64,000 bases of DNA from Pezizomycotina sp. ARF18 (Eukaryota > Ascomycota). Every line of letters starts with the position of its first letter. Position 1 is the stretch's first letter. Under the pieces are notes generated by a model. It was not told the DNA's origin, did not search any database, and saw only the letters and a program-made list of their open reading frames with translations. Positions 1 to 64,000 of this stretch are shown piece by piece. Location of the stretch: assembly GCA_002224055.1 (NCBI GenBank), contig AZLU01000058.1, positions 16,653 to 80,652 of the forward strand, written 5' to 3'. Both the position numbers and the translations under genes were made by a program.

Positions 1-673
1 TTAGGGTACATTTCGTCGACGGATTCATTCAGCTTCTTCTTGCCGGCGGTATCTGTGGAGACAAAGTCGGAAATCACCTCGGCAGCGTCGTCGAAAGCAA
101 CGATGGCGAGGCGGTCGTCTAGGAGAAAATAAAAAACAACCCTTGTTAAATGCGAGATTCATACCAACGGAGCATATTTGAACTTGAGATCTTCTTACCA
201 TCCTCCATCGTAGCGATGATAGTTTTCATAGCGTGTTTAACAACGTCAAGAACACTGAGACCGGTGTCTTCCTTTGGCTTTCCTTCCTCAGTGTAAGCTG
301 GTGCTGACGCTGCCATGGAGCCGGACACGTCGATGACGGTGACGAGGTCCAATGACGCTCGCTTATTAGAGCTCTTCTTGTCTGAGTCAGTCGATACATT
401 GCTCGGTGGGGTTACGGGTAACGAGCAACTGTCGCGGAGGCTTCCGCTGCGATACTGAGACTTAATTCTCTGTTGGGTTGAACAGTCGCCGAAGCAGCGC
501 CGTCTCTTGCAGCTTCGGTGTAGGACGGTGGAGGAATATCGTTGCGAGTCATCTTGTCTTTTCTTTGAATCGAGGACGGCTTCCCGTGGTGTCTTGCGAA
601 CTGCAGCAGGAACTGGTTTAGGCTTTCTTAGCTTTCGTAGTATTCTAGAAGGCAGGACGCACGGATTGATCAT
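1..673 (-). CDS. von Willebrand factor A (vWA) domain protein, 5' part (runs off the left edge)
   Basis: The minus-strand gene starts with ATG at 673 and is cut by the window edge, so only the N-terminal part is visible. A metal-ion-dependent adhesion site motif (VIDVSGSM, DxSxS type) is clear around 300-340 and is followed by a helix-rich stretch (SVLDVVKHAMKTII). A phase-1 intron is seen at 119-198 (GTAAGA donor, CTCCTAG acceptor); the downstream exon continues in frame as RLAIVAFDDAAEVISDF, the expected vWA core strand. vWA domains bind ligands or protein partners through a divalent cation; several fungal cytosolic vWA proteins carry further Hint or U-box domains, but none can be seen here. 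Upstream of the MIDAS, a second frame (DIPPPSYTEAARDGAAS) looks more protein-like than the ATG frame between about 430 and 540, so this exon probably holds a pair of frameshifts and the true N-terminus is uncertain. Confidence 0.75.
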
Positions 674-1611
674 TTGAAGTGCGGTGGGTGAGATTCATGA
701 GTTGGTTGGCCTGGCCGCTATTTATTATAATACTTTGGTGGTAGCGATCGGGCCGTATTATGAAGCTTAAAACAGAATGGTGAGATAAAGTTCATGCCCA
801 ATCCTTGAGTAAGACCTTTTCGCCCTAGACCCTGTCGCCTGAGTCCGCTGAAAGGATTAGGATTCAGCCCCTGTGTAGCGGTAATGTCATCAATGGCTCC
901 GAGCAGTTGGTTCTAGGGCCTGGGCGAATTGACATCCTGAAGATCGTGAGTCACTGCCCATCATGATCGTTCTGAGAGATTCGAACTCGATTAGGTACAG
1001 TGCCACGGACTTGCTCCTGACAAGGCGTCTGCAAAGGCATCAATTGAAGCCAGATCTGAAATTTATCTACATTAATACTTATTTCTTACGTGTCATTCCA
1101 TGATCCTCGCGGCAAAAAAGCTAAATGTCGAAATGGCACTCAGCCACACAAAACTACAGTCCCATTATCTCGATGAACTTCCACAACCGGCTCGATCCGA
1201 CTCAGCCCCCTCGACACGGCCTGTAAGCTAACCGTCAGCAGATCATAAGCAGAGAGATCTATAAAGGTTACTCGCGGTCTTTCAAAAATTGTCTCAAAAA
1301 CGTCTGATCTTAGCGTTACGCAGAGAGAAGAAATCATTTGCAGAGCCAGAGAAAAGCACCCGATAAACTCATCACAGATATTCGTTGCGCATAATACTCG
1401 ATAGTTAGGATGTTTCATCATCAACGAGTGGGCGAAGGCGGCTCAATATTACGAGACTCTCCCATTTTCGCAATTATATATCTGCCTTCTTAGGCGTCTC
1501 GTGAGTAGAACTGCAAAAATTGTATGAGGTATACAAAGGACTCGCAACGCACGAACTTCCAATATTCGGCGCATAGACTTATTTGAGCCGTTTAAGAATA
1601 ACTTCAGGTGT
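674..1611. other. Intergenic, nothing recognised
   Basis: Short open stretches (for example on the minus strand at 1140-1424) show no recognisable domain and no splice-linked continuation. I see no RNA gene or repeat here. Confidence 0.4.
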
Positions 1612-3153
1612 TCAGTAGAAATCCGAGCTAGCTACAAGCCGTCCGCGGCCAGCGAGTTGCAGCTTCGTTTGCCACAGGTTCATTAGGGAATCTGATACGT
1701 CAATTGCACTAGTATAACGCCGAACCAGCTCATCACTGCTGGGCCCAAGCTTGCCATAAACGATTTTGGAAGGCATATACTCGGGGAAGCTGTTGTGTGA
1801 GGCACCTATGGTTAGCTGAGGATGCTCAAGGGCGGTGATTTTGCGAGGAACGAGGAGCAATTCAACACTGACCACCACTGAGAGTCCACCGCTTGACTTT
1901 TGGCATGGCAAGAAGCGCCTTGGAAGCCGCCGTCAGTATCTCTTCCCAGCGATGCTGGTCAGGCGCCGTTCTTCTTGCTCTTTTTCTCCGCAATCTCCTG
2001 TCGTCTACTCCCTTGGGGTCGAAGCATTCCTCCTCTGGCACGACGATCTCGAGAGGCCGTCGTTGAGTTTGTTCCACCAGCGGCCGTTGGCGTTAATGGC
2101 TGAGTACCTCACCTCGAAATACTCCAACTTCGGCCACTCCCTCGTGATACCATCGTCATTCTGGAATAAGGCGGTACTGATGGCGGCCTGGACAAGTTCG
2201 AATGAGACTAAATGAGTTGAGAGAATACCGAGAGCTTTGCACAAACCCTCGCCGAGGGAGAAAAGCCGCGAATAGGTCTCCAGATCAATATTGGATACAT
2301 GGCTGTGTACTGAAGCTTAAAGCGGTGAGTGTGCCGGAAACGGCAGCGGGAAGGAGTCGGTCATTGATACTTGTGCATATACCTGTTTATTCTCAGCCAA
2401 TTTCAAGGTCAGAAATTTTGCTTCGTGAAATTACAAAATCTAGCCCTGACCTTCGAAAACCTCCATTCTAACCGATCGCTTCGTCCGTAGGTCAGTTGAC
2501 TGCATCATGAAGTGGTCCAACTCCATGCCGTGCAAAACCGCCCGAATGAACCTCTGCGATATCTCAAGTGCGTACGATACATTGCAGACGAAGTACAGCG
2601 ATCTGAGGCCCTTCACCTCCCCAATGCGAAGCTCTTCCAGGTGATCTTCGTCCTCCAACATAATCCGCTCGTCCTCTCCATGTATCAGCGGAGTTTGGCC
2701 ATCGATGTTCAGCGCGTCGAGCAGGCCATTCGACGTTGCTCCAATATATGGTTGGTAATAAACCGCTCTCCTTACTGTCGGATTTAATATCTTCAGTAGC
2801 CTTTTCAACTTGATCCACATGGCAAGCGTCGGCTGGTCGCCGTACGGTCCATCGATCGTGAGAAGTCGAATGTGTGAACGAGCGTTGAGTTCCGGTAGAC
2901 GTACTCCGCCAGCTCGTCGATATCCTCTTCGGCCGTCGTCAGCGCATGCGGAGGCGCAGATGCTCGTAAAGTTGAGCCTGAATGAGTTCGCGCCAGACCG
3001 GGTCAGAAGCGCAAGTTCCTGCTGAAATCCCCTGTCGCGACTGCCGAAGATGGCGACGGATTTGCGTGTGCTGGTCTGGCGGCTGTTCAGACGTAGGAGA
3101 AGATCTGACGGTGAATCTCAGAGGAGGAGGGAAAAGGAGGCAGCGCTAGCCAT
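1612..3153 (-). pseudogene. F-box-like fungal protein, multiply frameshifted
   Basis: A minus-strand gene that reads as one protein spread over several frames. Near the start (ATG 3153) there is an F-box-like opening (EIHRQIFSYV), then PVWRELIQAQLYEHLRLRMR, EEDIDELAEYVYRNSTLV, a long central segment (2440-2820; EDEDHLEELRIGEVKGLRSL), YFEVRYSAINANGRW near 2130 and a C-terminal part ending at 1612. F-box proteins recruit substrates to SCF ubiquitin ligases, and many ascomycete family members have this length and a leucine-rich C-terminus. At least four reading-frame changes are needed; two (GTC/CTG after FSYV, and CGC/CTG after LRMR) are repaired by one extra C beside an existing C. It may therefore be an intact gene with assembly errors. 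Family call is by sequence style, not by a search. Confidence 0.55.
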
Positions 3154-4434
3154 CGTCGCGCGTTATGGAATGTTCGCCACGGTGCCGGGTCGTTTCAGAT
3201 TCGTGAACGGGTAAAAAAAGCCTGCAACTCAAAGTCTGCGATGATTCATACTCTTTTTTTTTTCTGCGTACGCTGACGTAATCCACGCTAAACTCGGGCT
3301 ACCCGTCCCGGAGATCGAAATCACAAATTCACAATCCACACAATAGGAATTCTCGAGTCATACATGATTAGTCCTATAGATTATTGGCTGCTTTATAATT
3401 TCACATCCATCTCCAGGTAGCATTGATGTCCTCTTATCCATCAACTGCAGATGGGAGTGCTGAAGCTGATGTGATGCGAAACCGGTGCTTTGAAGAAGTC
3501 TGAATTGGCTAACAATGTGAACAAAAGGGCTTCCAGCCGGCCAGTGCTCCGTATATTTCTCCTTACTAGCATGAATGACAGAGAGTCGAGACTACTTTCG
3601 ACGATTATCAAGATTCAAGGCTATCTAGCAGCCTGACTTCAAGGGTAATGTCTCCTTATAGTATACAATTCAATCGCACCATCATCTAGGAAACATGTCT
3701 CTTATTACAGATACTTTGAGGGATCGCCCAGGCAGATACATTCTGGATTAGACAGGCTGGAATCCGTTAGCCGGGTTCTGGCTGAGTATACCAATCTCTG
3801 CACCCACACTCACAAATTCACAATCAATCAAATACCTGATTGAACTGCCATCAAAGCGCCTTCTTGATATTGCCTAGTGCCCACTCACCCACTCTCTGCC
3901 GAAAAAGACGGCTAAATGATGGCTCATCAATATTGTTGGTAACTTGTGCCGACCTCAACGCCTCTCCCAGCCAGCGGTCTTTCATTGACCCCAGATTTCT
4001 TAGTGGCGTGCGCCAACCTTTCCAGTTCGGACGCTCATAGGAGAAAATCATCATTGTTCATCCTCGTTCGTCGCTGACGTGCCAAACTAGTCCTCGCCTT
4101 GAGGCTAATTTTAATGGCTTGCAAAAACCCTGACGCCTCTGATATCTTTCTACATATCAAAAACCAACCTGATTTGGCACTAGCCTACTTCGGAGATGGC
4201 CTCTTCCTTTCTTTCAAGAGACTAAGAGTCCAAGACCCCCCAAGAGGCAGATCAGGCCCTAACTCTTTGACATTTAAAAGGCTATTTTCCCCTTAACTCA
4301 GTTGTCAAATATCCTGCCCAGGCTTAACTATGGACGGGGGGAATTCTGATCACAAAGTTTTCTTTCGAACCATTTCCAAGACATCATCCCGCGGGCGGCC
4401 TCCAACGACCGGGCTCGAGGACTAAGACGATGGT
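3154..4434. other. Intergenic, nothing recognised
   Basis: There is a T-run near 3255 and mixed-composition sequence. Overlapping short open frames on both strands near 3840-4054 have no identifiable domain. I see nothing I can name. Confidence 0.35.
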
Positions 4435-5855
4435 ATGGCGAACCCCTCTGATGCCGCAGTAACTTCACTGCTCAACTTCGGCATCTTAGCCATGGAACAT
4501 GGCCATCATAGGAGCCTACCTATGAACCAAGTTGTTTTGCTGCTCAGTTCCATGACGGAGGCCGCGAGATTAATACCAGCTTTCATCGGGACAACCGGGA
4601 AGATTGGACCATCAGCGGCGGGTGCATTGCACCAGAGGCTTCTCAGCCTGGAGGATTTTCTACGTACCGTTTCTCACGACAACTGCTTCCGGATAGCGAC
4701 CGTGCAGAGCGTTGTTCCGCCCTGTATAGCCGCCGCGTTTCTAGTAATGAGATTTTGCGTTCGACATTTCCTTGCCGGAGGGATACGAAGGGACGACTGG
4801 GCGATGTTTGGGACTTGGGTATGAGGCAATCCGGCATTTGAGCTAATTACTGGATGGTAGATGGGGGCTTTACAGCTAAGTCGTTTTCAAACGAACTCCT
4901 AGTTACTGGCACTGGCTATGATGATCGCTATGTACCTTAGTAAGTCCAGATAGTCTCTCCACTAATTCATGGTAGAATTTCACTAACATTCTTGACAGAC
5001 GCTACCATGAGTAAGCTCACCATCTGCATCCACTATAATACATACTCTAACAATCCACTTCCTCAGACCACGCAAACTACCATATTGGGATCTTTCCTTT
5101 GTTCAATACAGCGGGTTCCTCAAGGTAATTAATGCTTCATGATCCGAGCTTTTGCATGCTATGCTCTTCGTGACGTACTACTACAGGAACCAGCTAATTC
5201 ATGTAACTCTTTCATGATCTTTTACTGGGACCTTGCGCCAATAAGATCAATGCGGATGGCTCTGGTCATTGTTTTTGTAATTACGACAATGTCGATCACG
5301 GCAGGAGCTTTCTGTATAATCCTTCAGTGTAAACCCGTTGCATTCTGGAATGATCCTGTGGGCGCGAAATACTACCACTGGCGAAGATATGGCTTGCGAC
5401 AGGGGTGCTTACGATCGCCGGGGACATTGCGTTGTTTTTCATCCCTACTCCATATGTATGGAGGTTAAAGATCACGACACGTGAGAAAATCATCGTGATT
5501 GCAATGTTGGAATCGGAGCCTTGTAAGCCCAACCAATCTGCATTTTTCGCTATCGGCTGACTACATGATGTGAGAGGCGCTGACAATCTATTGTTTCTTT
5601 TCGCAGTGTATGCATTGCTTCAGCCTACCGCGTCGTCACCACGTGCACTTCGTAAATAATCCAGACATCACCTACAAAGTCGGCATCTCCCAAATGTGGG
5701 CAGTGCTCGAGATAAACCTGGGCATCATCGTTTCCTGCATCCCTGCCATGCGAGCCCTGGTCGTGCGTTTCACACCGAAGTTAATCGGATATAGCAACGG
5801 CAGCGGGCAGCGAAAATCGTCGCAGCCGGTAGTGCCGCCCTCAGTCCCGGAATAA
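4435..5855 (+). CDS. SAT4/rhodopsin-like seven-helix membrane protein A (frameshifted as assembled)
   Basis: Fungal rhodopsin-domain (SAT4-like) integral membrane protein; its relatives are orphan seven-helix proteins of unknown ligand. Exons can be followed: 4435-4818, 4903-4939, 4999-5010 and 5067 onward, with introns opening GTATGA, GTAAGT and GTAAGC; a late intron lies at 5522-5606 (GTAAGC to CGCAG). Family landmarks are present in order: SVVPPCIAAAFLVMRF, NYHIGIFPLFN, the pre-helix FYWDLAPIRSMRMAL, ITAGAFCIILQCKPVAFW (the conserved cysteine and FW), GVLTIAGDIALFFIPTPYVW, and the last helix AVLEINLGIIVSCIPAMRAL. Three one-base frameshifts occur near 5216, 5390 (TAT-TGG) and 5649 (ACT-TTC), the last two being homopolymer contractions. 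The tail after helix 7 is short and basic. The start codon at 4435 is the first plausible ATG; a later start is possible. Confidence 0.65.
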
Positions 5856-6117
5856 GGTTAGAAAATCTCGAGGGTGATAAGAAAGGGGAGGAAAGCGCCG
5901 ATCGGATACGGGAAGGGAGAAAGCGGGAGTGGATGCAACGGAGGGATCAGAGAGATAAGAAGTATCGGATAGGAGTAGGGCTGACGAGTGACGGTTCGAC
6001 GAAGGATGGGGAGTCATTCTGGAAGCTGTGAGGACTGTGATGGAGAGCAACGAGGAACTTCCAAACATAAGAACGGAGGCTTCGCCTTGATCCCGAGGAG
6101 CAAGTATTTTTTATTTT

Positions 6118-6207
<90 letters not shown>

Positions 6208-7509
6208 TTTCATGCTTCAGGAGTTCTTGGATACATGTGCGTAGAATTGTTTTGCTGTTTCGATCGCATTAATACCCAAATTTGTACGGTGCGCTTCTAG
6301 TAACGAATTCACTTGTCAACCAATTGCCTGGCACTACTTAGTACATACTCTTTGTCTCCGTACAAAAATATTAATGATCAAGGGTGAGGGGTGATGAATC
6401 AAACTCGAGCCCGCCAATCGGGGCCCTATTATAAGAACCCAGTGGGCTTCTAGAATGATACATAATCCATACGCACGCAAAGTCACGGTCGACGAATAGG
6501 TAAATGCTAGGCATTTCTTAAAAAAGTCGTGTTTTGAGGAACGAAGCATGGTTCAGTGGATACGACTCCACTGCTTAGGGCATTAAGCCTAAAAGTATAT
6601 GAAGAAACTCCCAGAGCAGCTTCGCCGCAAAGGTTCAACCTCGCGTTTCAGGCTTATCGAAGCTGAAGCTACCTCGTTTTATCATTTCCCAGGAACCCTG
6701 GTTTGGATTACGGGTTAGTGTTAGTGCTCTCCCACTCAGCCCTAATTCCGAGAACCCGAGGGTTGAGTTTTGGGATATAGCCTCGTTACTTAACGGGCCA
6801 AGCCCTGACAACCAATTTACCCCCGAGGCTAAATAGCTAAAGAGAATATTCCATGTTCTTTAGGCTTTAACCTTTACCTTGCCAGCAGTCTCCTTGCCAT
6901 CACGAAGTCCTTGGCAAAGGCCGTGTTTGGTGTCCAACATGGTTTATACCAACTAACGTTATCGCTTACTATACTGTTAGGAGCCGCCATTACTATAGCC
7001 GGGTGTGTATAGTATTGTTTCATGACCGATTCCAACACAATTCTCACACTATCCGATATAATTTCGGTCGGAGACAACAGGAGACAACAGTGGGCAGCTT
7101 CTCAAAACGGTCGTTCGCTCGAGAGGATCGGCGCAGTTATCAATGCGTGGAACCCCCGTTCCGGAATTTCCATGTTTCGTCCGTCGTCATTCCAATTCAA
7201 ACTTGAAGCAGATCTCGAAAATAAAATATCAGCATAAAGGATATTGATTATAAGATCCCAAGTCTCCTAGCGATTTTCTCTTTTCTCTTTTTCCGGTTAC
7301 GTTCGTCAACTTTCCTTTATTTCGTTTCTTCGTTTCGTTTGAAGATTGAATCTTCATCGTCGTCCGGCGCAGGTCCGGCGTTCTTGCTGTTCTCTTCTAC
7401 ATTCATTAATCCTCTAATCCAATTTTAATGCGTACACATATTAATTCTAATTATACTAAACCTTCCCTTCTTAACTCACCTAATAATCATAATCATCAAA
7501 TCTTTAAGC
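5856..7509. other. Intergenic stretch with a TTTA microsatellite
   Basis: No gene recognised. Apart from the microsatellite at 6105-6210, there is a tandem duplication of GGAGACAACAG near 7070-7092 and pyrimidine-rich sequence at 7265-7345 immediately upstream of the next gene, which may be its promoter region. Confidence 0.4.
6105..6210. repeat. (TTTA)n microsatellite
   Basis: About 100 bases of near-perfect TTTA tetranucleotide repeat with one phase slip near 6152-6155. It lies just downstream of rhodopsin-like gene A. Confidence 0.95.
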
Positions 7510-8551
7510 ATGTCTTCTTCACTTTCGGGCTTTGAGGTATGTTTCAACGATGGCAACTCCAGTGTATTAAGCTATTCCCAATATGCTAACAATACAATCA
7601 TCTGGGTTAGGCAATCTTCTACGTCTCCACGATATCAATGTTCCTTGCGTCCGCCACCTATATAAGTATTCGAGTCTTAAGACAAAGGAGTATACGTGCT
7701 TCCGTCCTGAATCGCTTTCAAAGGCTGATGGACTCATCTCGCTTATCTGGTCGGTACTCCTCGCTGGGGCTATTCTACATACTATACTCGAGCAGGAGAG
7801 TTCAACGAGTGGTGCGGAGGCGTCGTGGGAGATGGTAAGAATACTCCCTCACCATATAACGCCATCTACATGATTGTATTGCTAACATGTAACTACTACC
7901 CGTATAGTTCGACTTTATGTTCTCGCTGCATCTAAAGCCATCGGTACTTTTTGATGACAATGGCGGGCCCGATGACGTGTTGAGCTGCCTCATTTCAGTC
8001 AACGACCTGAAAAATACCTGGCTAATTTTCCGGATATCCTTTTACTTCGCCGTTATGTGCGCTATGACATTCGCCCTCGTCGGCTTTAAGCCTTTCAAAC
8101 CAACATCATGGGCCAGGAAAGAATTCGTCGGAGCTTTGTCAGCTTTCGCTATAGGATGCAGCACGCTCCTATGTGTAATTCAAGCCTTTGTGAATATATA
8201 TCTACGGAGAGGGGAGCGGAAGCGACTACTGCACCGCACTACGTAGTTTTCGCCAACGTTTGGGAGATTGCGTACGCCGTGGGAGTAATGGTAGCTTGCG
8301 TTGCTGGGGTTTCGTCTTTCCTTCGATGCGGACGGAGGGGGCAAGTGGAGGAGTGCGGGGACACGAGCGGATCGCTGTTGCTTGGCGAGGACGACGGTCT
8401 GGAGAGGAAGGTTGAATACGGATATCGAGACGAGAAGATTGAAGGGGCGATTTGGCGGGATCTCTATGCATCGTACGGGAACCATAAAATGAATGTATAC
8501 GAGGTCTCACTAGCAACGGGTCAAAGACAACAGAACATTTGTAGCCTTTGA
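7510..8551 (+). CDS. Multi-pass membrane protein of unknown family (frameshifted as assembled)
   Basis: I do not recognise the family. ATG at 7510 opens a 9-codon exon (MSSSLSGFE), followed by a textbook intron at 7537-7610 (GTATGT, branch ATGCTAAC, TTAG). The next exon begins with a hydrophobic helix (AIFYVSTISMFLASATYI). A second intron ends with CCCGTATAG at about 7907 and has a TGCTAAC branch site. The third exon carries two more helices (TWLIFRISFYFAVMCAMTFA and EFVGALSAFAIGCSTLLCVI) and a fourth in another frame (NVWEIAYAVGVMVACVAGV), then an acidic tail to 8551. Frame changes are needed near 7750 and near 8240. The helix count of four to five and the lack of rhodopsin-family landmarks argue against it being another SAT4-like protein. 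Confidence 0.5.
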
Positions 8552-9142
8552 TAATATATAATACGAGATGCCTAGAATCTAATAATTTATTCTAATAATG
8601 AGTACAATTTGTCTCTTGGTATTGTCTTGAACGATATTCAATTCGGAATCTAACCGCCGGCCTTTCTGTCTGTCAGCGCTCTTCCTCAACCCGAGTTGGC
8701 AACGACTCCAACTTTACCAATCACGGGAGTGCCCACGCGTTAACCTGAGCGGCTCTAAAGCCAACAGAGAATGAATGTTCCGGCGCTTCCAGACTAGTTA
8801 CTCCATTTGTTCTTGCTATCGTTACACAAGATTAATTTATATTCGGTGTCATTTCGCTGCACCAACCATGACGTTTTGGCGAGTTTTGTTAGAGTATCTC
8901 ATTTACGCATCCAAAGATATGTAGGAATAGCCTTGTTTAAGAAATATAGCACGCAATATCAAGGTTTTGGGCGTAAGAAAAGCATTGAGGTTTATTCAAA
9001 GTGATTGTGATTTATTACGTTGAAGGTATAATACTGGCACGACGTGACACAAGGGCTTCTTACTCACAGAATAGCAGTTAAGGCTCCGACATTGCAGTTG
9101 AGCCCCCGGGCTCGTTCACTGCAACAAGGGTGAAATAGTGGG
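8552..9142. other. Intergenic between convergent genes
   Basis: No gene seen. It separates the ends of a plus-strand and a minus-strand gene, so terminators and poly(A) signals are expected; AT-rich motifs at 8550-8600 fit but are not diagnostic. Confidence 0.35.
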
Positions 9143-10900
9143 CTAGCATAGCAAAAGCCTATCTTCCCTTAGGTATCGTAGCTCAGTTCTGTCACAAATA
9201 ATGCCATGGATATTCAGTTCTCCGGTATTAGCAAAGTAGTCCAAGGCTGGAATCAACTGCCGCTTCTTTGTGACAATTATCTTCTTCTCCAAGACAATCA
9301 CCTCTTTCTTGGAGTCAAATTTCAATTCGTCGTCCCATTGGAAAGCGTCGGTTCCTGCGTCGTTGATATGGTCGAGCAGCCGCTCCCACCTTGGAAGACT
9401 TTCCTGGTCATCCTTTACTGATTGAACAAGGTCCGTAACTGATATGATGTCGCGTTTCCAGGGTTCACGAAGATGATAGAGAAGCAGTACCATGCCGTCA
9501 TATTTACTTACCATCACAGGGCTAGCTCTTTTACCACGATCATTGACTAAACTTTGAACACTTGAGGATCTGGAAATCCGAGTCTCAACCTCGGCTTGTG
9601 GTAATAAAGTGGTATTGCTGACTTCAAATTGAAGTGGAACTGGTGTCAACGGCTTGGTACTATCGTGTAGGATGCGGTTGGATATCCCGGATGTTATTGA
9701 TTCCGCGCACCGCTCGACCCTGGATCTTGGTTGATAATCGGGGCTATTGACCCGGTTTAGTGTTGGCGTATCTCGTCGAGGTTGTGCTGCGCGAGTGTTT
9801 CTAAACGGGTGACCAAGTTCTTTCTGCTTGTGCAAGAGATGGCTTCTCAAACACAGGTGCTCTCCACTTGTAGTACACTTTCTGGTGCGAGCCGTTACTC
9901 TGAACTGTGAATCGCTGAGTATTTTGTGGCAGCAATAGCATGAGAACTTGCTGATGCCTATGTAGTTGGGAAGCCTGGACGCCCGGATTGAAGTCGTAGA
10001 ATGCTAATATTTGCATTCGGCGTGTATGAACCCAGATTGCCAGGCATCGAGACATTTCTTATTGACTTCTTCGGCTGATTGTGATATGCCGCGCTCAAGC
10101 TCCAGAATCTCTGCCGGGAGCATCTCGTTGTCTGACAGTTCTCATTAAGTCATTAAATGACATTTCTCTATTGTGGCATCCTTTAGGCATGGTGAGTAAT
10201 GTATTTTCGAACTTCCATGTTGGAGAGGCGACTAGAATATTGAGTTGCAAAATCCAATAGCGCCTGAGCGACTTGTTACATCTTGTCAACTTTTTCAACT
10301 CGTCTCGAAGTTTGCTCACTGGGCTTGTCGCAAACACGGCAGGATTTTCTGTGAGCAGAGCCTGTACAGTCTCTGCGAGGGTATAAATCCGAGAAGTGGC
10401 CAGATCGTCTTCGAGATTTTCCAACCTGGCCTTGATTTCTTGGACCTGATTCTGTAGCTGCAGAACATCTTGATGTTACTTAGCAGCATCAGGACTTTGC
10501 TCGCATAATGGATTAGTTTCCTCCTTTTCAAACGTATGATCTCCAGTAATACCGCTTGAAATTTCGCTGGCTCCGAGCTATCTGACCTCGAGTGCGCTTC
10601 GCGAGAAATCGGAAAGTTAGTCCCACTAGCTGGAAGTTTTGGTCATGCCAACAATCCTAGGCTCTCGCAAAAGTCCTCCTTGAGTCGTGGGGATTTTCCT
10701 TACTCTTGAATCCAGTCAAGAACTGCTGTATCAATACAAACTCGGTATCTTCTATTTTCTTGTTTCTCGCCACGCGTAGCCGGATGGACCCCGTCTTATC
10801 GACATTCTGGTCGAAACACACAGCCGTCACGTAATTGGCACCCGGGTCAGTCGCGAGGATCCATGCGAACTCCTCCAAGAATCGTGCTTTACATTATCTT
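9143..10900 (-). CDS. Fungal deaminase-superfamily-like protein (HAE...CxxC), OTT_1508-like; frameshifted as assembled
   Basis: Minus-strand gene. The N-terminal part (10657-10878) reads EEFAWILATDPGANYVTAVC; the middle (10095-10424) has ENLEDDLATSRIYTLAETVQ. At about 10010-10027 there is a zinc-site motif HAEC, followed at about 9926-9955 by YIGISKFSCYCCHKIL and then GSHQKVYYKWRAP. The order HAE, then CxxC, then SH...YxKW is that of a fungal deaminase-like family (OTT_1508-type), in which His and two Cys bind Zn and Glu is the proton shuttle; substrate is unknown. The C-terminal 235 residues (9143-9850) form an uninterrupted hydrophilic tail. Frameshifts at the HAEC-K(I)LAFYDF junction and before GSHQK are both repaired by one extra A in an A-run. 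The 5' end is not resolved. No signal peptide or membrane helix is visible, so a cytosolic or nuclear protein is likely. Confidence 0.5.
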
Positions 10901-13696
10901 CGTCGTTTTCGAATTTCAAGTCGTTGCGTACGGAGGAGATATAAATAACAGCTAGACCAAAGGGAAGTTAAGATCGATTTTGCGACGTCGCCAGCGGCGG
11001 CTTGTCCAAAGGCATTTCGGATAATGCAGACTTGACGTGTGCTCAGGTTTCAGCTCCGTGATCTAATGATATAGCTGTTGAATGAGTTTGTTTGATGAAC
11101 TTTTAAAGAAATCTTACGGCCCTTGGAAGTTCAAAAGAAGGCTGTGAATTCTCAGCTCGTTTGCTGCACAACCAAGTCACCCGCTTTGCAAAAATTTTCA
11201 TTTTTGCGTTGCTATTGGCGCTTACATTTTGACGGAACCGTTGGAAGACAGGGTAACTCAAGTATCCTGATGAAGTTACCCAACAAATAATGTAGCCGAA
11301 CAACAAGATCTTAATGTTACTGGTAGAAGAGGATAGCGTTCAAGCCGTTCTTTTAATCATAATCAAAAGGTGCGCCACTTCTTTTGCAGTTTTAACGAAG
11401 GCTTTGTGAACAATATTAATGCCGCTCTGATTTATGATGTGAATAACATAACAATCAGGGTCGGGTCATGGAGAGCCTTTTGGGGATACTGGTCGAATTG
11501 CTAATGCAGGGATAACGGTCTGCACTTGGCTGCCGTGACCGAGTGCTTTCTGCATTTGATTGGCTGGAAATTTCAAAACCAAGATACACGCAAAGAAATT
11601 TCCCGAGTCGTTCAATGATGGTTAGTCCCTAGGGGCCCGTCTTTGAAATTTCTCAAAGAGGGATCTTTATAGGCAGTTACGCAATACAGTACATTATACC
11701 TCTTCTGCGCCTAAAGTGTCTAGTATTCCTGTGTGCGAAGTTCTAGCTCGTGATATATTATTGACATCGAAGGAGACTCCCAACAGCCCAAGCCTAAGTA
11801 AAGGATATCTACTGCAAGTCTAGATATATAGGTGCCCTACGCTACGAAGCGTCATGGCGTCTTTACAGCATTGTGCGGACATCTCCGCTGAACGGATCCT
11901 ACGTTCAAGAGCCGTCGCCTTCTGTTAGAGTCTGGTGAGGGACCAGGGCTCTTTCAAGTCGTTACCCTAACATTGTCTTAATATCCTCAGACGATACGGG
12001 TAATGTGATTTTACTGCAAGAATTGCTGACGAATGACTAACACACAGAAACATGGACTTGAGAAATATTTGGAGGGATCCGGACCAATGCACCTTCTTGG
12101 ATCGCGGTGCTCCTGTATCACGAGTCCCAGCTAAATTTCTTCTCTCTAGCTGGTGGCACGCTTATTTTAGTTGTAGTATCGCAGTAGTGACAATTTGAAG
12201 TATGTTTCACACTTTTTACGCTAAAATCACCCTGTCATCTCGCAACGGTCCGGTGCAAATGGTATAGTCCTCAAGGCTGGGAGACCCCCACCATCACCGA
12301 CGTTCAGTGCAAGAAAAAAAAAAAAAGGAAAGATCTTGAAAGGAAGAAAGAAAGGGAGGCTGGTGGTCCCAAGATCCAGACCCTTCAGCAAGGACCTGGT
12401 AAACCGTGGTTGTATGATTCGTGAAGAGTTCCTCCGAGGCCCGCTGCCTGCATATCCAACAACTCGGATACCGGATGATTATAGTCAGGGTATTTAGCGT
12501 GGTGGCTTTACCTTGGTACTTGCCGAGGTGAAAGGGCGCCCGACATCTCCAAAAATAGCAAATACAAACAAAAGAATAAAATTAAAATATTTTGTAAACC
12601 TAAAAAACCACGCTAAATACAATATTAATAATTAATTAGCAGGCGCGCCGCGCGCCCTACGCGATTCTTACTTGCATGTGAAAATATATAAAAGGAAAAC
12701 AAGGAAAATCTGGCCACTTCTTTACTGCCGCACGAAAGGTACGATCCGGAAACTTGAGTATTAATACTTCGAGTCTTATATCTGTGAGCTCCGCGCACAG
12801 CGTCAATAATATCTATATCTTTAATTCTCGAGGCTGGGAACCAGGAAACGAGCCGTGTCCCCAGTGTGCCCAATACATACTATGCCCTCTAATAAAAAGG
12901 ACTCGGTGCTCTTTCTGTCCGTCAGGTGGATTCCACCAAGTCTAAACTCTGCAAGGCCGGTGGCGCATGCAGACTCGGTTCTTCTGAGAGTTTCTGAAGA
13001 GTTTTTCGCGCTCTAACCCGAAGTGAAGAAAGAGATGTGGGGAAAGTGTGATATATCTCCACAGGCCGCATTGTAGCAGCTTTGCGGGACAACCCCCAGT
13101 GGCCCCCAAACAGCGGGTTTTCCTCTCACCAAATGTAGGTAATATCGCAAGCGTGATATCCCGTCTTAGTACGCCGTAGGTTTGGGAACTGGGTCTGGAA
13201 TAACAGAACGGAGTAAGAGCGCTGCTCAGAATTACGTATATGAAATGAACGTTTGAATCTTGGAGTCATATTCTATCGCCTTTACAGTTTAGCCCGTGCT
13301 TACAAGACGCTGGGCAGAGCAAAAATTATCTACTCAAAGCCTAGTGTTAATTTAATTGAACAATAATAGGGGCTTTTAGAATGCAGACGGATGCCGGTTC
13401 ACGGGATGTACGGCCTTCCCTGGAATTCCAATAGCCAATCCAACGGGTGCAGAAGAACAGACAAAAGCCATGAAAGGTCGCAGAGAGAGACTGAGGAGAG
13501 AGAATGCCCAGTAGCACGCTTTTTATTAAAACGTGGAAATTCCCTCTCACTGTCACGCCCACCCAGAACCACGTTTTTCATTCTCACATCTTCCCAGTCC
13601 GCCGGTGCTCGTTACCACTCTCATTTTTGATCTTTCTGTTTCGTTCGCCTTATTTCAATTTTCTGATAACGATTCGTGGTTCGCGCTCTTTCAAAG
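10901..13696. other. Long intergenic stretch, no gene recognised
   Basis: About 2.8 kb with only short unrelated open frames. It holds an A-run at 12305-12319 and a stretch at 12540-12700 with AT-rich sequence interrupted by GGCGCGCCGCGCGCCC. The C/T-rich 13500-13670 stretch just before the acetylhydrolase ATG probably contains that gene's promoter and 5' leader. Confidence 0.4.
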
Positions 13697-14976
13697 ATGC
13701 TACCTCTCCTCGCGACCGCGGCGACGCTCGTTGTCCATGCGCTGGCGGCCCCAACCACGGCGGACCCGACGGCGGATTCAACCGCCAGCCATGGTCATGG
13801 TAGTAGTTTCAAGTACTCACTCCCGCCGCTCTCCGGGCAGTACTGCGTCGGCAAAACACCCACGGTGGTCCTGACCGACCCTGTCAACAAGGACATATTC
13901 GCCGATAACAACACATCCGCTCCAAGGGAGATCCTGGTTACGATGTATTACCCTACAGACCGCGCCTCCTCAGAGGAGCAGTGCCTCGGAGGTGCCTACG
14001 CCGACGCCGGATTTGCCGGCTGGATCTCCACCTACCTCAATGGCAACGTGTCCGTCGACTACTTCCAGCAGTTTCAGACCCACAGCGTGAGCGGCGCGAA
14101 GTTCTACAAGGATGGCTCGAAGAAGAAGACGCCACTTCTGCTCTACAGTCACGGTTTCGGCGTACCCCTGAAGCTGAACCAGGCTATCATCGAGGACGTG
14201 ACCAGCCACGGATACATCATCGCCGCGATGGAGCATCCGTGGGACTCCGACTACGCGGAATTTCCCGATGGCCATGTCGTCCGCACCGGTCAGATCTTCT
14301 TTACGGACCCGGACTACATCACTGAGAGCATCAAAGAGGTGAAACAGCGCGTCAATGACACCTTCCTCACCATGAACTCCATTAAGAACAAGAAGGTTAC
14401 TGTCCCAGGATGCGACATATCCCAGCTAACGAAGGGCTGCGGAATGTTCGGCCACTCCGTCGGCGGCCAACTCTCCCTCGTCGCGATGTTGCAAACCCCC
14501 GACATCGCAGCCGGTGTTAACATGGACGGCTGGTTCTGGAACGGCGCTAACGCCACCAACCTGACGAACCCGCACGATGCCAATTGCCACCGTCCTTACA
14601 TGACACTGCGCTCCGACCCGGACCTCCTCACCGACTTCTACCTCACAAATGGCGGCGGTCAGCAGAACTACGTCGACGCCATGAAGGTCCAATCTGGACC
14701 TAAGGTCATGCCGTTCGTCAAAAATTACCTCCACTGGGGCTGGACTGATCTTACCGTCCTCAGCATCCCGCTTGGGATAATCATGCTACGATGGCGAAGG
14801 AGCTCAGCTCGTTCCAGACCTGGACCGGCCCCGGAGATCCCAGAGTCAAGTTCAACGCTTCTCAGGCTTACAATAGCTGGTTCTTTGATAATACCATTAA
14901 CGGCGGAAACGCAAATATCGCAAAGGGCATCCCGGGAATCCCGGGTGTTACTCTCGCCACTGATATCGGTAATTAA
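13697..14976 (+). CDS. Secreted PAF-acetylhydrolase-like lipase/esterase (one frameshift as assembled)
   Basis: Alpha/beta-hydrolase of the platelet-activating-factor acetylhydrolase isoform II family, which cleaves short or oxidised sn-2 acyl groups from phospholipids. ATG at 13697 gives a typical signal peptide (MLPLLATAATLVVHALA, then AP), so I prefer it to the upstream GTG at 13676. Landmarks in order: a strand before the oxyanion region (TPLLLYSHGFG), the nucleophile elbow GMFGHSVGGQLS at about 14441-14475, the acid in VNMDGWFWNG at about 14516-14545, and the histidine in LHWGWTDL at about 14731. All three catalytic positions lie before the only frameshift, at 14761-14765, where one extra C gives LSHPAWDNHATMAKEL and joins to a C-terminal frame ending at TAA 14976. 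Corrected length is about 426 residues, normal for the family. No intron is seen. Several N-x-S/T sites fit a secreted glycoprotein. Confidence 0.85.
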
Positions 14977-15647
14977 GCGTAGGGAGAGCAATCAAAAATG
15001 TCTCTCTAAGAGTTTTCATGTATCCTGATATGTTGTATAAGTAGCGCTCGTGAAATATTTTAAGTTATCAGATAGCCGATGTTTAAAGATCTGTGAATAG
15101 TATCGTCTTTATAATATATAATAAACAACTTATTGAAACCAATATTTGATATAAGAGCGAAAACATAGTTAAGAGAATGATTATATCCCTATTCATATCG
15201 TGGTTCGGAGTCCATGGATATAGATCTTGAAGTATGTTCCAGGAAACTTCATGATCCAAGTGAATTTTTGAATGATTCTGTTTTGGTTGATTTGTCTTTA
15301 TTACACAAGATAGTATTCATAATCTATACATACACTTAACATAGTGAATTATGCATAACTTCATGAGAATGGTATAAAACATCAAGGAAAGCAGTCAAGA
15401 AAATGGTAAGAATGCCATCATATCTGCCGTTAGAGAAAAACTCGTAGCAGATATCCCTCCTCATGCAGAAAACCAAGAATTTATATACATGTCCGCGTAC
15501 AGGCGTACCCAAAGGAATGAAAATAACGACTTTTCCATCGCTAGAGATGAACAAAAAAAAAAAAAAAAAAAAAAAACCCGTATTGCCCAATGAATAGACC
15601 CAAAAAATATCAAAGAAAAATAGATTTGCTCAACATCACCCAGTTTC
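14977..15647. other. Intergenic with poly(A) run
   Basis: Convergent 3' ends. AT-rich sequence downstream of the acetylhydrolase (AATATATAATAAAC at about 15113) may serve polyadenylation. An A-run of about 22 bases lies at 15553-15576. No gene seen. Confidence 0.4.
15553..15576. repeat. Poly(A) tract
   Basis: Uninterrupted run of about 22 A on the plus strand with no retroelement coding sequence nearby. Confidence 0.85.
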
Positions 15648-16911
15648 TCACCGCGCATTCCACTCCGTGGTTCCCTCCTCTCCTACTACAGTTTGGGTCT
15701 TGACGGTAGCCTGACTGCTCTTCTGGCTACTGTCAACCTGCTTGCTGGACTGCGAGTTTTGGGGTCGTAGTCCCTGACGCGCCATCTCGATCAGGTCGTA
15801 TGGGGTTCTGTCGAGCTCCGCGACGCCGGTCTGCGTTCTGTTCTCTCGGCTCCTCGACCGCATCCACCTCCGCCAGGGGCTCTCAGCCGACCCGCCGCTG
15901 TTGTTTATATTGCTGCTGGTGCGCCTTGCGACGAATGTTCGGACGGCTGGCGCGCAAGCGACGCAGATCGACGTAGACATCTCGATACCACTCCAGACGA
16001 GCGAGGAAGGGTTGTTATTCGGATCTTGAGGGCCGTAGACGAGGATGAGGCGCATCATTGTCGAGAAGACGCAGAATATTCCGAGGCAGAAGAGGGAGCC
16101 CAGCCCAACTTTCTGCCTGACAGAGATGCGTAGGCCACGGAGGAGAGGCATCGGGAGAGCGATTACTAGAGAAACAGGAGTTCTGTTAGACGTCATTTTC
16201 GACGGAAGGGATATTACCCAAGGCATACAAGGGGATACGTACGGATAAGATCAGTAATAATGATCAGCGCGGAGCAAGATATAATAATATAAGGTATTCG
16301 GTAGGAGTAACAGTTTTCGGTTGTCAACGCCCAGTTATTCTTCAGAGGCCAGCAGCCGAACAAGTTCGTCCCCATCGTCCAGAGGCCGGATACAACAATA
16401 AAGCATGTCGCGACAAATAGGAACCTGCGGTGGACGAGTCGCGTTGGCGGGATAATGCTGTAAGGAGTGAGATCACGGCGCCTTTGGCCGCGTACAAGCC
16501 CAGGTAGTAAAAAACTCCCGTGAAGTAACCAATCTCGAGCGCCTTCCCCGTCGTCCCGTTATCTATGGGTACTGCGTTCGGGTCGCGACCGCCGCCGGTC
16601 TGTATCAGGCCGTACAATATGAGGAGCGACATGCCGGTGCAGTATTCGATATTGCATACGAAGCTTAGCCGATCAGCACGTCCGCCGCGATAATGAACGG
16701 TTTCTTTCGTCTGTCATAGCAGATCCGCACTAAAGCTCGAGTCATGACCGCTAGCACTGCGGGGAACGCAGTGGTCATCCACAGCTGTTCAACAAGAAAA
16801 CGAAAACGTTAGTAAAGAAGATCAACATACAAAGTAAACTCCCCTCGTCCCCTTTGTGGTTTACGCACTGCTACTAGCATACCAACATCGCTGCCGGATA
16901 ACATCGTTCAT
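15648..16911 (-). CDS. SAT4/rhodopsin-like seven-helix membrane protein B (frameshifted as assembled)
   Basis: Minus-strand member of the same family as gene A. From the 5' side: LWMTTAFPAVLAVMTRALVR from an acceptor at 16785, FVCNIEYCTGMSLLILYG, TGVFYYLGLYAAKGAVISLL, RFLFVATCFIVVSGLW, FGCWPLKNNW (the loop cysteine) and YIIISCSALIIITDLI. A clean intron at 16166-16242 (GTACGT to TCTAG) splices DLI to LIALPMPLLRGLRI, the conserved DxxILxLPxPxL block, followed by IEMSTSICVACAPAVR and a polar, Ser/Gln-rich tail to 15648. Two frameshifts, near 16463 (CTT-TAC) and 16669 (GGG-CTA), are single-base homopolymer contractions. The first exon (possibly ATG at 16911) is uncertain. The family has no firmly established ligand. 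Confidence 0.68.
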
Positions 16912-19900
16912 CCTTATCGATTGTAACAAGGAAGGGAAACTTGAGGAGGAAATGACTTCAAGGAACGAAAAGAATTGACAACTCCCTCACCAAGCTTCCA
17001 TTAGGGTTAGAGGAGGGAGATAGTCTGATATATACATCTAAACTAGTTCGACGAAGATTGGGAATCTCCCAATGGGAAGGACGAGGGAGAAAAAAAATTT
17101 TTTCCCGCGGAATACGCGCAACTAGGGCGACGAAAATATTGCTAGATACTATAGAGCATGTACTATAGGCACCTCCGGGAAACGAACTTATTTCAGGGGC
17201 TAACGCTCAAAATTGCGACCCAATAGTACAACACCAATAAAGAAACGAGACTACAAGGAAACCTCCAGGGACCAGGCGAAGAAAAAAAAAAAGCTTGAGC
17301 AGAGAAAAGCAAGTCAGGGAAGTTGGTGTATTCGATATCATGTGGATCGACACAGGCTAGACAACACGAGATACCTCTGTAGTATCGTACTAGTAGGTAC
17401 TTTAACTAACACAAAAAGGAGATTAGTTCGCGCCGGAACCTGCAGGTATTCGGTACTTCATCACCCGATCATACCGATACGAAGGAAAACTTAGAAAATC
17501 AAGGTTGGGGAGTGAAAAAGCAACAGGCAAAAACACCTCATAGCTTCGTTCCTCCGCCAATATCGATTTACCCGGCCCGTCTAGCCGGGCCGCTTGCGCC
17601 CTGAAAAGGTTTGAGACAGTCCTATTAGCCTAGAGTACTAAACCAGAGTAGGAAAAACGCCCCAGAAGGACCTATAAAAGTGAAGCGAGGAGATAGAATG
17701 AGGGCTTCTCTTTGCGATCTGGTAAATCGATAAGGTCTGGGGATACGACCTCTACACGGAATAGACCGACGCCGTTCAATGAAAACAGATTTCGAAGAAG
17801 AAAAAAAAATTTTGAATAAAAAAAAACCCTCCAGTTTATCAGCGCGGATCATGGTTCCTGCTCCCGGCCCCGGGGGTCGAGACGACCGCGCTTCGGCTGA
17901 GGGCCCACAGGTAATAGGATCGATTAATATACAGAAGTGGGGCAAACGGTGAGGCAAATGAACGAGAAGAAAACTGTAACCACATTCGTCTTTGGAAACA
18001 ACGTAAAGAAAGACGCGAAGAATTCACCTCTTCACAAGCTTGCACAAAACAACTACCAAATTAACTTGAAAGTTTAGTACGTATGATAGTCTTACTTTGT
18101 TTCTACCCTCACGGCTGTAGGGCTATATTTTCCTCATCTTGCTTCCATTTACCGAAAAGCATTTCAAACCAAGTATACTTATTCTAAAAAGGTCGTATGT
18201 TTTCACCCACGCTTGTGAAATAAACAAGTCTTTGTTGAATCCTCAAAGTTAATTTGCAAAAAAAAAAAAAAAAAAAAAAAAACCGTTTTTTTGCGAAATA
18301 CGGCCCCGAAATAGCTAGCACGAGCAGTGGAGTCTTGGTAGTGGGTCCCCTCCGTTTGGAATGCTATCCCCGAACTAGCCAAGCGTAAGCCAGGGAATCA
18401 GCCGCCGGTTATATGTCCGGAATCACATGCTTTGCGTCAACAAGGAAGGTCTTTAAGATTCTGGACGGTATCTGGACGCGGTTCATTCGAAGTCTTTTGT
18501 GAATCGTTTTCGCCTATTCGGGCGAAGAAGCCCTATATCACCAGATGTTAACCTGTTGGGAGTCGCCTTAGCGAAGGGGTTTTGGTTCCTAGGTCGCTGA
18601 AAGCCTCACGGTGTGTGCCTGCAGAGAGAGACCTGCCCCCACCCAACAGCAAGCGCATGCGTTTTTGAAGAGCAAATGAAGGACCCAAGGATCTCACCAT
18701 TTGATTGTGATGAAAATGCACCTGTAGGGATCTGTCTGAACATGTTGTCTCAGCCCAAAAAATTTCTTCGAAACAATAAGTATATAATAATATAATATAC
18801 TCCGATTAGACTCGCGGCTATTGCTGTAATATCTATCTCCGGGGTATACCGTGTCGATCAAGGTGAGATTTCCGGCACTCTCGCGCGGGTAAACTCTTTA
18901 ATTGCCGATGTCAGGCTTCCGCTTTCGAGCCTGGCACACCGTGTTTCTCCTCCGCATTTGGACCGTGAGCTTCCCCCTAATCGTCTTTTTCCATATCGTT
19001 CCCCTGTGTTGGAACTTGAGTAACAGCAAAAACATATTGGTGTTACCACACCAAGTAACACGGATATTTATTGTATCAAATCCAAATATTGGTCGTATCT
19101 AACTCCGGATAAATTTTGAATTGCGATCTCGATATTAAGACACCTACATCCCGAGCGAGGACGCGTGTTTCGACACTGAGTTTCTACCGTCGTATAAAAT
19201 TAAAGCCAACACGTCTGTGGCTTGCCCCAACTGTAGACGCGCGCACAGTTCCATCAAGGATTTATAATCATCTGAACAAATGGAGCTGACCAGTACAGCC
19301 GAGTCAAACTTGCAGCGCTGCGCCGAAATCACTGTTGAGCCGGTGGGTTGCTTCTAATAGAAAGGACTAATTTCTAACAATATACTTCTGTCCAAGTACA
19401 CTGCCAAAAAAGCTTCAGCTCACGCTTGAAACCTCATCGAGCGGATCACCGGGCCGAAAAGGCTTGTCAAGGATACAATCAATGTGAATGCCCGTTTGGA
19501 AGCTTCTTCCGCCTCATTTTCTTCTCTAGCTGCGAAGTGTTTGTAAATTGTCACATTAAGCAAGTCACTTGCCATATAACAATATCTATTACCGCGTGTA
19601 CCTGATCTGTATTAGCTATAGAAGCTATGAATCTACGGTGTGACAAGACTCCCTTGTAAGATGTACATTACAACGCTTTCATTGTAATAATACGTGATGC
19701 TTCGCCTTTGATGGTGAGCTTAAATGAAAAACACAATAGCTTCGCTGCAAGCGGCCTTGTCCGAAACCCATTTTGCTCTTCAGAAAGAGCCCAAAAGATT
19801 CGATCTGCCACCGCCAATAAGGAGGATTCAATATGTGGAAATGGTATCTAAATGTGGGTGCGTACATTCATCTGATTGGCTAAGGCAGATACAGCTAGAG

Positions 19901-19940
19901 GTTTCGAAGCTGGTTTGCTTACTTCCCTTAGTGAACAATC
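16912..19940. other. Gene-free stretch with several homopolymers
   Basis: About 3 kb without a recognisable gene. A-runs occur near 17281-17292, 17800-17826 and 18258-18282. Short open frames (for example minus strand 19144-19332) have a protein-like composition but no identifiable domain or splice partner. Confidence 0.4.
18258..18282. repeat. Poly(A) tract
   Basis: Run of about 24 A on the plus strand. No transposon coding sequence was seen upstream, so it is not assigned to a retroelement. Confidence 0.85.
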
Positions 19941-20449
19941 GCTATTATTATCGATGAGGATTCTTATTATCGATGAGGATTCGTCGTCACTGCGACCTTC
20001 AGACAAACCCCCCCTTTTACCCCTTTGAGGATTCAAAGGATTTATATATCGCTTATTTATCTTGTTCTCTAGGGTTTAGGTTCGCTTGCGTGCTTCTTGG
20101 CAAATAACAAAACGATAGTGTGTGGGTAAACTGTTCACAAACTGTTCTGCAATACAGCATGCATCACACTTGTTCACATCAGAAATTGGGGGTCACCGAT
20201 ATCAGGAGGGGAAAGCTCGTTTTACCCCATGTGCCCCATCCTGGCCATCCTGTGCCCTCTCGCGCCGTGCTATACCTCAAAATAAGCAAAACTTCTTTAA
20301 AATTAAAAACTAGGCTTATCCTGTCCGAAACCCTAACCATAATTAAAATAATATAAAAACGCGTTAAAAAATTAAAAACAAAGCTCGCTTACAACTCCAC
20401 AAGCCCCATCTCTCTTTTTTTTTTTTTTTTGTAAAGCAAAGGGCTCAAT
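19941..20449. other. Non-coding stretch with a short tandem duplication
   Basis: No gene seen. Besides the 19-base duplication at 19945-19982, a run of T (about 20410-20430) marks the edge of the AT-rich block to the right. Confidence 0.4.
19945..19982. repeat. Perfect 19-bp tandem duplication
   Basis: The unit TTATTATCGATGAGGATTC occurs twice head to tail (19945-19963 and 19964-19982) without mismatch. Confidence 0.95.
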
Positions 20450-20960
20450 GTTATAGAAATCTGCCTCAGTAATATACTAGTACGAACTAATATATATTGA
20501 AAAATTAATATACACTAGGGAATACTATAATATTATATTTTATAATATAGTAACTTATACCTTATAATATAGTGGCTTATACCTTTATAATGTTATACCT
20601 TTATAATATAGTGGCTTATACCTTATAATGTTATACCTTTATAATATAGATTAATTTTTATAAAAAATTAATATATATTTAAGACCTAAATTTTTTTTTA
20701 ATTAATAAAAAATTTATAATTAATAAATATATTATTATATAATATATATTTTATATAAAGATAACCGCGATAATGATATAAATAATAGTTTATTTTAAAT
20801 GTTATTATATTTAAAGATTTTATATTAAAATATATTTTTAAGAAAAACCTATATAATATATTAGAAATTTTTCTTATTTTTTAAAAAATTATAAATAAGA
20901 TATTATTTTATATTTTATAGGTACTAATAAAATTAAATCTATAATTATAGCAAGTCCGAT
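20450..20960. repeat. AT-rich block, likely RIP-degraded repeat remnant
   Basis: Very AT-rich sequence, dominated by TA and TT/AA dinucleotides, between moderately GC-rich flanks. No open frame survives. Extreme TpA enrichment is the known end result of repeat-induced point mutation in ascomycetes, so an old transposon copy is the most likely source, but no terminal repeats or coding trace identify it. Confidence 0.6.
20541..20650. repeat. Imperfect tandem repeat of about 39 bp inside the AT-rich block
   Basis: The motif TATAATATAGTGGCTTATAC recurs at about 20563 and 20602 and in diverged form at 20541, separated by TTATAATGTTATACC-type spacers, giving a period of about 39-40 bases. Confidence 0.75.
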
Positions 20961-22812
20961 GTTTGACCTGACTATAATATAAGAAATATGATGGGGTTCG
21001 AACTTTTTGGTATTGAAAACCCTGTAGGCTTTCTTTCCCCACGGGTATACACCAGGTAAGGATTACACTCGTTTCTATCCCTTGTCACCGCCATCTGCCT
21101 ATGCATTTGTAGTATATGAAAGCTGTCACTGCATTTTCAATATCCATACGGATACTTCCAAGTTTAATTGAAGGCCTGAAGGACATTTCGTATCATCCTG
21201 AGAGTCGGAACTTAGTGCAGATTATCGTGATATATATTTTGCTTTCCTCCGATGTTGTTGTTAGCATGTTCGCCAATACGGGATCGGCAGTGCACAGTGC
21301 AGGTGCAGGGCACACGAGGGTGGTACATTGCTGAGCGCCCCCACTTTGATGAACCATCCACAGAAAATTATGACACAAGCGTACGCTATCCCGCAGAAGA
21401 AAGAGGCAAAAACCGGTCGTGGAACCTAGAACCTGTCCACTCTGGCGTGTTGTCTGGAGACATTCATGCCTGAAGAAAATGGAGAATCCATTTGCTATAT
21501 CGAAATGTTACAGAATCTGCTCTGGATATCCTCCGAGAACTTTCTATTGGGGGTTGAGGAAGACCATTTACATCACTTCTCCTTGGAGCTGACGCTCATA
21601 ATTCTGCCTGAAACCTGAAAAATTGCCTAGAGGTTTTCTGACGATGTTGGATTAAGGGACTCCGCGGCTCAAAAAGAACGGATCGTGAAGGGTTGCAGTC
21701 ATTGCCTCACTCGTGTGTGAGAGAAAGTAACATCTCCAGCTCGTTATCCCCGGCCTGTCCTGTTGCCTCATATTTGCCAATCATTCTTATCTCACGCATA
21801 TCGATATACTTATATTTCTCTCTTCCCATCGGAAGAATTCTGTGGATCATTATAACGCCGAATAGCTAGCGTGAATAGCTTCGGAAGAAAATACCCTGTG
21901 GTCCGTGAACCGTTGAATCGGGTGCTATCATGCAAACCCTTCTCAACGACCAGATTAGGGTACCTGCTTGCGAATCCCAGCCTAGCCAGTCAGGTTTTAA
22001 TACTAATTTTTCCTCTGCTTTGTTTCCTTTAAATTCCTAGCTAATCGTATCGATCCCTACTTTGAAGGCATCCAGATTCTCCTATTCCTATCACCTATTT
22101 ATCTGATTACTCTTCACCCTTTTCCACACACTCCTTTTTTGGTGTCATAAAAGGACGTAAAACAAGCAGAAGTAATGAAATTCTTTGCTGATCGGTAGAA
22201 AGGTATTAGGATCTCTCCTTTCAAAGAATGTATATAGTGGGTCACTTAGTTATAGCTGATGACGTCTTGGCTCGCCTGTCTTCTCCCTATAAATCAGTTC
22301 GGGAAATAGGCGAGTTCTAGCTCCCCCAAACTCGTTCGTTAATAGCATAAGGTAGTAAGGATTAGTGCCAAATAGGCTGAGCCAAGGGCCAAGCGCAGGA
22401 AGTAGAGGCTATGAAGCCAAAAGACCAACCTGTGATCAGGACTTTGTATCCGGTGAGTGTTCTTGCTTTATAGGATCGGCCAAGCTGCAGCAAACATTGC
22501 TGTTATTTCCTTTATCATTATTATTGTCTTTTCATTAATTTCGATTCGATGGGAATTGGTATCAGAATTACTCTTAGAATCCGAAAAAAAAAACAAAAAA
22601 TAAAATTAAAAAAATAAAAATAAAAATAAACAATTCTATTAATGAATTGATTTAGAAAAAGAAAAAGGTTGAGGTTGAGTGGGCGAGGCATTCTTCAATT
22701 TATAAAAAGGCTTCACCAGCTTTTTTCCTACCTCTTACCAAATACATTCAACCTCACAGGTATCAACATTCACATCATCATTATTATTTACGAACGACAA
22801 CAATCTCTCGAC
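20961..22812. other. Gene-free stretch upstream of the aquaporin
   Basis: No coding region recognised. An A-rich low-complexity segment lies at 22583-22640. The CT-rich sequence at 22700-22800 directly before the aquaporin ATG may be its promoter and leader. Confidence 0.4.
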
Positions 22813-23969
22813 ATGACTTATTACGATCGAAAGGAAACCTGGCTGGACCGTGGCCATGGCTTCCCACGCATCAGATGGATGAACAGACATATCAAGATCG
22901 TCAGTAACCGACTCTCAACAAACACTTTCGTCTTCTCAGCCTCCTTTAACTGACTCAATGTTTTCTTCTTCATAGATCTCGTTGCTGCCATCGGCGAGTA
23001 CGTAGGTACGTGACTGTAGCTTCAATTCTGAAGGGGACTTATACTAGTTGGTGCCAATTGCTCGGCGGCATGACCTCAGCTGGCCTGGTCTCCGCTATAT
23101 TTCCTGGACCATTGAATTTCAAGACAACCCTGGAGCGTAAGTTCCTCCTCATTCTGCTATACGCGTGTGTCGATACCGATTTCAAAGGCAATACCAGCTA
23201 ACACTTCACCTGTTAACAGCACACACATCGGCCACCCCGGTCTCTTCATCGAAATGTTCCTAACGGTAGAGCTGATGTTAACGATTTCATGTTAGCTGCT
23301 GAGGTCTGTTACAAACTCCGTTCTTGTTTAATGAGAACCCACAACCTGTCTTTCGGCCAACATGACGCTGCATGGAAACCAGAAAACAAAAGCAACTTTC
23401 CTGGCGCCCGTAGGAATCGGGCTGGCCCTCTTTATCGCAGAATTGGCAGGCGTTTTCTTTACTGGTAGGTTTTCCACCTCCTCAACTCTTTGTTTACACG
23501 ATGGTCCCGAATACTGACTTAGGCTACGTAGGCGGATCACTCAACCCAGCTCGCTCGTTCGGGCCGTGCGTCGCTACTCGCGTGAGTTTTGATCTCTCCT
23601 CCATCAGAACATAAAATCTGGCTTTCTATAGCTCTAAACTGATTATTGTTATGCTTTGTGCAGTCTTTTGAGGGTTATCACTGGATTTACTGTAAGTCTT
23701 TACCAGACCTTCCAATCCGATCACTGAAAGGGCCTGTTTTGCTAAAACCAACCGTTTCATCTACAGGGCTCGGTCTGTGCATGGGCAGCGTCATCGCCGC
23801 CGGCTTCTACAAGCTGCTCCGCGTCCTCGAGTACGAAGCAGCAAATCCCGAACAGGGTGAAGGAGGAGGCTCGCCGTTGAAATCCACCCACCGTCTTCCA
23901 GCAGCAACAAGGACCCACTGGCAGGAGCAGCCACGATCTGGGGGCGGGCCGACGATCGCTGATCCATAG
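22813..23969 (+). pseudogene. Aquaporin/MIP channel lacking its first half-channel
   Basis: Major intrinsic protein whose family moves water or glycerol across membranes. ATG 22813 starts MTYYDRKETWLDRGHG; an intron at 22904-22975 joins KIV to NLVAAIGEYVG, the start of helix 1. Then, within about 40 bases, the sequence is already at LLGGMTSAGLVSAIFPGP (end of helix 3), so helices 1-2 and the first NPA loop are absent. Later parts are in order across good introns: GLFIEMFLTVEL, TKATFLAPVGIGLALFIAEL, GGSLNPARSFGP (second NPA box, about 23530), SFEGYHWIYW and VIAAGFYKLLRVLEYE, ending at TAG 23969. Two one-base homopolymer contractions (23054 and 23285) add frameshifts. The missing hemipore means this locus cannot encode a normal channel even if those are corrected. 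Its long C-terminal tail is polar and Gly/Ser/Pro-rich. Confidence 0.82.
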
Positions 23970-24799
23970 AGCGACCGTCGAATCAACGATTTGACTAAGT
24001 TTTACCCTGCGATAAACGTGTTTAAACCTGACTTACGTTCAGGTTGTATAAAAAAACAAAAAAGTTGGCCTGGTTCATGGATCGCGTTAGTTGCTGCAAT
24101 GTCTACAACGAACAAAAGTATCTCGTGTCGTCAACAAATCACCTTCTCTAAAGCTTAATAGTCTGTTTTGGCTCGCAAATATTCTCGTTTTTTCATATTC
24201 CATTTTATTTCTCTCGATTCGAATACAATTCACGACTGGCAAGAAGTCTCTCGATGCTTCCTGTAATGTGTACACGATGGAATGCCTTTGTTTTCATAAA
24301 ACTCACATAATAATCATTTATAGAGGCCGTTGTTTATCATCACCAATCAGTGTATCAAACAGACTTTCATTATCGAGTCAACTAAATCATTCATTACCGC
24401 GTGTATACACGTACGAAAGCAATAATTAATACAAAAACATTACATTACAAAACCACCCAACCGTTATTGCATGATGTTGCTCCATGCTATCCTAAAATTA
24501 TTCAAACATCTGTACCAAACGTTGAGTTATTCCTTCTCCTTATACCCGCAACGAGAGGCGTCTCCTCGTCGGCCTGCGCTACGACAGAATGCTGTCGCGG
24601 CCGCACAAGCCTCTTCGCCTTCTTGGCCTCCTGGCAGCCTGCATCCTCTTTGCAGCCTCGGCGGCCGATATCGACACGTTGAGTGAAGGATTACCGCCAT
24701 CACCCAGCGAAGGATCACCACGGCTCGGTCCGTACAGTGGAATCAATCTCAAATTATCGATCAGCGCGCGCATAAACTTACTCCGTGTCTCCTACCTCT
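23970..24799. other. Intergenic, no gene recognised
   Basis: Only short open frames without domains, some of which encode a chance hydrophobic stretch (about 24590-24670). Nothing convincing. Confidence 0.35.
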
Positions 24800-25190
24800 T
24801 TAACTAATCCGCCCAGTTTCCCTTATACTAAACCTACACGCTAACCTCTAGCTTATCTATTACGAGCTCGTAACGTCTAAGTCTAGATTATCTACGCGAA
24901 AATCTCTATAATTATTCTTAATAAACTTTTACATCTATTCCTTTAGGGTTTCAATATCTTTACTAACAGTACCGAAGCTGACGTTAACTTTATAATTTTT
25001 AGTATTACGCCGGAGCGGGAGACGTTATCGACTTACTTTATATTAAGAATATTATTAGGGAGCTATATCGTTTTATTAGTCGCGATATTGCGGAAGATAA
25101 TATAGAGGAGGGCGGTCTACTTAATAACGAGCTCGCAACCGTCGATATTAACGCGGTCGCCGACGTCGTAGGGGTGCTACAAAAAAACAT
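24800..25190. repeat. TpA-rich, likely RIP-mutated remnant abutting the MscS fragment
   Basis: The composition shifts abruptly: TA-rich words (TATTAAGAATATTATTAGGG, GCGATATTGCGG) mix with surviving CG islands, and every frame has many stops. The shift coincides with the point where homology to MscS ends, consistent with a mutated transposon insertion or breakpoint. No terminal repeats were found. Confidence 0.45.
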
Positions 25191-26330
25191 CAGTTAATAC
25201 TGTTGATAGGTGACTATAACGGTAGTATAGAGAGGTTGTTTTGCTACCTTGACGAAGATGAAATGATCGAACCAACTAGATCCTGGATAGTACAGAGAAT
25301 GCAAAACTGTACCGAGGAGCAGCGAGCTAGCGTAGTTGAATACGCTCTTGACGCTGTCGACGTAAAAGCTCACGAAGATGAAAACGCAGATAACCGCCGC
25401 GACGAAGGTCATGAGGACGTTGAAGTCGGAGCTGGTCTGCTGAATATCTCCAATGCTCTTTCTGAGGGCGCGGCTCTCACGGCTGATTCCATGAACCGCT
25501 GCGATCATCTCCTCAAGCGTAACGTCGCGTTGTGATCGTGGTCTAGAACGCCGAACGCCTGCTTGGCTTCTATGTGAGCGTTCTCGTCCCCTCCGAGGAC
25601 CTCAACCAGATCGCTCTGGAGGAATGCCGTCTGGTACTCTTCGACGAAGGACGTCCGAATGCGCTTCGCTAGCGCCTCGGAGGTGGCAGTGCAGTTCTTT
25701 TCAATTGCCGTCAAGACAATACCGTACGACGACTTGGATTGAAGGCCGTAGCACACCGTGTGCTCCCGAAATCTCCTTCGCGACGCCGCCCACGACGGCG
25801 GTAATGTTCTTCGGCAGCGCGTCAGCGCCGGGTACGAACGACCTGCTACCCAACAAGATCCGGTCTTCTTCCTGGAACTCGGGACAATGATCCGGATACA
25901 AACCCTCGCGCAATCGTACAGCCTAGCGAGTAACTTCGCGGATCCTTTATTCGTCTTGATCTTACACGCGAAGCAGGTCTGCCTGTACCTTTCCCGAACG
26001 ATCCGCATGATGACGTTCTTGCCAAGATGATAACAGTGGAAATGACTGCACCGCAAAGCCGGATTAAACTTGCTCCATCCACGGCTGGACGTCGTACTTG
26101 CGGTCGTGAGGGGCTGCTGGATGGTCATCATAGGGCGGAAGCTGATGATGTTGGCGATGCCGCAGCCGACAAGAGAGAGGGAGGCCTCGAGGGACTGAAT
26201 TACTTTATAGTACTTGCGCGTGGCCATGCTGATTACGCCCGCGGCGGCTTGGAAGATTATGGGAAAGGTCTTTGCGATTAGCTTCAGCGAGACCCAGAGG
26301 GAACCCCGGATTATCTCGATCTATATAGTT
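25191..26330 (-). pseudogene. Internal fragment of a fungal MscS-type mechanosensitive channel with EF-hand-like loop
   Basis: Minus strand. From the 5' side: IIRGSLWVSLKLIAKTFPII and ISMATRKYYKVIQSLEASLS, then LGKNVIMRIVRERYRQT, KLLARLYDCAR, EGLYPDHCPEFQEEDRILLG, an EF-hand-like segment (FGVLDHDHNATL, about 25535-25580), LEEMIAAVHGISRESRALRK, and the pore-lining region MTFVAAVICVFIFVSFYVDS at about 25360-25420, ending near FVKV...LYTTV. Fungal Msy1/Msy2-like channels have this order and sit in ER or organelle membranes, where they help hypo-osmotic and Ca2+ responses. Several frame changes are needed (for example at the DHNATL/LEEMI junction). An in-frame TAG at about 26311-26320 and unrelated sequence cut it on the 5' side, and TpA-rich DNA cuts it before the beta domain on the 3' side, so it is a remnant of a larger gene. 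Confidence 0.68.
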
Positions 26331-27828
26331 ATACTCGTAATTTAGCAACCTATTTTTTTCTTTGAATTGTGCGTAAAGAGGAGTGGGACTCGAAGCGAGA
26401 GACAACAAGTAGTGTGCACTACCAAGGAAGTGCCTTGTGCTAACGTATGCTTCTGCAAGCCTGCAGAGATAGTATTAATAGTAGAGCGAATGATGTATGA
26501 CTACCCTTCAAGATCATCAGAGATTGGCGGGCTGCGACGCTTCTTAATCTTCTCGCTTCTGTTCAAGCTACCAAAACTGCCGATAAGGCCTTTTTCCGGC
26601 GAGGCTGCGATAATTGCTTCGCTCTTCTGCGGCACCTCCGACAGTTCCTAATTTTATCATCGGCGCCTCTAGCTCAAGGGGGAAAAAGAGCCCACGAGCT
26701 TGTGTGTGTGGGTGTAGAAACACCAAAGGTCTCGAATACATCCAATCGGTTTACTCTTCCGGTTGTTTGTCTTCAGCTAGAAGATAAGACACTGGATCGA
26801 GAAAAAGCATGGCTGCAGGGTTCTTCTCTCCAGATTCCAGCCTGGCTGGATCACTTCGACGATAACAGTGGACATCTTGGCGCAAGATGGCTTGAAAGCA
26901 CCCGTGAATCTAGTTCTGATCTCTATGAAGTTCATAGATCGTCGTCAACGCGATGGATCATCCTGAAATGGAAATTTCGTGCCGGAAATACTCTATCGGA
27001 GACCAAACCAAATTAGGTGGCACTACAAATAAACAGGTGCATAAGCGAACTTTCTTGGCAAGTTTTGTGAGAGAGCGTTGATCCCTTTTTTAGGACTAGC
27101 TCGTCCTTCACGATCCGAGATTCCAGCCAATCATGGACAGCGATATTCAGCGAGAGGCACGACGCCCTTAGACTTTTCGGAAAATGTGCCAAGAGGAGTT
27201 AAGCGAGAGTTTCGGGTGAAGAACTGACGAGAGCTCGGTCAGTTAAGGGGGAGGTATATATATCAGACAGATAAGGAGTTTATAATGTTGACGCCTGAAT
27301 GTTGTGATATATAAGATCTTGCGGTATTTCCGAGTCTAGCGTCCTACCCGTGCATCCAACTTGAACCCAGCTTCTAGGCTCCGGTAGATTCCTGTATAGC
27401 TGAGCAAAACTCGTAGGAGGGTTGCGTGGAATTTTTGACGCGGCTGCAGTTCAGATAAAAGTCTGTGGCTGCTCAGAGGGCGCCTCCGTGACGCCTCTTC
27501 TACGAACAGTATTTTTGATTTTGTAAATATAAACTTATAAGGGTCTCATGATGGCCTCGATTACAGGTCTTCATACAGCCCTCGCTGGAAACAATACAAC
27601 GTGCTTAAGGGATTCCACCAGGACGACTTCGCAGACATGTCGAAAGAATTGGTATCGATACCTCCACGAACGAACTCGACCAGTTCCACAATGGTATATT
27701 TTTTTATATTCTTTCAAGAAGACATTTCGTTATAATTATTTATTCTGTTTCTTCAAGAAACACGGCTGACTTTTACGTTCAGAGAATGGTGAAAAGCCCC
27801 GTCGTGCCCATGGGGAAGTTTCCAGGGA
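26331..27828. other. Intergenic, no gene recognised
   Basis: Open frames at 26367-26651 and 26702-27016 lack recognisable domains. The flanking MscS remnant ends here, so part of this stretch may be inserted DNA. Confidence 0.35.
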
Positions 27829-29781
27829 ATGGCGTCCCGGTTTATAGAGAGATTACCGTGGATCTCTCTGACCGCTTTGGTCCTCGTCCTCTCCCTCTGC
27901 GCCGGTATGCTCGTCGTCCTCGGCCTGTCAGACGGCCAGGACTCGTCTAAGTGGTGCGTCAGCACCTTCATCTTCCGCGGGAAAGGATACACCTTCCGCC
28001 CACGGTCTCGGTATGGCTCTCAACGATGAGTCTTATCGCCGGGAAGCTCGTCGGTCTCGCCTTCGCCGAGGCCGTTACCTTGCGTGGTGGAATTACGCCA
28101 TGAAGGGAGGATCCCTCCGCCAGATGCATCTGAACTGGGAAGCCGGCCACAGCGTCTTTGTGGCGGTCAGGTCCCTCATCAGTAGAATTTCCGCATGTTC
28201 AATATGATCTGCCTCGCGAGCATTGCATTCGCCATTTTCTCCGCCCATGAGCCGTTGATGCAGAACGCGAGTTCCCAGCGCACGGTGTACCCTAACAGGG
28301 CCGCCGCGATCTCAGCTGAGCTAGCGAACCAGCTCCCGCCTGGCTTCGCAGGCGTCGCGGCGGTTGCGGGCCGGACACAAACTACCTCACACCTGATATG
28401 TCCCATATCATGAAGGCCTTCAACGCGAATGACCCTATAAAGCTAAAGACTTCCGGCTGCGGCAATCAGTCCGACGACGCCACAGTGTGCACCTTTACAC
28501 TCCCCGCAGTGGGTTTCAACTTCAACTGCTACAAGGACGCCGTCGAAACGCACGACCCTGTCAGCAAACCTGAATTCCTCACCTCCGACGAGCTCGCAAG
28601 CGGTGAAGTCTCGAGGACTACGTTCGACGTCGGCTTCGCCTGGGATCTGGAACTCGATCCGAAACACATAGGCAACACCGACCCAAAAAGCGGACACTCA
28701 AACGGGTACTGGAACGTCCAGCTGACCGTCCTCTTCAAATCTGTCGCCAGCTGCGACGCGAACATGTCCCGTCGCATCTGCACTTTGACTCCTGCCAAGG
28801 TAGCATACCCCGTCCAAATTAACCTCGGAGCGGCAAAGCTCCTCGACCCCTCAACCCTGTTGAGTTCAACGCCTCGAGCCCCATCAAATCCGAAAACGCC
28901 AAGATCGATAAACCGTTAGAGCTCCTCTCGAACCCCTTGGCGTCTTCGATCGAGCCAACAATCCGCCTACTACCACGCCGTGGGCGGGATCATGAGGGCG
29001 CTCCAGTCCGCCATGTCGTCGTCCTATCTCTATACCAAAGATTCACCGTAGATAACTCTACGACCCTCCCTCCGTCGGCACGGGGAGCGAGCAGCAATCA
29101 AAACCGGAGGGTTTACTGGCGGACCTCTTCGTCTCCGATAAATTCCAGCGCGATAACAACAGCATGCTCGCGTCCGCCTGCGAGGTCTTTTTCGACGACC
29201 CGTTCCAGTACGTCATCAACAACATCGCGAGATCATGTTCCGTATTTCAATCGCGATCGCAGAACACGACATCCGCATCCCTGATTACCTTTCGGATGAC
29301 GTCGAAGATCCCAACGCGAAGTACTGGGCCACCGTAACGGACCAAAATGGAGACCTCCGCTACGCTGTTACACAGTACAAGACCAACAAATGGTTCGCGC
29401 TGTCTGGAGCGCTCGTGATGGTGCTGTGCGTCGCCGCGATCGTGCCGCTGTTCTGGGGCTTCTGGAACCTCGGACGGCAGGTCAGTCTGTCGCCGATAGA
29501 GATGCTAAGGCCCTTCACGGCGGCACAGATTCCGCATCTCCGCAGAAGGGCCCAGGAGTGTATTTGCAATGGCCGCGGAGAGGGGCGGTGCTGAGAACGA
29601 AGGCTCGAACGCAGACGGAAGATCTGATAGACATGTTGGGCACATCAGGGTCAGGTACGGTGAGGTGGCGCCGCAGAAACTCGGGTTGGTCCCGAAGATA
29701 CGGTGGCGCCGATTGCGAGGGGACAGGTTTACCGTTGAAAGTACATTAGGAGACCTGAGATGTGAGAAAAAAAGAAAATAA
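27829..29781 (+). CDS. Large fungal membrane protein with ectodomain, unknown function (frameshifted as assembled)
   Basis: It resembles an ascomycete-specific family of large membrane proteins; no function is known to me. It opens with a transmembrane helix (WISLTALVLVLSLCAGMLVV), continues with PTVSVWLSTMSLIAGKLV, the membrane-proximal WWNYAMKGGSLRQMHLNWE (frame restored by one T near 28087), and FRMFNMICLASIAFAIFSA. Then comes a long luminal or extracellular part with paired cysteines (SGCGN...VCTFTLPAVGFNFNC, ASCDANMSRRICTL) at 28398-28919. The last helix WFALSGALVMVLCVAAIVPL at about 29390-29450 is followed by GFWNLGRQVSLSPIEM and a short tail with VRYGEVAPQKLG. Several frame changes split the gene. 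A start in another frame at 27786 is possible. Confidence 0.6.
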
Positions 29782-30664
29782 GAGAAAAGGTAAGCAATTG
29801 AAGCTTAACCGCTCTATGTATTACATAGAATTTACTGTCTCATGAGTTTAAGAATATAATCTGTTCCGCTTGATATCAAGCCTTGTAATAATGGACACGT
29901 CGTACCACTGGCAATAAGCTGGAAGGCGGCATTTCAGTAAATGAGTTCTTTTATTTTCCGATTGACCTCGCATGTGCTGATTTAGTCTGTATAAATGAGT
30001 ATTTTAATTGCTCATATGTAAATTCTCTTTGAATCCTCATCTTGAATCCTCATCTGAATCTTCATGCAGTAATCCTTCCAAGTCAGCCTCCTCCAACCCC
30101 TCTGAGTCCCCGATTATCTTTGGTAAAGTTCCCGTCACAAATATGACAACAATGTCGTATCTGTGGACTGAAGCCTCGCGAAAGATCACAGAGTGAGCAA
30201 GACTCAAATAAAAGGCATATTGGCCTTAAAATATCAGAATACCGGTAAAGGTAATGTGTGCTATGATAATAACATATTCATAAAGAGAATAACACTCTTG
30301 AATACGGGCGTAAAAGCTAAAGCCTGGGCCATGCCTAACGATATAGTGGGTGTCGTTAAATTGAGATAGGAAAGCTAGGCTTTGTTTATATACTAATGTT
30401 AAACGTATACTGGTATATTCAGCCTCACCACCATGACGTAGAGAGCTTTCAGGTTTCTTAGGAAAGAAATAATGATTCATTATTAGATACATGATCGTCT
30501 GACATTCTGGATTCTGCTATAACGAAATCATGATTGGAAGTAAAATAGAAAGATAAAATGAGAGATAAGACAAGATGGATCATGGTAGAATTTCTTTTGT
30601 CATTCTGTGATGTAGAGATAAAGGCAATTTTAATTTTAAATTTTTTTTTTTTGGCGGGTTGTGT
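29782..30664. other. Intergenic between convergent genes
   Basis: No gene seen. A short imperfect repeat of GAATCCTCATCT occurs at 30030-30060, and a T-run lies at about 30637-30652 near the 3' end of the next gene. Confidence 0.4.
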
Positions 30665-32114
30665 TTAGTATAGCTGCTCAATGTCACTCCTCAGACGCGC
30701 CGCTTGCTTATTATCCCGCTGAAACTCCACGGTCAGGGATCCGATATCCGCCGCAATCTTATCCGTGATTATCACGAACAATCTCTCTAGAACGTAGGCC
30801 AAGTCTTTGCCGTTCGAAAGGACGCCTTGCTGGCTAGTGAAAATTGGGTGATGTAGGTAGCTGTGCAGACACGTTAGAGCTTCGAAGAGATCACTCCGGA
30901 CTGGGGCGCGATCCGCCTGCTTGTTGCCCTTGAAGACGCTGTGAACAGCCTTGTGAAGCATATCAAGCATGTTGTGTCCGGCCCGCCGACGTTCAGCGGC
31001 CACGAGGAGCAGATCGTGGATCTGATCGTCCGTGACGGCTTGGGAATTCTCAATGTAAGATGATGTCTCGTGAAGATACTTTATAGCCGCATGGAAGAGC
31101 ACCATCCTATCGCCGTCGTGGCTCGGGATCTGGAACCACCTTGTGGATGGGATGCGCACTTTGAGGCGCATCAGGTTCCTGCGCTTCTGTAGCTCGTCGT
31201 ACACATCGTGATAACGCGATAGCATGGCTTCCTCTGATGTGAACTGGTGTCCGCTGGCTCGGAGGCGCAGGAAAATAGAGCTGATTTCAGCTTGGCATCC
31301 TGGAGATACATCGTTAATTAGTCCAAGTAACAAACCAGAGTTATTTTGTGGATAGACACTCACCGAAATCGAAGATGTATCTGCGCTCAATGCTTGAGTC
31401 CGGGCAGAGATTGTAACAATATTTTGGGTTCCAAGCTTTCCCAATGGCTCCCGGCTTCAGACAGTTGTCACACATCTCACCGTCTCCTTTACAGGCCTGA
31501 ACGAAGTTGCAAACCATATATTTAGCAAGGCTATATAAACGTGAAGTAGGGTGAAATAATTAACTTACACCCTTCTGTTGGGCTAGACATTTGAGACACA
31601 TCTTCTTTCCTTCGGTGGGATAAGATATCCCGACGACTCCGAGCGATGAATGCCCTTTCGAGACCGAACGCCATTGAAAGCCGGATTGTAGTCGTCCAGC
31701 GAGAACTCAGTTGGATTAGCAGGGCCTGGAAAGCCTTGCTGTAAATCCATAGAGTTTGGCGACGTGGAACTGTACCCGTTCTGGCTGCTAGATGAGCCTG
31801 AAGGAGACGTTCCTAGCATGCCGAAGGAGTTTGCAATAGTCTGGTCCGTAATAAGGTGGAGTGGAACCGATTCCGCCCGAAGGCGTAGAAGTTTGTGGGT
31901 ATAGCTCCAGGAAATGTCTCCCCTTGAGCATCCAATCCAAGCATATTTGCTTCTGGAGCGTATCCGAAGTTACCATAGCCAACAGCAGCAGCTGCAGCCA
32001 TTAGGGAAGCGTCGGGAAGCTAAGACCGGTTGGGTTGTTCATCCACGATTCATCGTCTGGATGATAACCAGCAAACTCAGAGTTTTGTTGATTGATGTAT
32101 TTAGAAGACGACAT
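30665..32114 (-). CDS. Cys-rich putative zinc-binding regulator, unknown family (frameshifted as assembled)
   Basis: Minus strand, ATG 32114 (MSSSKYINQQNSEFAGYHP). The N-terminal region is low-complexity (poly-Ala, then Ser/Gly/Asn/Pro-rich) as in many transcription factors. At 31380-31600 two exons joined by an intron (31497-31568, GTAAGT) form CLKC, then GACKGDGEMCDNC, then KYCYNLC: a C-x2-C-x7-C-x6-C-x2-C array that resembles, but is not, a standard Zn2Cys6 cluster. A second intron at 31300-31363 (GTGAGT to CTCCAG) leads to a helical C-terminal domain of about 210 residues (EEAMLSRYHDVYDELQKRRN ... VEFQRDNKQAARLRSDIEQLY). Frameshifts at 31607 (A-run) and 32015 (C-run) are homopolymer contractions, and another lies near 31840. 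DNA binding is inferred only from the cysteine array and low-complexity N-terminus. Confidence 0.58.
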
Positions 32115-35100
32115 GTTTATTAAGAGAGCTTATGAATGTGTAGATAGATACTGGCGTATGTAGAATCTCAAGCTCAATTGAGTTGAATTGCAGTATCCAG
32201 AGTCAATACCAGGAGGAGTTGGAGACGCTTTATATAGACTTTGGAGCTCAATTCCATGATAATAGCTACTAGCTTGCTTCTATCAGAGGTGGCCCCACGA
32301 CATTTCATTCATCACTGCGAGAAAGACCAGAAATTGAAATGATCCAGGGGACCATCATGATACAACGTGCCACCTAATCGCTATCGATATGAGCATGCCG
32401 GTTCTGCTGGCAAAAGACATCAGCAGCAGCTCAGAAAGCAATTCAAGAAAATCGCGCTAGTATCGATTCAACTATACTACACGTTTTACATTGAGCTAGG
32501 CCAAAGTTAGAGAGAGAGAGTATCAGAGAACGCCCAAGGGCTGTAAATGTCACCTGAGAATGAATCTTTCTCTTTCCAGGGAAATCATAGAACGTCACCG
32601 AACAATAAATTCAATGGGCACACTACTAGCCTCGTTTGCGGTATAGATATATTTAGTTTGACGTAGGTCGCAGACCATTATACCATACTACAATAAATTA
32701 ATTATGCATGCACTGGCATGCATCCCCCATGTTTACCCTGAAAGAAACATGCAGGGGAATTAACTGAAAGTGTAAAGAATCTAGGTATTTGCAGAGTAAC
32801 TAGCATACATATACCGTGGCTGCTTGCAGGTACTTCAATACCACGGCGTCATGATGTATATCCTGGAGCTAGACCGGCCAATAGCTTTTAGAAGCTTCCA
32901 TCGCCTTGGTACCTGTTGACATATGTAAGGAAGGTTCCAAAATCCTGACCCACCCCTCTATACATGTACATGATTCGACTTTTTGGCTTGAGAAGGAAAA
33001 AGCACATCTGTGGAGACAGCTTCTACCCTGGGTAACCCTGTAGGGCTCCGGTGCCGTGGGGTTGCCGGAACAAATCCGTCGCATCGGGACGCGTTCTATG
33101 GTCAATCAATTGTTCCTGAATCATAGCTAGACTCGGAGCTCGCCAGGAAAACTCAGCTGAAATGAAAGAGAGCTTCAATCCCTTGCCAAAATCCTTGTGC
33201 TGTATGATTTCAGGGTGAAGCCCCTGATAATTACAAGGCAAGTAGCTCTAGATGTTCCAGTCTCACCGGCGGCGGTGAAGATTCGTCAATGTCAAAGGAG
33301 AATTCTAATCTTGCAGCTATCTGCGCAACCAAAAAAAAAAAAAGCTCCGTCACTTCTTTGCTTCTTTTTGTTAGTCCCATCGAGTCGGATTCGACTAGTA
33401 TCGTTTAAGGATTGCCAAGTAAATGTGGATACGCTTGGGTTCATAATTTCTTTTTTCGTCCGACCGCCACGGGAGATCCTTGCTGAGTTGGCGATAAGGA
33501 TCGCCGACGGATTCTAAAGAGAAGACCTAAACTACCATTAGGTTCTCTAGCTATTTAGTTAGGCTCGAACTCCTTCTTCTGCCTACTTTTTTAGCGTTTT
33601 GCAATGGGTACTTGGAGGTACAAAGGCTTCGAAGGAGAAAATGCGAAAAAGGTCATCTATCCTCAGGTTATCGGCCAGTTTCTGATGCCGGGCAAACAAT
33701 GCTCCTCGGGGGTTAGCCAGTTCAAAAATCATGGAGAAAATTCAATTGCTTGCTAATGAGCTATCGTGAGCTAAAACTGCGGGCAAGAGCGGTTTCTTCA
33801 AACGCAATGTGAGTTGGTAGACAATGCAAGTGAGATCATAAAGCATTAATTTCGAAGATATATATAGTTTAGTTAACTATAGCACTATATCTGCCTCAAT
33901 GCGAAGAATGACTGCAAGTAAGTACATGTATGTACGGTTTATAACGGTGAATACATCAACACTCAAAGAGTTTATTCGGCCCCTGCAGGTGCTTGTTCTC
34001 CACCAGGCGCTGCTCGATTATACCACTGCTATTACATCAGTTCAGGTACCCTCAGGGCCTTAGCGAATACGTGATTTATCCAATGATACTTTGTTCCACA
34101 AATTCTTTCGCTGCGACTATGCTTGACTAACCAAGCATGGAAAACCTGATAAGGTTCTTTAGAGGTACAGTGCGCGGGTACCAGAATGTCCCACCTTGTC
34201 GATGTAGCAGGTACTTGACGATGGCAGTTGAAACTCTATGCCGAATGCTCTCAAAAGCCACGAAAGAGCCGCGATTTTTCAGGCCCGGGGAGTGGTACTT
34301 CGTGGGAATTGGTACCCGGCTGCGGGAAGAAGTAATGGGATGAAGTGGTCATTGGTACTTTTTACGGTCTAATTTCGGCGTTCTTTCCCACCTTAAGCAA
34401 GGGAGATGCTAAGGACAATTCAGTACTTGCAAAATGACTTGGCTACCGCTCGGGAAGTACTATATTCTAGGAATGACAACTTATGCCATCACGCCGAGCT
34501 AAGGGCCTCTGGCGACAACAGAAACCTCCAACCTTGACTTGAATTGAAAGAAGAGGGTGTTTGACGACACCCGTGCCTGAAGCCACGTTTCCTGGATCTT
34601 CATCCTTGAAGCCAGCGCCAGCACTTCTCAGACGGACTTAACGCCAGCTCAGTACACATAAAGGGCCGGGGTCTAGACTTAATCATTATATTGACAAAAA
34701 AACACCGGAAGATCGGTGTTTTGGACAGCAAACCCCTCGATTCCCTCACGTAGCGGGACCCACAGTGATTGAAATTCGTCATGCGCAGCTCGAGAGACTT
34801 CTACGTAGGTGTTGTCTATTCTTAGTTCAACAATGGGCGTGAGCTGGCGATGTTGCCAACGGAGTACTCCTGTCGCAGCGGTTCCATTTTTCTTTCCGGC
34901 CGCCAGAGAATGTTATCCATGGCATCAATTTTACACGTCAGTCCTTAAAGTCAGACAGCATCGTAGACGTGCTTGAGGGTTCCATGACATGGACACGAAC
35001 GGTATTGTTCAGACCCTGATCCTAGAGCTTGATGATGTGTTCGAGGAGCCAGCGCGGTATGCATTGATGAGGTGGGAATATCACGGAGGCCATATATGAT

Positions 35101-37195
35101 CTGGAAAGTTCTGCCATGTAAGAAGGATCACGGCCACGTTGTTCTTCTGATTTGGGACACGACGATATGAATGCTACAAGGTGGTACTTCATGGTCGAAA
35201 TGTCGAAGTAACGGGAATTACGACAAAGGGCTTTCCATTTCGTAAGACACGAATGAGTTGTTCAATTGAGACGACACTGGAAATCTTTGAATTCCTCGGG
35301 GAACGCAGACTCAAACCCGTCAACTCTGATATCACGGCGCCATTTGGCGGATCGTTTGTTTGCGAATTGCATCAGCAGCGAAATATCTTCAATCACCGAT
35401 AGTAGCAAAAGCCTCTCAAAAAATCATATTCCTACCGTGTTGAGGAGCGAAGCTTGGACTGATCGATCATGTTCAAGATTTTGAGGAAAAGGCTTCGAAT
35501 CTTAAACATCCCACTTTGGTGTAACATGAGACTGAGATTCATGGAACACTATCCTTGTCTTATTGACTTACGTTATACGATCTTTAGGGCGTCATAATTG
35601 TTCGCCAAAGAATCAGAGACTATAAGGCGGTAGAAGTATTAACTTGAAGGTCCAATTTATACTATCAAGCAATGGTTGACAGAACAATGGGTAGTCTCCG
35701 CTGAGTGCGATGACGATAGATTGGTAACCTTCTTCCTAAAAGAAGACCCTTGAATCATTCCGATGTCAAAATCTATCACGCCTTCCTTTCGTAGAACTAC
35801 ATGATCGAGAAAGAAGTGATCAGTTCGTACACCCTTGCGCAGACTTGAAACAATAGATTTTCAACAATTCCTTCGTTATTCATCATACGGAAAGCTTCTC
35901 CTTATCATGGAACCAAAATCAAACGGCCGTTACGACTTTCTAGAATACCATTTTATATGTTCGTCAGGCACGTGAACGCCGAGTCATTGCACATGACGTC
36001 CATTTCCGTCAACGGTCGCTCATACCACAAAATTGATCCAGACTGAAGATTCAGATGAAACGAGTTCACATTAAGCAGGATTGGGATTCTATTGGAGGAT
36101 TAGCTCCCCAACGGTGAAGCAAGCCTATCGCTTACTTTGCCAATCAACTAAAGCTGCAGGGCTGCAAGGTTAATAATTTTGGAGCATTCTGATTCGATCG
36201 TTCACACATCACGTTCACCCTTTTTCCGATCTTAATTTGTGCTATGAGAAAGCTCAATACCACCTGCATTATATGAGGGGCTGAAGTTTACCATTGCGAT
36301 TCGTTCTAGAAATTTACTTCAAGTAGCAGAATTAGAAACTGAACCTGCAGCCTTGAACAAATCCTTTTTCCCATTGGTGACCCGTCGTGGCAAGAAGTCC
36401 TCTGAACTTTGGTGAAGATGCGCCACTATGGAGGGGAAACATGATGTGGCTCTTTTCATAACCAAGTTCACGTGAAGTGGTACGATCGGTTCCCTTAGAT
36501 GAGCAATTCTTCTAGGTCGATTTTTCGGCTCACTTAAACAACGCCATATAAAAACACGTTTTAGTCACGTGTACGAAGCCACAAGTCGGCCGAAATAGCA
36601 GCTACTCGTGGTGGATCTCCCGGATCTGAGAATATCAAATGCATCGTGCGCGCGGACAAGCAAAGCGCCTGGGGGTTGCTCTTATACAATGTGACCATGA
36701 TGAGTTCCCTCAAACGTGCAAGTTTAGCGAGAAGCTTCTTGAATTTACAGTTCCTGAATGTATATGTTCTCCTTTTTTGTCCAAGACTATTGCGTAGGAT
36801 GGCTCTGATTCTGGACGTACTCTGTTTCCTGTCATTGAATACCACTAGCGGATCTCCCATTCTCCGCCTGCCAAAAGCCAGCTTGAGCGGGCCAACAATG
36901 AAGTCAGTAAACATGGAGCTTTCTAATTTCTCATGAAGATAAGCAAGACAATCAATCCATGAACTATATTGGAAACTGTAGGATCTAGCCTCATCTCCGG
37001 GTTGAACTGGACACTCTCGCCGAGTAATTTCCCCGTTTTGGCAAGCCCAGGTAAGTGGAAATAGTATCTTTTTTTCTTTCTTGGTTCGGCATCATATAGC
37101 TCCCAGTGTCTTGAGGATCTTTAGCTAGTCTGTTGGTACATTGGCAAGAAGTTCTTATTACTAGATTAAATAAAACACTGTCTAGCTCAGCCTTA
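32115..37195. other. 5-kb gene-poor stretch
   Basis: No gene I can name. Open frames with some protein-like character (minus strand 33023-33241 and 36561-36914; plus strand 33197-33517 and 35181-35402) are isolated, lack linked exons, and match no family I know. Base composition is ordinary, without the strong TpA bias of the AT-rich blocks, so it may be old decayed genes or truly non-coding DNA. Confidence 0.4.
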
Positions 37196-39003
37196 CTACA
37201 TAATTATGAGACTCGTCCTTCGTACTGTTTTTCCGTTTACCATCCTTACTTCCTCGTTTCCCCACTCCATGACCTCGTCAAACATCAGACTCCATCCTGT
37301 GAAGCTCTGTTTCCACAACAGATGAGTCCTTGTACGATAAAGTCGACCTAGTAACCTTGGAAATAGGCGTTTTATCCCCTCTTCACTGCGCGAGGATGTA
37401 GTAGTGAAAAAGCTTGCGAGGGAATACAATCTGCCACGACCACCGCGTGAGCCCTTAGGAGTGAACGAATGGTCATGAAGATTCTCTTTGCTTGCGTCCG
37501 TACCACTATCTTTGGGGCTAATATCAACGGTAACAGTAACGGCGCCCAAGGACTCAGGATTGTGAGACTTCTTCTTGGGACGTATGGAGCGTATAATCTT
37601 GCTAGCAAGATTGGAAAGTCCACCTGAGCTCTTCTCGACGAGGAGATGTCTGATAGCGGGGAGGCATGAAATTACAATAGCAAGATCGATTTCGAGCCTG
37701 GCAAAAGGATATCATGTTAAACTACGCTTCGTGTATTTATGAAGAATAAGGAAGGATAAAAGCGGAACTTACACTCCCCAATAATCGACTGGGATCAACG
37801 CATATGTGTTGTCGACTTTCGTGAACGCATAGTTGAAGTAGATCACGCGCATGACGTTCGCGACACAAACACTGGTTTGAAAAACAGCTGCTTGTTAGTT
37901 CGCACGAAACGTTGAAAAAGAGTATGCTAATTGGAAGGAATAACTCACAGTCCACCAGCGGCGAACATATTGATAACGTATATCTTTTCCTTCTTGTTAC
38001 GAAGGCTCAGCTTGGAAATTTTCCAAATAGGCAGAAGTCTGGATTTGAATTGTTAGCCACAGTTGGGCAATTTTGCATTCCCGCGTCCCGCAAATTTTAA
38101 CTCACAGTAAATAATATCCGACGCAATCGTGAAGGCTCCCCAGACGGGATAAATAGCCTCCCGGTTGATACATTTGAATTCCGGGTCAAGCAAGTGGTTC
38201 CAGTAATCCACCTTCTCACACTGGAAAAAGAAGAGTAGGATTCCAGAGATGGAGATGGCCACGATTGATACCATGATGGCTATAATAGAGCGGCGGTACC
38301 AAGCATCCGGGATCAGTCTATAATAGAAGACCGCGAAGGAGAATTTGACCGGGACCAACGTCACCGCGAAAGTAACTTCCGCGACCAACAGCCACTAAGA
38401 AATGAAACGTCAGTGCCTTGTTTCGGCGATGCAATGGTGGTGATGTTACTTGAAAGGAGAATGGAACTTACAAAGAGCCATTCTTTCATGTCGTTGAAGG
38501 TCATATCCCAGAGGTGTCGGCAGACCCACTTTGTGGAGAAGATGAACATAGTAGTCATGCCGATCGACAAAACTAGATCACCAAACCAGTTAATCTTAGC
38601 TATTAAAGGAAGAAATTGTAGTATAGAAATCGTCTTGCGGGTAAGGGAACCTCACTTCCCCCGCAGCAGACCAGTAGTCCTCCGGCCAGAGCCTTTTCGT
38701 TACTGTCTGGCGAGAATATATGCGAAGAGCCACCGAAAGGACCGCGATGACTCCGAAAAGAGTGCAAACCACGATCACTTTTGGGAATTCGTTGACATGC
38801 TCGACTGTTTGGAGATGCGCATCCAAGGCTTCCAGATGCTCCCTCAGGTTCATTTTGAGCGCGATAGAGAGGTTTGCCACGAGCTCGGGCATCTGGACCA
38901 CCTTGTGCACCGCTTCCCACATAGGATCATTGGGGAATGTGAGGGCGTCAATCTCGACACCGAGCTTCAAAAGCTGGTCGATTTGACTCCGAGTTAAACT
39001 CAT
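37196..39003 (-). CDS. SAT4/rhodopsin-like seven-helix membrane protein C
   Basis: Best preserved member of the family here. Six exons can be drawn: 38656-39003, 38472-38594, 38106-38394, 37949-38038, 37773-37871 and 37196-37697, with GT/AG introns of 61-77 bases throughout. Landmarks: an unusually long N-terminal extracellular part with amphipathic segments (LVANLSIALKMNLREHLEAL), helix VIVVCTLFGVIAVLSVALRI, INWFGDLVLSIGMTTMFIFS, VTFAVTLVPVKFSFAVFYYR, GILLFFFQCEKVDYW, YPVWGAFTIASDIIY, LLPIWKISKLSLRNKKEK and the last helix LEIDLAIVISCLPAIRHLLV, then a basic, Ser/Thr-rich tail. Only one frame error remains, at the start of exon 4 (about 38037), where one added C keeps LLPIWK in frame. Corrected length is about 483 residues. 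The ligand of this fungal family is not established. Confidence 0.78.
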
Positions 39004-40062
39004 TTTGTCTGAAGGATAGAAAACTACTGGAGAGATAGCATTAATTTAAGCTGATGGGAGGAGCTGAATGAATATGGCAAGGATCGAAGGTTCTTACAAG
39101 GCAAGATCATCACTAACTTGGGGCAGGGGCAGGGGAGCACAGCTTAGCTTTTATAATACCCCTACCAGTACGGTGATTGTCACCCCAGAGCCATGGTCAG
39201 CCCATGACGTTCCTGAAGTGATATGAGCTTTTTCTCCGCAGGCTAACAAACTTCGCCGGAGCGTTTTAATGGTACCGAGCTAAATTTGCGGAGAAACATG
39301 CCGACGTCTCAAAGCCTGGAGAATAGCCTAACTTTCCACGTTTGGAGTCTGAATCGAGAGCAGCAGACATTTAGAGCACTATTTAGTCTTCCCCATCGAC
39401 GTAAACGGAGAATTCAAGGAGAATCAATGACCTCCACAAGCTATTGTTCCTCAGCTATGCGTTCATTTCCTCGATTGTCATTGATTGTTACGTGCAGCCA
39501 AATCCGGAACAGGGGACGCCACTGGCCCACAGTGGCGTTCACTTGGCCCTATTGCACAGCCCTCGTTTGTGTCTATCGAACAGGCATCTAACAGCGCAGT
39601 GGGAGGTGGAAAAGGTTTGTATGACGCTCTAGCGACAGAAGCCATCTGCCAGGGAAATATGGTCTAAGCTTTGAAGGGGAGTTGATTCGAAGAATTCTAT
39701 AGCTGCCGAGATTTTAAGACTCCACCTAAGGTCGAAGTCACCGGGGATCGCCGGAATGTTATATAGATGACCCGTATTAATTCTCGATGGAAACTGTAAA
39801 CATTTCTCTAGCCTGGTTACATACAAATTAAGGGAGATAATTGGTTCAACTCGATCGAGTACCTCATTTGCATATTAGGATACTCCTTTAGCTTCTTCGA
39901 AAGCCCTTCCGCCAAGTGAATACACATCAACGTGATTTAGTCCCAGGTGTCCCAATCAAAGCCGTCTCTCTTTAAGAGATTTTGCTCTTCTTTCCCCGTA
40001 CTGCCCCTTGCCCCATCTCCTTATGCCACATGGACCTTCCACTGCTGGAGCATATATTGGCT
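39004..40062. other. Intergenic, nothing recognised
   Basis: About 1 kb between two minus-strand genes. It probably includes the promoter of rhodopsin-like gene C next to 39003. No other feature seen. Confidence 0.4.
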
Positions 40063-41530
40063 TCATAAAGCATTTCTCAAACTTAACCTTGGGTACTTCG
40101 CGTACGGAGTATCATACTTCTTATCCCGGGCATCCTTGAGGCTTTTCACAGCTCCGTCGGTGTGTGTATGATTCCAAGGCTTCGTACACTCCTCCTGCTT
40201 GCATGTTTTCTGCTCAAGAAGGACGGTGTCCAGACGGTTCAGAAGCTGCGAAATAGGGCGACCGAGAATTTGTTTGGAATCATTGTCGTCGGTCTTGCCC
40301 AGGGGGTCGGGATATAGATTGTTCATCTGATGGGCGTCATGCTATATCCGATTCAGTTAGCAACAGTCTTGATATCGTAGCACTGAGCACTCGAGTCCTG
40401 GATACATACCGTCATATCGTAAGGCTCATGCGAACTTCGATTGCACCAGACGGAGTAGAAGAGGTCATAGCCTTCCCCTTGGATTCTCAGAGCCTTGTAT
40501 GTTTGCGTGGCGTTGATTACTATATGAATACAGTGTAAGTAATTACAGGCTTCGCTTTGCTACAAAATATCGATTTGAAACTCACCAGGATGTAGAACCC
40601 TTCCTGGGAATAGTCTCCCACATTTCGACGTTGACATGCTCACCGCGGGCCCTCCTCTCCTCATCAATGTCGTCTTGGCTCGCAGGGGGGAGATCTATTA
40701 GCTGACCGTCGAATTTGTGTTTATCTGCTTCGGGCTTGATTCCTGCCATGTTCACAATTATGAATGCAAGATCCACGTGCGCGTCACCATGTCCGCTTTC
40801 TTGCCCTTGGCGATCCTAGGACCGTGTATGATAAAAGGGACATTGATATCCTCCTCGAACGCGCATTTCTTTCCGGGAGCCATGCGGTGATGGCCGATAT
40901 GATATCTGTTGTCGGAGCTGTAGATGATGTAGGTGTTGTTGAGGACTTTCTCGTCCTCGAGTTTCTTCACAACCCGTTCTACCATTTCATCGACTGACTG
41001 AACTGCTTCAATCGGCTTCTGGTAAAACGTATCCAGCTATTTTAGGTGCTTCTTGTCGGTGATCCGATCGAGATCGTAAATGTGGTTCACTCCGGATCGC
41101 TGAAAGACGACTAGTTAGTTTTGTCCCTTTGTACCTCTTGTAAGTAGCTGTAGCCCTTGCAGCGAATCACTACTGTTGCAGGGTTAAAGTTTGGCGCAGG
41201 TGGAACAATCAGATTAGAAAACTTTCCGTCGTACTCTTTCTTTGGAATGGGTCCACCGACTCGTGGGTGAACAATTGAGGTATGAGGAGCACTTGGCCCA
41301 GCTACGATGAAGAACGGCTTTTTAGCTTTCACAGCGTCATCGATATACCCAACAGCATGGCCTGTTATGATATCAGTGCTATAGCCCTTGACCTCTTGTG
41401 GTCGTGATGCTGATCGCCCTTGCTATGCTGGAATTTTGAGTTATAATATGTGTATGTGGAATATGTGTATGTAGTTGGTTCGATAAGGAAGTGCTGGTAA
41501 ATTTCTTTTAGCACATAAAGAGCCGTATAG
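40063..41530 (-). pseudogene. Sulfatase family protein lacking its N-terminal catalytic half
   Basis: Arylsulfatase-type hydrolase (alkaline-phosphatase-like fold). From the 5' side: FLIEP...TYTYYNSKFQ near 41470, VKGYSTDIITGHAVGYIDDA, KAKKPFFIVAGPSAPHTS (about 41290-41330), NTYIIYSSDNRYHIGHHRMA (about 40900; the metal-site SDN and GxHR region), THVDLAFIIVNMAGIKPEAD, YKALRIQGEGYDLFYSVW and MNNLYPDPLG, ending at 40063. Introns at about 40520-40588 (GTGAGT to ATATAG) and 40349-40410 (GTATGT, branch GCTAAC, TATAG) look functional. The part that should carry the formylglycine-forming C/S-x-P-S-R signature and the first metal ligands is not found upstream of 41530. Frame changes occur near 40610 and 41340. 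With no active-site cysteine the locus cannot give a working sulfatase. Confidence 0.72.
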
Positions 41531-42308
41531 GGCGTTCTGCAAGGCACTAGGAGTGATAGTCAAATACTTTATATGAAGGGGTCGCTTGTCTCGAAGCCTT
41601 GAAATGCTTGTTTTATCCGTAAGCAAAGACGGGAATCTTTTTCATCTGCGATCTCATTTTATACTCTCACAGCCGCTGGCGTCTGGACCACCTTCAACCT
41701 ATCATTTGACTATACCGTCTCTTTTCAAGGGCTCGTAGTCGTAGAAGAGAGGAATCTTATGCTTGGAGCGGATGCTTCCAGCGGTATGGTTCACTGTTTA
41801 GGGTTGACGGAATGGTTTCAGGGAGTAATCTCGCCTTTTCGGATCAGTCAAAAGTCTCGTTTTCCTGGGTGGAGACAGGACTGACAAATAGGGTTAAGGG
41901 CGAGTATACACGGATCGCCTCTAGTTTCAACGTCCAACCGCAGCGAGCGGTATCATCAGCCAGCCAGTAAAATCAGGGAATGATGAGCAATTTTGCACCC
42001 CTTTTTTCCCACAGCAGAAGCAACAAGATCCTTGATTCAGGGAATATTATAATTGTTTGGCATCTGTGATATGGAAGAGTGGGCCCTTTTTTCTTCTTCT
42101 CTATCCCCTTATATTCTGGACCTAGATTATTATCCATTCTTCTTGGCGATATTTTTTTCTAAAACAGAAAAGCGTATGAACGCAGCACTTTGGCGCCTGC
42201 ACGTAGTTGTCCTGTATATATTTCGCAGACGATTATCGAGGCGGTATTGGTCTCTATCATTTAAACGGGTCTCTATGGCTCATACATAAAGCGGAAAGCC
42301 TGTTCAAA
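41531..42308. other. Intergenic, nothing recognised
   Basis: Between the truncated sulfatase (minus) and a plus-strand gene. The missing N-terminal half of the sulfatase is not present here in any frame I read. Confidence 0.4.
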
Positions 42309-44382
42309 ATGTCGACGCTTCTCAACAACTTCAGCACGCAAAACTCCACCACATATAATCCTAATAACCTCGATCGTATCCTACATTATGGAAGACCTAT
42401 CGTCCTCGGTTGCGGGTATGGACACTTATATCCAATTTTACGTGATCACGATGGTTTGTTTTCACTAGGCTCTACCGATCGGGATGCGCCTTGGCTTTCT
42501 CGCTGCTGCGCGCCGACAACTACGATTGGGATGTGGACCAGCTTCGCGTGATATATCGGAACATCGGACAAGCGCTTGATGCGCTGCTAAACCTTCGAAC
42601 TCTGCAACCTTGGGTATACGTAAGGAGGCGCACGGATGATACCCGCACGATTCTCTCGATCGTTCTTTGGAAACTGGCGCCGCAGCAGCCATGATTTTAA
42701 CCGCCCTTTCTCCGCTTCTAATATCGCTCATACCGATCGCGCCGGGACATTTGGGGAATAGCAGGGAGTGCGTGGGCTGGGCTACGCCGCATTACTCAAC
42801 GTATCGACCCAATCGGTCGCGTTCCAGATGTTTTCCCGTCGCGCGACGCTCAGTTTGGCCACGGCCGACGCCAACTATCGCATCAGCAACGATAACCTGA
42901 AAACTCACACGATTGGTCTGGCTCCAGGTGAAGATTACAGCATTAGCAACAAGTGTCCTCCGTACGCTGATCCGAAGTTTGCGACCCAAACAACCCGTTC
43001 TATCTCAATGCCACATTTTGGATCACACCAGGCGAAGCCCGCGTCGGCGGTATAAACACCGAGGAAATGAGTGTCGGCTTTAAGAACACATGCTATAAGG
43101 CACGCCTGTTTACGACGGTAGTCTCGCAAGATGACACCGGCAACGCCACGCTGGGGCTCATGTACGGTCGAGATGGCGGCAACGCTTACTCGGATACCGT
43201 GACAACGTACAGCCGCCTGTCCAGCACGTATAAGTGGGTAGCGGAAGTGAGTCCGACGCTTCCGGACTACTATAAGAACATTCCCGACTACTTAAAGACG
43301 CCGAAGGGTGCGATGACCTTTCTTGGCAACCTAACAGTACCATAAACCACTACGGCGATCTAGTCCTGATGTTCTTCGAAGGTGGGGGTGTCATGAGCTT
43401 GCCGAGCAAAGACCCTTTGTTCGAGACGGGGGCAATGAAACGAACGGCCTGTACTATTCGAAGCAGGTTGCAGTACCTATGGTTTGCAATACCTCCTTTG
43501 CCGTTTGTCACTCAGGATCTTGTACAGACGTGGGAGGTGCTGGCGGGTTTTGGAATTACACTCAGGATACAGAGGTCCAAACATCGCGAAAGGGTTCCTG
43601 GAGACGCTTGCTCTGGACAACGCGTATCCGCTGCTCTCTATCGTACCCGTCGTCCCTTCTAGCGTGAAGGCGCAAGAAACGGTCTACTACGGCGTCCAGT
43701 CGTGCAAGGAGTGTACGAGCGCGGGTTTGGAGCTGATGCGCCTCCTTCTATCGGCGCGGGCGTGGCTTGCCTCGGCTCCTTCACGTGTCGCGCATGGGAA
43801 TTCATCGTCGACCTATCAAACTTGATCGTACCTAACGGGAGCAACCTGTCTCAGGTGACGTTGGGCTGCTTTTCTATACATCTTCGCGGCAGGCGGAGAT
43901 GTGCGCTAACACGCTCCTCGACGACAGTGGAAGATTAGTCATATCCGCGAACCTTCTCATGGGACTTGCGATCCTGATCCTGGGTCTCTTGCTGATCCTG
44001 GTCCTCGGTGCATTCCTCCATAAAAACCTCTGGATTTTCGGTGGGACGTTCGACCTACGCTGGCGATCCTACGGCTTCCTACAGCTGCATCGCATGCTCG
44101 CAGAAGAGACAACAGGGCAACGCTGGAAGGGCGCAGTGGACACGTTCCCGAAGGACCCGATATCGAACCGAGGACAGGCGCAGGAAAAGTTACACCGCTG
44201 AAAGTTGTCAAGGTTAGTCATCTGGATGGCTACGACGGAGGGAGAGCGGGCCAGGTTACGCACACGTTAGCGGCGACGACATCGAAGACGGCAAAGGGCG
44301 GGTTCAGGCTCCTCACCAGCCCGCACAAGGAAACGAAATTTCACAAGACGGCCCAGGGTACTACACCGTCATTCGGCAAATG
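42309..44382 (+). CDS. Large fungal membrane protein with ectodomain, second family, unknown function (frameshifted as assembled)
   Basis: ATG at 42309 gives a start, though the first frame soon changes. Parts in order: NIGQALDALLNLRTLQPWVY; a helix AAAMILTALSPLLISLIPIA; GYAALLNVSTQSVAFQMFSR; an ectodomain with N-glycosylation sites and cysteines (43067-43345, GFKNTCYKARLFTTVVSQDD; then HYGDLVLMFFEGGGVM and PMVCNTSFAVCHSGSCTDVG at about 43480-43530); FLETLALDNAYPLLSIVPVV; a C-terminal helix LVISANLLMGLAILILGLLL (about 43935-43995) and a cytosolic RWRSYGFLQLHRMLAEETTG. Two membrane anchors around a Cys-containing ectodomain are typical of several ascomycete families with no known function. It is not obviously a paralogue of the protein at 27829-29781. 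At least five frame changes are needed. The 3' end is approximate. Confidence 0.55.
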
Positions 44383-44985
44383 ACCCACTTAGGGGAAGAA
44401 CTCGGCCAGGCCAATCTGCCGAAACGGAAACACTTTCAATCCTAGTCGTGGCGGTTATACGAAATGATTCTGAATCATCCGCCAAGTCTAGGTCTTGTAG
44501 CACCCTGGACTATAATACATTTCGCAATTCAATAATTGCCGGCAGAAGTTTCCTCGCCTGCTGAACCTCGGGGCTTGAGAATAAACGGGTCTAAACACAC
44601 GATTCAAGAAATTGCTTCGCTTTTTGTTTTATATTTGTGTCTATAGCCAAGATTAAACGTGTCCGTCGATTACCAGGGCAGGACATTTGTATCTATTTTC
44701 ATTCCAATGTTCCATATCCTCGACTGACGGCGATATATCCATTATGCCAGATGTCGAATATTCATGATCAGCGCTTGATGGCTAGTCGTAGCATAAGTTT
44801 GCGATAAATGCTTATATGATTAACTTTTCATTAGCTATTAACTGCACAGAAAACATCGTGAGCTTGCTCCATAGGAGACCACAACATCGCTCATGATTGT
44901 CCCTTGATGGTCACGGGCACAACTGCATTACAAAGACAGCGATTCGGCAATAGTAAAGAAAAATAAATATGCCATTCAAATCCCG
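44383..44985. other. Intergenic between convergent genes
   Basis: No gene seen. Contains the presumed 3' regions of the flanking genes. Confidence 0.4.
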
Positions 44986-46358
44986 TCAGTACCTCGATAC
45001 GGCATGTATTTCCGTACTTGTACTAACATCCTCCTGCGACTCCCCTTTCAGAACAGCCTCTATCTCCGGCCTAATCGGTTTCTGCGACGAGCTCCCACGT
45101 AATCTCGCCTTCATTACATACCTCCTCATCTGCTCGCTCTCTATCCAATCGTCGTCCAATGTACGCCTCCCTGTCCCCATCCTTTCAAGATCCCCTTCAG
45201 CCTAGAATCCGTCCCTCGTCCGAGCATCTCCACATCACCGATCCGAGTTGTTTGATGCCCCGGTGTCTTAAAATCATTGCTCATGTAACCGTCATCGGGA
45301 TCCATAGTACCAAAGGTAACCGTCGTCTTGACTTTTCCAGCAATAGCCGTGTTGCTCCTGCTCCTTGCGCTGCCAGTGCCATATCCCTTACGGGAGTGCC
45401 AGAGCCACTTCAGGGGCGGACAGCATGCCACAACGATGCAGCTCGTCTGTTCCGCCGTGCCCATATCGAGATGTTTGTAAGTCGCGTGCTGGCACCGATA
45501 CTAACAGTGCGCCCTATCGTGCAGGCGATGCAAACCCCGCCTAGACTGAATACGAACACCAGGCTGATGATCTTTCGCCGGGAAAGAACGAGATGCGGGA
45601 GTAAGAAGAAAGGGAGGGCGTATATCATAACATCAGAGAAGAAGTGAAAGGCGAGCGTGATGAAATAGACTGGAGGGAAGAGACGGCCAGACAGATGTTT
45701 TTCGGATCGGTAGACCAGTTGCGATTAACTGGGAGGCACCAGAAGATGTTCAAGCCCAGCGTAACGATCAGGCCGAGGCCTACAAAACCAACGACATACC
45801 AGAGGGCTTTTCGAAGGCGAGGTAACGTGTTTGGAAAAGTTGCATGTAGAAGAGAAGGAAGGAGCCTTTGATACAGTAAAGGCTAATGTAATAAGGAATG
45901 GTAGAAATGAACAGAGCCTATTGAAAAGAATTAATACCATGATTGGCTCATAAAGGTCAACCGATATCACCTCGATCTTGAATCGCTGCACTAACCTTAA
46001 GGACTCTTCTTAGTTTGTCCTCATCGTTCTTGTAAAACTTCTGAAAGTCCGGCGCATCTGCGCCTCCGAAATTCAAGTCTGGATTCCACAGTCCCCACTG
46101 CCACATCATAAGGTCGCACGCGCTGGAGCTAGCCATCATGAACCATGCAGTAACTATGAGAGCGTCCGACAGCGCAATCCGACTTTGAACCCAACATCGT
46201 ACCCATAGTCGTAAGAATACAAAGGGGAGAGCGAATCCTACGATCGTCCACTCGACGATCTGTATAAAGTATGAAGTTAGTATACATAAAAGGAGTAAGG
46301 AAACATGTTGGAGAAGACGCTTTTCTCATACCGTTGTTTGCAATTCTGTTAAGGGCAT
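44986..46358 (-). CDS. SAT4/rhodopsin-like seven-helix membrane protein D (frameshifted as assembled)
   Basis: Minus strand. A nine-codon first exon (MPLTELQTT, 46332-46358) is followed by an intron at 46260-46331 (GTATGA to ATACAG), then IVEWTIVGFALPFVFLRLWV, IALSDALIVTAWFMMASSSA, ALFISTIPYYISLYCIKGSF, LFYMQLFPNTLPRLRKALWY, GLNIFWCLPVNRNW (conserved cysteine before the fifth helix), SLQSI-FITLAFHFFSDVMIY and LPFFLLPHLVLSRRKIISLV, and the last helix with EQTSCIVVACCPPLKWLW. The tail is polar and acidic with SRY at its end (44986). Frameshifts at 45663 (ATT-TTC) and about 45181 (GGG-ATG) are homopolymer contractions, and a further one lies near 45455. The conserved motif SLxSIxIT is restored by the first repair, which supports the correction. 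Confidence 0.7.
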
Positions 46359-48008
46359 CTCCTTGTAACGGAGTAAGATGATCTCCAAATTGAGAGAGAC
46401 TGTCTTTCGCTACAGTCCTTCCCCTTTCTATACTTTCGTTCGATTCGTGATCAAGGACGGAAAGGAATCGTTATTACGTGATTTTCCAAGCGAGATCTCC
46501 AGATCTCATCTAATAGCCACGCGAGAATAAAGATGAACGAGAATATTATACAACATGTGAATTTCCATCCAAAAGAAAAGAGGATTTTTAAGGTTATAAG
46601 AGAAACCCTCCTATAGCCTACCACTCCCGACAGGGATCAGGCTAACGGGGAGTATACCAGGGTATTTGCACTTCATTACCTTCGTTCTGTTTCTCTTGCC
46701 TTTTTTTCTTTCTTTTTTTCTCTAATTCGGTTGCAGAGATCGGCCTGCCCCGTTCTGGCTAACCCGCCGTCTAGTTTAGGAACAGAAAATCTCCACTAAA
46801 AAAATCATTCTCCACTTCGTCTACCAATCCTTTCAGATAAAACTCTCTCAATATGACAAACTAGTGCCTTAACCGTATTGGACAGTTCATGAGGAAACTC
46901 TTTTTCATTTCCCTAAGTATTTCTCTTGGAGGGTTGAAACTTGGAGCGCCGCCGTTATGATGACGCACTCCCAGCGCCGGTATATCTTTGCGTCTATCTC
47001 TATAGTCCTGGTGGCGTTCGGTTCACGGTTAAATCTAGCCAGTAGGGAACCGACTTCGAAGCAGGTCCTTCAGGATGTTCAGGTCGACCGTCAGATTATT
47101 CGAATAGCGCAGTCGTGCCATTCTGACGGTACTTGAGAATACTGCGTCCTAACCTTCTACCGACATGTTCCTGCACCAGCGCCACCGAAAACGCCGCGCA
47201 GAGAATAAAAAGGATAATTCTGCGTCTCATCGGTAGTAATTGATACCTTGTCGGCAGTCAACGCCCGAGAGTAAGCCTAGGTATTGAAACACTCGGCAGT
47301 ACGCTCACTAGTAAGTAGTGACCCTTTCTCGACTCTCCGGTGGACTATACTAATAACGCTAGGGAATGTGACCTGTTATCGCCCTCAAACTCTCGAATAA
47401 ACTCCCAAACCTGGATTGTTTGTATTAGGCTATCTCAACTTCTCAAGAAACCTCCACATTCGGCTGCCTCCCTAAACAACAAGCTACGTAAAGATCTTTT
47501 TAAAATCCGCAACATTGAGACCAGCAATAAATGTGGAGAAAGCGATCGGGAATGCTCGAAATCCGGCTTCATATAAAAAGTCGTGACCACGAGTTCCTGA
47601 CCAGTGATTACCGAGAGGAGTCAACCAATAGCCCGTGTCCGGGAAGTGGGGAAAGGGTCGTGATAGAGTTTAAGGGAGGTGGGGGAGGTTTTAGATACAG
47701 TAGCGTAGGGATTTCCTTCAATAAAACCGAGTAGAACCAAGTAGGAAATTGTGACGAGAACTTTACGCGCTGCAGGTGTATAAGAGAGGGATCGGTAAGC
47801 AAATAACCTGCCCTGCAAAGTGTATCATCCTCCAAGGGTGAATGTCATCTACGGAGAATTATCAATGGAGCCCTCTTGTAGGGTTATATATATATTGACA
47901 AGGAATGCCGTCCATGACTCCCCGGATCTAAATGGAGACTGTGAAGCCAAATAATTGACTTTGTGATTGAGTATTTAAGTATCTAATGGCTACTTTGTGA
48001 TAGACATA
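46359..48008. other. Intergenic, nothing recognised
   Basis: About 1.6 kb with isolated short open frames. The first part likely holds the promoter of rhodopsin-like gene D. No RNA gene or clear repeat until the inverted-repeat element. Confidence 0.4.
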
Positions 48009-48043
48009 ATTGTTAGGACACCTTCCTAAAACGGCAATTTCTT
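48009..48043. repeat. Left terminal inverted repeat
   Basis: Pairs with 48615-48649. The outer core TTAGGA and TTCCTAAAA is conserved in both ends. Confidence 0.75.
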
Positions 48044-48614
48044 TAAGTTCTGTAATATTTTTAAATTCTCGTAACTCACTTAATTTTAGCGGATTTTCGT
48101 AAAATTAAAAATCTAAGTATATTATATAAATAATATTAATATATTAAAATTTTATAAAATTTTATAAAATATTAAATTTATATTATTATTTTAAACCTTT
48201 TTATATATAAATAGTATATCTTATCTTTAAACTTATATTATAACATCAATATTTTATAAATTTTATAAATTAAATACATTATAAATAATCTATTAATCTA
48301 ATACATATTCTAATTTTATAAAATTTTATTAAAAATTTATAACGTAATAATCTTTTAAATTTTATATTACTTAAAATAACACGAATTTCGTGCAATTTCG
48401 CGTATTTTATATATAAAAAGTACGTAAGTACGTGTTTTTAAAAATACGTAAAGTATTAAGAATTATCACATTATAAGATTTCGATAAATTTTTATAAAAT
48501 TCGAATATATATTAGATTAATATATTTATAACATATTTTAATTTCAGTTAATTCTAGCAGTTCGTTATTATTTTATAATTAATTAAAAAAGTATAAAAAT
48601 CGTACTTTTATATA

Positions 48615-48649
48615 GGAAAACTGCCATTTTAGGAAAGTATCCTAATAAT
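48615..48649. repeat. Right terminal inverted repeat
   Basis: Reverse complement of the left end with transitions only. It is followed directly by TA. Confidence 0.75.
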
Positions 48650-48651
48650 TA

Positions 48652-49450
48652 TATCAAGCGACTGTAGTGTTATTTACTAGCAGGCTGCAGCGGAAATTCC
48701 TCATCGAAGTAACCACCATCAACAGTCGAGTTATTTGCGAAATCAGAGAGGTGTTCAATGTCCAATATAAGAAATGTAAATTCGTGGATTGGTCCTCACG
48801 AGTAGATACTAGCCGCTTTGTTGATATTTCTAACCAAATCGCAATTCTTTCCTTGAAGGAGATGAGGATGTACGTTGCGACCGTTGATAGCTTTTCGCGG
48901 TCACGGCGAACGGTACTCCGTATAAAGGAATTTCCGCTAGTATTCCCAATTCGGGAATGTAAATTTGCAAAACAAGTTCCCTTTTCCCAATATGGGTGAT
49001 TTAGGGGGAACCCCGTGAGGTCGTCCAGCCTTGTATTGAGACCCTGGGGATAAAAGATCCAGGTTTGCGCTTCGAGCACCTGTGATGCTATAGTTGAACT
49101 GTTACGAGGTTAAGCCGATTATCTAGGCCTAAACTACACTCGATTTCGTTCTTCGTCGCGCGCACCCTCTTCATGAGTCGATAAGGTATCTGCTGCTGGT
49201 GCTCAACTGCAGGCCTTGACCCTGGATCCAAATTTCGTCCAGGGCCAAGGCAGCTTTCACCGGGTTTCGACGCTATATCTCTTGCCAGAATTCTTCGACG
49301 GCACGAAAGATTATATGTTTCAATCATGACCAAGTCTTCTGTCAGAAAGTGGGTAGCAAGTTACACGGCAACCCATCCTCCGCCGGCAACGTCCAAGACA
49401 CCGTGCTGGTCGCGACACTCGCGTGAATAATAGGGTAACCGCAGAGCGCG
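48652..49450. other. Intergenic, open frames of unclear status
   Basis: Overlapping open frames on both strands (48654-49079 minus, 48667-48999 plus) have no recognisable domain. They may be chance or a decayed sequence next to the element. Confidence 0.35.
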
Positions 49451-50693
49451 TATCGTCGCTCTATAGGAACAGGACAATGCGATAACGGAGATCAAGCGTA
49501 TCATGGAAACTGAGGGGTTTGAGGCAACGTTAGTAATTTACCATTTTACATACGGCTGCCTTTGTCGATATATTTACGCCCGATGCTAACATCAGATATT
49601 AATACTTAGTCCAAAGCAATTCAGGGACCACCTCGATGAGTGGGGCGTGAATCCCAGATACCTGACTCGAAAACGGCAAATTTATATCGCTAAGAGGGTA
49701 GTAGAATGCAGTCGACAAGAAAAACTCACTTCGATTAGATATAAGAAATGCAAGCGGAGAATATCGTCATCAAATGTCAAACGTGTGGTACAAAAATACA
49801 TGGGTGATATGAGTGCGTTCAATCTTTACTTGGAGGGCATAGAAGCCAAACTTCTCGACAATGCTAACGTGAAGAGACATTCATTATAGTACGTTCTAGT
49901 GCCGTTGAAACCGTTCCAAGTTCTCATAACATATCGGCCTATACTTCGTCCTCGAGTATCTGCCTTTCCTCATTCTACAAGCGATACTCCACACCGAAGC
50001 GCCGTCGAGGTCGAGGTAGAGCGATCACAATATAGGTACGATGGAAAGTCCTATTTCGAAGGAGAATCCCGAGAAGGTACTTATAATCTGCAAGCTGATA
50101 ACAAGTTAGAATGTTTTCCAGCTCCTGATCTCAGTGTCTTTAATCGAACTAGGCCATATGTCACTGGCAGCGATGCTCTACCGGCTGAGCGGGCTACCCT
50201 CGGCTTCGAAGCTCAAGACATCCAGCGGGCAGGAGATCAAGACAGGGCCTTTGATCTCGGAAATGATCTCGAGCTTGTAGCAGCTGATGGTACAATTCTT
50301 CTCCCCCAGCAGGCAATCGCCATCATAACGCGGTATTAAAGCTTGCCTTAGAGACTGAAGCCTTCGAGTTGAACGAGCTCTTATCCCAAAAGGGAATAAA
50401 CGAACTGCCAATTCATGTCAGAAAATCCGATACTTCCTCTTTCAAAGTCGCAGAGAAGGTAAAGTAGTGGCTTCATTCTAGAGTTCAAAATCCAACCGAT
50501 ATAATCGAGGAACCCACGTTTTATTATCCCCGGATGCCGACTTTGAGGACTGGGATACATTTTTTAATCGTCTGCGCAGGTCGCAGCCGGAGTCTCGGTC
50601 AGCGGTTAATGATAACGATATTAATGATTTAACGATTAACAACATCATCAATCAGGAGTTCTTGGATACACCGGAATTCAGTCTGATGTAACC
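49451..50693 (+). pseudogene. Clr5-domain fungal protein (frameshifted, 5' end unresolved)
   Basis: The N-terminal Clr5 domain is recognisable: ITEIKRIMETEGFEAT (about 49482-49528), a clean intron at 49529-49609 (GTTAGT, GCTAAC, CTTAG), then PKQFRDHLDEWGVNPRYLTR and KRQIYIAKRVVECSRQEKLT, ending with a stop at 49889. Clr5 is a short fungal N-terminal domain named from the fission yeast silencing factor; its members are often putative nuclear regulators. Downstream, other frames remain protein-like: RSQYRYDGKSYFEGESREGT with a polar region to 50339, and FEDWDTFFNRLRRSQPESRS plus an Asn/Asp-rich tail ending at a TAA at about 50690. I take these as the C-terminal, disordered part of the same gene. 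No ATG was fixed, and the first helix before ITEIKR is disturbed. Confidence 0.58.
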
Positions 50694-51805
50694 TTAGGCG
50701 GTTGATAATCAAGACGATTTCATGAATCTCACGGTAACCTCACAATACGAACCTCCCACTTACAGATATCAACGAGTCTTTCTGCCGGAAGCATATATGC
50801 CTTAGCAACGTGGGATTGCGACCTTAAGATGAGACTGGACGATCATTCGTACGGACGTTTCTCGGTCGTGCTAATTGCAGCCATGAGTCGTGGAGTCTAT
50901 CAACCGCGGCCGTTCTCTTGATTGTAATGCAAATCGACAATAGGACCTGTCTTCCTGTCTTTCTTTTGTAATACATTCACGAAACTGGTAGCGTTATCGA
51001 ATAGTATTTCTGTATATAAAAGCATGGATTTATTTCATATTACTTATGCTATTAATTCAAATTCTAATAAATTTCAAAAAAAAAAAAAAAAAAAATCAGC
51101 TACATGACTAAAATCGCGTAGTTAAAACCTCGAGGGAGTGCGTTGCTTGTTTGATGATAGATCTGGAGTTGTTAAACAAACGCAGAATAGAAACGATCTA
51201 AAACTATTCGTGGCCTATTTAGAAGGTAAGATAGGTTAGCGTCATCTTTAATCCGATATATCTCATCCGGAAATGCTTCAGGATGAATTGTGAATTTATG
51301 AACATACATTTCTAACCCAATAAGTGGAGTCTGCGAGCAGTATTCTTCAACAAGCGAGTTAAGCCTTATAAATTCATGTAGTAAATGGTGTTAACCTATT
51401 GTTCCTGAATCCTACGTACAGTGAGTTCCATTCTCGGTAAAATCCTACGCGCATTATCGTTTCTAGCCTCGTCTCGAGGTTGACGGAATTGAAGCCTAAA
51501 TTTGCTAATTTGCTTGGGATTTGACCAAACTGTTCGTGAATCCTGGCACGATATAGAGACATTGCGGTGGATACCAGAAATATTTACGTAAATCCCAGCT
51601 CTTATCAAACTTTTTTTTTTTTTTTTTCGATAGAGTCAGAATCGGTTGAAAAATAGTTATCCAGTTCCGCGGAGGGGTAGCTAGCTTCTTACTTTGTTTA
51701 TAACACAACGTTTTCCTCTTCCGAAAGCTTTGAAAACCTGGGACTCAACAGCTTCAATTGCTAAGCTATCGAGCATAACACCTGCTAAGTATCGAGTCCT
51801 TCGCG
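50694..51805. other. Intergenic with poly(A) and poly(T) runs
   Basis: An A-run of about 21 bases lies at 51077-51097 and a T-run at about 51610-51628. No gene seen. Confidence 0.4.
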
Positions 51806-53094
51806 ATGGAGCAAATCACAGTAGAACGAGCGGCGTCCTGGATGCGGCAACTGATGACCTCTCGCTTTCCACTCGAGCTATACACGCGGACGATGGCTTC
51901 TCGGATATCAGGACATAGCACCCGCGCTGCACGTTAGCACGACCTACAAGTATCCCGGAACCCCGACGAGCTGATCCCCAGCAGGAAATCCGGTACGAAC
52001 CTGTAAGCAATCATCCAAAAACTCCTTATAACATCGCAGAGCAGTGTCTAATCATGATATCAAGGGTACATACATCTACTCCCGCGAATCAGCGCCAAAT
52101 TACACTCGTCTCGAATCCATCCTCACCTCGCTCATCGGAGGTCCGACGCTAACCTACGCCTCCGGCCTCGCCGCCGTCAACGCCTTCTACGTCCTCACAA
52201 ACCCAAAACGCGCCTTCATAACCGGCGGATACCACGGCTGCCATGAGATCCTCAAGATCTTCAAGCGCCTCACAAGCTCGAACAATTCAACCTCTCCGAA
52301 GTAGACAAAGCCGGTCCCGGGGATATAATCCACGTCGAGACGCCGCTAAACCCGACCGGCGAAGCGCTGAACCTAAAGTACTACGCCGACAAAGCGCACG
52401 AGCGCGGCGCGTACTTATTCGTCGACGCGACGTTCGGACCTCCGGGGTTGCAGGATCCGTTTGAGTGGGAGCCGACGCGATCATGCACAGCGGGACAAAG
52501 TACTTCGGCGGTCACAGCGACATGCTCTGCGGTACTCTGAGCGTGCATCCCGACAAGAAGGATACGTGGTTCAAGCAGTTATTCTTCGAGAGGATGATAC
52601 TGGGCAACGTGCTCGGAAGCCTCGAGGGTTGGCTCGGCGTGAGGAGCTTGCGAACGCTGCAGATCCGCGTGCAGAAGCAGAGCCAGAGCGCTACGAAACT
52701 CGTAGAGTGGTTGCACGAATCTCTGCAGGCTGGCGGAGATAACCCTGTTGCGAAAACGGTAGCTAAGATAACGCACGCGAGTTTGCAGAAGGATGACATG
52801 GAATGGCTGTCGAGGCAGATGCCCAATGGGTTCGGACCTGTGTTCTCATTGGAGATGAAGGATGGTAGGTACGGGAAGACGCTACCATCGAAGTTGGACC
52901 TCTTCCAGCACGCGACCAGCTTGGGTGGAGTAGAGAGTCTCGTAGAATGGAGGACGATGAGCGATCACATGGTATCGCAGGCGGTGCTGAGGTTTAGCAT
53001 TGGCATTGAGGACTTCCGGGATCTCAAGAATGATCTCGAGGGAGGTTTCAAACGGCTGCTCGAAGATGATTCTCAGAAAAAAGAAGAACCGTAA
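51806..53094 (+). CDS. Cys/Met-metabolism PLP enzyme (cystathionine gamma-synthase/beta-lyase type), frameshifted as assembled
   Basis: Trans-sulfuration family enzyme, fold type I PLP-dependent. In order: LSLSTRAIHADDGFSDIR (about 51860-51912), IAPALHVSTTYKYPG, an intron near 51990-52035, YIYSRESAPNYTRLESI, GGPTLTYASGLAAVNAF, FITGGYHGCHEILKIF, GDIIHVETPLNPTGEALNL (substrate Asn/Thr), YLFVDATFGPPGLQDPF (the PLP N1 Asp in VDATF), and MHSGTKYFGGHSDMLCG with the Schiff-base lysine in SGTKY at about 52492-52506. The C-terminal domain to TAA 53094 is continuous, including FQHATSLGGVESLVEWRTM. Frameshifts at 51911 (GG), 51961 (C-run), 52274 (AA) and 52467 (GGG) are each fixed by one added base of the same kind. 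Fungal relatives act in methionine/homocysteine metabolism in the cytosol or peroxisome; the exact reaction is not settled by sequence alone. Confidence 0.85.
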
Positions 53095-54875
53095 ATGTAA
53101 TTTAATAGTATGGAAGCGCTGGATACAGTATTACTAAATTCCAATCGTAATGGGAATGGGTTATTATTATGCGCTTGATCGTAGGTATTAGCGGTATATA
53201 GCAAACCGCCTGTGATCCTTTAGCTTAAGTTATACTAATATATGTTATTTCCACATGAAAACCATCTTTCACTGACGCGTAACTTCGGCGGTACAAGTTG
53301 CTGCCAGTTATCATACAGGCTCTATAGAACGGTAAAACATGAATTCTTGCTGTAATGGCAACGTAAGCTATATTCATATAGGATAGCTTAAAGTAGCGGT
53401 ATTAATAAAATTAATAGGTACTATAAAGTATTAGAATTATACGCCGAGGTACGGTAAGAATACAAAAACGCCAAATGCGATGCAAAATGCGAGTATGAGA
53501 AACTTCTAGCCAGCAGAAATTTCCAGTGAAAAAACTTATCCACACAAGTACGGGTGCAAAACTAGCTAGGTATCCCAAAGCCAATTCCAAAAATACAGGC
53601 CGGAAGTCAGCATGACGCCTCTCACCGCTCAGCGCTTGGTTCTTCTCTCCTCTCTTAGCACCTCGGCCGTCACTCTACTCGCCACGCCCCTCCTCGATGA
53701 CGTCCTGCTTGACCTGGTCGATTTTTGATGCTTCTGCTTCGTACAAAAAGCCTCCGTCCCTTCAGGAACGAGCCCTTTCCGTTCTAAGGCGCCAAGGCTG
53801 AGACCGCTCACCAGCCTGAACCGGGCTCCCGCAGCAAGCGCAAATTATCCCGGCGTATTTGGGTGTCTCTAGCATCCTTACGGAACTGCCGCTCGCGGTA
53901 GCCCCAGCCCAAGTTCCGCAAGGAACGTCAGCAAGTACGCCCACGGTAGAATTTGGTTGGTATGGACACCTTTCCTGCAAGTTGCACCTACCGTGGCGAG
54001 CGAAGGAAACTGAACAATGATTCGGATTCAGGAGGTTGGCCGTTTGATAATGGCGACTACCTCCTCAGCACCGGCCTTACCTCGGTACCGGAGATCTACC
54101 AGCAAAGGATACGCTTCCGTCACAGTAGAAAAGGCGCACCTGCAGACGCGGACGTAAGGGTGTATAATATTGAGCGTATCGTGAGTGGTTTCTACCAACG
54201 CCGCAGGCATGCAGGCAGAGCCTCGATTCCTTTCACAATGATTTGAACTTCGATAGCTCCTGATAATAACGAGAACTTGCAGAACCTTGGATTTCTCGCT
54301 AGAAAACTAATATTTCCGGTCCTAATGGTCGAGACTCGCGTCATTGGCCATCAGATTCATCATTTTGTGGCTGCCTGATTGTGTACTAGGATGCCTGCTT
54401 CACTATAGCAACTACTAGCAGCCTTGCCTAGCGCCTTGACCGACGCCATCGGCCGCGTCAACAAGCGCTTGGCTTGACACTGCTATGTGAAATATGAGAT
54501 ATAACCTTACGAGTGATCATTTATAAGCTGAAGGGGTTGTACGAGTTAGCCATCCCCCTTCATTTTTTTTCCTCTGCTTCTAATCATCCGTAACTTCATC
54601 ATCGACTTTCAAACACCAAGTACAACTACCATAATATCGCTGCATCTAACCAGAATTTCAAGTTTCAAGCTTTCAAGGAACTCGAACAGCCTCTATTTCT
54701 TGTGTATTTAAAGGCAGAACGTCTCCGTATCGGTGTATTCTTTTCCCCCTTTCTTACCAATAACATCCATTTCGCTCACTCGGTATTTGATTTGCAAGAT
54801 TTAAACATACAGCTAGAAGTGGTCATATTTCAAGCAGCTTACCACTGTTCATCCTCGTAGTCTCTACTGGTTAAG
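53095..54875. other. Mostly intergenic; possible short secreted-protein fragments at 53612-54244
   Basis: ATG 53612 opens a 37-codon frame whose start looks like a signal peptide (LVLLSSLSTSAVTLLATPLL) and then stops; in other frames TSASTPTVEFGWYGHLSCKL and ASCTYRGERRKLNNDSDSGG follow to about 54244. It may be a frameshifted small secreted protein, but no family is recognised and I do not call it a gene. The rest is gene-free; 54540-54870 is C/T-rich and leads into the next gene. Confidence 0.3.
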
Positions 54876-55376
54876 ATGTCCGCACGTAGCTACGTTCATG
54901 ATAGGCAGCCTGAGGACTACTGCATCTCAACCGCCATCAAAGGCAACCACGAGCTCGCCACTGGGCGAACCTAATCTACCACAAAAGCTCCACAACAGGC
55001 GTGATGCACCACTTCCGTCAAGAGGAAGACAACATGAACAACCCCAACTCATCTACGCCCGCGACGATGGCCGCGGCGTCGAAGAAGCGGACCTGTACGC
55101 CCGCGTCGTCCACCGCAGAGTTACGAAGCAGCAAGCTAAGCTCGCATCGAAGATACTTGACGACTTCGGCGCTGATGACGATAACATCCCGCTGGGAAAT
55201 TCTCAGAATTGGGTCGTCGCTGCCCTTGGGCGTTGGAGCGGGAGGGATTAGTTCCCGTGGATACGGAAGAGTTTTGGAAGGGATGTATCGATAAGAAGGC
55301 TACGGTGATTAAAGGCAAGGTGCTGAAGAAAGGGAGAGGGAGTGGATTTCTGGACCGGGTGAGAGGGATCTCCTAG
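54876..55376 (+). CDS. Conserved fungal protein of unknown function, copy 1 (frameshifted as assembled)
   Basis: ATG 54876 gives MSARSYVHDRQPEDYCI. After a frame change it reads GVMHHFRQEEDNMNN, then PQLIYARDDGRGVEEADLYA, RVVHRRVTKQQAKLASKILD, DFGADDDNIPLGNSQNWVVA and finally GLVPVDTEEFWKGCIDKKAT with a basic end (KVLKKGRGSGFLDRV), stop TAG 55376. Frameshifts at about 55034 (C-run in AACCCCAAC) and 55228 (GGG before CG) are homopolymer contractions. The sequence resembles a small, soluble ascomycete protein family with the NIPLGNSQNWV segment; I know of no function. No membrane helix or signal peptide is visible. A second, diverged copy lies about 0.8 kb downstream on the same strand. Confidence 0.65.
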
Positions 55377-56164
55377 AGAACGCAGGGGAAAGCGGGATAA
55401 GAATGCTCAGCAAGTCGACGCTAGCTATTTGGATAACGAAAGGCAAGGCAAGCGCGTACGAAACCCGGGGAGGATCGATATGCGTATCTTTGAGGTGCAC
55501 TTTGAGAGTGCTGATAGCGGTATGGCCGGTAATACTTTTTTAGAGTAGAGCCCAAGGACGGGCTGCTGCCCATTCAGAGACCGAGGTTGAGTGATTGGTC
55601 TTCATATTAAACTTAAAAAAAGAAAACGGGCAACCTCCGTTTACAAATTTTGACTGCAATAGGCACCGTGTAAGATCGTGAAAGAAGGGACGCGGAAATG
55701 CTGGACTTGCTTCCTACAGTAAAGTGATTGTCTACGATTTTTAGTTCAATATTCGCCCTGCGTGAAACGGCGTATATGGCACAACCGTGATGCGATTCGA
55801 TCAGGGGCGAGCAGGTAGACGCGAATCTCTGCATAAAGCTCTATATCAGTCTCGAACTTAAAGTACATACCTTGGACTGCTAACTAGTATCACACGGATT
55901 TAAGGACATGTGGACGAAGGAACATCCAATCCTTGACGCATCTGCATACATACGTATAACCCTGATGCCTAACCAGAGAGACATCATATTGCTATAGCTC
56001 TGTCTGACTCTTTAAAAAGTACTCGGATACCCGCCTCCCCCCGGGGGGCTAGGGAGGAGTGACGGGAATTTGGTTCATAAAAGACTGTGTCCCTCGTCGT
56101 TTATTTAATCAACGTAATCGCCCTGGTTCCTCTCCAAGCACTTAACTAGAGTTCAACGTCCGTG
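55377..56164. other. Spacer between the two tandem copies
   Basis: No gene seen. It should contain the terminator of copy 1 and the promoter of copy 2. Confidence 0.35.
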
Positions 56165-56569
56165 ATCTCCGGCAAATTTATTTCTAGATCTCCGAATTTC
56201 CACCCCTGCTACCCGACTGCCGAAGTTTATCAGACGCAAACGCAGGCGGACCGCCTCCTGCCATTCCGCCCATCTTCCCCTACCCTCCCCCTCAATCTTC
56301 ATCATCTCCACGGACATAAAATCCAGCCCCGCCTCACGTCCACTGGGTTAACAATGGTCTAACCCTCCTCCCCCCCGGGGCACCCTACACCACATGTGCA
56401 CAGACTACTCCAACGTCAACAACCCAAACCTAATCCACGCCGTAGAACCCCTCCGTCGATCCACAGTCCGGACCTCTACGGCCGCTACATCTACGGTCGC
56501 GCATCCAAACGAGACGCCGAACGCGCGTGCGAGATTCTAGATGAATTTGGAGGAGGATTGGGAAGATAA
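56165..56569 (+). pseudogene. Conserved fungal protein of unknown function, copy 2, shortened
   Basis: Diverged paralogue of the gene at 54876-55376. HHMCTDYSNVNNPNLIHAVE (about 56387-56450) corresponds to HHFRQEEDNMNN-PQLIYA of copy 1, and DLYGRYIYGRASKRDAERAC plus EILDEFGGG (about 56470-56560) corresponds to DLYARVVHRRVTKQQAKLAS plus KILDDFGAD. Copy 2 ends with TAA at 56567-56569, just where copy 1 continues into the NIPLGNSQNWV block, so the C-terminal third is missing. Its N-terminal part is Pro/Ser-rich and lies in another frame, requiring frame changes near 56360 and 56460. The start is not fixed. Confidence 0.5.
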
Positions 56570-56764
56570 ACATCGCCGATTTTTCAGCACCTCGTCTGAT
56601 GAAATTTCTCTACACACCTACAATATAACCCAGCCAGGCACGGACTGCCTGAAGAAGGAAGACTTAAGGTACTCAGAGCTATCAATTTAAGCAGTGTGGT
56701 ATATCTTCGTTATATATCTCATCAACTTCATATAGTTTACATGTTTTAATGCTCTCCAAGTCCG
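56570..56764. other. Short spacer between convergent genes
   Basis: Nothing recognised. Confidence 0.3.
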
Positions 56765-57645
56765 TCAACACTCTATTCTCTCTAGGTCTGACAGACGCCG
56801 ATAAGAATAATCCTCAGGTCGGCTTGGGATAAGAAACCATCCAGGCTCGAAGACACGAGAGTTATACCCAGTGTTCAAAACCCCTTCTCTTTCATACCAG
56901 TTGATATCGCCCTCCAGCCATCCGCCTGTAGAATTTCGTCCTCCGACACGAGCCAACAAGTAACGCGAGTTGACAGAAGCTGCTCATTCCATTTCGTCAA
57001 AGCAATTAGCAAAAAACACCCCTTGAAGTTATTCAAAGTCCCGGAAAAAAAAAAAATAAAATAAAATCAGCAGGGACAAGTTCCAGGTCCACTCACGACA
57101 GTAACAAAACGAACGCCAGGATGTTATACTCCTTCACCCTAAACGTCCTAAAATACGCCTCGCACGCTCCGACCCTCGAAAACCCAACGCTCCCACGTAA
57201 CTTGCGTCTCAAACTCCCTACTCCTCTCCTCCACAACAAACTCCCAAAAATTCCAACGGACACATGCTGTCCCGGAAAAACCCTCGTGTACCCTTCGCAA
57301 ATCTTCGGATCGAAATTATGCTTGCCATTCTCAACCATCGACACGATCCTATGGTACACAGGATAGCACAGCGACACCGTCGCGACGAAATCCGCGACGG
57401 CAGATACGAACGGGTCGGTGGAGTCGGGAGGAGGAAGTCCAGGAGGATGGTTATCATGGAGATTAGGGTGGAGAGGTGACGAGGGATATGCTGACCATGT
57501 CGAGGGACCAGACGTCGTGGATTAGGACTACGAGCGCGATGCTGCCGAACATCACGGACGCGACGCGCAGGGTGAAGATTACGAGCCAGCGTTTCTCGTC
57601 GGATTTGAGGTCCCGTCGACCTGCGGCGGTGAATATATCGAGCAT
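56765..57645 (-). CDS. Small multi-pass membrane protein, unknown family (frameshifted as assembled)
   Basis: Minus strand, ATG 57645. It reads MLDIFTAAGRRDLKSDEKRW, helix LVIFTLRVASVMFGSIALVV with VLIHDVWSLDMVSISLVTSP, a second helix LISMITILLDFLLP, then FVSAVADFVATVSLCYPVYH and a hydrophilic loop (ENGKHNFDPKICEGYTRVFP), and a basic segment leading to YNILAFVLLLS. A donor (GTGAGT) at about 57095 suggests an intron; the last exon would then be LARVGGRNSTGGWLEGDINW with YEREGVLNTGYNSRVFEPGW, ending at 56765. Two frameshifts, at 57426 and 57466, are each repaired by one C added to a C-run and reconnect helix 2 and the following segment. I do not recognise the family; four helices and a polar tail are typical of several fungal orphan membrane proteins. 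Confidence 0.5.
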
Positions 57646-58650
57646 TTTTTAGGTTGAGTGGTGAGATTATCGATGGGGGATCCGCAGAGGGCGGTTAAGG
57701 CTGATACGCGAGCAGTGCGCAACTCCGAATGTTGATCGAAAAAGATTGTAAATGGAGATCTTAAGGCTTTTCGTCCTTAACTTGGTTTATAAACAAAATA
57801 AAGAAGTCTTGAAAAGGGCAGCCTTCGTGAGAATATTTGAACGAGTAGTGAGCGAAAATCAGCGAACTCTCCCCTTGGGCTAAGCGAATTTTGCTGCTGT
57901 CACAGTGCATCATGCAAATCTCATCACATCTCAGTGAGCCAAATTTGCATGGCGAGCTAATTAAGACAACACACGACACTTCTGGACACTTTTATTGTAA
58001 AGAGGACCAATTTTTATTAGCTCTTTCAAGGCGTGTCGTACTAAATACATGCAATGGCTTTTATCCATCGAGGAAGACTTGAAGCTGGATTTTTCTTCAT
58101 TATTGCCAGAAATATATTGCCTTTGCTAGATGCGGATCCGCAAACCTGTATGCACTTAAGGAGAAAAACATTGGCATCTGATATACCGGGCAAATCAGCG
58201 CACCTCGTTCTGTATTTTTTTTTTTTTTATTCAAATCGTCCGACCCACGGTAGTCCTTATTATACGTTAAGGTTTATAGAAAGGGTCAATTTTGGCAAAA
58301 CATTAACCCTCGATACCGGAGAAAAGGCAGAAAGAGGTATGAAGCATTTACGATGTACCGTGGAAGTAGAAATAGGAAAGGGGGGGGAAGAGGAGAGAGC
58401 TAAAAGCACTTTGGGTATCTATGTACGGCCCATTTCAGAGCTCTACTAGCCATGACGGATGTTCACGAACGTCAAGAAAAGCATTAGTTTATCCACCGGT
58501 TATCTTTTTTTTTTTTTTTTTTTTTTTTTGTTGTCGTATCCTGCTGATTACCTACTAGCTACTTAACTCGCTGTACTTGGCCTCGGATACAAAACACTGA
58601 AAAAGTATAGACGGAGAGAGAGGAAGTAAATGAAAACAAATCTCACATCA
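57646..58650. other. Intergenic with a long poly(T) run
   Basis: A T-run of about 25 bases lies at 58505-58529, and a shorter one near 58216-58228. An open frame at 58054-58449 on the plus strand has no recognisable domain. Confidence 0.4.
58505..58529. repeat. Poly(T) tract
   Basis: Uninterrupted run of about 25 T on the plus strand. Confidence 0.85.
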
Positions 58651-59714
58651 TCACTCTGATTTTTTCACCTTCTCCTTCTCATCCTCCCCTATATTATTCG
58701 TCCCCTCTCCTCTTCCTCCCATCCACCACACGAGCGTACCTGCCAAATAACCCCAACAATCCCTAAAGAACTCCGTGCATTCGTACCTCCCCCCAACCAT
58801 TTGCTTCATATCCCCCTGCTCCGACTCCCCCTTCATAACCCTCAAGCAAACTTCTAAACCCCCATTATACAGCACCAACCACGGTGCAAACTCCCCATAC
58901 CCTCCCTCCCTGCTCCCCTTCGATTCCCTCCCGTACCATCTCCACAATGCAATCCTTAAGCATCACCACGTCCTCCACCCTTCCTCATACTTTTTCTACT
59001 TTTCCCGCCGTCGAAAAACTCTTGACGTAGAGTGATAATATTTCCTTCAGCGCCTTGGGGTAAGAATTCAAATCCGGCGGGTTCGCGCGTACCACATCGG
59101 CGCGCATCCGCTTATTCCAGACCGCTTTATACTCCACGGATCCATGAAGTAGTTCTGACCTTCGTGCTCGTACACCGCCTTCCCGACTCCCTCGGTGCGC
59201 GTGGCGAGGGGTGACAAAGTACTCCCCGTCGTCGTCCCGACATGGTAACTGTAATGCCAGAGCCGCACCATCGCAATCCTCAACCTTTTCTGAGCTCCAG
59301 CGTAGTCGCGGCGCTATAAAGCTTGATAGTAGGATATAACATCCTGCGTATCGCGGCACTGCGAGACGACGGTGGAGTAGCAGAAGAAATTAAATTACGG
59401 CCCAAGCCTGTTTCCGTGGGGTTTTCGAGGAGTACACGAGTCATTGGCGTGTGATCGGAGGTCGTCGCGGCGGGGCAGCAGGCGGGCGCAGGATGGATAG
59501 GAGGTGAAGGCGTAGGTGGGTAGTTAGTGGTTATATGGCGTTTGTGGGCGAGAAACACGTTGTGGATGTGGCGGCAAGTGAAGGAGAGGGAGGAGATGGA
59601 GTACGGATCTAGGTGGGCGTATGTTTCGAAGAGGAGCTCTGAGGGAGGTCGGTTAGGTTGAGGGCAAAGGTCTACGACGTGTTGCTGTCGGGACGCGGTT
59701 CGGACGGTTGCCAT
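58651..59714 (-). CDS. F-box-like protein, array copy 1 (frameshifted as assembled)
   Basis: ATG 59714, minus strand. The N-terminal region reads PPSELLFETYAHLDPYSISS followed by LSFTCRHIHNVFLAHKRHIT, an F-box-type motif (LPxELLxxIxxxLxxxxLxxLxxTCR). Then comes a variable Pro/Ala region, LYPTIKLYSAATTLELRK, EDCDGAALALQLPCRDDDGE and the C-terminal segment MLKDCIVEMVREGIEGEQGG, then EFAPWLVLYNGGLEVCLRVM and WGYLAGTLVWWMGG to the stop at 58651. F-box proteins bind SKP1 and give substrate choice to SCF ubiquitin ligases; no substrate-binding repeat is recognised. Frame changes are needed near 59300, 59200 and 58990. The C-terminal block resembles that of copy 2, which supports a shared origin. 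Confidence 0.58.
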
Positions 59715-60314
59715 TTCGGCTTTTTCCCTGTTCCTTTCTCGTTTCCGGATTTCTTCTGTTTAGGGAGAAAGTCCGGCTAGGGGCTTGTTGAGACTTAATA
59801 GGCCTTGAAGGAGCTATGATGGTTCTATTTCAGTGGTTCTTTGGTTTGCTATATTTCCTAGGGAAATTTTCGCGGATGTAGTATAAGATAGGGAGTAGTA
59901 ATGTACTGAAGGTATTTTACATCGCGATGGATACCTATTTGTATAATATTTCGTCCCCTGAGTAGATAGATAGACCTCTCGGCGAGATAAGAAAAATAAA
60001 TAAAGAAAGAGAAGAAAATTGAGCAAGCGGGTTAAGTTTATCAAGCCATCATGGTGAGTCGACAGGAAAATCTTTCAGCTGTGGTCACACAATGTCTGCA
60101 ACGTCTCATTAGTGGCCGCTTTGTCCCTTTTTTTTTTTTTTTTTTTTTCTCTTTCTTTCTTTTTTTCTATATTCACAGCCCTCTCCTTTCGGTGATTGAT
60201 TGATAGATTATTCAATTGGCAGAAAAGAGGAGGTCACTTTGTCTTTTCATCCTGGAGAAGGACACCGCCTAGGTAAGTAAACTCGTACATAATTAACTAC
60301 GACAGGTAACGTAT
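59715..60314. other. Spacer in the F-box array with poly(T)
   Basis: No gene seen. A T-run of about 22 bases lies at 60127-60148. Confidence 0.4.
60127..60148. repeat. Poly(T) tract
   Basis: Uninterrupted run of about 22 T, followed by TC-rich sequence. Confidence 0.8.
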
Positions 60315-61432
60315 TTACGCATTATAACTTGGTATAACTCCACGACATACAGCCGGTAAAAGTACGATATTTTCCGTTTTGGTTGGGGTGCGTTTATTCT
60401 CACACAATTTCACCTCCATCTCTCCCGGACTCCCACACCACCCTTCCACCCTTCCCCCATCTTCCATACGACCCGCGATCTCGAGCACCAACCGCAACAA
60501 CCGCACCAAATACCCCAACACTCCCCCAACCCTCAAAGCCCTCAAAGCCATCCTCCCCGGATCATCACACGCCTCGCGCTTCACGTGCCGCAGCGCGCAC
60601 TCCGACCCGCGATTAAGCAGCACCATGCAGGCCGCGATCCCGCGATCTTCTTCGCGAAAGTACACCGCGTGGTGCATGAGTTTCTATGCAGGATGTCACG
60701 GAGAGGACGTCGTCCATTTTATCTTCTATTCCGGCCCGTGGCAAGAAGTTGCGTACGTAGAACTGTAGGATGGGTTTTGGGAAGGGGAGGGCGGCGCGGG
60801 TTCGTAGCCGTAGTACCCGTTTGGAAACGGGTGTTTGTCGATCAGACTTCCGCGGGCGAGCGTGTGCAATGCCAGCAGTCTCACGAGCGCCATGTTTAAC
60901 CTTTCCTCGTCGCCACCCACGGCGGCCGCGCCGGTGATCCTCGTATTCTTCCGCGAGTTCAGAAATACCATCCCCGACGACGCGCGACTTCCTCATCAAC
61001 GCCCGACATCGATCCCCGTCCGCGTCTCGTAAATTCCCGCGAAATAACCCCACCACGCTCCCTCGCACGCGTGGTCAGCCACGCCGCATACGGCGGCGTA
61101 CAGGACCGATAAAATCGTAGAAGGTTAAAAGACGAGTGGTACGTTATGTACCGCTCATGCGTCGTCGAGATGTCGCGGAAGTAGCGGCAGGTGGAGGAGA
61201 GGAGGGAGGAGTACGGTCCAGGTGGCAGAAGACCTCGGTTAGGATTTCGACGGGGAGGTGGAGGAGCGTTAAGGGTTCGGAAGGTGTACGGGGGGTGAGA
61301 TGGGACGGCGGCGTTTCGGATGGGGTTGGCGGAGGGATGGGGTTTGGAAGTCGCGGTTGTTGTTGGGGACGCGTCGACGTCGATGTCGGGAGGAGGAGCG
61401 TCGGAGAGGGTGGAGAAAGTGCGCTTTGGCAT
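60315..61432 (-). CDS. F-box-like protein, array copy 2 (frameshifted as assembled)
   Basis: ATG 61432 starts MPKRTFSTLSDAPPPDIDVD, a Pro/Thr-rich leader. The F-box follows: LTLLHLPVEILTEVFCHLD (about 61225-61280), then, after a one-base contraction in ACC-CGT, YSSLLSSTCRYFRDISTTHE and RYITYHSSFNLLRFYRSC. The middle part includes LAEEYEDHRR or, in another frame, DEERLNMALVRLLALHTLAR; the C-terminal part is GIAACMVLLNRGSECALRHV, then RALRVGGVLGYLVRLLRLVL, ending at 60315. Compared with copy 1 the F-box core (LxxEIL..HLD.YS...STCR.....) and the C-terminal block align, with low identity. A role as an SCF substrate adaptor is inferred from the F-box only. Confidence 0.6.
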
Positions 61433-61859
61433 TGTTTCCTTCTTTTTTTCCACTTCCTCTTGTTAGACAGAGACGATGTAGAGATTTTCCAGCGGCGGTC
61501 GCGGTCTGTAAAAGCGAATATTGGAAGACCGGGAGACCGGAAGACGGTCCAGGGGGGGGAATCTTTGTTATAGATGAGAGTCTTTCCGTGGGTTGAAAAG
61601 TGTGAAATATGATTCAGAAAAAATTTGTGAAGATTTCTAGCCGAGGAGAGAGCCTCGCGTCCGTTTTTAATTGGACGTGACATGGCAATTCGTGTTATGA
61701 CTTCACGAAAGTCACGGTATCACGGGACGCAAGGGTATCGGGACAGCCGCAATCGCATAGACTGGCTGGCTTTTCGTCTACGACTTCACGGCCGCAACGT
61801 CGAGTTTTAGGAGCAAGATTAGGACAGGGCTACCTATATTGCTTGGGAGCTGATTAGGG
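61433..61859. other. Spacer in the F-box array
   Basis: Probable promoter of copy 2. No feature recognised. Confidence 0.3.
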
Positions 61860-63182
61860 ACACCGAGACATCTCATGATACTCCCTATACACAACATCCC
61901 TCTTCTCCTACCACCCTCCATCCTCCTTAACTACCCTCCCCAGCCCCAACACCAACTCGCAAACTTCCCTCCCGTGCCTCGCCATCAAATAACACATCCT
62001 CCTCCCCTCCACAACTCCCTACCCTCTTAAACACACCCTCATGGCCCTCCCTATAAACAAAAACGTCAAACGTCCTCCCCTATCCTAATCCGCAAGCACA
62101 TCCCATCGCCCCTTGTCAACCTATCCCGAAACACGACTTTCACGATAACACACCATCGCGCGACTTCCCGACTCCGTAAGAACCCCGCGAGTCCGAACGA
62201 TTCGTCGTGCCGTATGCGTATTCGAGATCGGACGGACCGTTATGGAAGTATTGCGAAGTGGTTCCACGGTGGTAACGGGGTTGTAGAGTCGTAGAGGGCG
62301 TGTAGGGAGTGGAGGATGAGGGAAACGGATGATCCGCATACTAACACCTCGACTTCCTCTCCTTTCCCTTCGAGTCGCACCGTAGTAGGCGGTGGTAACG
62401 CTAGGACGCGGCGTACGTCACCGCGACAGCATCCACCGGACACAAAAAGCTCCCTCAAAAACCGATCCTCCACGGCCTTCAACATCCCGACCCTTCACCA
62501 TCCACTTTCGTAAGCGTTATACAGTAAAACCTAACCAACAACCCTGCACATCAACAACAACCCCTGCACATCAACACCGCAGCCCACCACAACGACGCCG
62601 GGTCTGTGCTCCTCGTTCCCAGACGGGTATCAAAGCTATCGCCAGCATAAAACCGTCGGCGCTCGGATTCTCATCGGCCTCGTGCCAAAACCGAGGTGGA
62701 GTATTGGCGTACCGCACCTCGAAGGTACGGAGGATGTGATGGAAATGAGTACGTGCGACGAACCGTCACGTTCGTCCGCTAGTACGAACCTACTGATACC
62801 CGCGACTAGGTGCGATGCATACTTTGCAGTACGGCGGTGAGCTGTACGGATGTTCCTCCCCTTTTGATGGCGTCGGAGACGAGCGAAGCTGTCGGCAGCG
62901 AAGAACGAAGATCGCGGCAGGGTTTCGATATCGGGAGGTGCTGTAGAGGTAGTGGTTGGTAGGTTCGCGGAGCCGCTGCGATTCGGCGACGAGCAGCATG
63001 ATGCGGCGCTCGAGGAGTTCGCGATCGTCCGTGAGTTCGTGGGGAGGATGTCGACGCCGAAGGAGGTTAGGATGCGGAGAGGAGGTAGGGTGCGCGTGGA
63101 TTGAGAGAACTGCTGCGAGTGTTGCGGAGAAAGGTAGGAGTTGCGGAGGTAGAGCCGAGGTTTTGAGGCGGAGGGACCCATC
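61860..63182 (-). pseudogene. Possible third member of the array, decayed or heavily frameshifted
   Basis: Minus-strand frames stay open and protein-like over 1.3 kb: ATG 63182 (MGPSASKPRLYLRNSYLSPQ), HELTDDRELLERRIMLLVAE and SQRLREPTNHYLYSTSRY (about 62950-63040), ADSFARLRRHQKG, GDVRRVLALPPPTTVRLEGK and VLVCGSSVSLILHSLHALYD (about 62270-62440), and near 62000 a tail with GVFKRVGSCGGEEDVLF. I see no F-box core, so membership in the array rests only on position, strand and composition. It could be an unrelated gene. Plus-strand sequence here is C/T-rich, as it is over copies 1 and 2. Confidence 0.35.
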
Positions 63183-63412
63183 GTGAGGACAGAAGCGAGG
63201 TGAAACTTGAAGATCAATGCGTACGATGGAAAGAGGAGGCGCAACGAAGATAGATGAGTAGTCGACTTCGGTGGATAGAATAGGGTGAAATGATTCCTTC
63301 GTACGGCAGTGTTTAAGGTTGAAGGGTTGCTGGAGGTATCGTAGATGTTGATCGAAGGAGGTACAAGTTGTAGTGAGAATTTTGTTGGGTGACAACTCGA
63401 CCAGTAGCTCGG

Positions 63413-63512
63413 ATAAATAAAATAAATAAAATAAAATAAAATAAAATAAATATAAAATATAAATAAAATAAATAAAATAAAATAAAATAAAATAATAAAT
63501 AAATAAATAATA
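63413..63512. repeat. (AAATA)n/(AAAT)n microsatellite
   Basis: About 100 bases of mixed AAATA and AAAT repeats on the plus strand. Confidence 0.93.
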
Positions 63513-63815
63513 ACATAAATCGCCACAGCTAAAGACCTGAAAAAGGTCCTAGTCTATACTACATCTAACAATTTCTTTTACTTTTACTTCTACGACGTAT
63601 TTGTAATATCATTGGACAAGTTCGATCTCCAGGAGATGATTTTTTACAATGCACTTTATTCTGAGCTCGTTTGCCTAGTCATAACACTGGCTCTTGGCTA
63701 ATAGTGCTTGCCCAGAGCATGTTATTAGTATCCTGAGCCTTTCAACGATATGGATTTGATATTCGTATTATCTATAGAAAGAATACCTCATGGGAATTGC
63801 TAGGAATTGAGAAAT

Positions 63816-63838
63816 AAAAAAAAAAAAAAAAAAAAAAG
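63816..63838. repeat. Poly(A) tract followed by G-run
   Basis: About 22 A followed by GGGGGG. Confidence 0.85.
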
Positions 63839-64000
63839 GGGGGAATTGGGGAAAGAAAAATGATGATATACTAAAGAAAAGACAATAGAGCTAATAAATA
63901 TAACAACCCTCACTAAATAAATCACTTACCGTCAAACAAATTCAGTCACCATCACCAAACAAACCGGCGAGAAACATAGCATACCACGAAACGCGGCGGA

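Follow-up and report, generated by a model that had tools for sequence, protein, structure and literature searches.

The broken reading frames found in the window are almost certainly errors in the consensus of a long-read assembly, one that went without correction or was poorly corrected. The window is the whole stretch of DNA analysed here, 64,000 nucleotides long (positions 16653-80652 of contig C58), and belongs to an assembly of 46,361,250 bases (46.36 Mb) in 408 contigs, whose fungal origin is marked by fungal rhodopsin-domain genes, eukaryotic rRNA and short spliced introns. The attribution is based on base losses in essential genes across contigs, a large excess of losses over gains, the lack of in-frame stops, the enrichment of losses in runs of identical bases, and two copies of one mitochondrial stretch that differ by indels only. 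Short runs of identical bases would be under-counted in the consensus, producing frame switches, and roughly one base in 190 would thus be missing from the nuclear coding sequence tested. An earlier sequence-only reading had recognized here the error profile of unpolished long reads; our evidence from essential genes, 5S rRNA genes and mitochondrial DNA copies supports its substance, namely a known artefact and no biological feature or new biology, whereas both the use of long reads and the missing short-read polishing are what we infer from this profile.

Within the window, the following genes and frame breaks were delineated by Pfam matches and by frameshift-aware alignment:

52047..53052, plus strand: gene of a PLP-dependent enzyme (Cys_Met_Meta_PP, PF01053), with Pfam pieces in three frames
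52047-52256, 52322-52468 and 52459-53052, plus strand: domain pieces of the PLP enzyme (Pfam), one frame each
52269..52270, plus strand: single-base loss shifting the frame of the PLP enzyme gene (frameshift-aware alignment)
52466..52467, plus strand: single-base loss shifting the frame of the PLP enzyme gene (frameshift-aware alignment), where Pfam pieces overlap in two frames
45467..46214, minus strand: fungal rhodopsin-domain gene (PF20684) in three frames (Pfam pieces), with breaks near 45822 and at 45658-45664
5378..5765, plus strand: fungal rhodopsin-domain gene in two frames (Pfam pieces), an intron between the pieces being possible
15927..16444, minus strand: fungal rhodopsin-domain gene in two frames (Pfam pieces), an intron between the pieces being possible
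13670..15028, plus strand: open frame with a PAF-AH_p_II match (PF03403) at 13799-14536 that ends at profile position 255 of 372

The closest solved relative of the PLP enzyme is 9uuw (E 9.8e-79). The rhodopsin-domain gene at 45467..46214 leaves no space for an intron at its breaks, and the one near 45822, revealed by the Pfam pieces, is absent from the 17 sites at which one-base run contractions had previously been listed as gene-breaking. The general pattern behind that list holds, but its individual sites are only partly confirmed. Homology (Pfam pieces and frameshift-aware alignment) backs three of the 17: the sites given as 52274 (A) and 52467 (G) correspond to the two losses aligned in the PLP enzyme gene, and 45663 falls at the frame switch between Pfam pieces at 45658-45664. 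Seven further sites (5390, 5649, 14763, 16463, 16669, 51911 and 51961) lie in genes whose matches leave the break unplaced, and the strands that were scanned gave no Pfam match at E 0.01 around 23054, 23285, 31607, 32015, 55228, 57426 and 57466. The base printed at 14763 is G rather than the listed C, and at 5390 the supposed run consists of a single T. Printed runs at the 17 listed bases are just 1-4 long, reaching two or more at 15 sites, three or more at nine and four or more at one, compared with window background shares of 0.46, 0.177 and 0.065. This enrichment is no independent evidence, since the bases had been picked as runs, nor can the listed sites by themselves demonstrate a run bias, given that some adjacent run nearly always allows a lost base to be patched.

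The frame-break pattern is real and genome-wide, not confined to the window. Five essential gene families searched across the genome yielded 113 pieces, all included in the tally, with genes split over frames as in the window; some pieces in the family tables span stops, running over introns or frame breaks, and the actin, synthetase and RPB2 loci entered the piece tally only. We further applied a frameshift- and intron-aware alignment to 11 stretches of ten genes, including five of the seven HSP70 loci found, four of the eight CCT loci found (one gene taken in two parts) and the PLP enzyme of the window. Clear of introns, and excluding from the totals the stretch on C208 (39% identity), which was also left out of the placement described below, there are 54 one-base losses, five two-base losses and four gains in 11,949 coding bases, amounting to 64 lost bases or one per 187. 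Rates vary between genes: one-base losses clear of introns number 14 over 1,492 bases of the HSP70 gene on C3, two over 1,433 of the CCT gene on C139 and two over 892 of the PLP enzyme of the window. In-frame stops number zero in the 4,369 aligned codons of all 11 stretches, C208 included, a count obtained with an aligner that penalises stops; this agrees with the earlier statement that such stops are rare compared with frameshifts.

These observations bear on the possibility of true gene decay, in which the window would be degenerating and its broken genes would be real pseudogenes, perhaps with a contribution of repeat-induced point mutation (RIP). The composition of the window offers some grounds for it: the 2 kb bins starting at 20001 and 48001 have a GC content of 0.36, RIP-like dinucleotide ratios are seen in the bins at 48001 (1.0 and 0.89) and 24001 (1.04 and 0.82), and the repeat at 20001-22500 has copies elsewhere in the genome that are merely 67-84% identical. 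However, decay predicts that essential genes elsewhere should be intact, while many other contigs carry essential genes, HSP70 and CCT among them, with breaks of this kind, and point mutation would bring the in-frame stops that are lacking. Decay is therefore very unlikely. The AT-rich blocks at 20001-22000 and 48001-50000 are probably old, mutated repeats, given the divergent copies of the first and the RIP-like ratios of the second. The repeat at 20001-22500 was also considered as a possible supply of near-identical copies, and was rejected since copies of this low identity are too old to reveal sequencing error.

Ordinary introns or alignment effects are a highly improbable source of the frame changes as well. 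Among the 83 pairs of neighbouring pieces in the essential families, 38 have space for an intron and are spread over the three classes as 16, 12 and 10, and seven one-base losses, two two-base losses and eight gains are found three steps or fewer from an intron in the alignments, where intron-phase effects are possible; the latter events were not counted above. The remaining 45 pairs, by contrast, are separated by fewer than 40 bases and are skewed one way, with 36 in the one-base-loss class and nine in the other class, of which six show an excess of exactly -2 and therefore represent two losses. Moreover, two copies of a single mitochondrial molecule also disagree with each other (see below).

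The losses are concentrated in runs of identical bases, although the interval on this estimate is wide. For 50 placed events, every position and base was scored against reference residues and codon usage; the placement left out 11 of the 61 one-base losses, which lie near introns, gains or other events. The uncalibrated estimator is biased, assigning 17% of simulated uniform deletions to singletons as against a true 54%, and it was therefore calibrated on simulated deletions of known class. By the calibrated moment estimate, the share of losses from runs that originally had two or more bases is 1.0 (0.82-1.0) against a background of 44%, and in runs of at least three 51% (0.28-0.72) against 11%; a mixture estimate gives 95% (0.71-1.0) and 51% (0.29-0.71), respectively. 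The likelihood gain over background is 9.9, compared with a maximum of 5.3 among 300 null simulations. Uncalibrated means over 43 events are weak (0.53 vs 0.48 for runs of at least two and 0.22 vs 0.13 for runs of at least three), and in the uncalibrated placement 50 of 500 null samples reached the observed share for runs of three or more, and none of the 500 reached the overall likelihood gain. The label "homopolymer" used earlier for these lesions survives only in a weak sense, as the original runs are short, of about 2-4 bases; the run bias itself is shown by the calibrated test.

The lesions extend beyond protein genes, as judged from the dispersed 5S rRNA genes. All 15 listed 5S matches, from 47 of 1,990 candidates scored, cover the full 120-position model, with lengths of 120 (five), 119 (four), 118 (one), 117 (three), 116 (one) and 123 (one), so that nine of the 15 matches listed are shorter than the model; some of them could be pseudogenes. 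The 5.8S rRNA covers all 154 model positions ungapped. A group I intron was observed in the rDNA locus L080 at 825-1104, adjoining the 3' end of the small-subunit rRNA gene.

The most direct proof comes from DNA that was assembled twice and can be checked against itself. Contig C50 (231,088 bases; L084-L087) is mitochondrial by its COX1 matches, and the tRNA series on it is found again at a distance of about 215.4 kb, indicating that the ends of a circular molecule overlap. The terminal overlap is about 15.7 kb long, of which 2.2 kb was compared as two pairs of stretches. Over 2,196 columns the two copies are free of substitutions and differ by 21 indels. Of these, 16 involve one base and are without exception differences in run length (the longer copy having runs of 3-11), and five comprise 2-4 bases; either copy can be the shorter one. 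The absence of substitutions is a stronger point than the placement in runs, because at the 20-23% GC of these stretches random indels would often hit runs. The contig is probably a circular mitochondrial genome of about 215 kb. Pieces of the COX1 model (1-52, 111-159, 183-229 and 340-436) are arranged in order on its plus strand from 136069 to 206518 and, if they form one gene, would make a cox1 of about 70 kb; a further piece (1-50) is found at 91811.

Two other repeated sequences are much cleaner. On contig C257 the copies show no differences over 1,000 columns, and the rDNA copies L080 and L082, which contain stretches of N and were compared over their readable columns, have a single difference in 2,431 such columns, a run of four C versus one of five. 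High copy number may account for this in both cases, an extra assumption that counts somewhat against the artefact. Contig C257 itself (56,537 bases; L088, L089) is AT-rich and has a repeat period of about 37.3 kb, so that this replicon is probably a circle assembled over more than one turn; matches resembling RNA polymerase beta (E 7.1e-10 and 7.4e-4) occur on it, as does a tRNA whose anticodon is TCA.

It is vanishingly improbable that the bases are truly absent from the nuclear genome and that the frames are restored at short runs by pervasive insertion editing of RNA or by slippage of ribosomes, as the continuation of domain order beyond each break, the absence of stops and the ungapped 5.8S rRNA might suggest, given that the 5S genes vary in length and that editing cannot make the C50 copies within one contig differ by indels in both directions. 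Taken together, the base losses seen in essential and non-coding RNA genes and in the comparison of the C50 copies exclude a general origin in decay, introns or repair at the RNA level.

Consensus error is thus the reading we retain, and a further point against it comes from the homopolymer spectrum. In the window, as in three 10 kb stretches taken at random, long A/T runs exceed simple expectation, those of 10-18 bases surviving and being commoner than expected, and C/G runs of 5-6 fall slightly under it. In the older picture of nanopore sequencing, long homopolymers are truncated. Surviving long A/T runs together with affected short runs fit that picture poorly, which bears on the platform and not on the artefact; for the same reason, a PacBio CLR consensus is a live alternative to nanopore.

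With about one base missing per 190 bases of the nuclear coding sequence tested, almost no gene above some hundreds of bases keeps an uninterrupted frame. Any tally of genes or pseudogenes, or claim of gene loss, based on this assembly would be unreliable, as had been anticipated for gene models and pseudogene counts. It should be noted that, where a circular contig overlaps itself, aligning one end to the other offers a simple, reference-free measure of assembly error.

Similar damage is described for other long-read drafts. In nanopore-only assemblies of the fungus Drechmeria coniospora (PMC7500977), indels located mainly in homopolymers disrupt conserved genes, with few of 305 conserved genes at full length before short-read polishing. 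The conserved genes analysed here are likewise broken by run indels, whereas long-read polishing in D. coniospora left insertions in excess of deletions, and losses here far outnumber gains. For long-read drafts of small genomes, the Kastor study (PMC12007338) places deletions at runs of two to eight, with few at non-repeated bases, and notes that run deletions in bacterial MinION drafts lead to false frameshifted pseudogenes. Losses in the present assembly are also tied to short runs, but about half of them lie in runs of two, unlike the Kastor drafts, for which deletions are given there as commonest after runs of 4-5. Finally, unpolished PacBio CLR assemblies are characterized in the polishCLR paper (PMC9985148) by low consensus accuracy, chiefly due to indels, which damages gene annotation; the error found here is similarly dominated by indels, a comparison that does not include a run-length profile and so does not separate the platforms.
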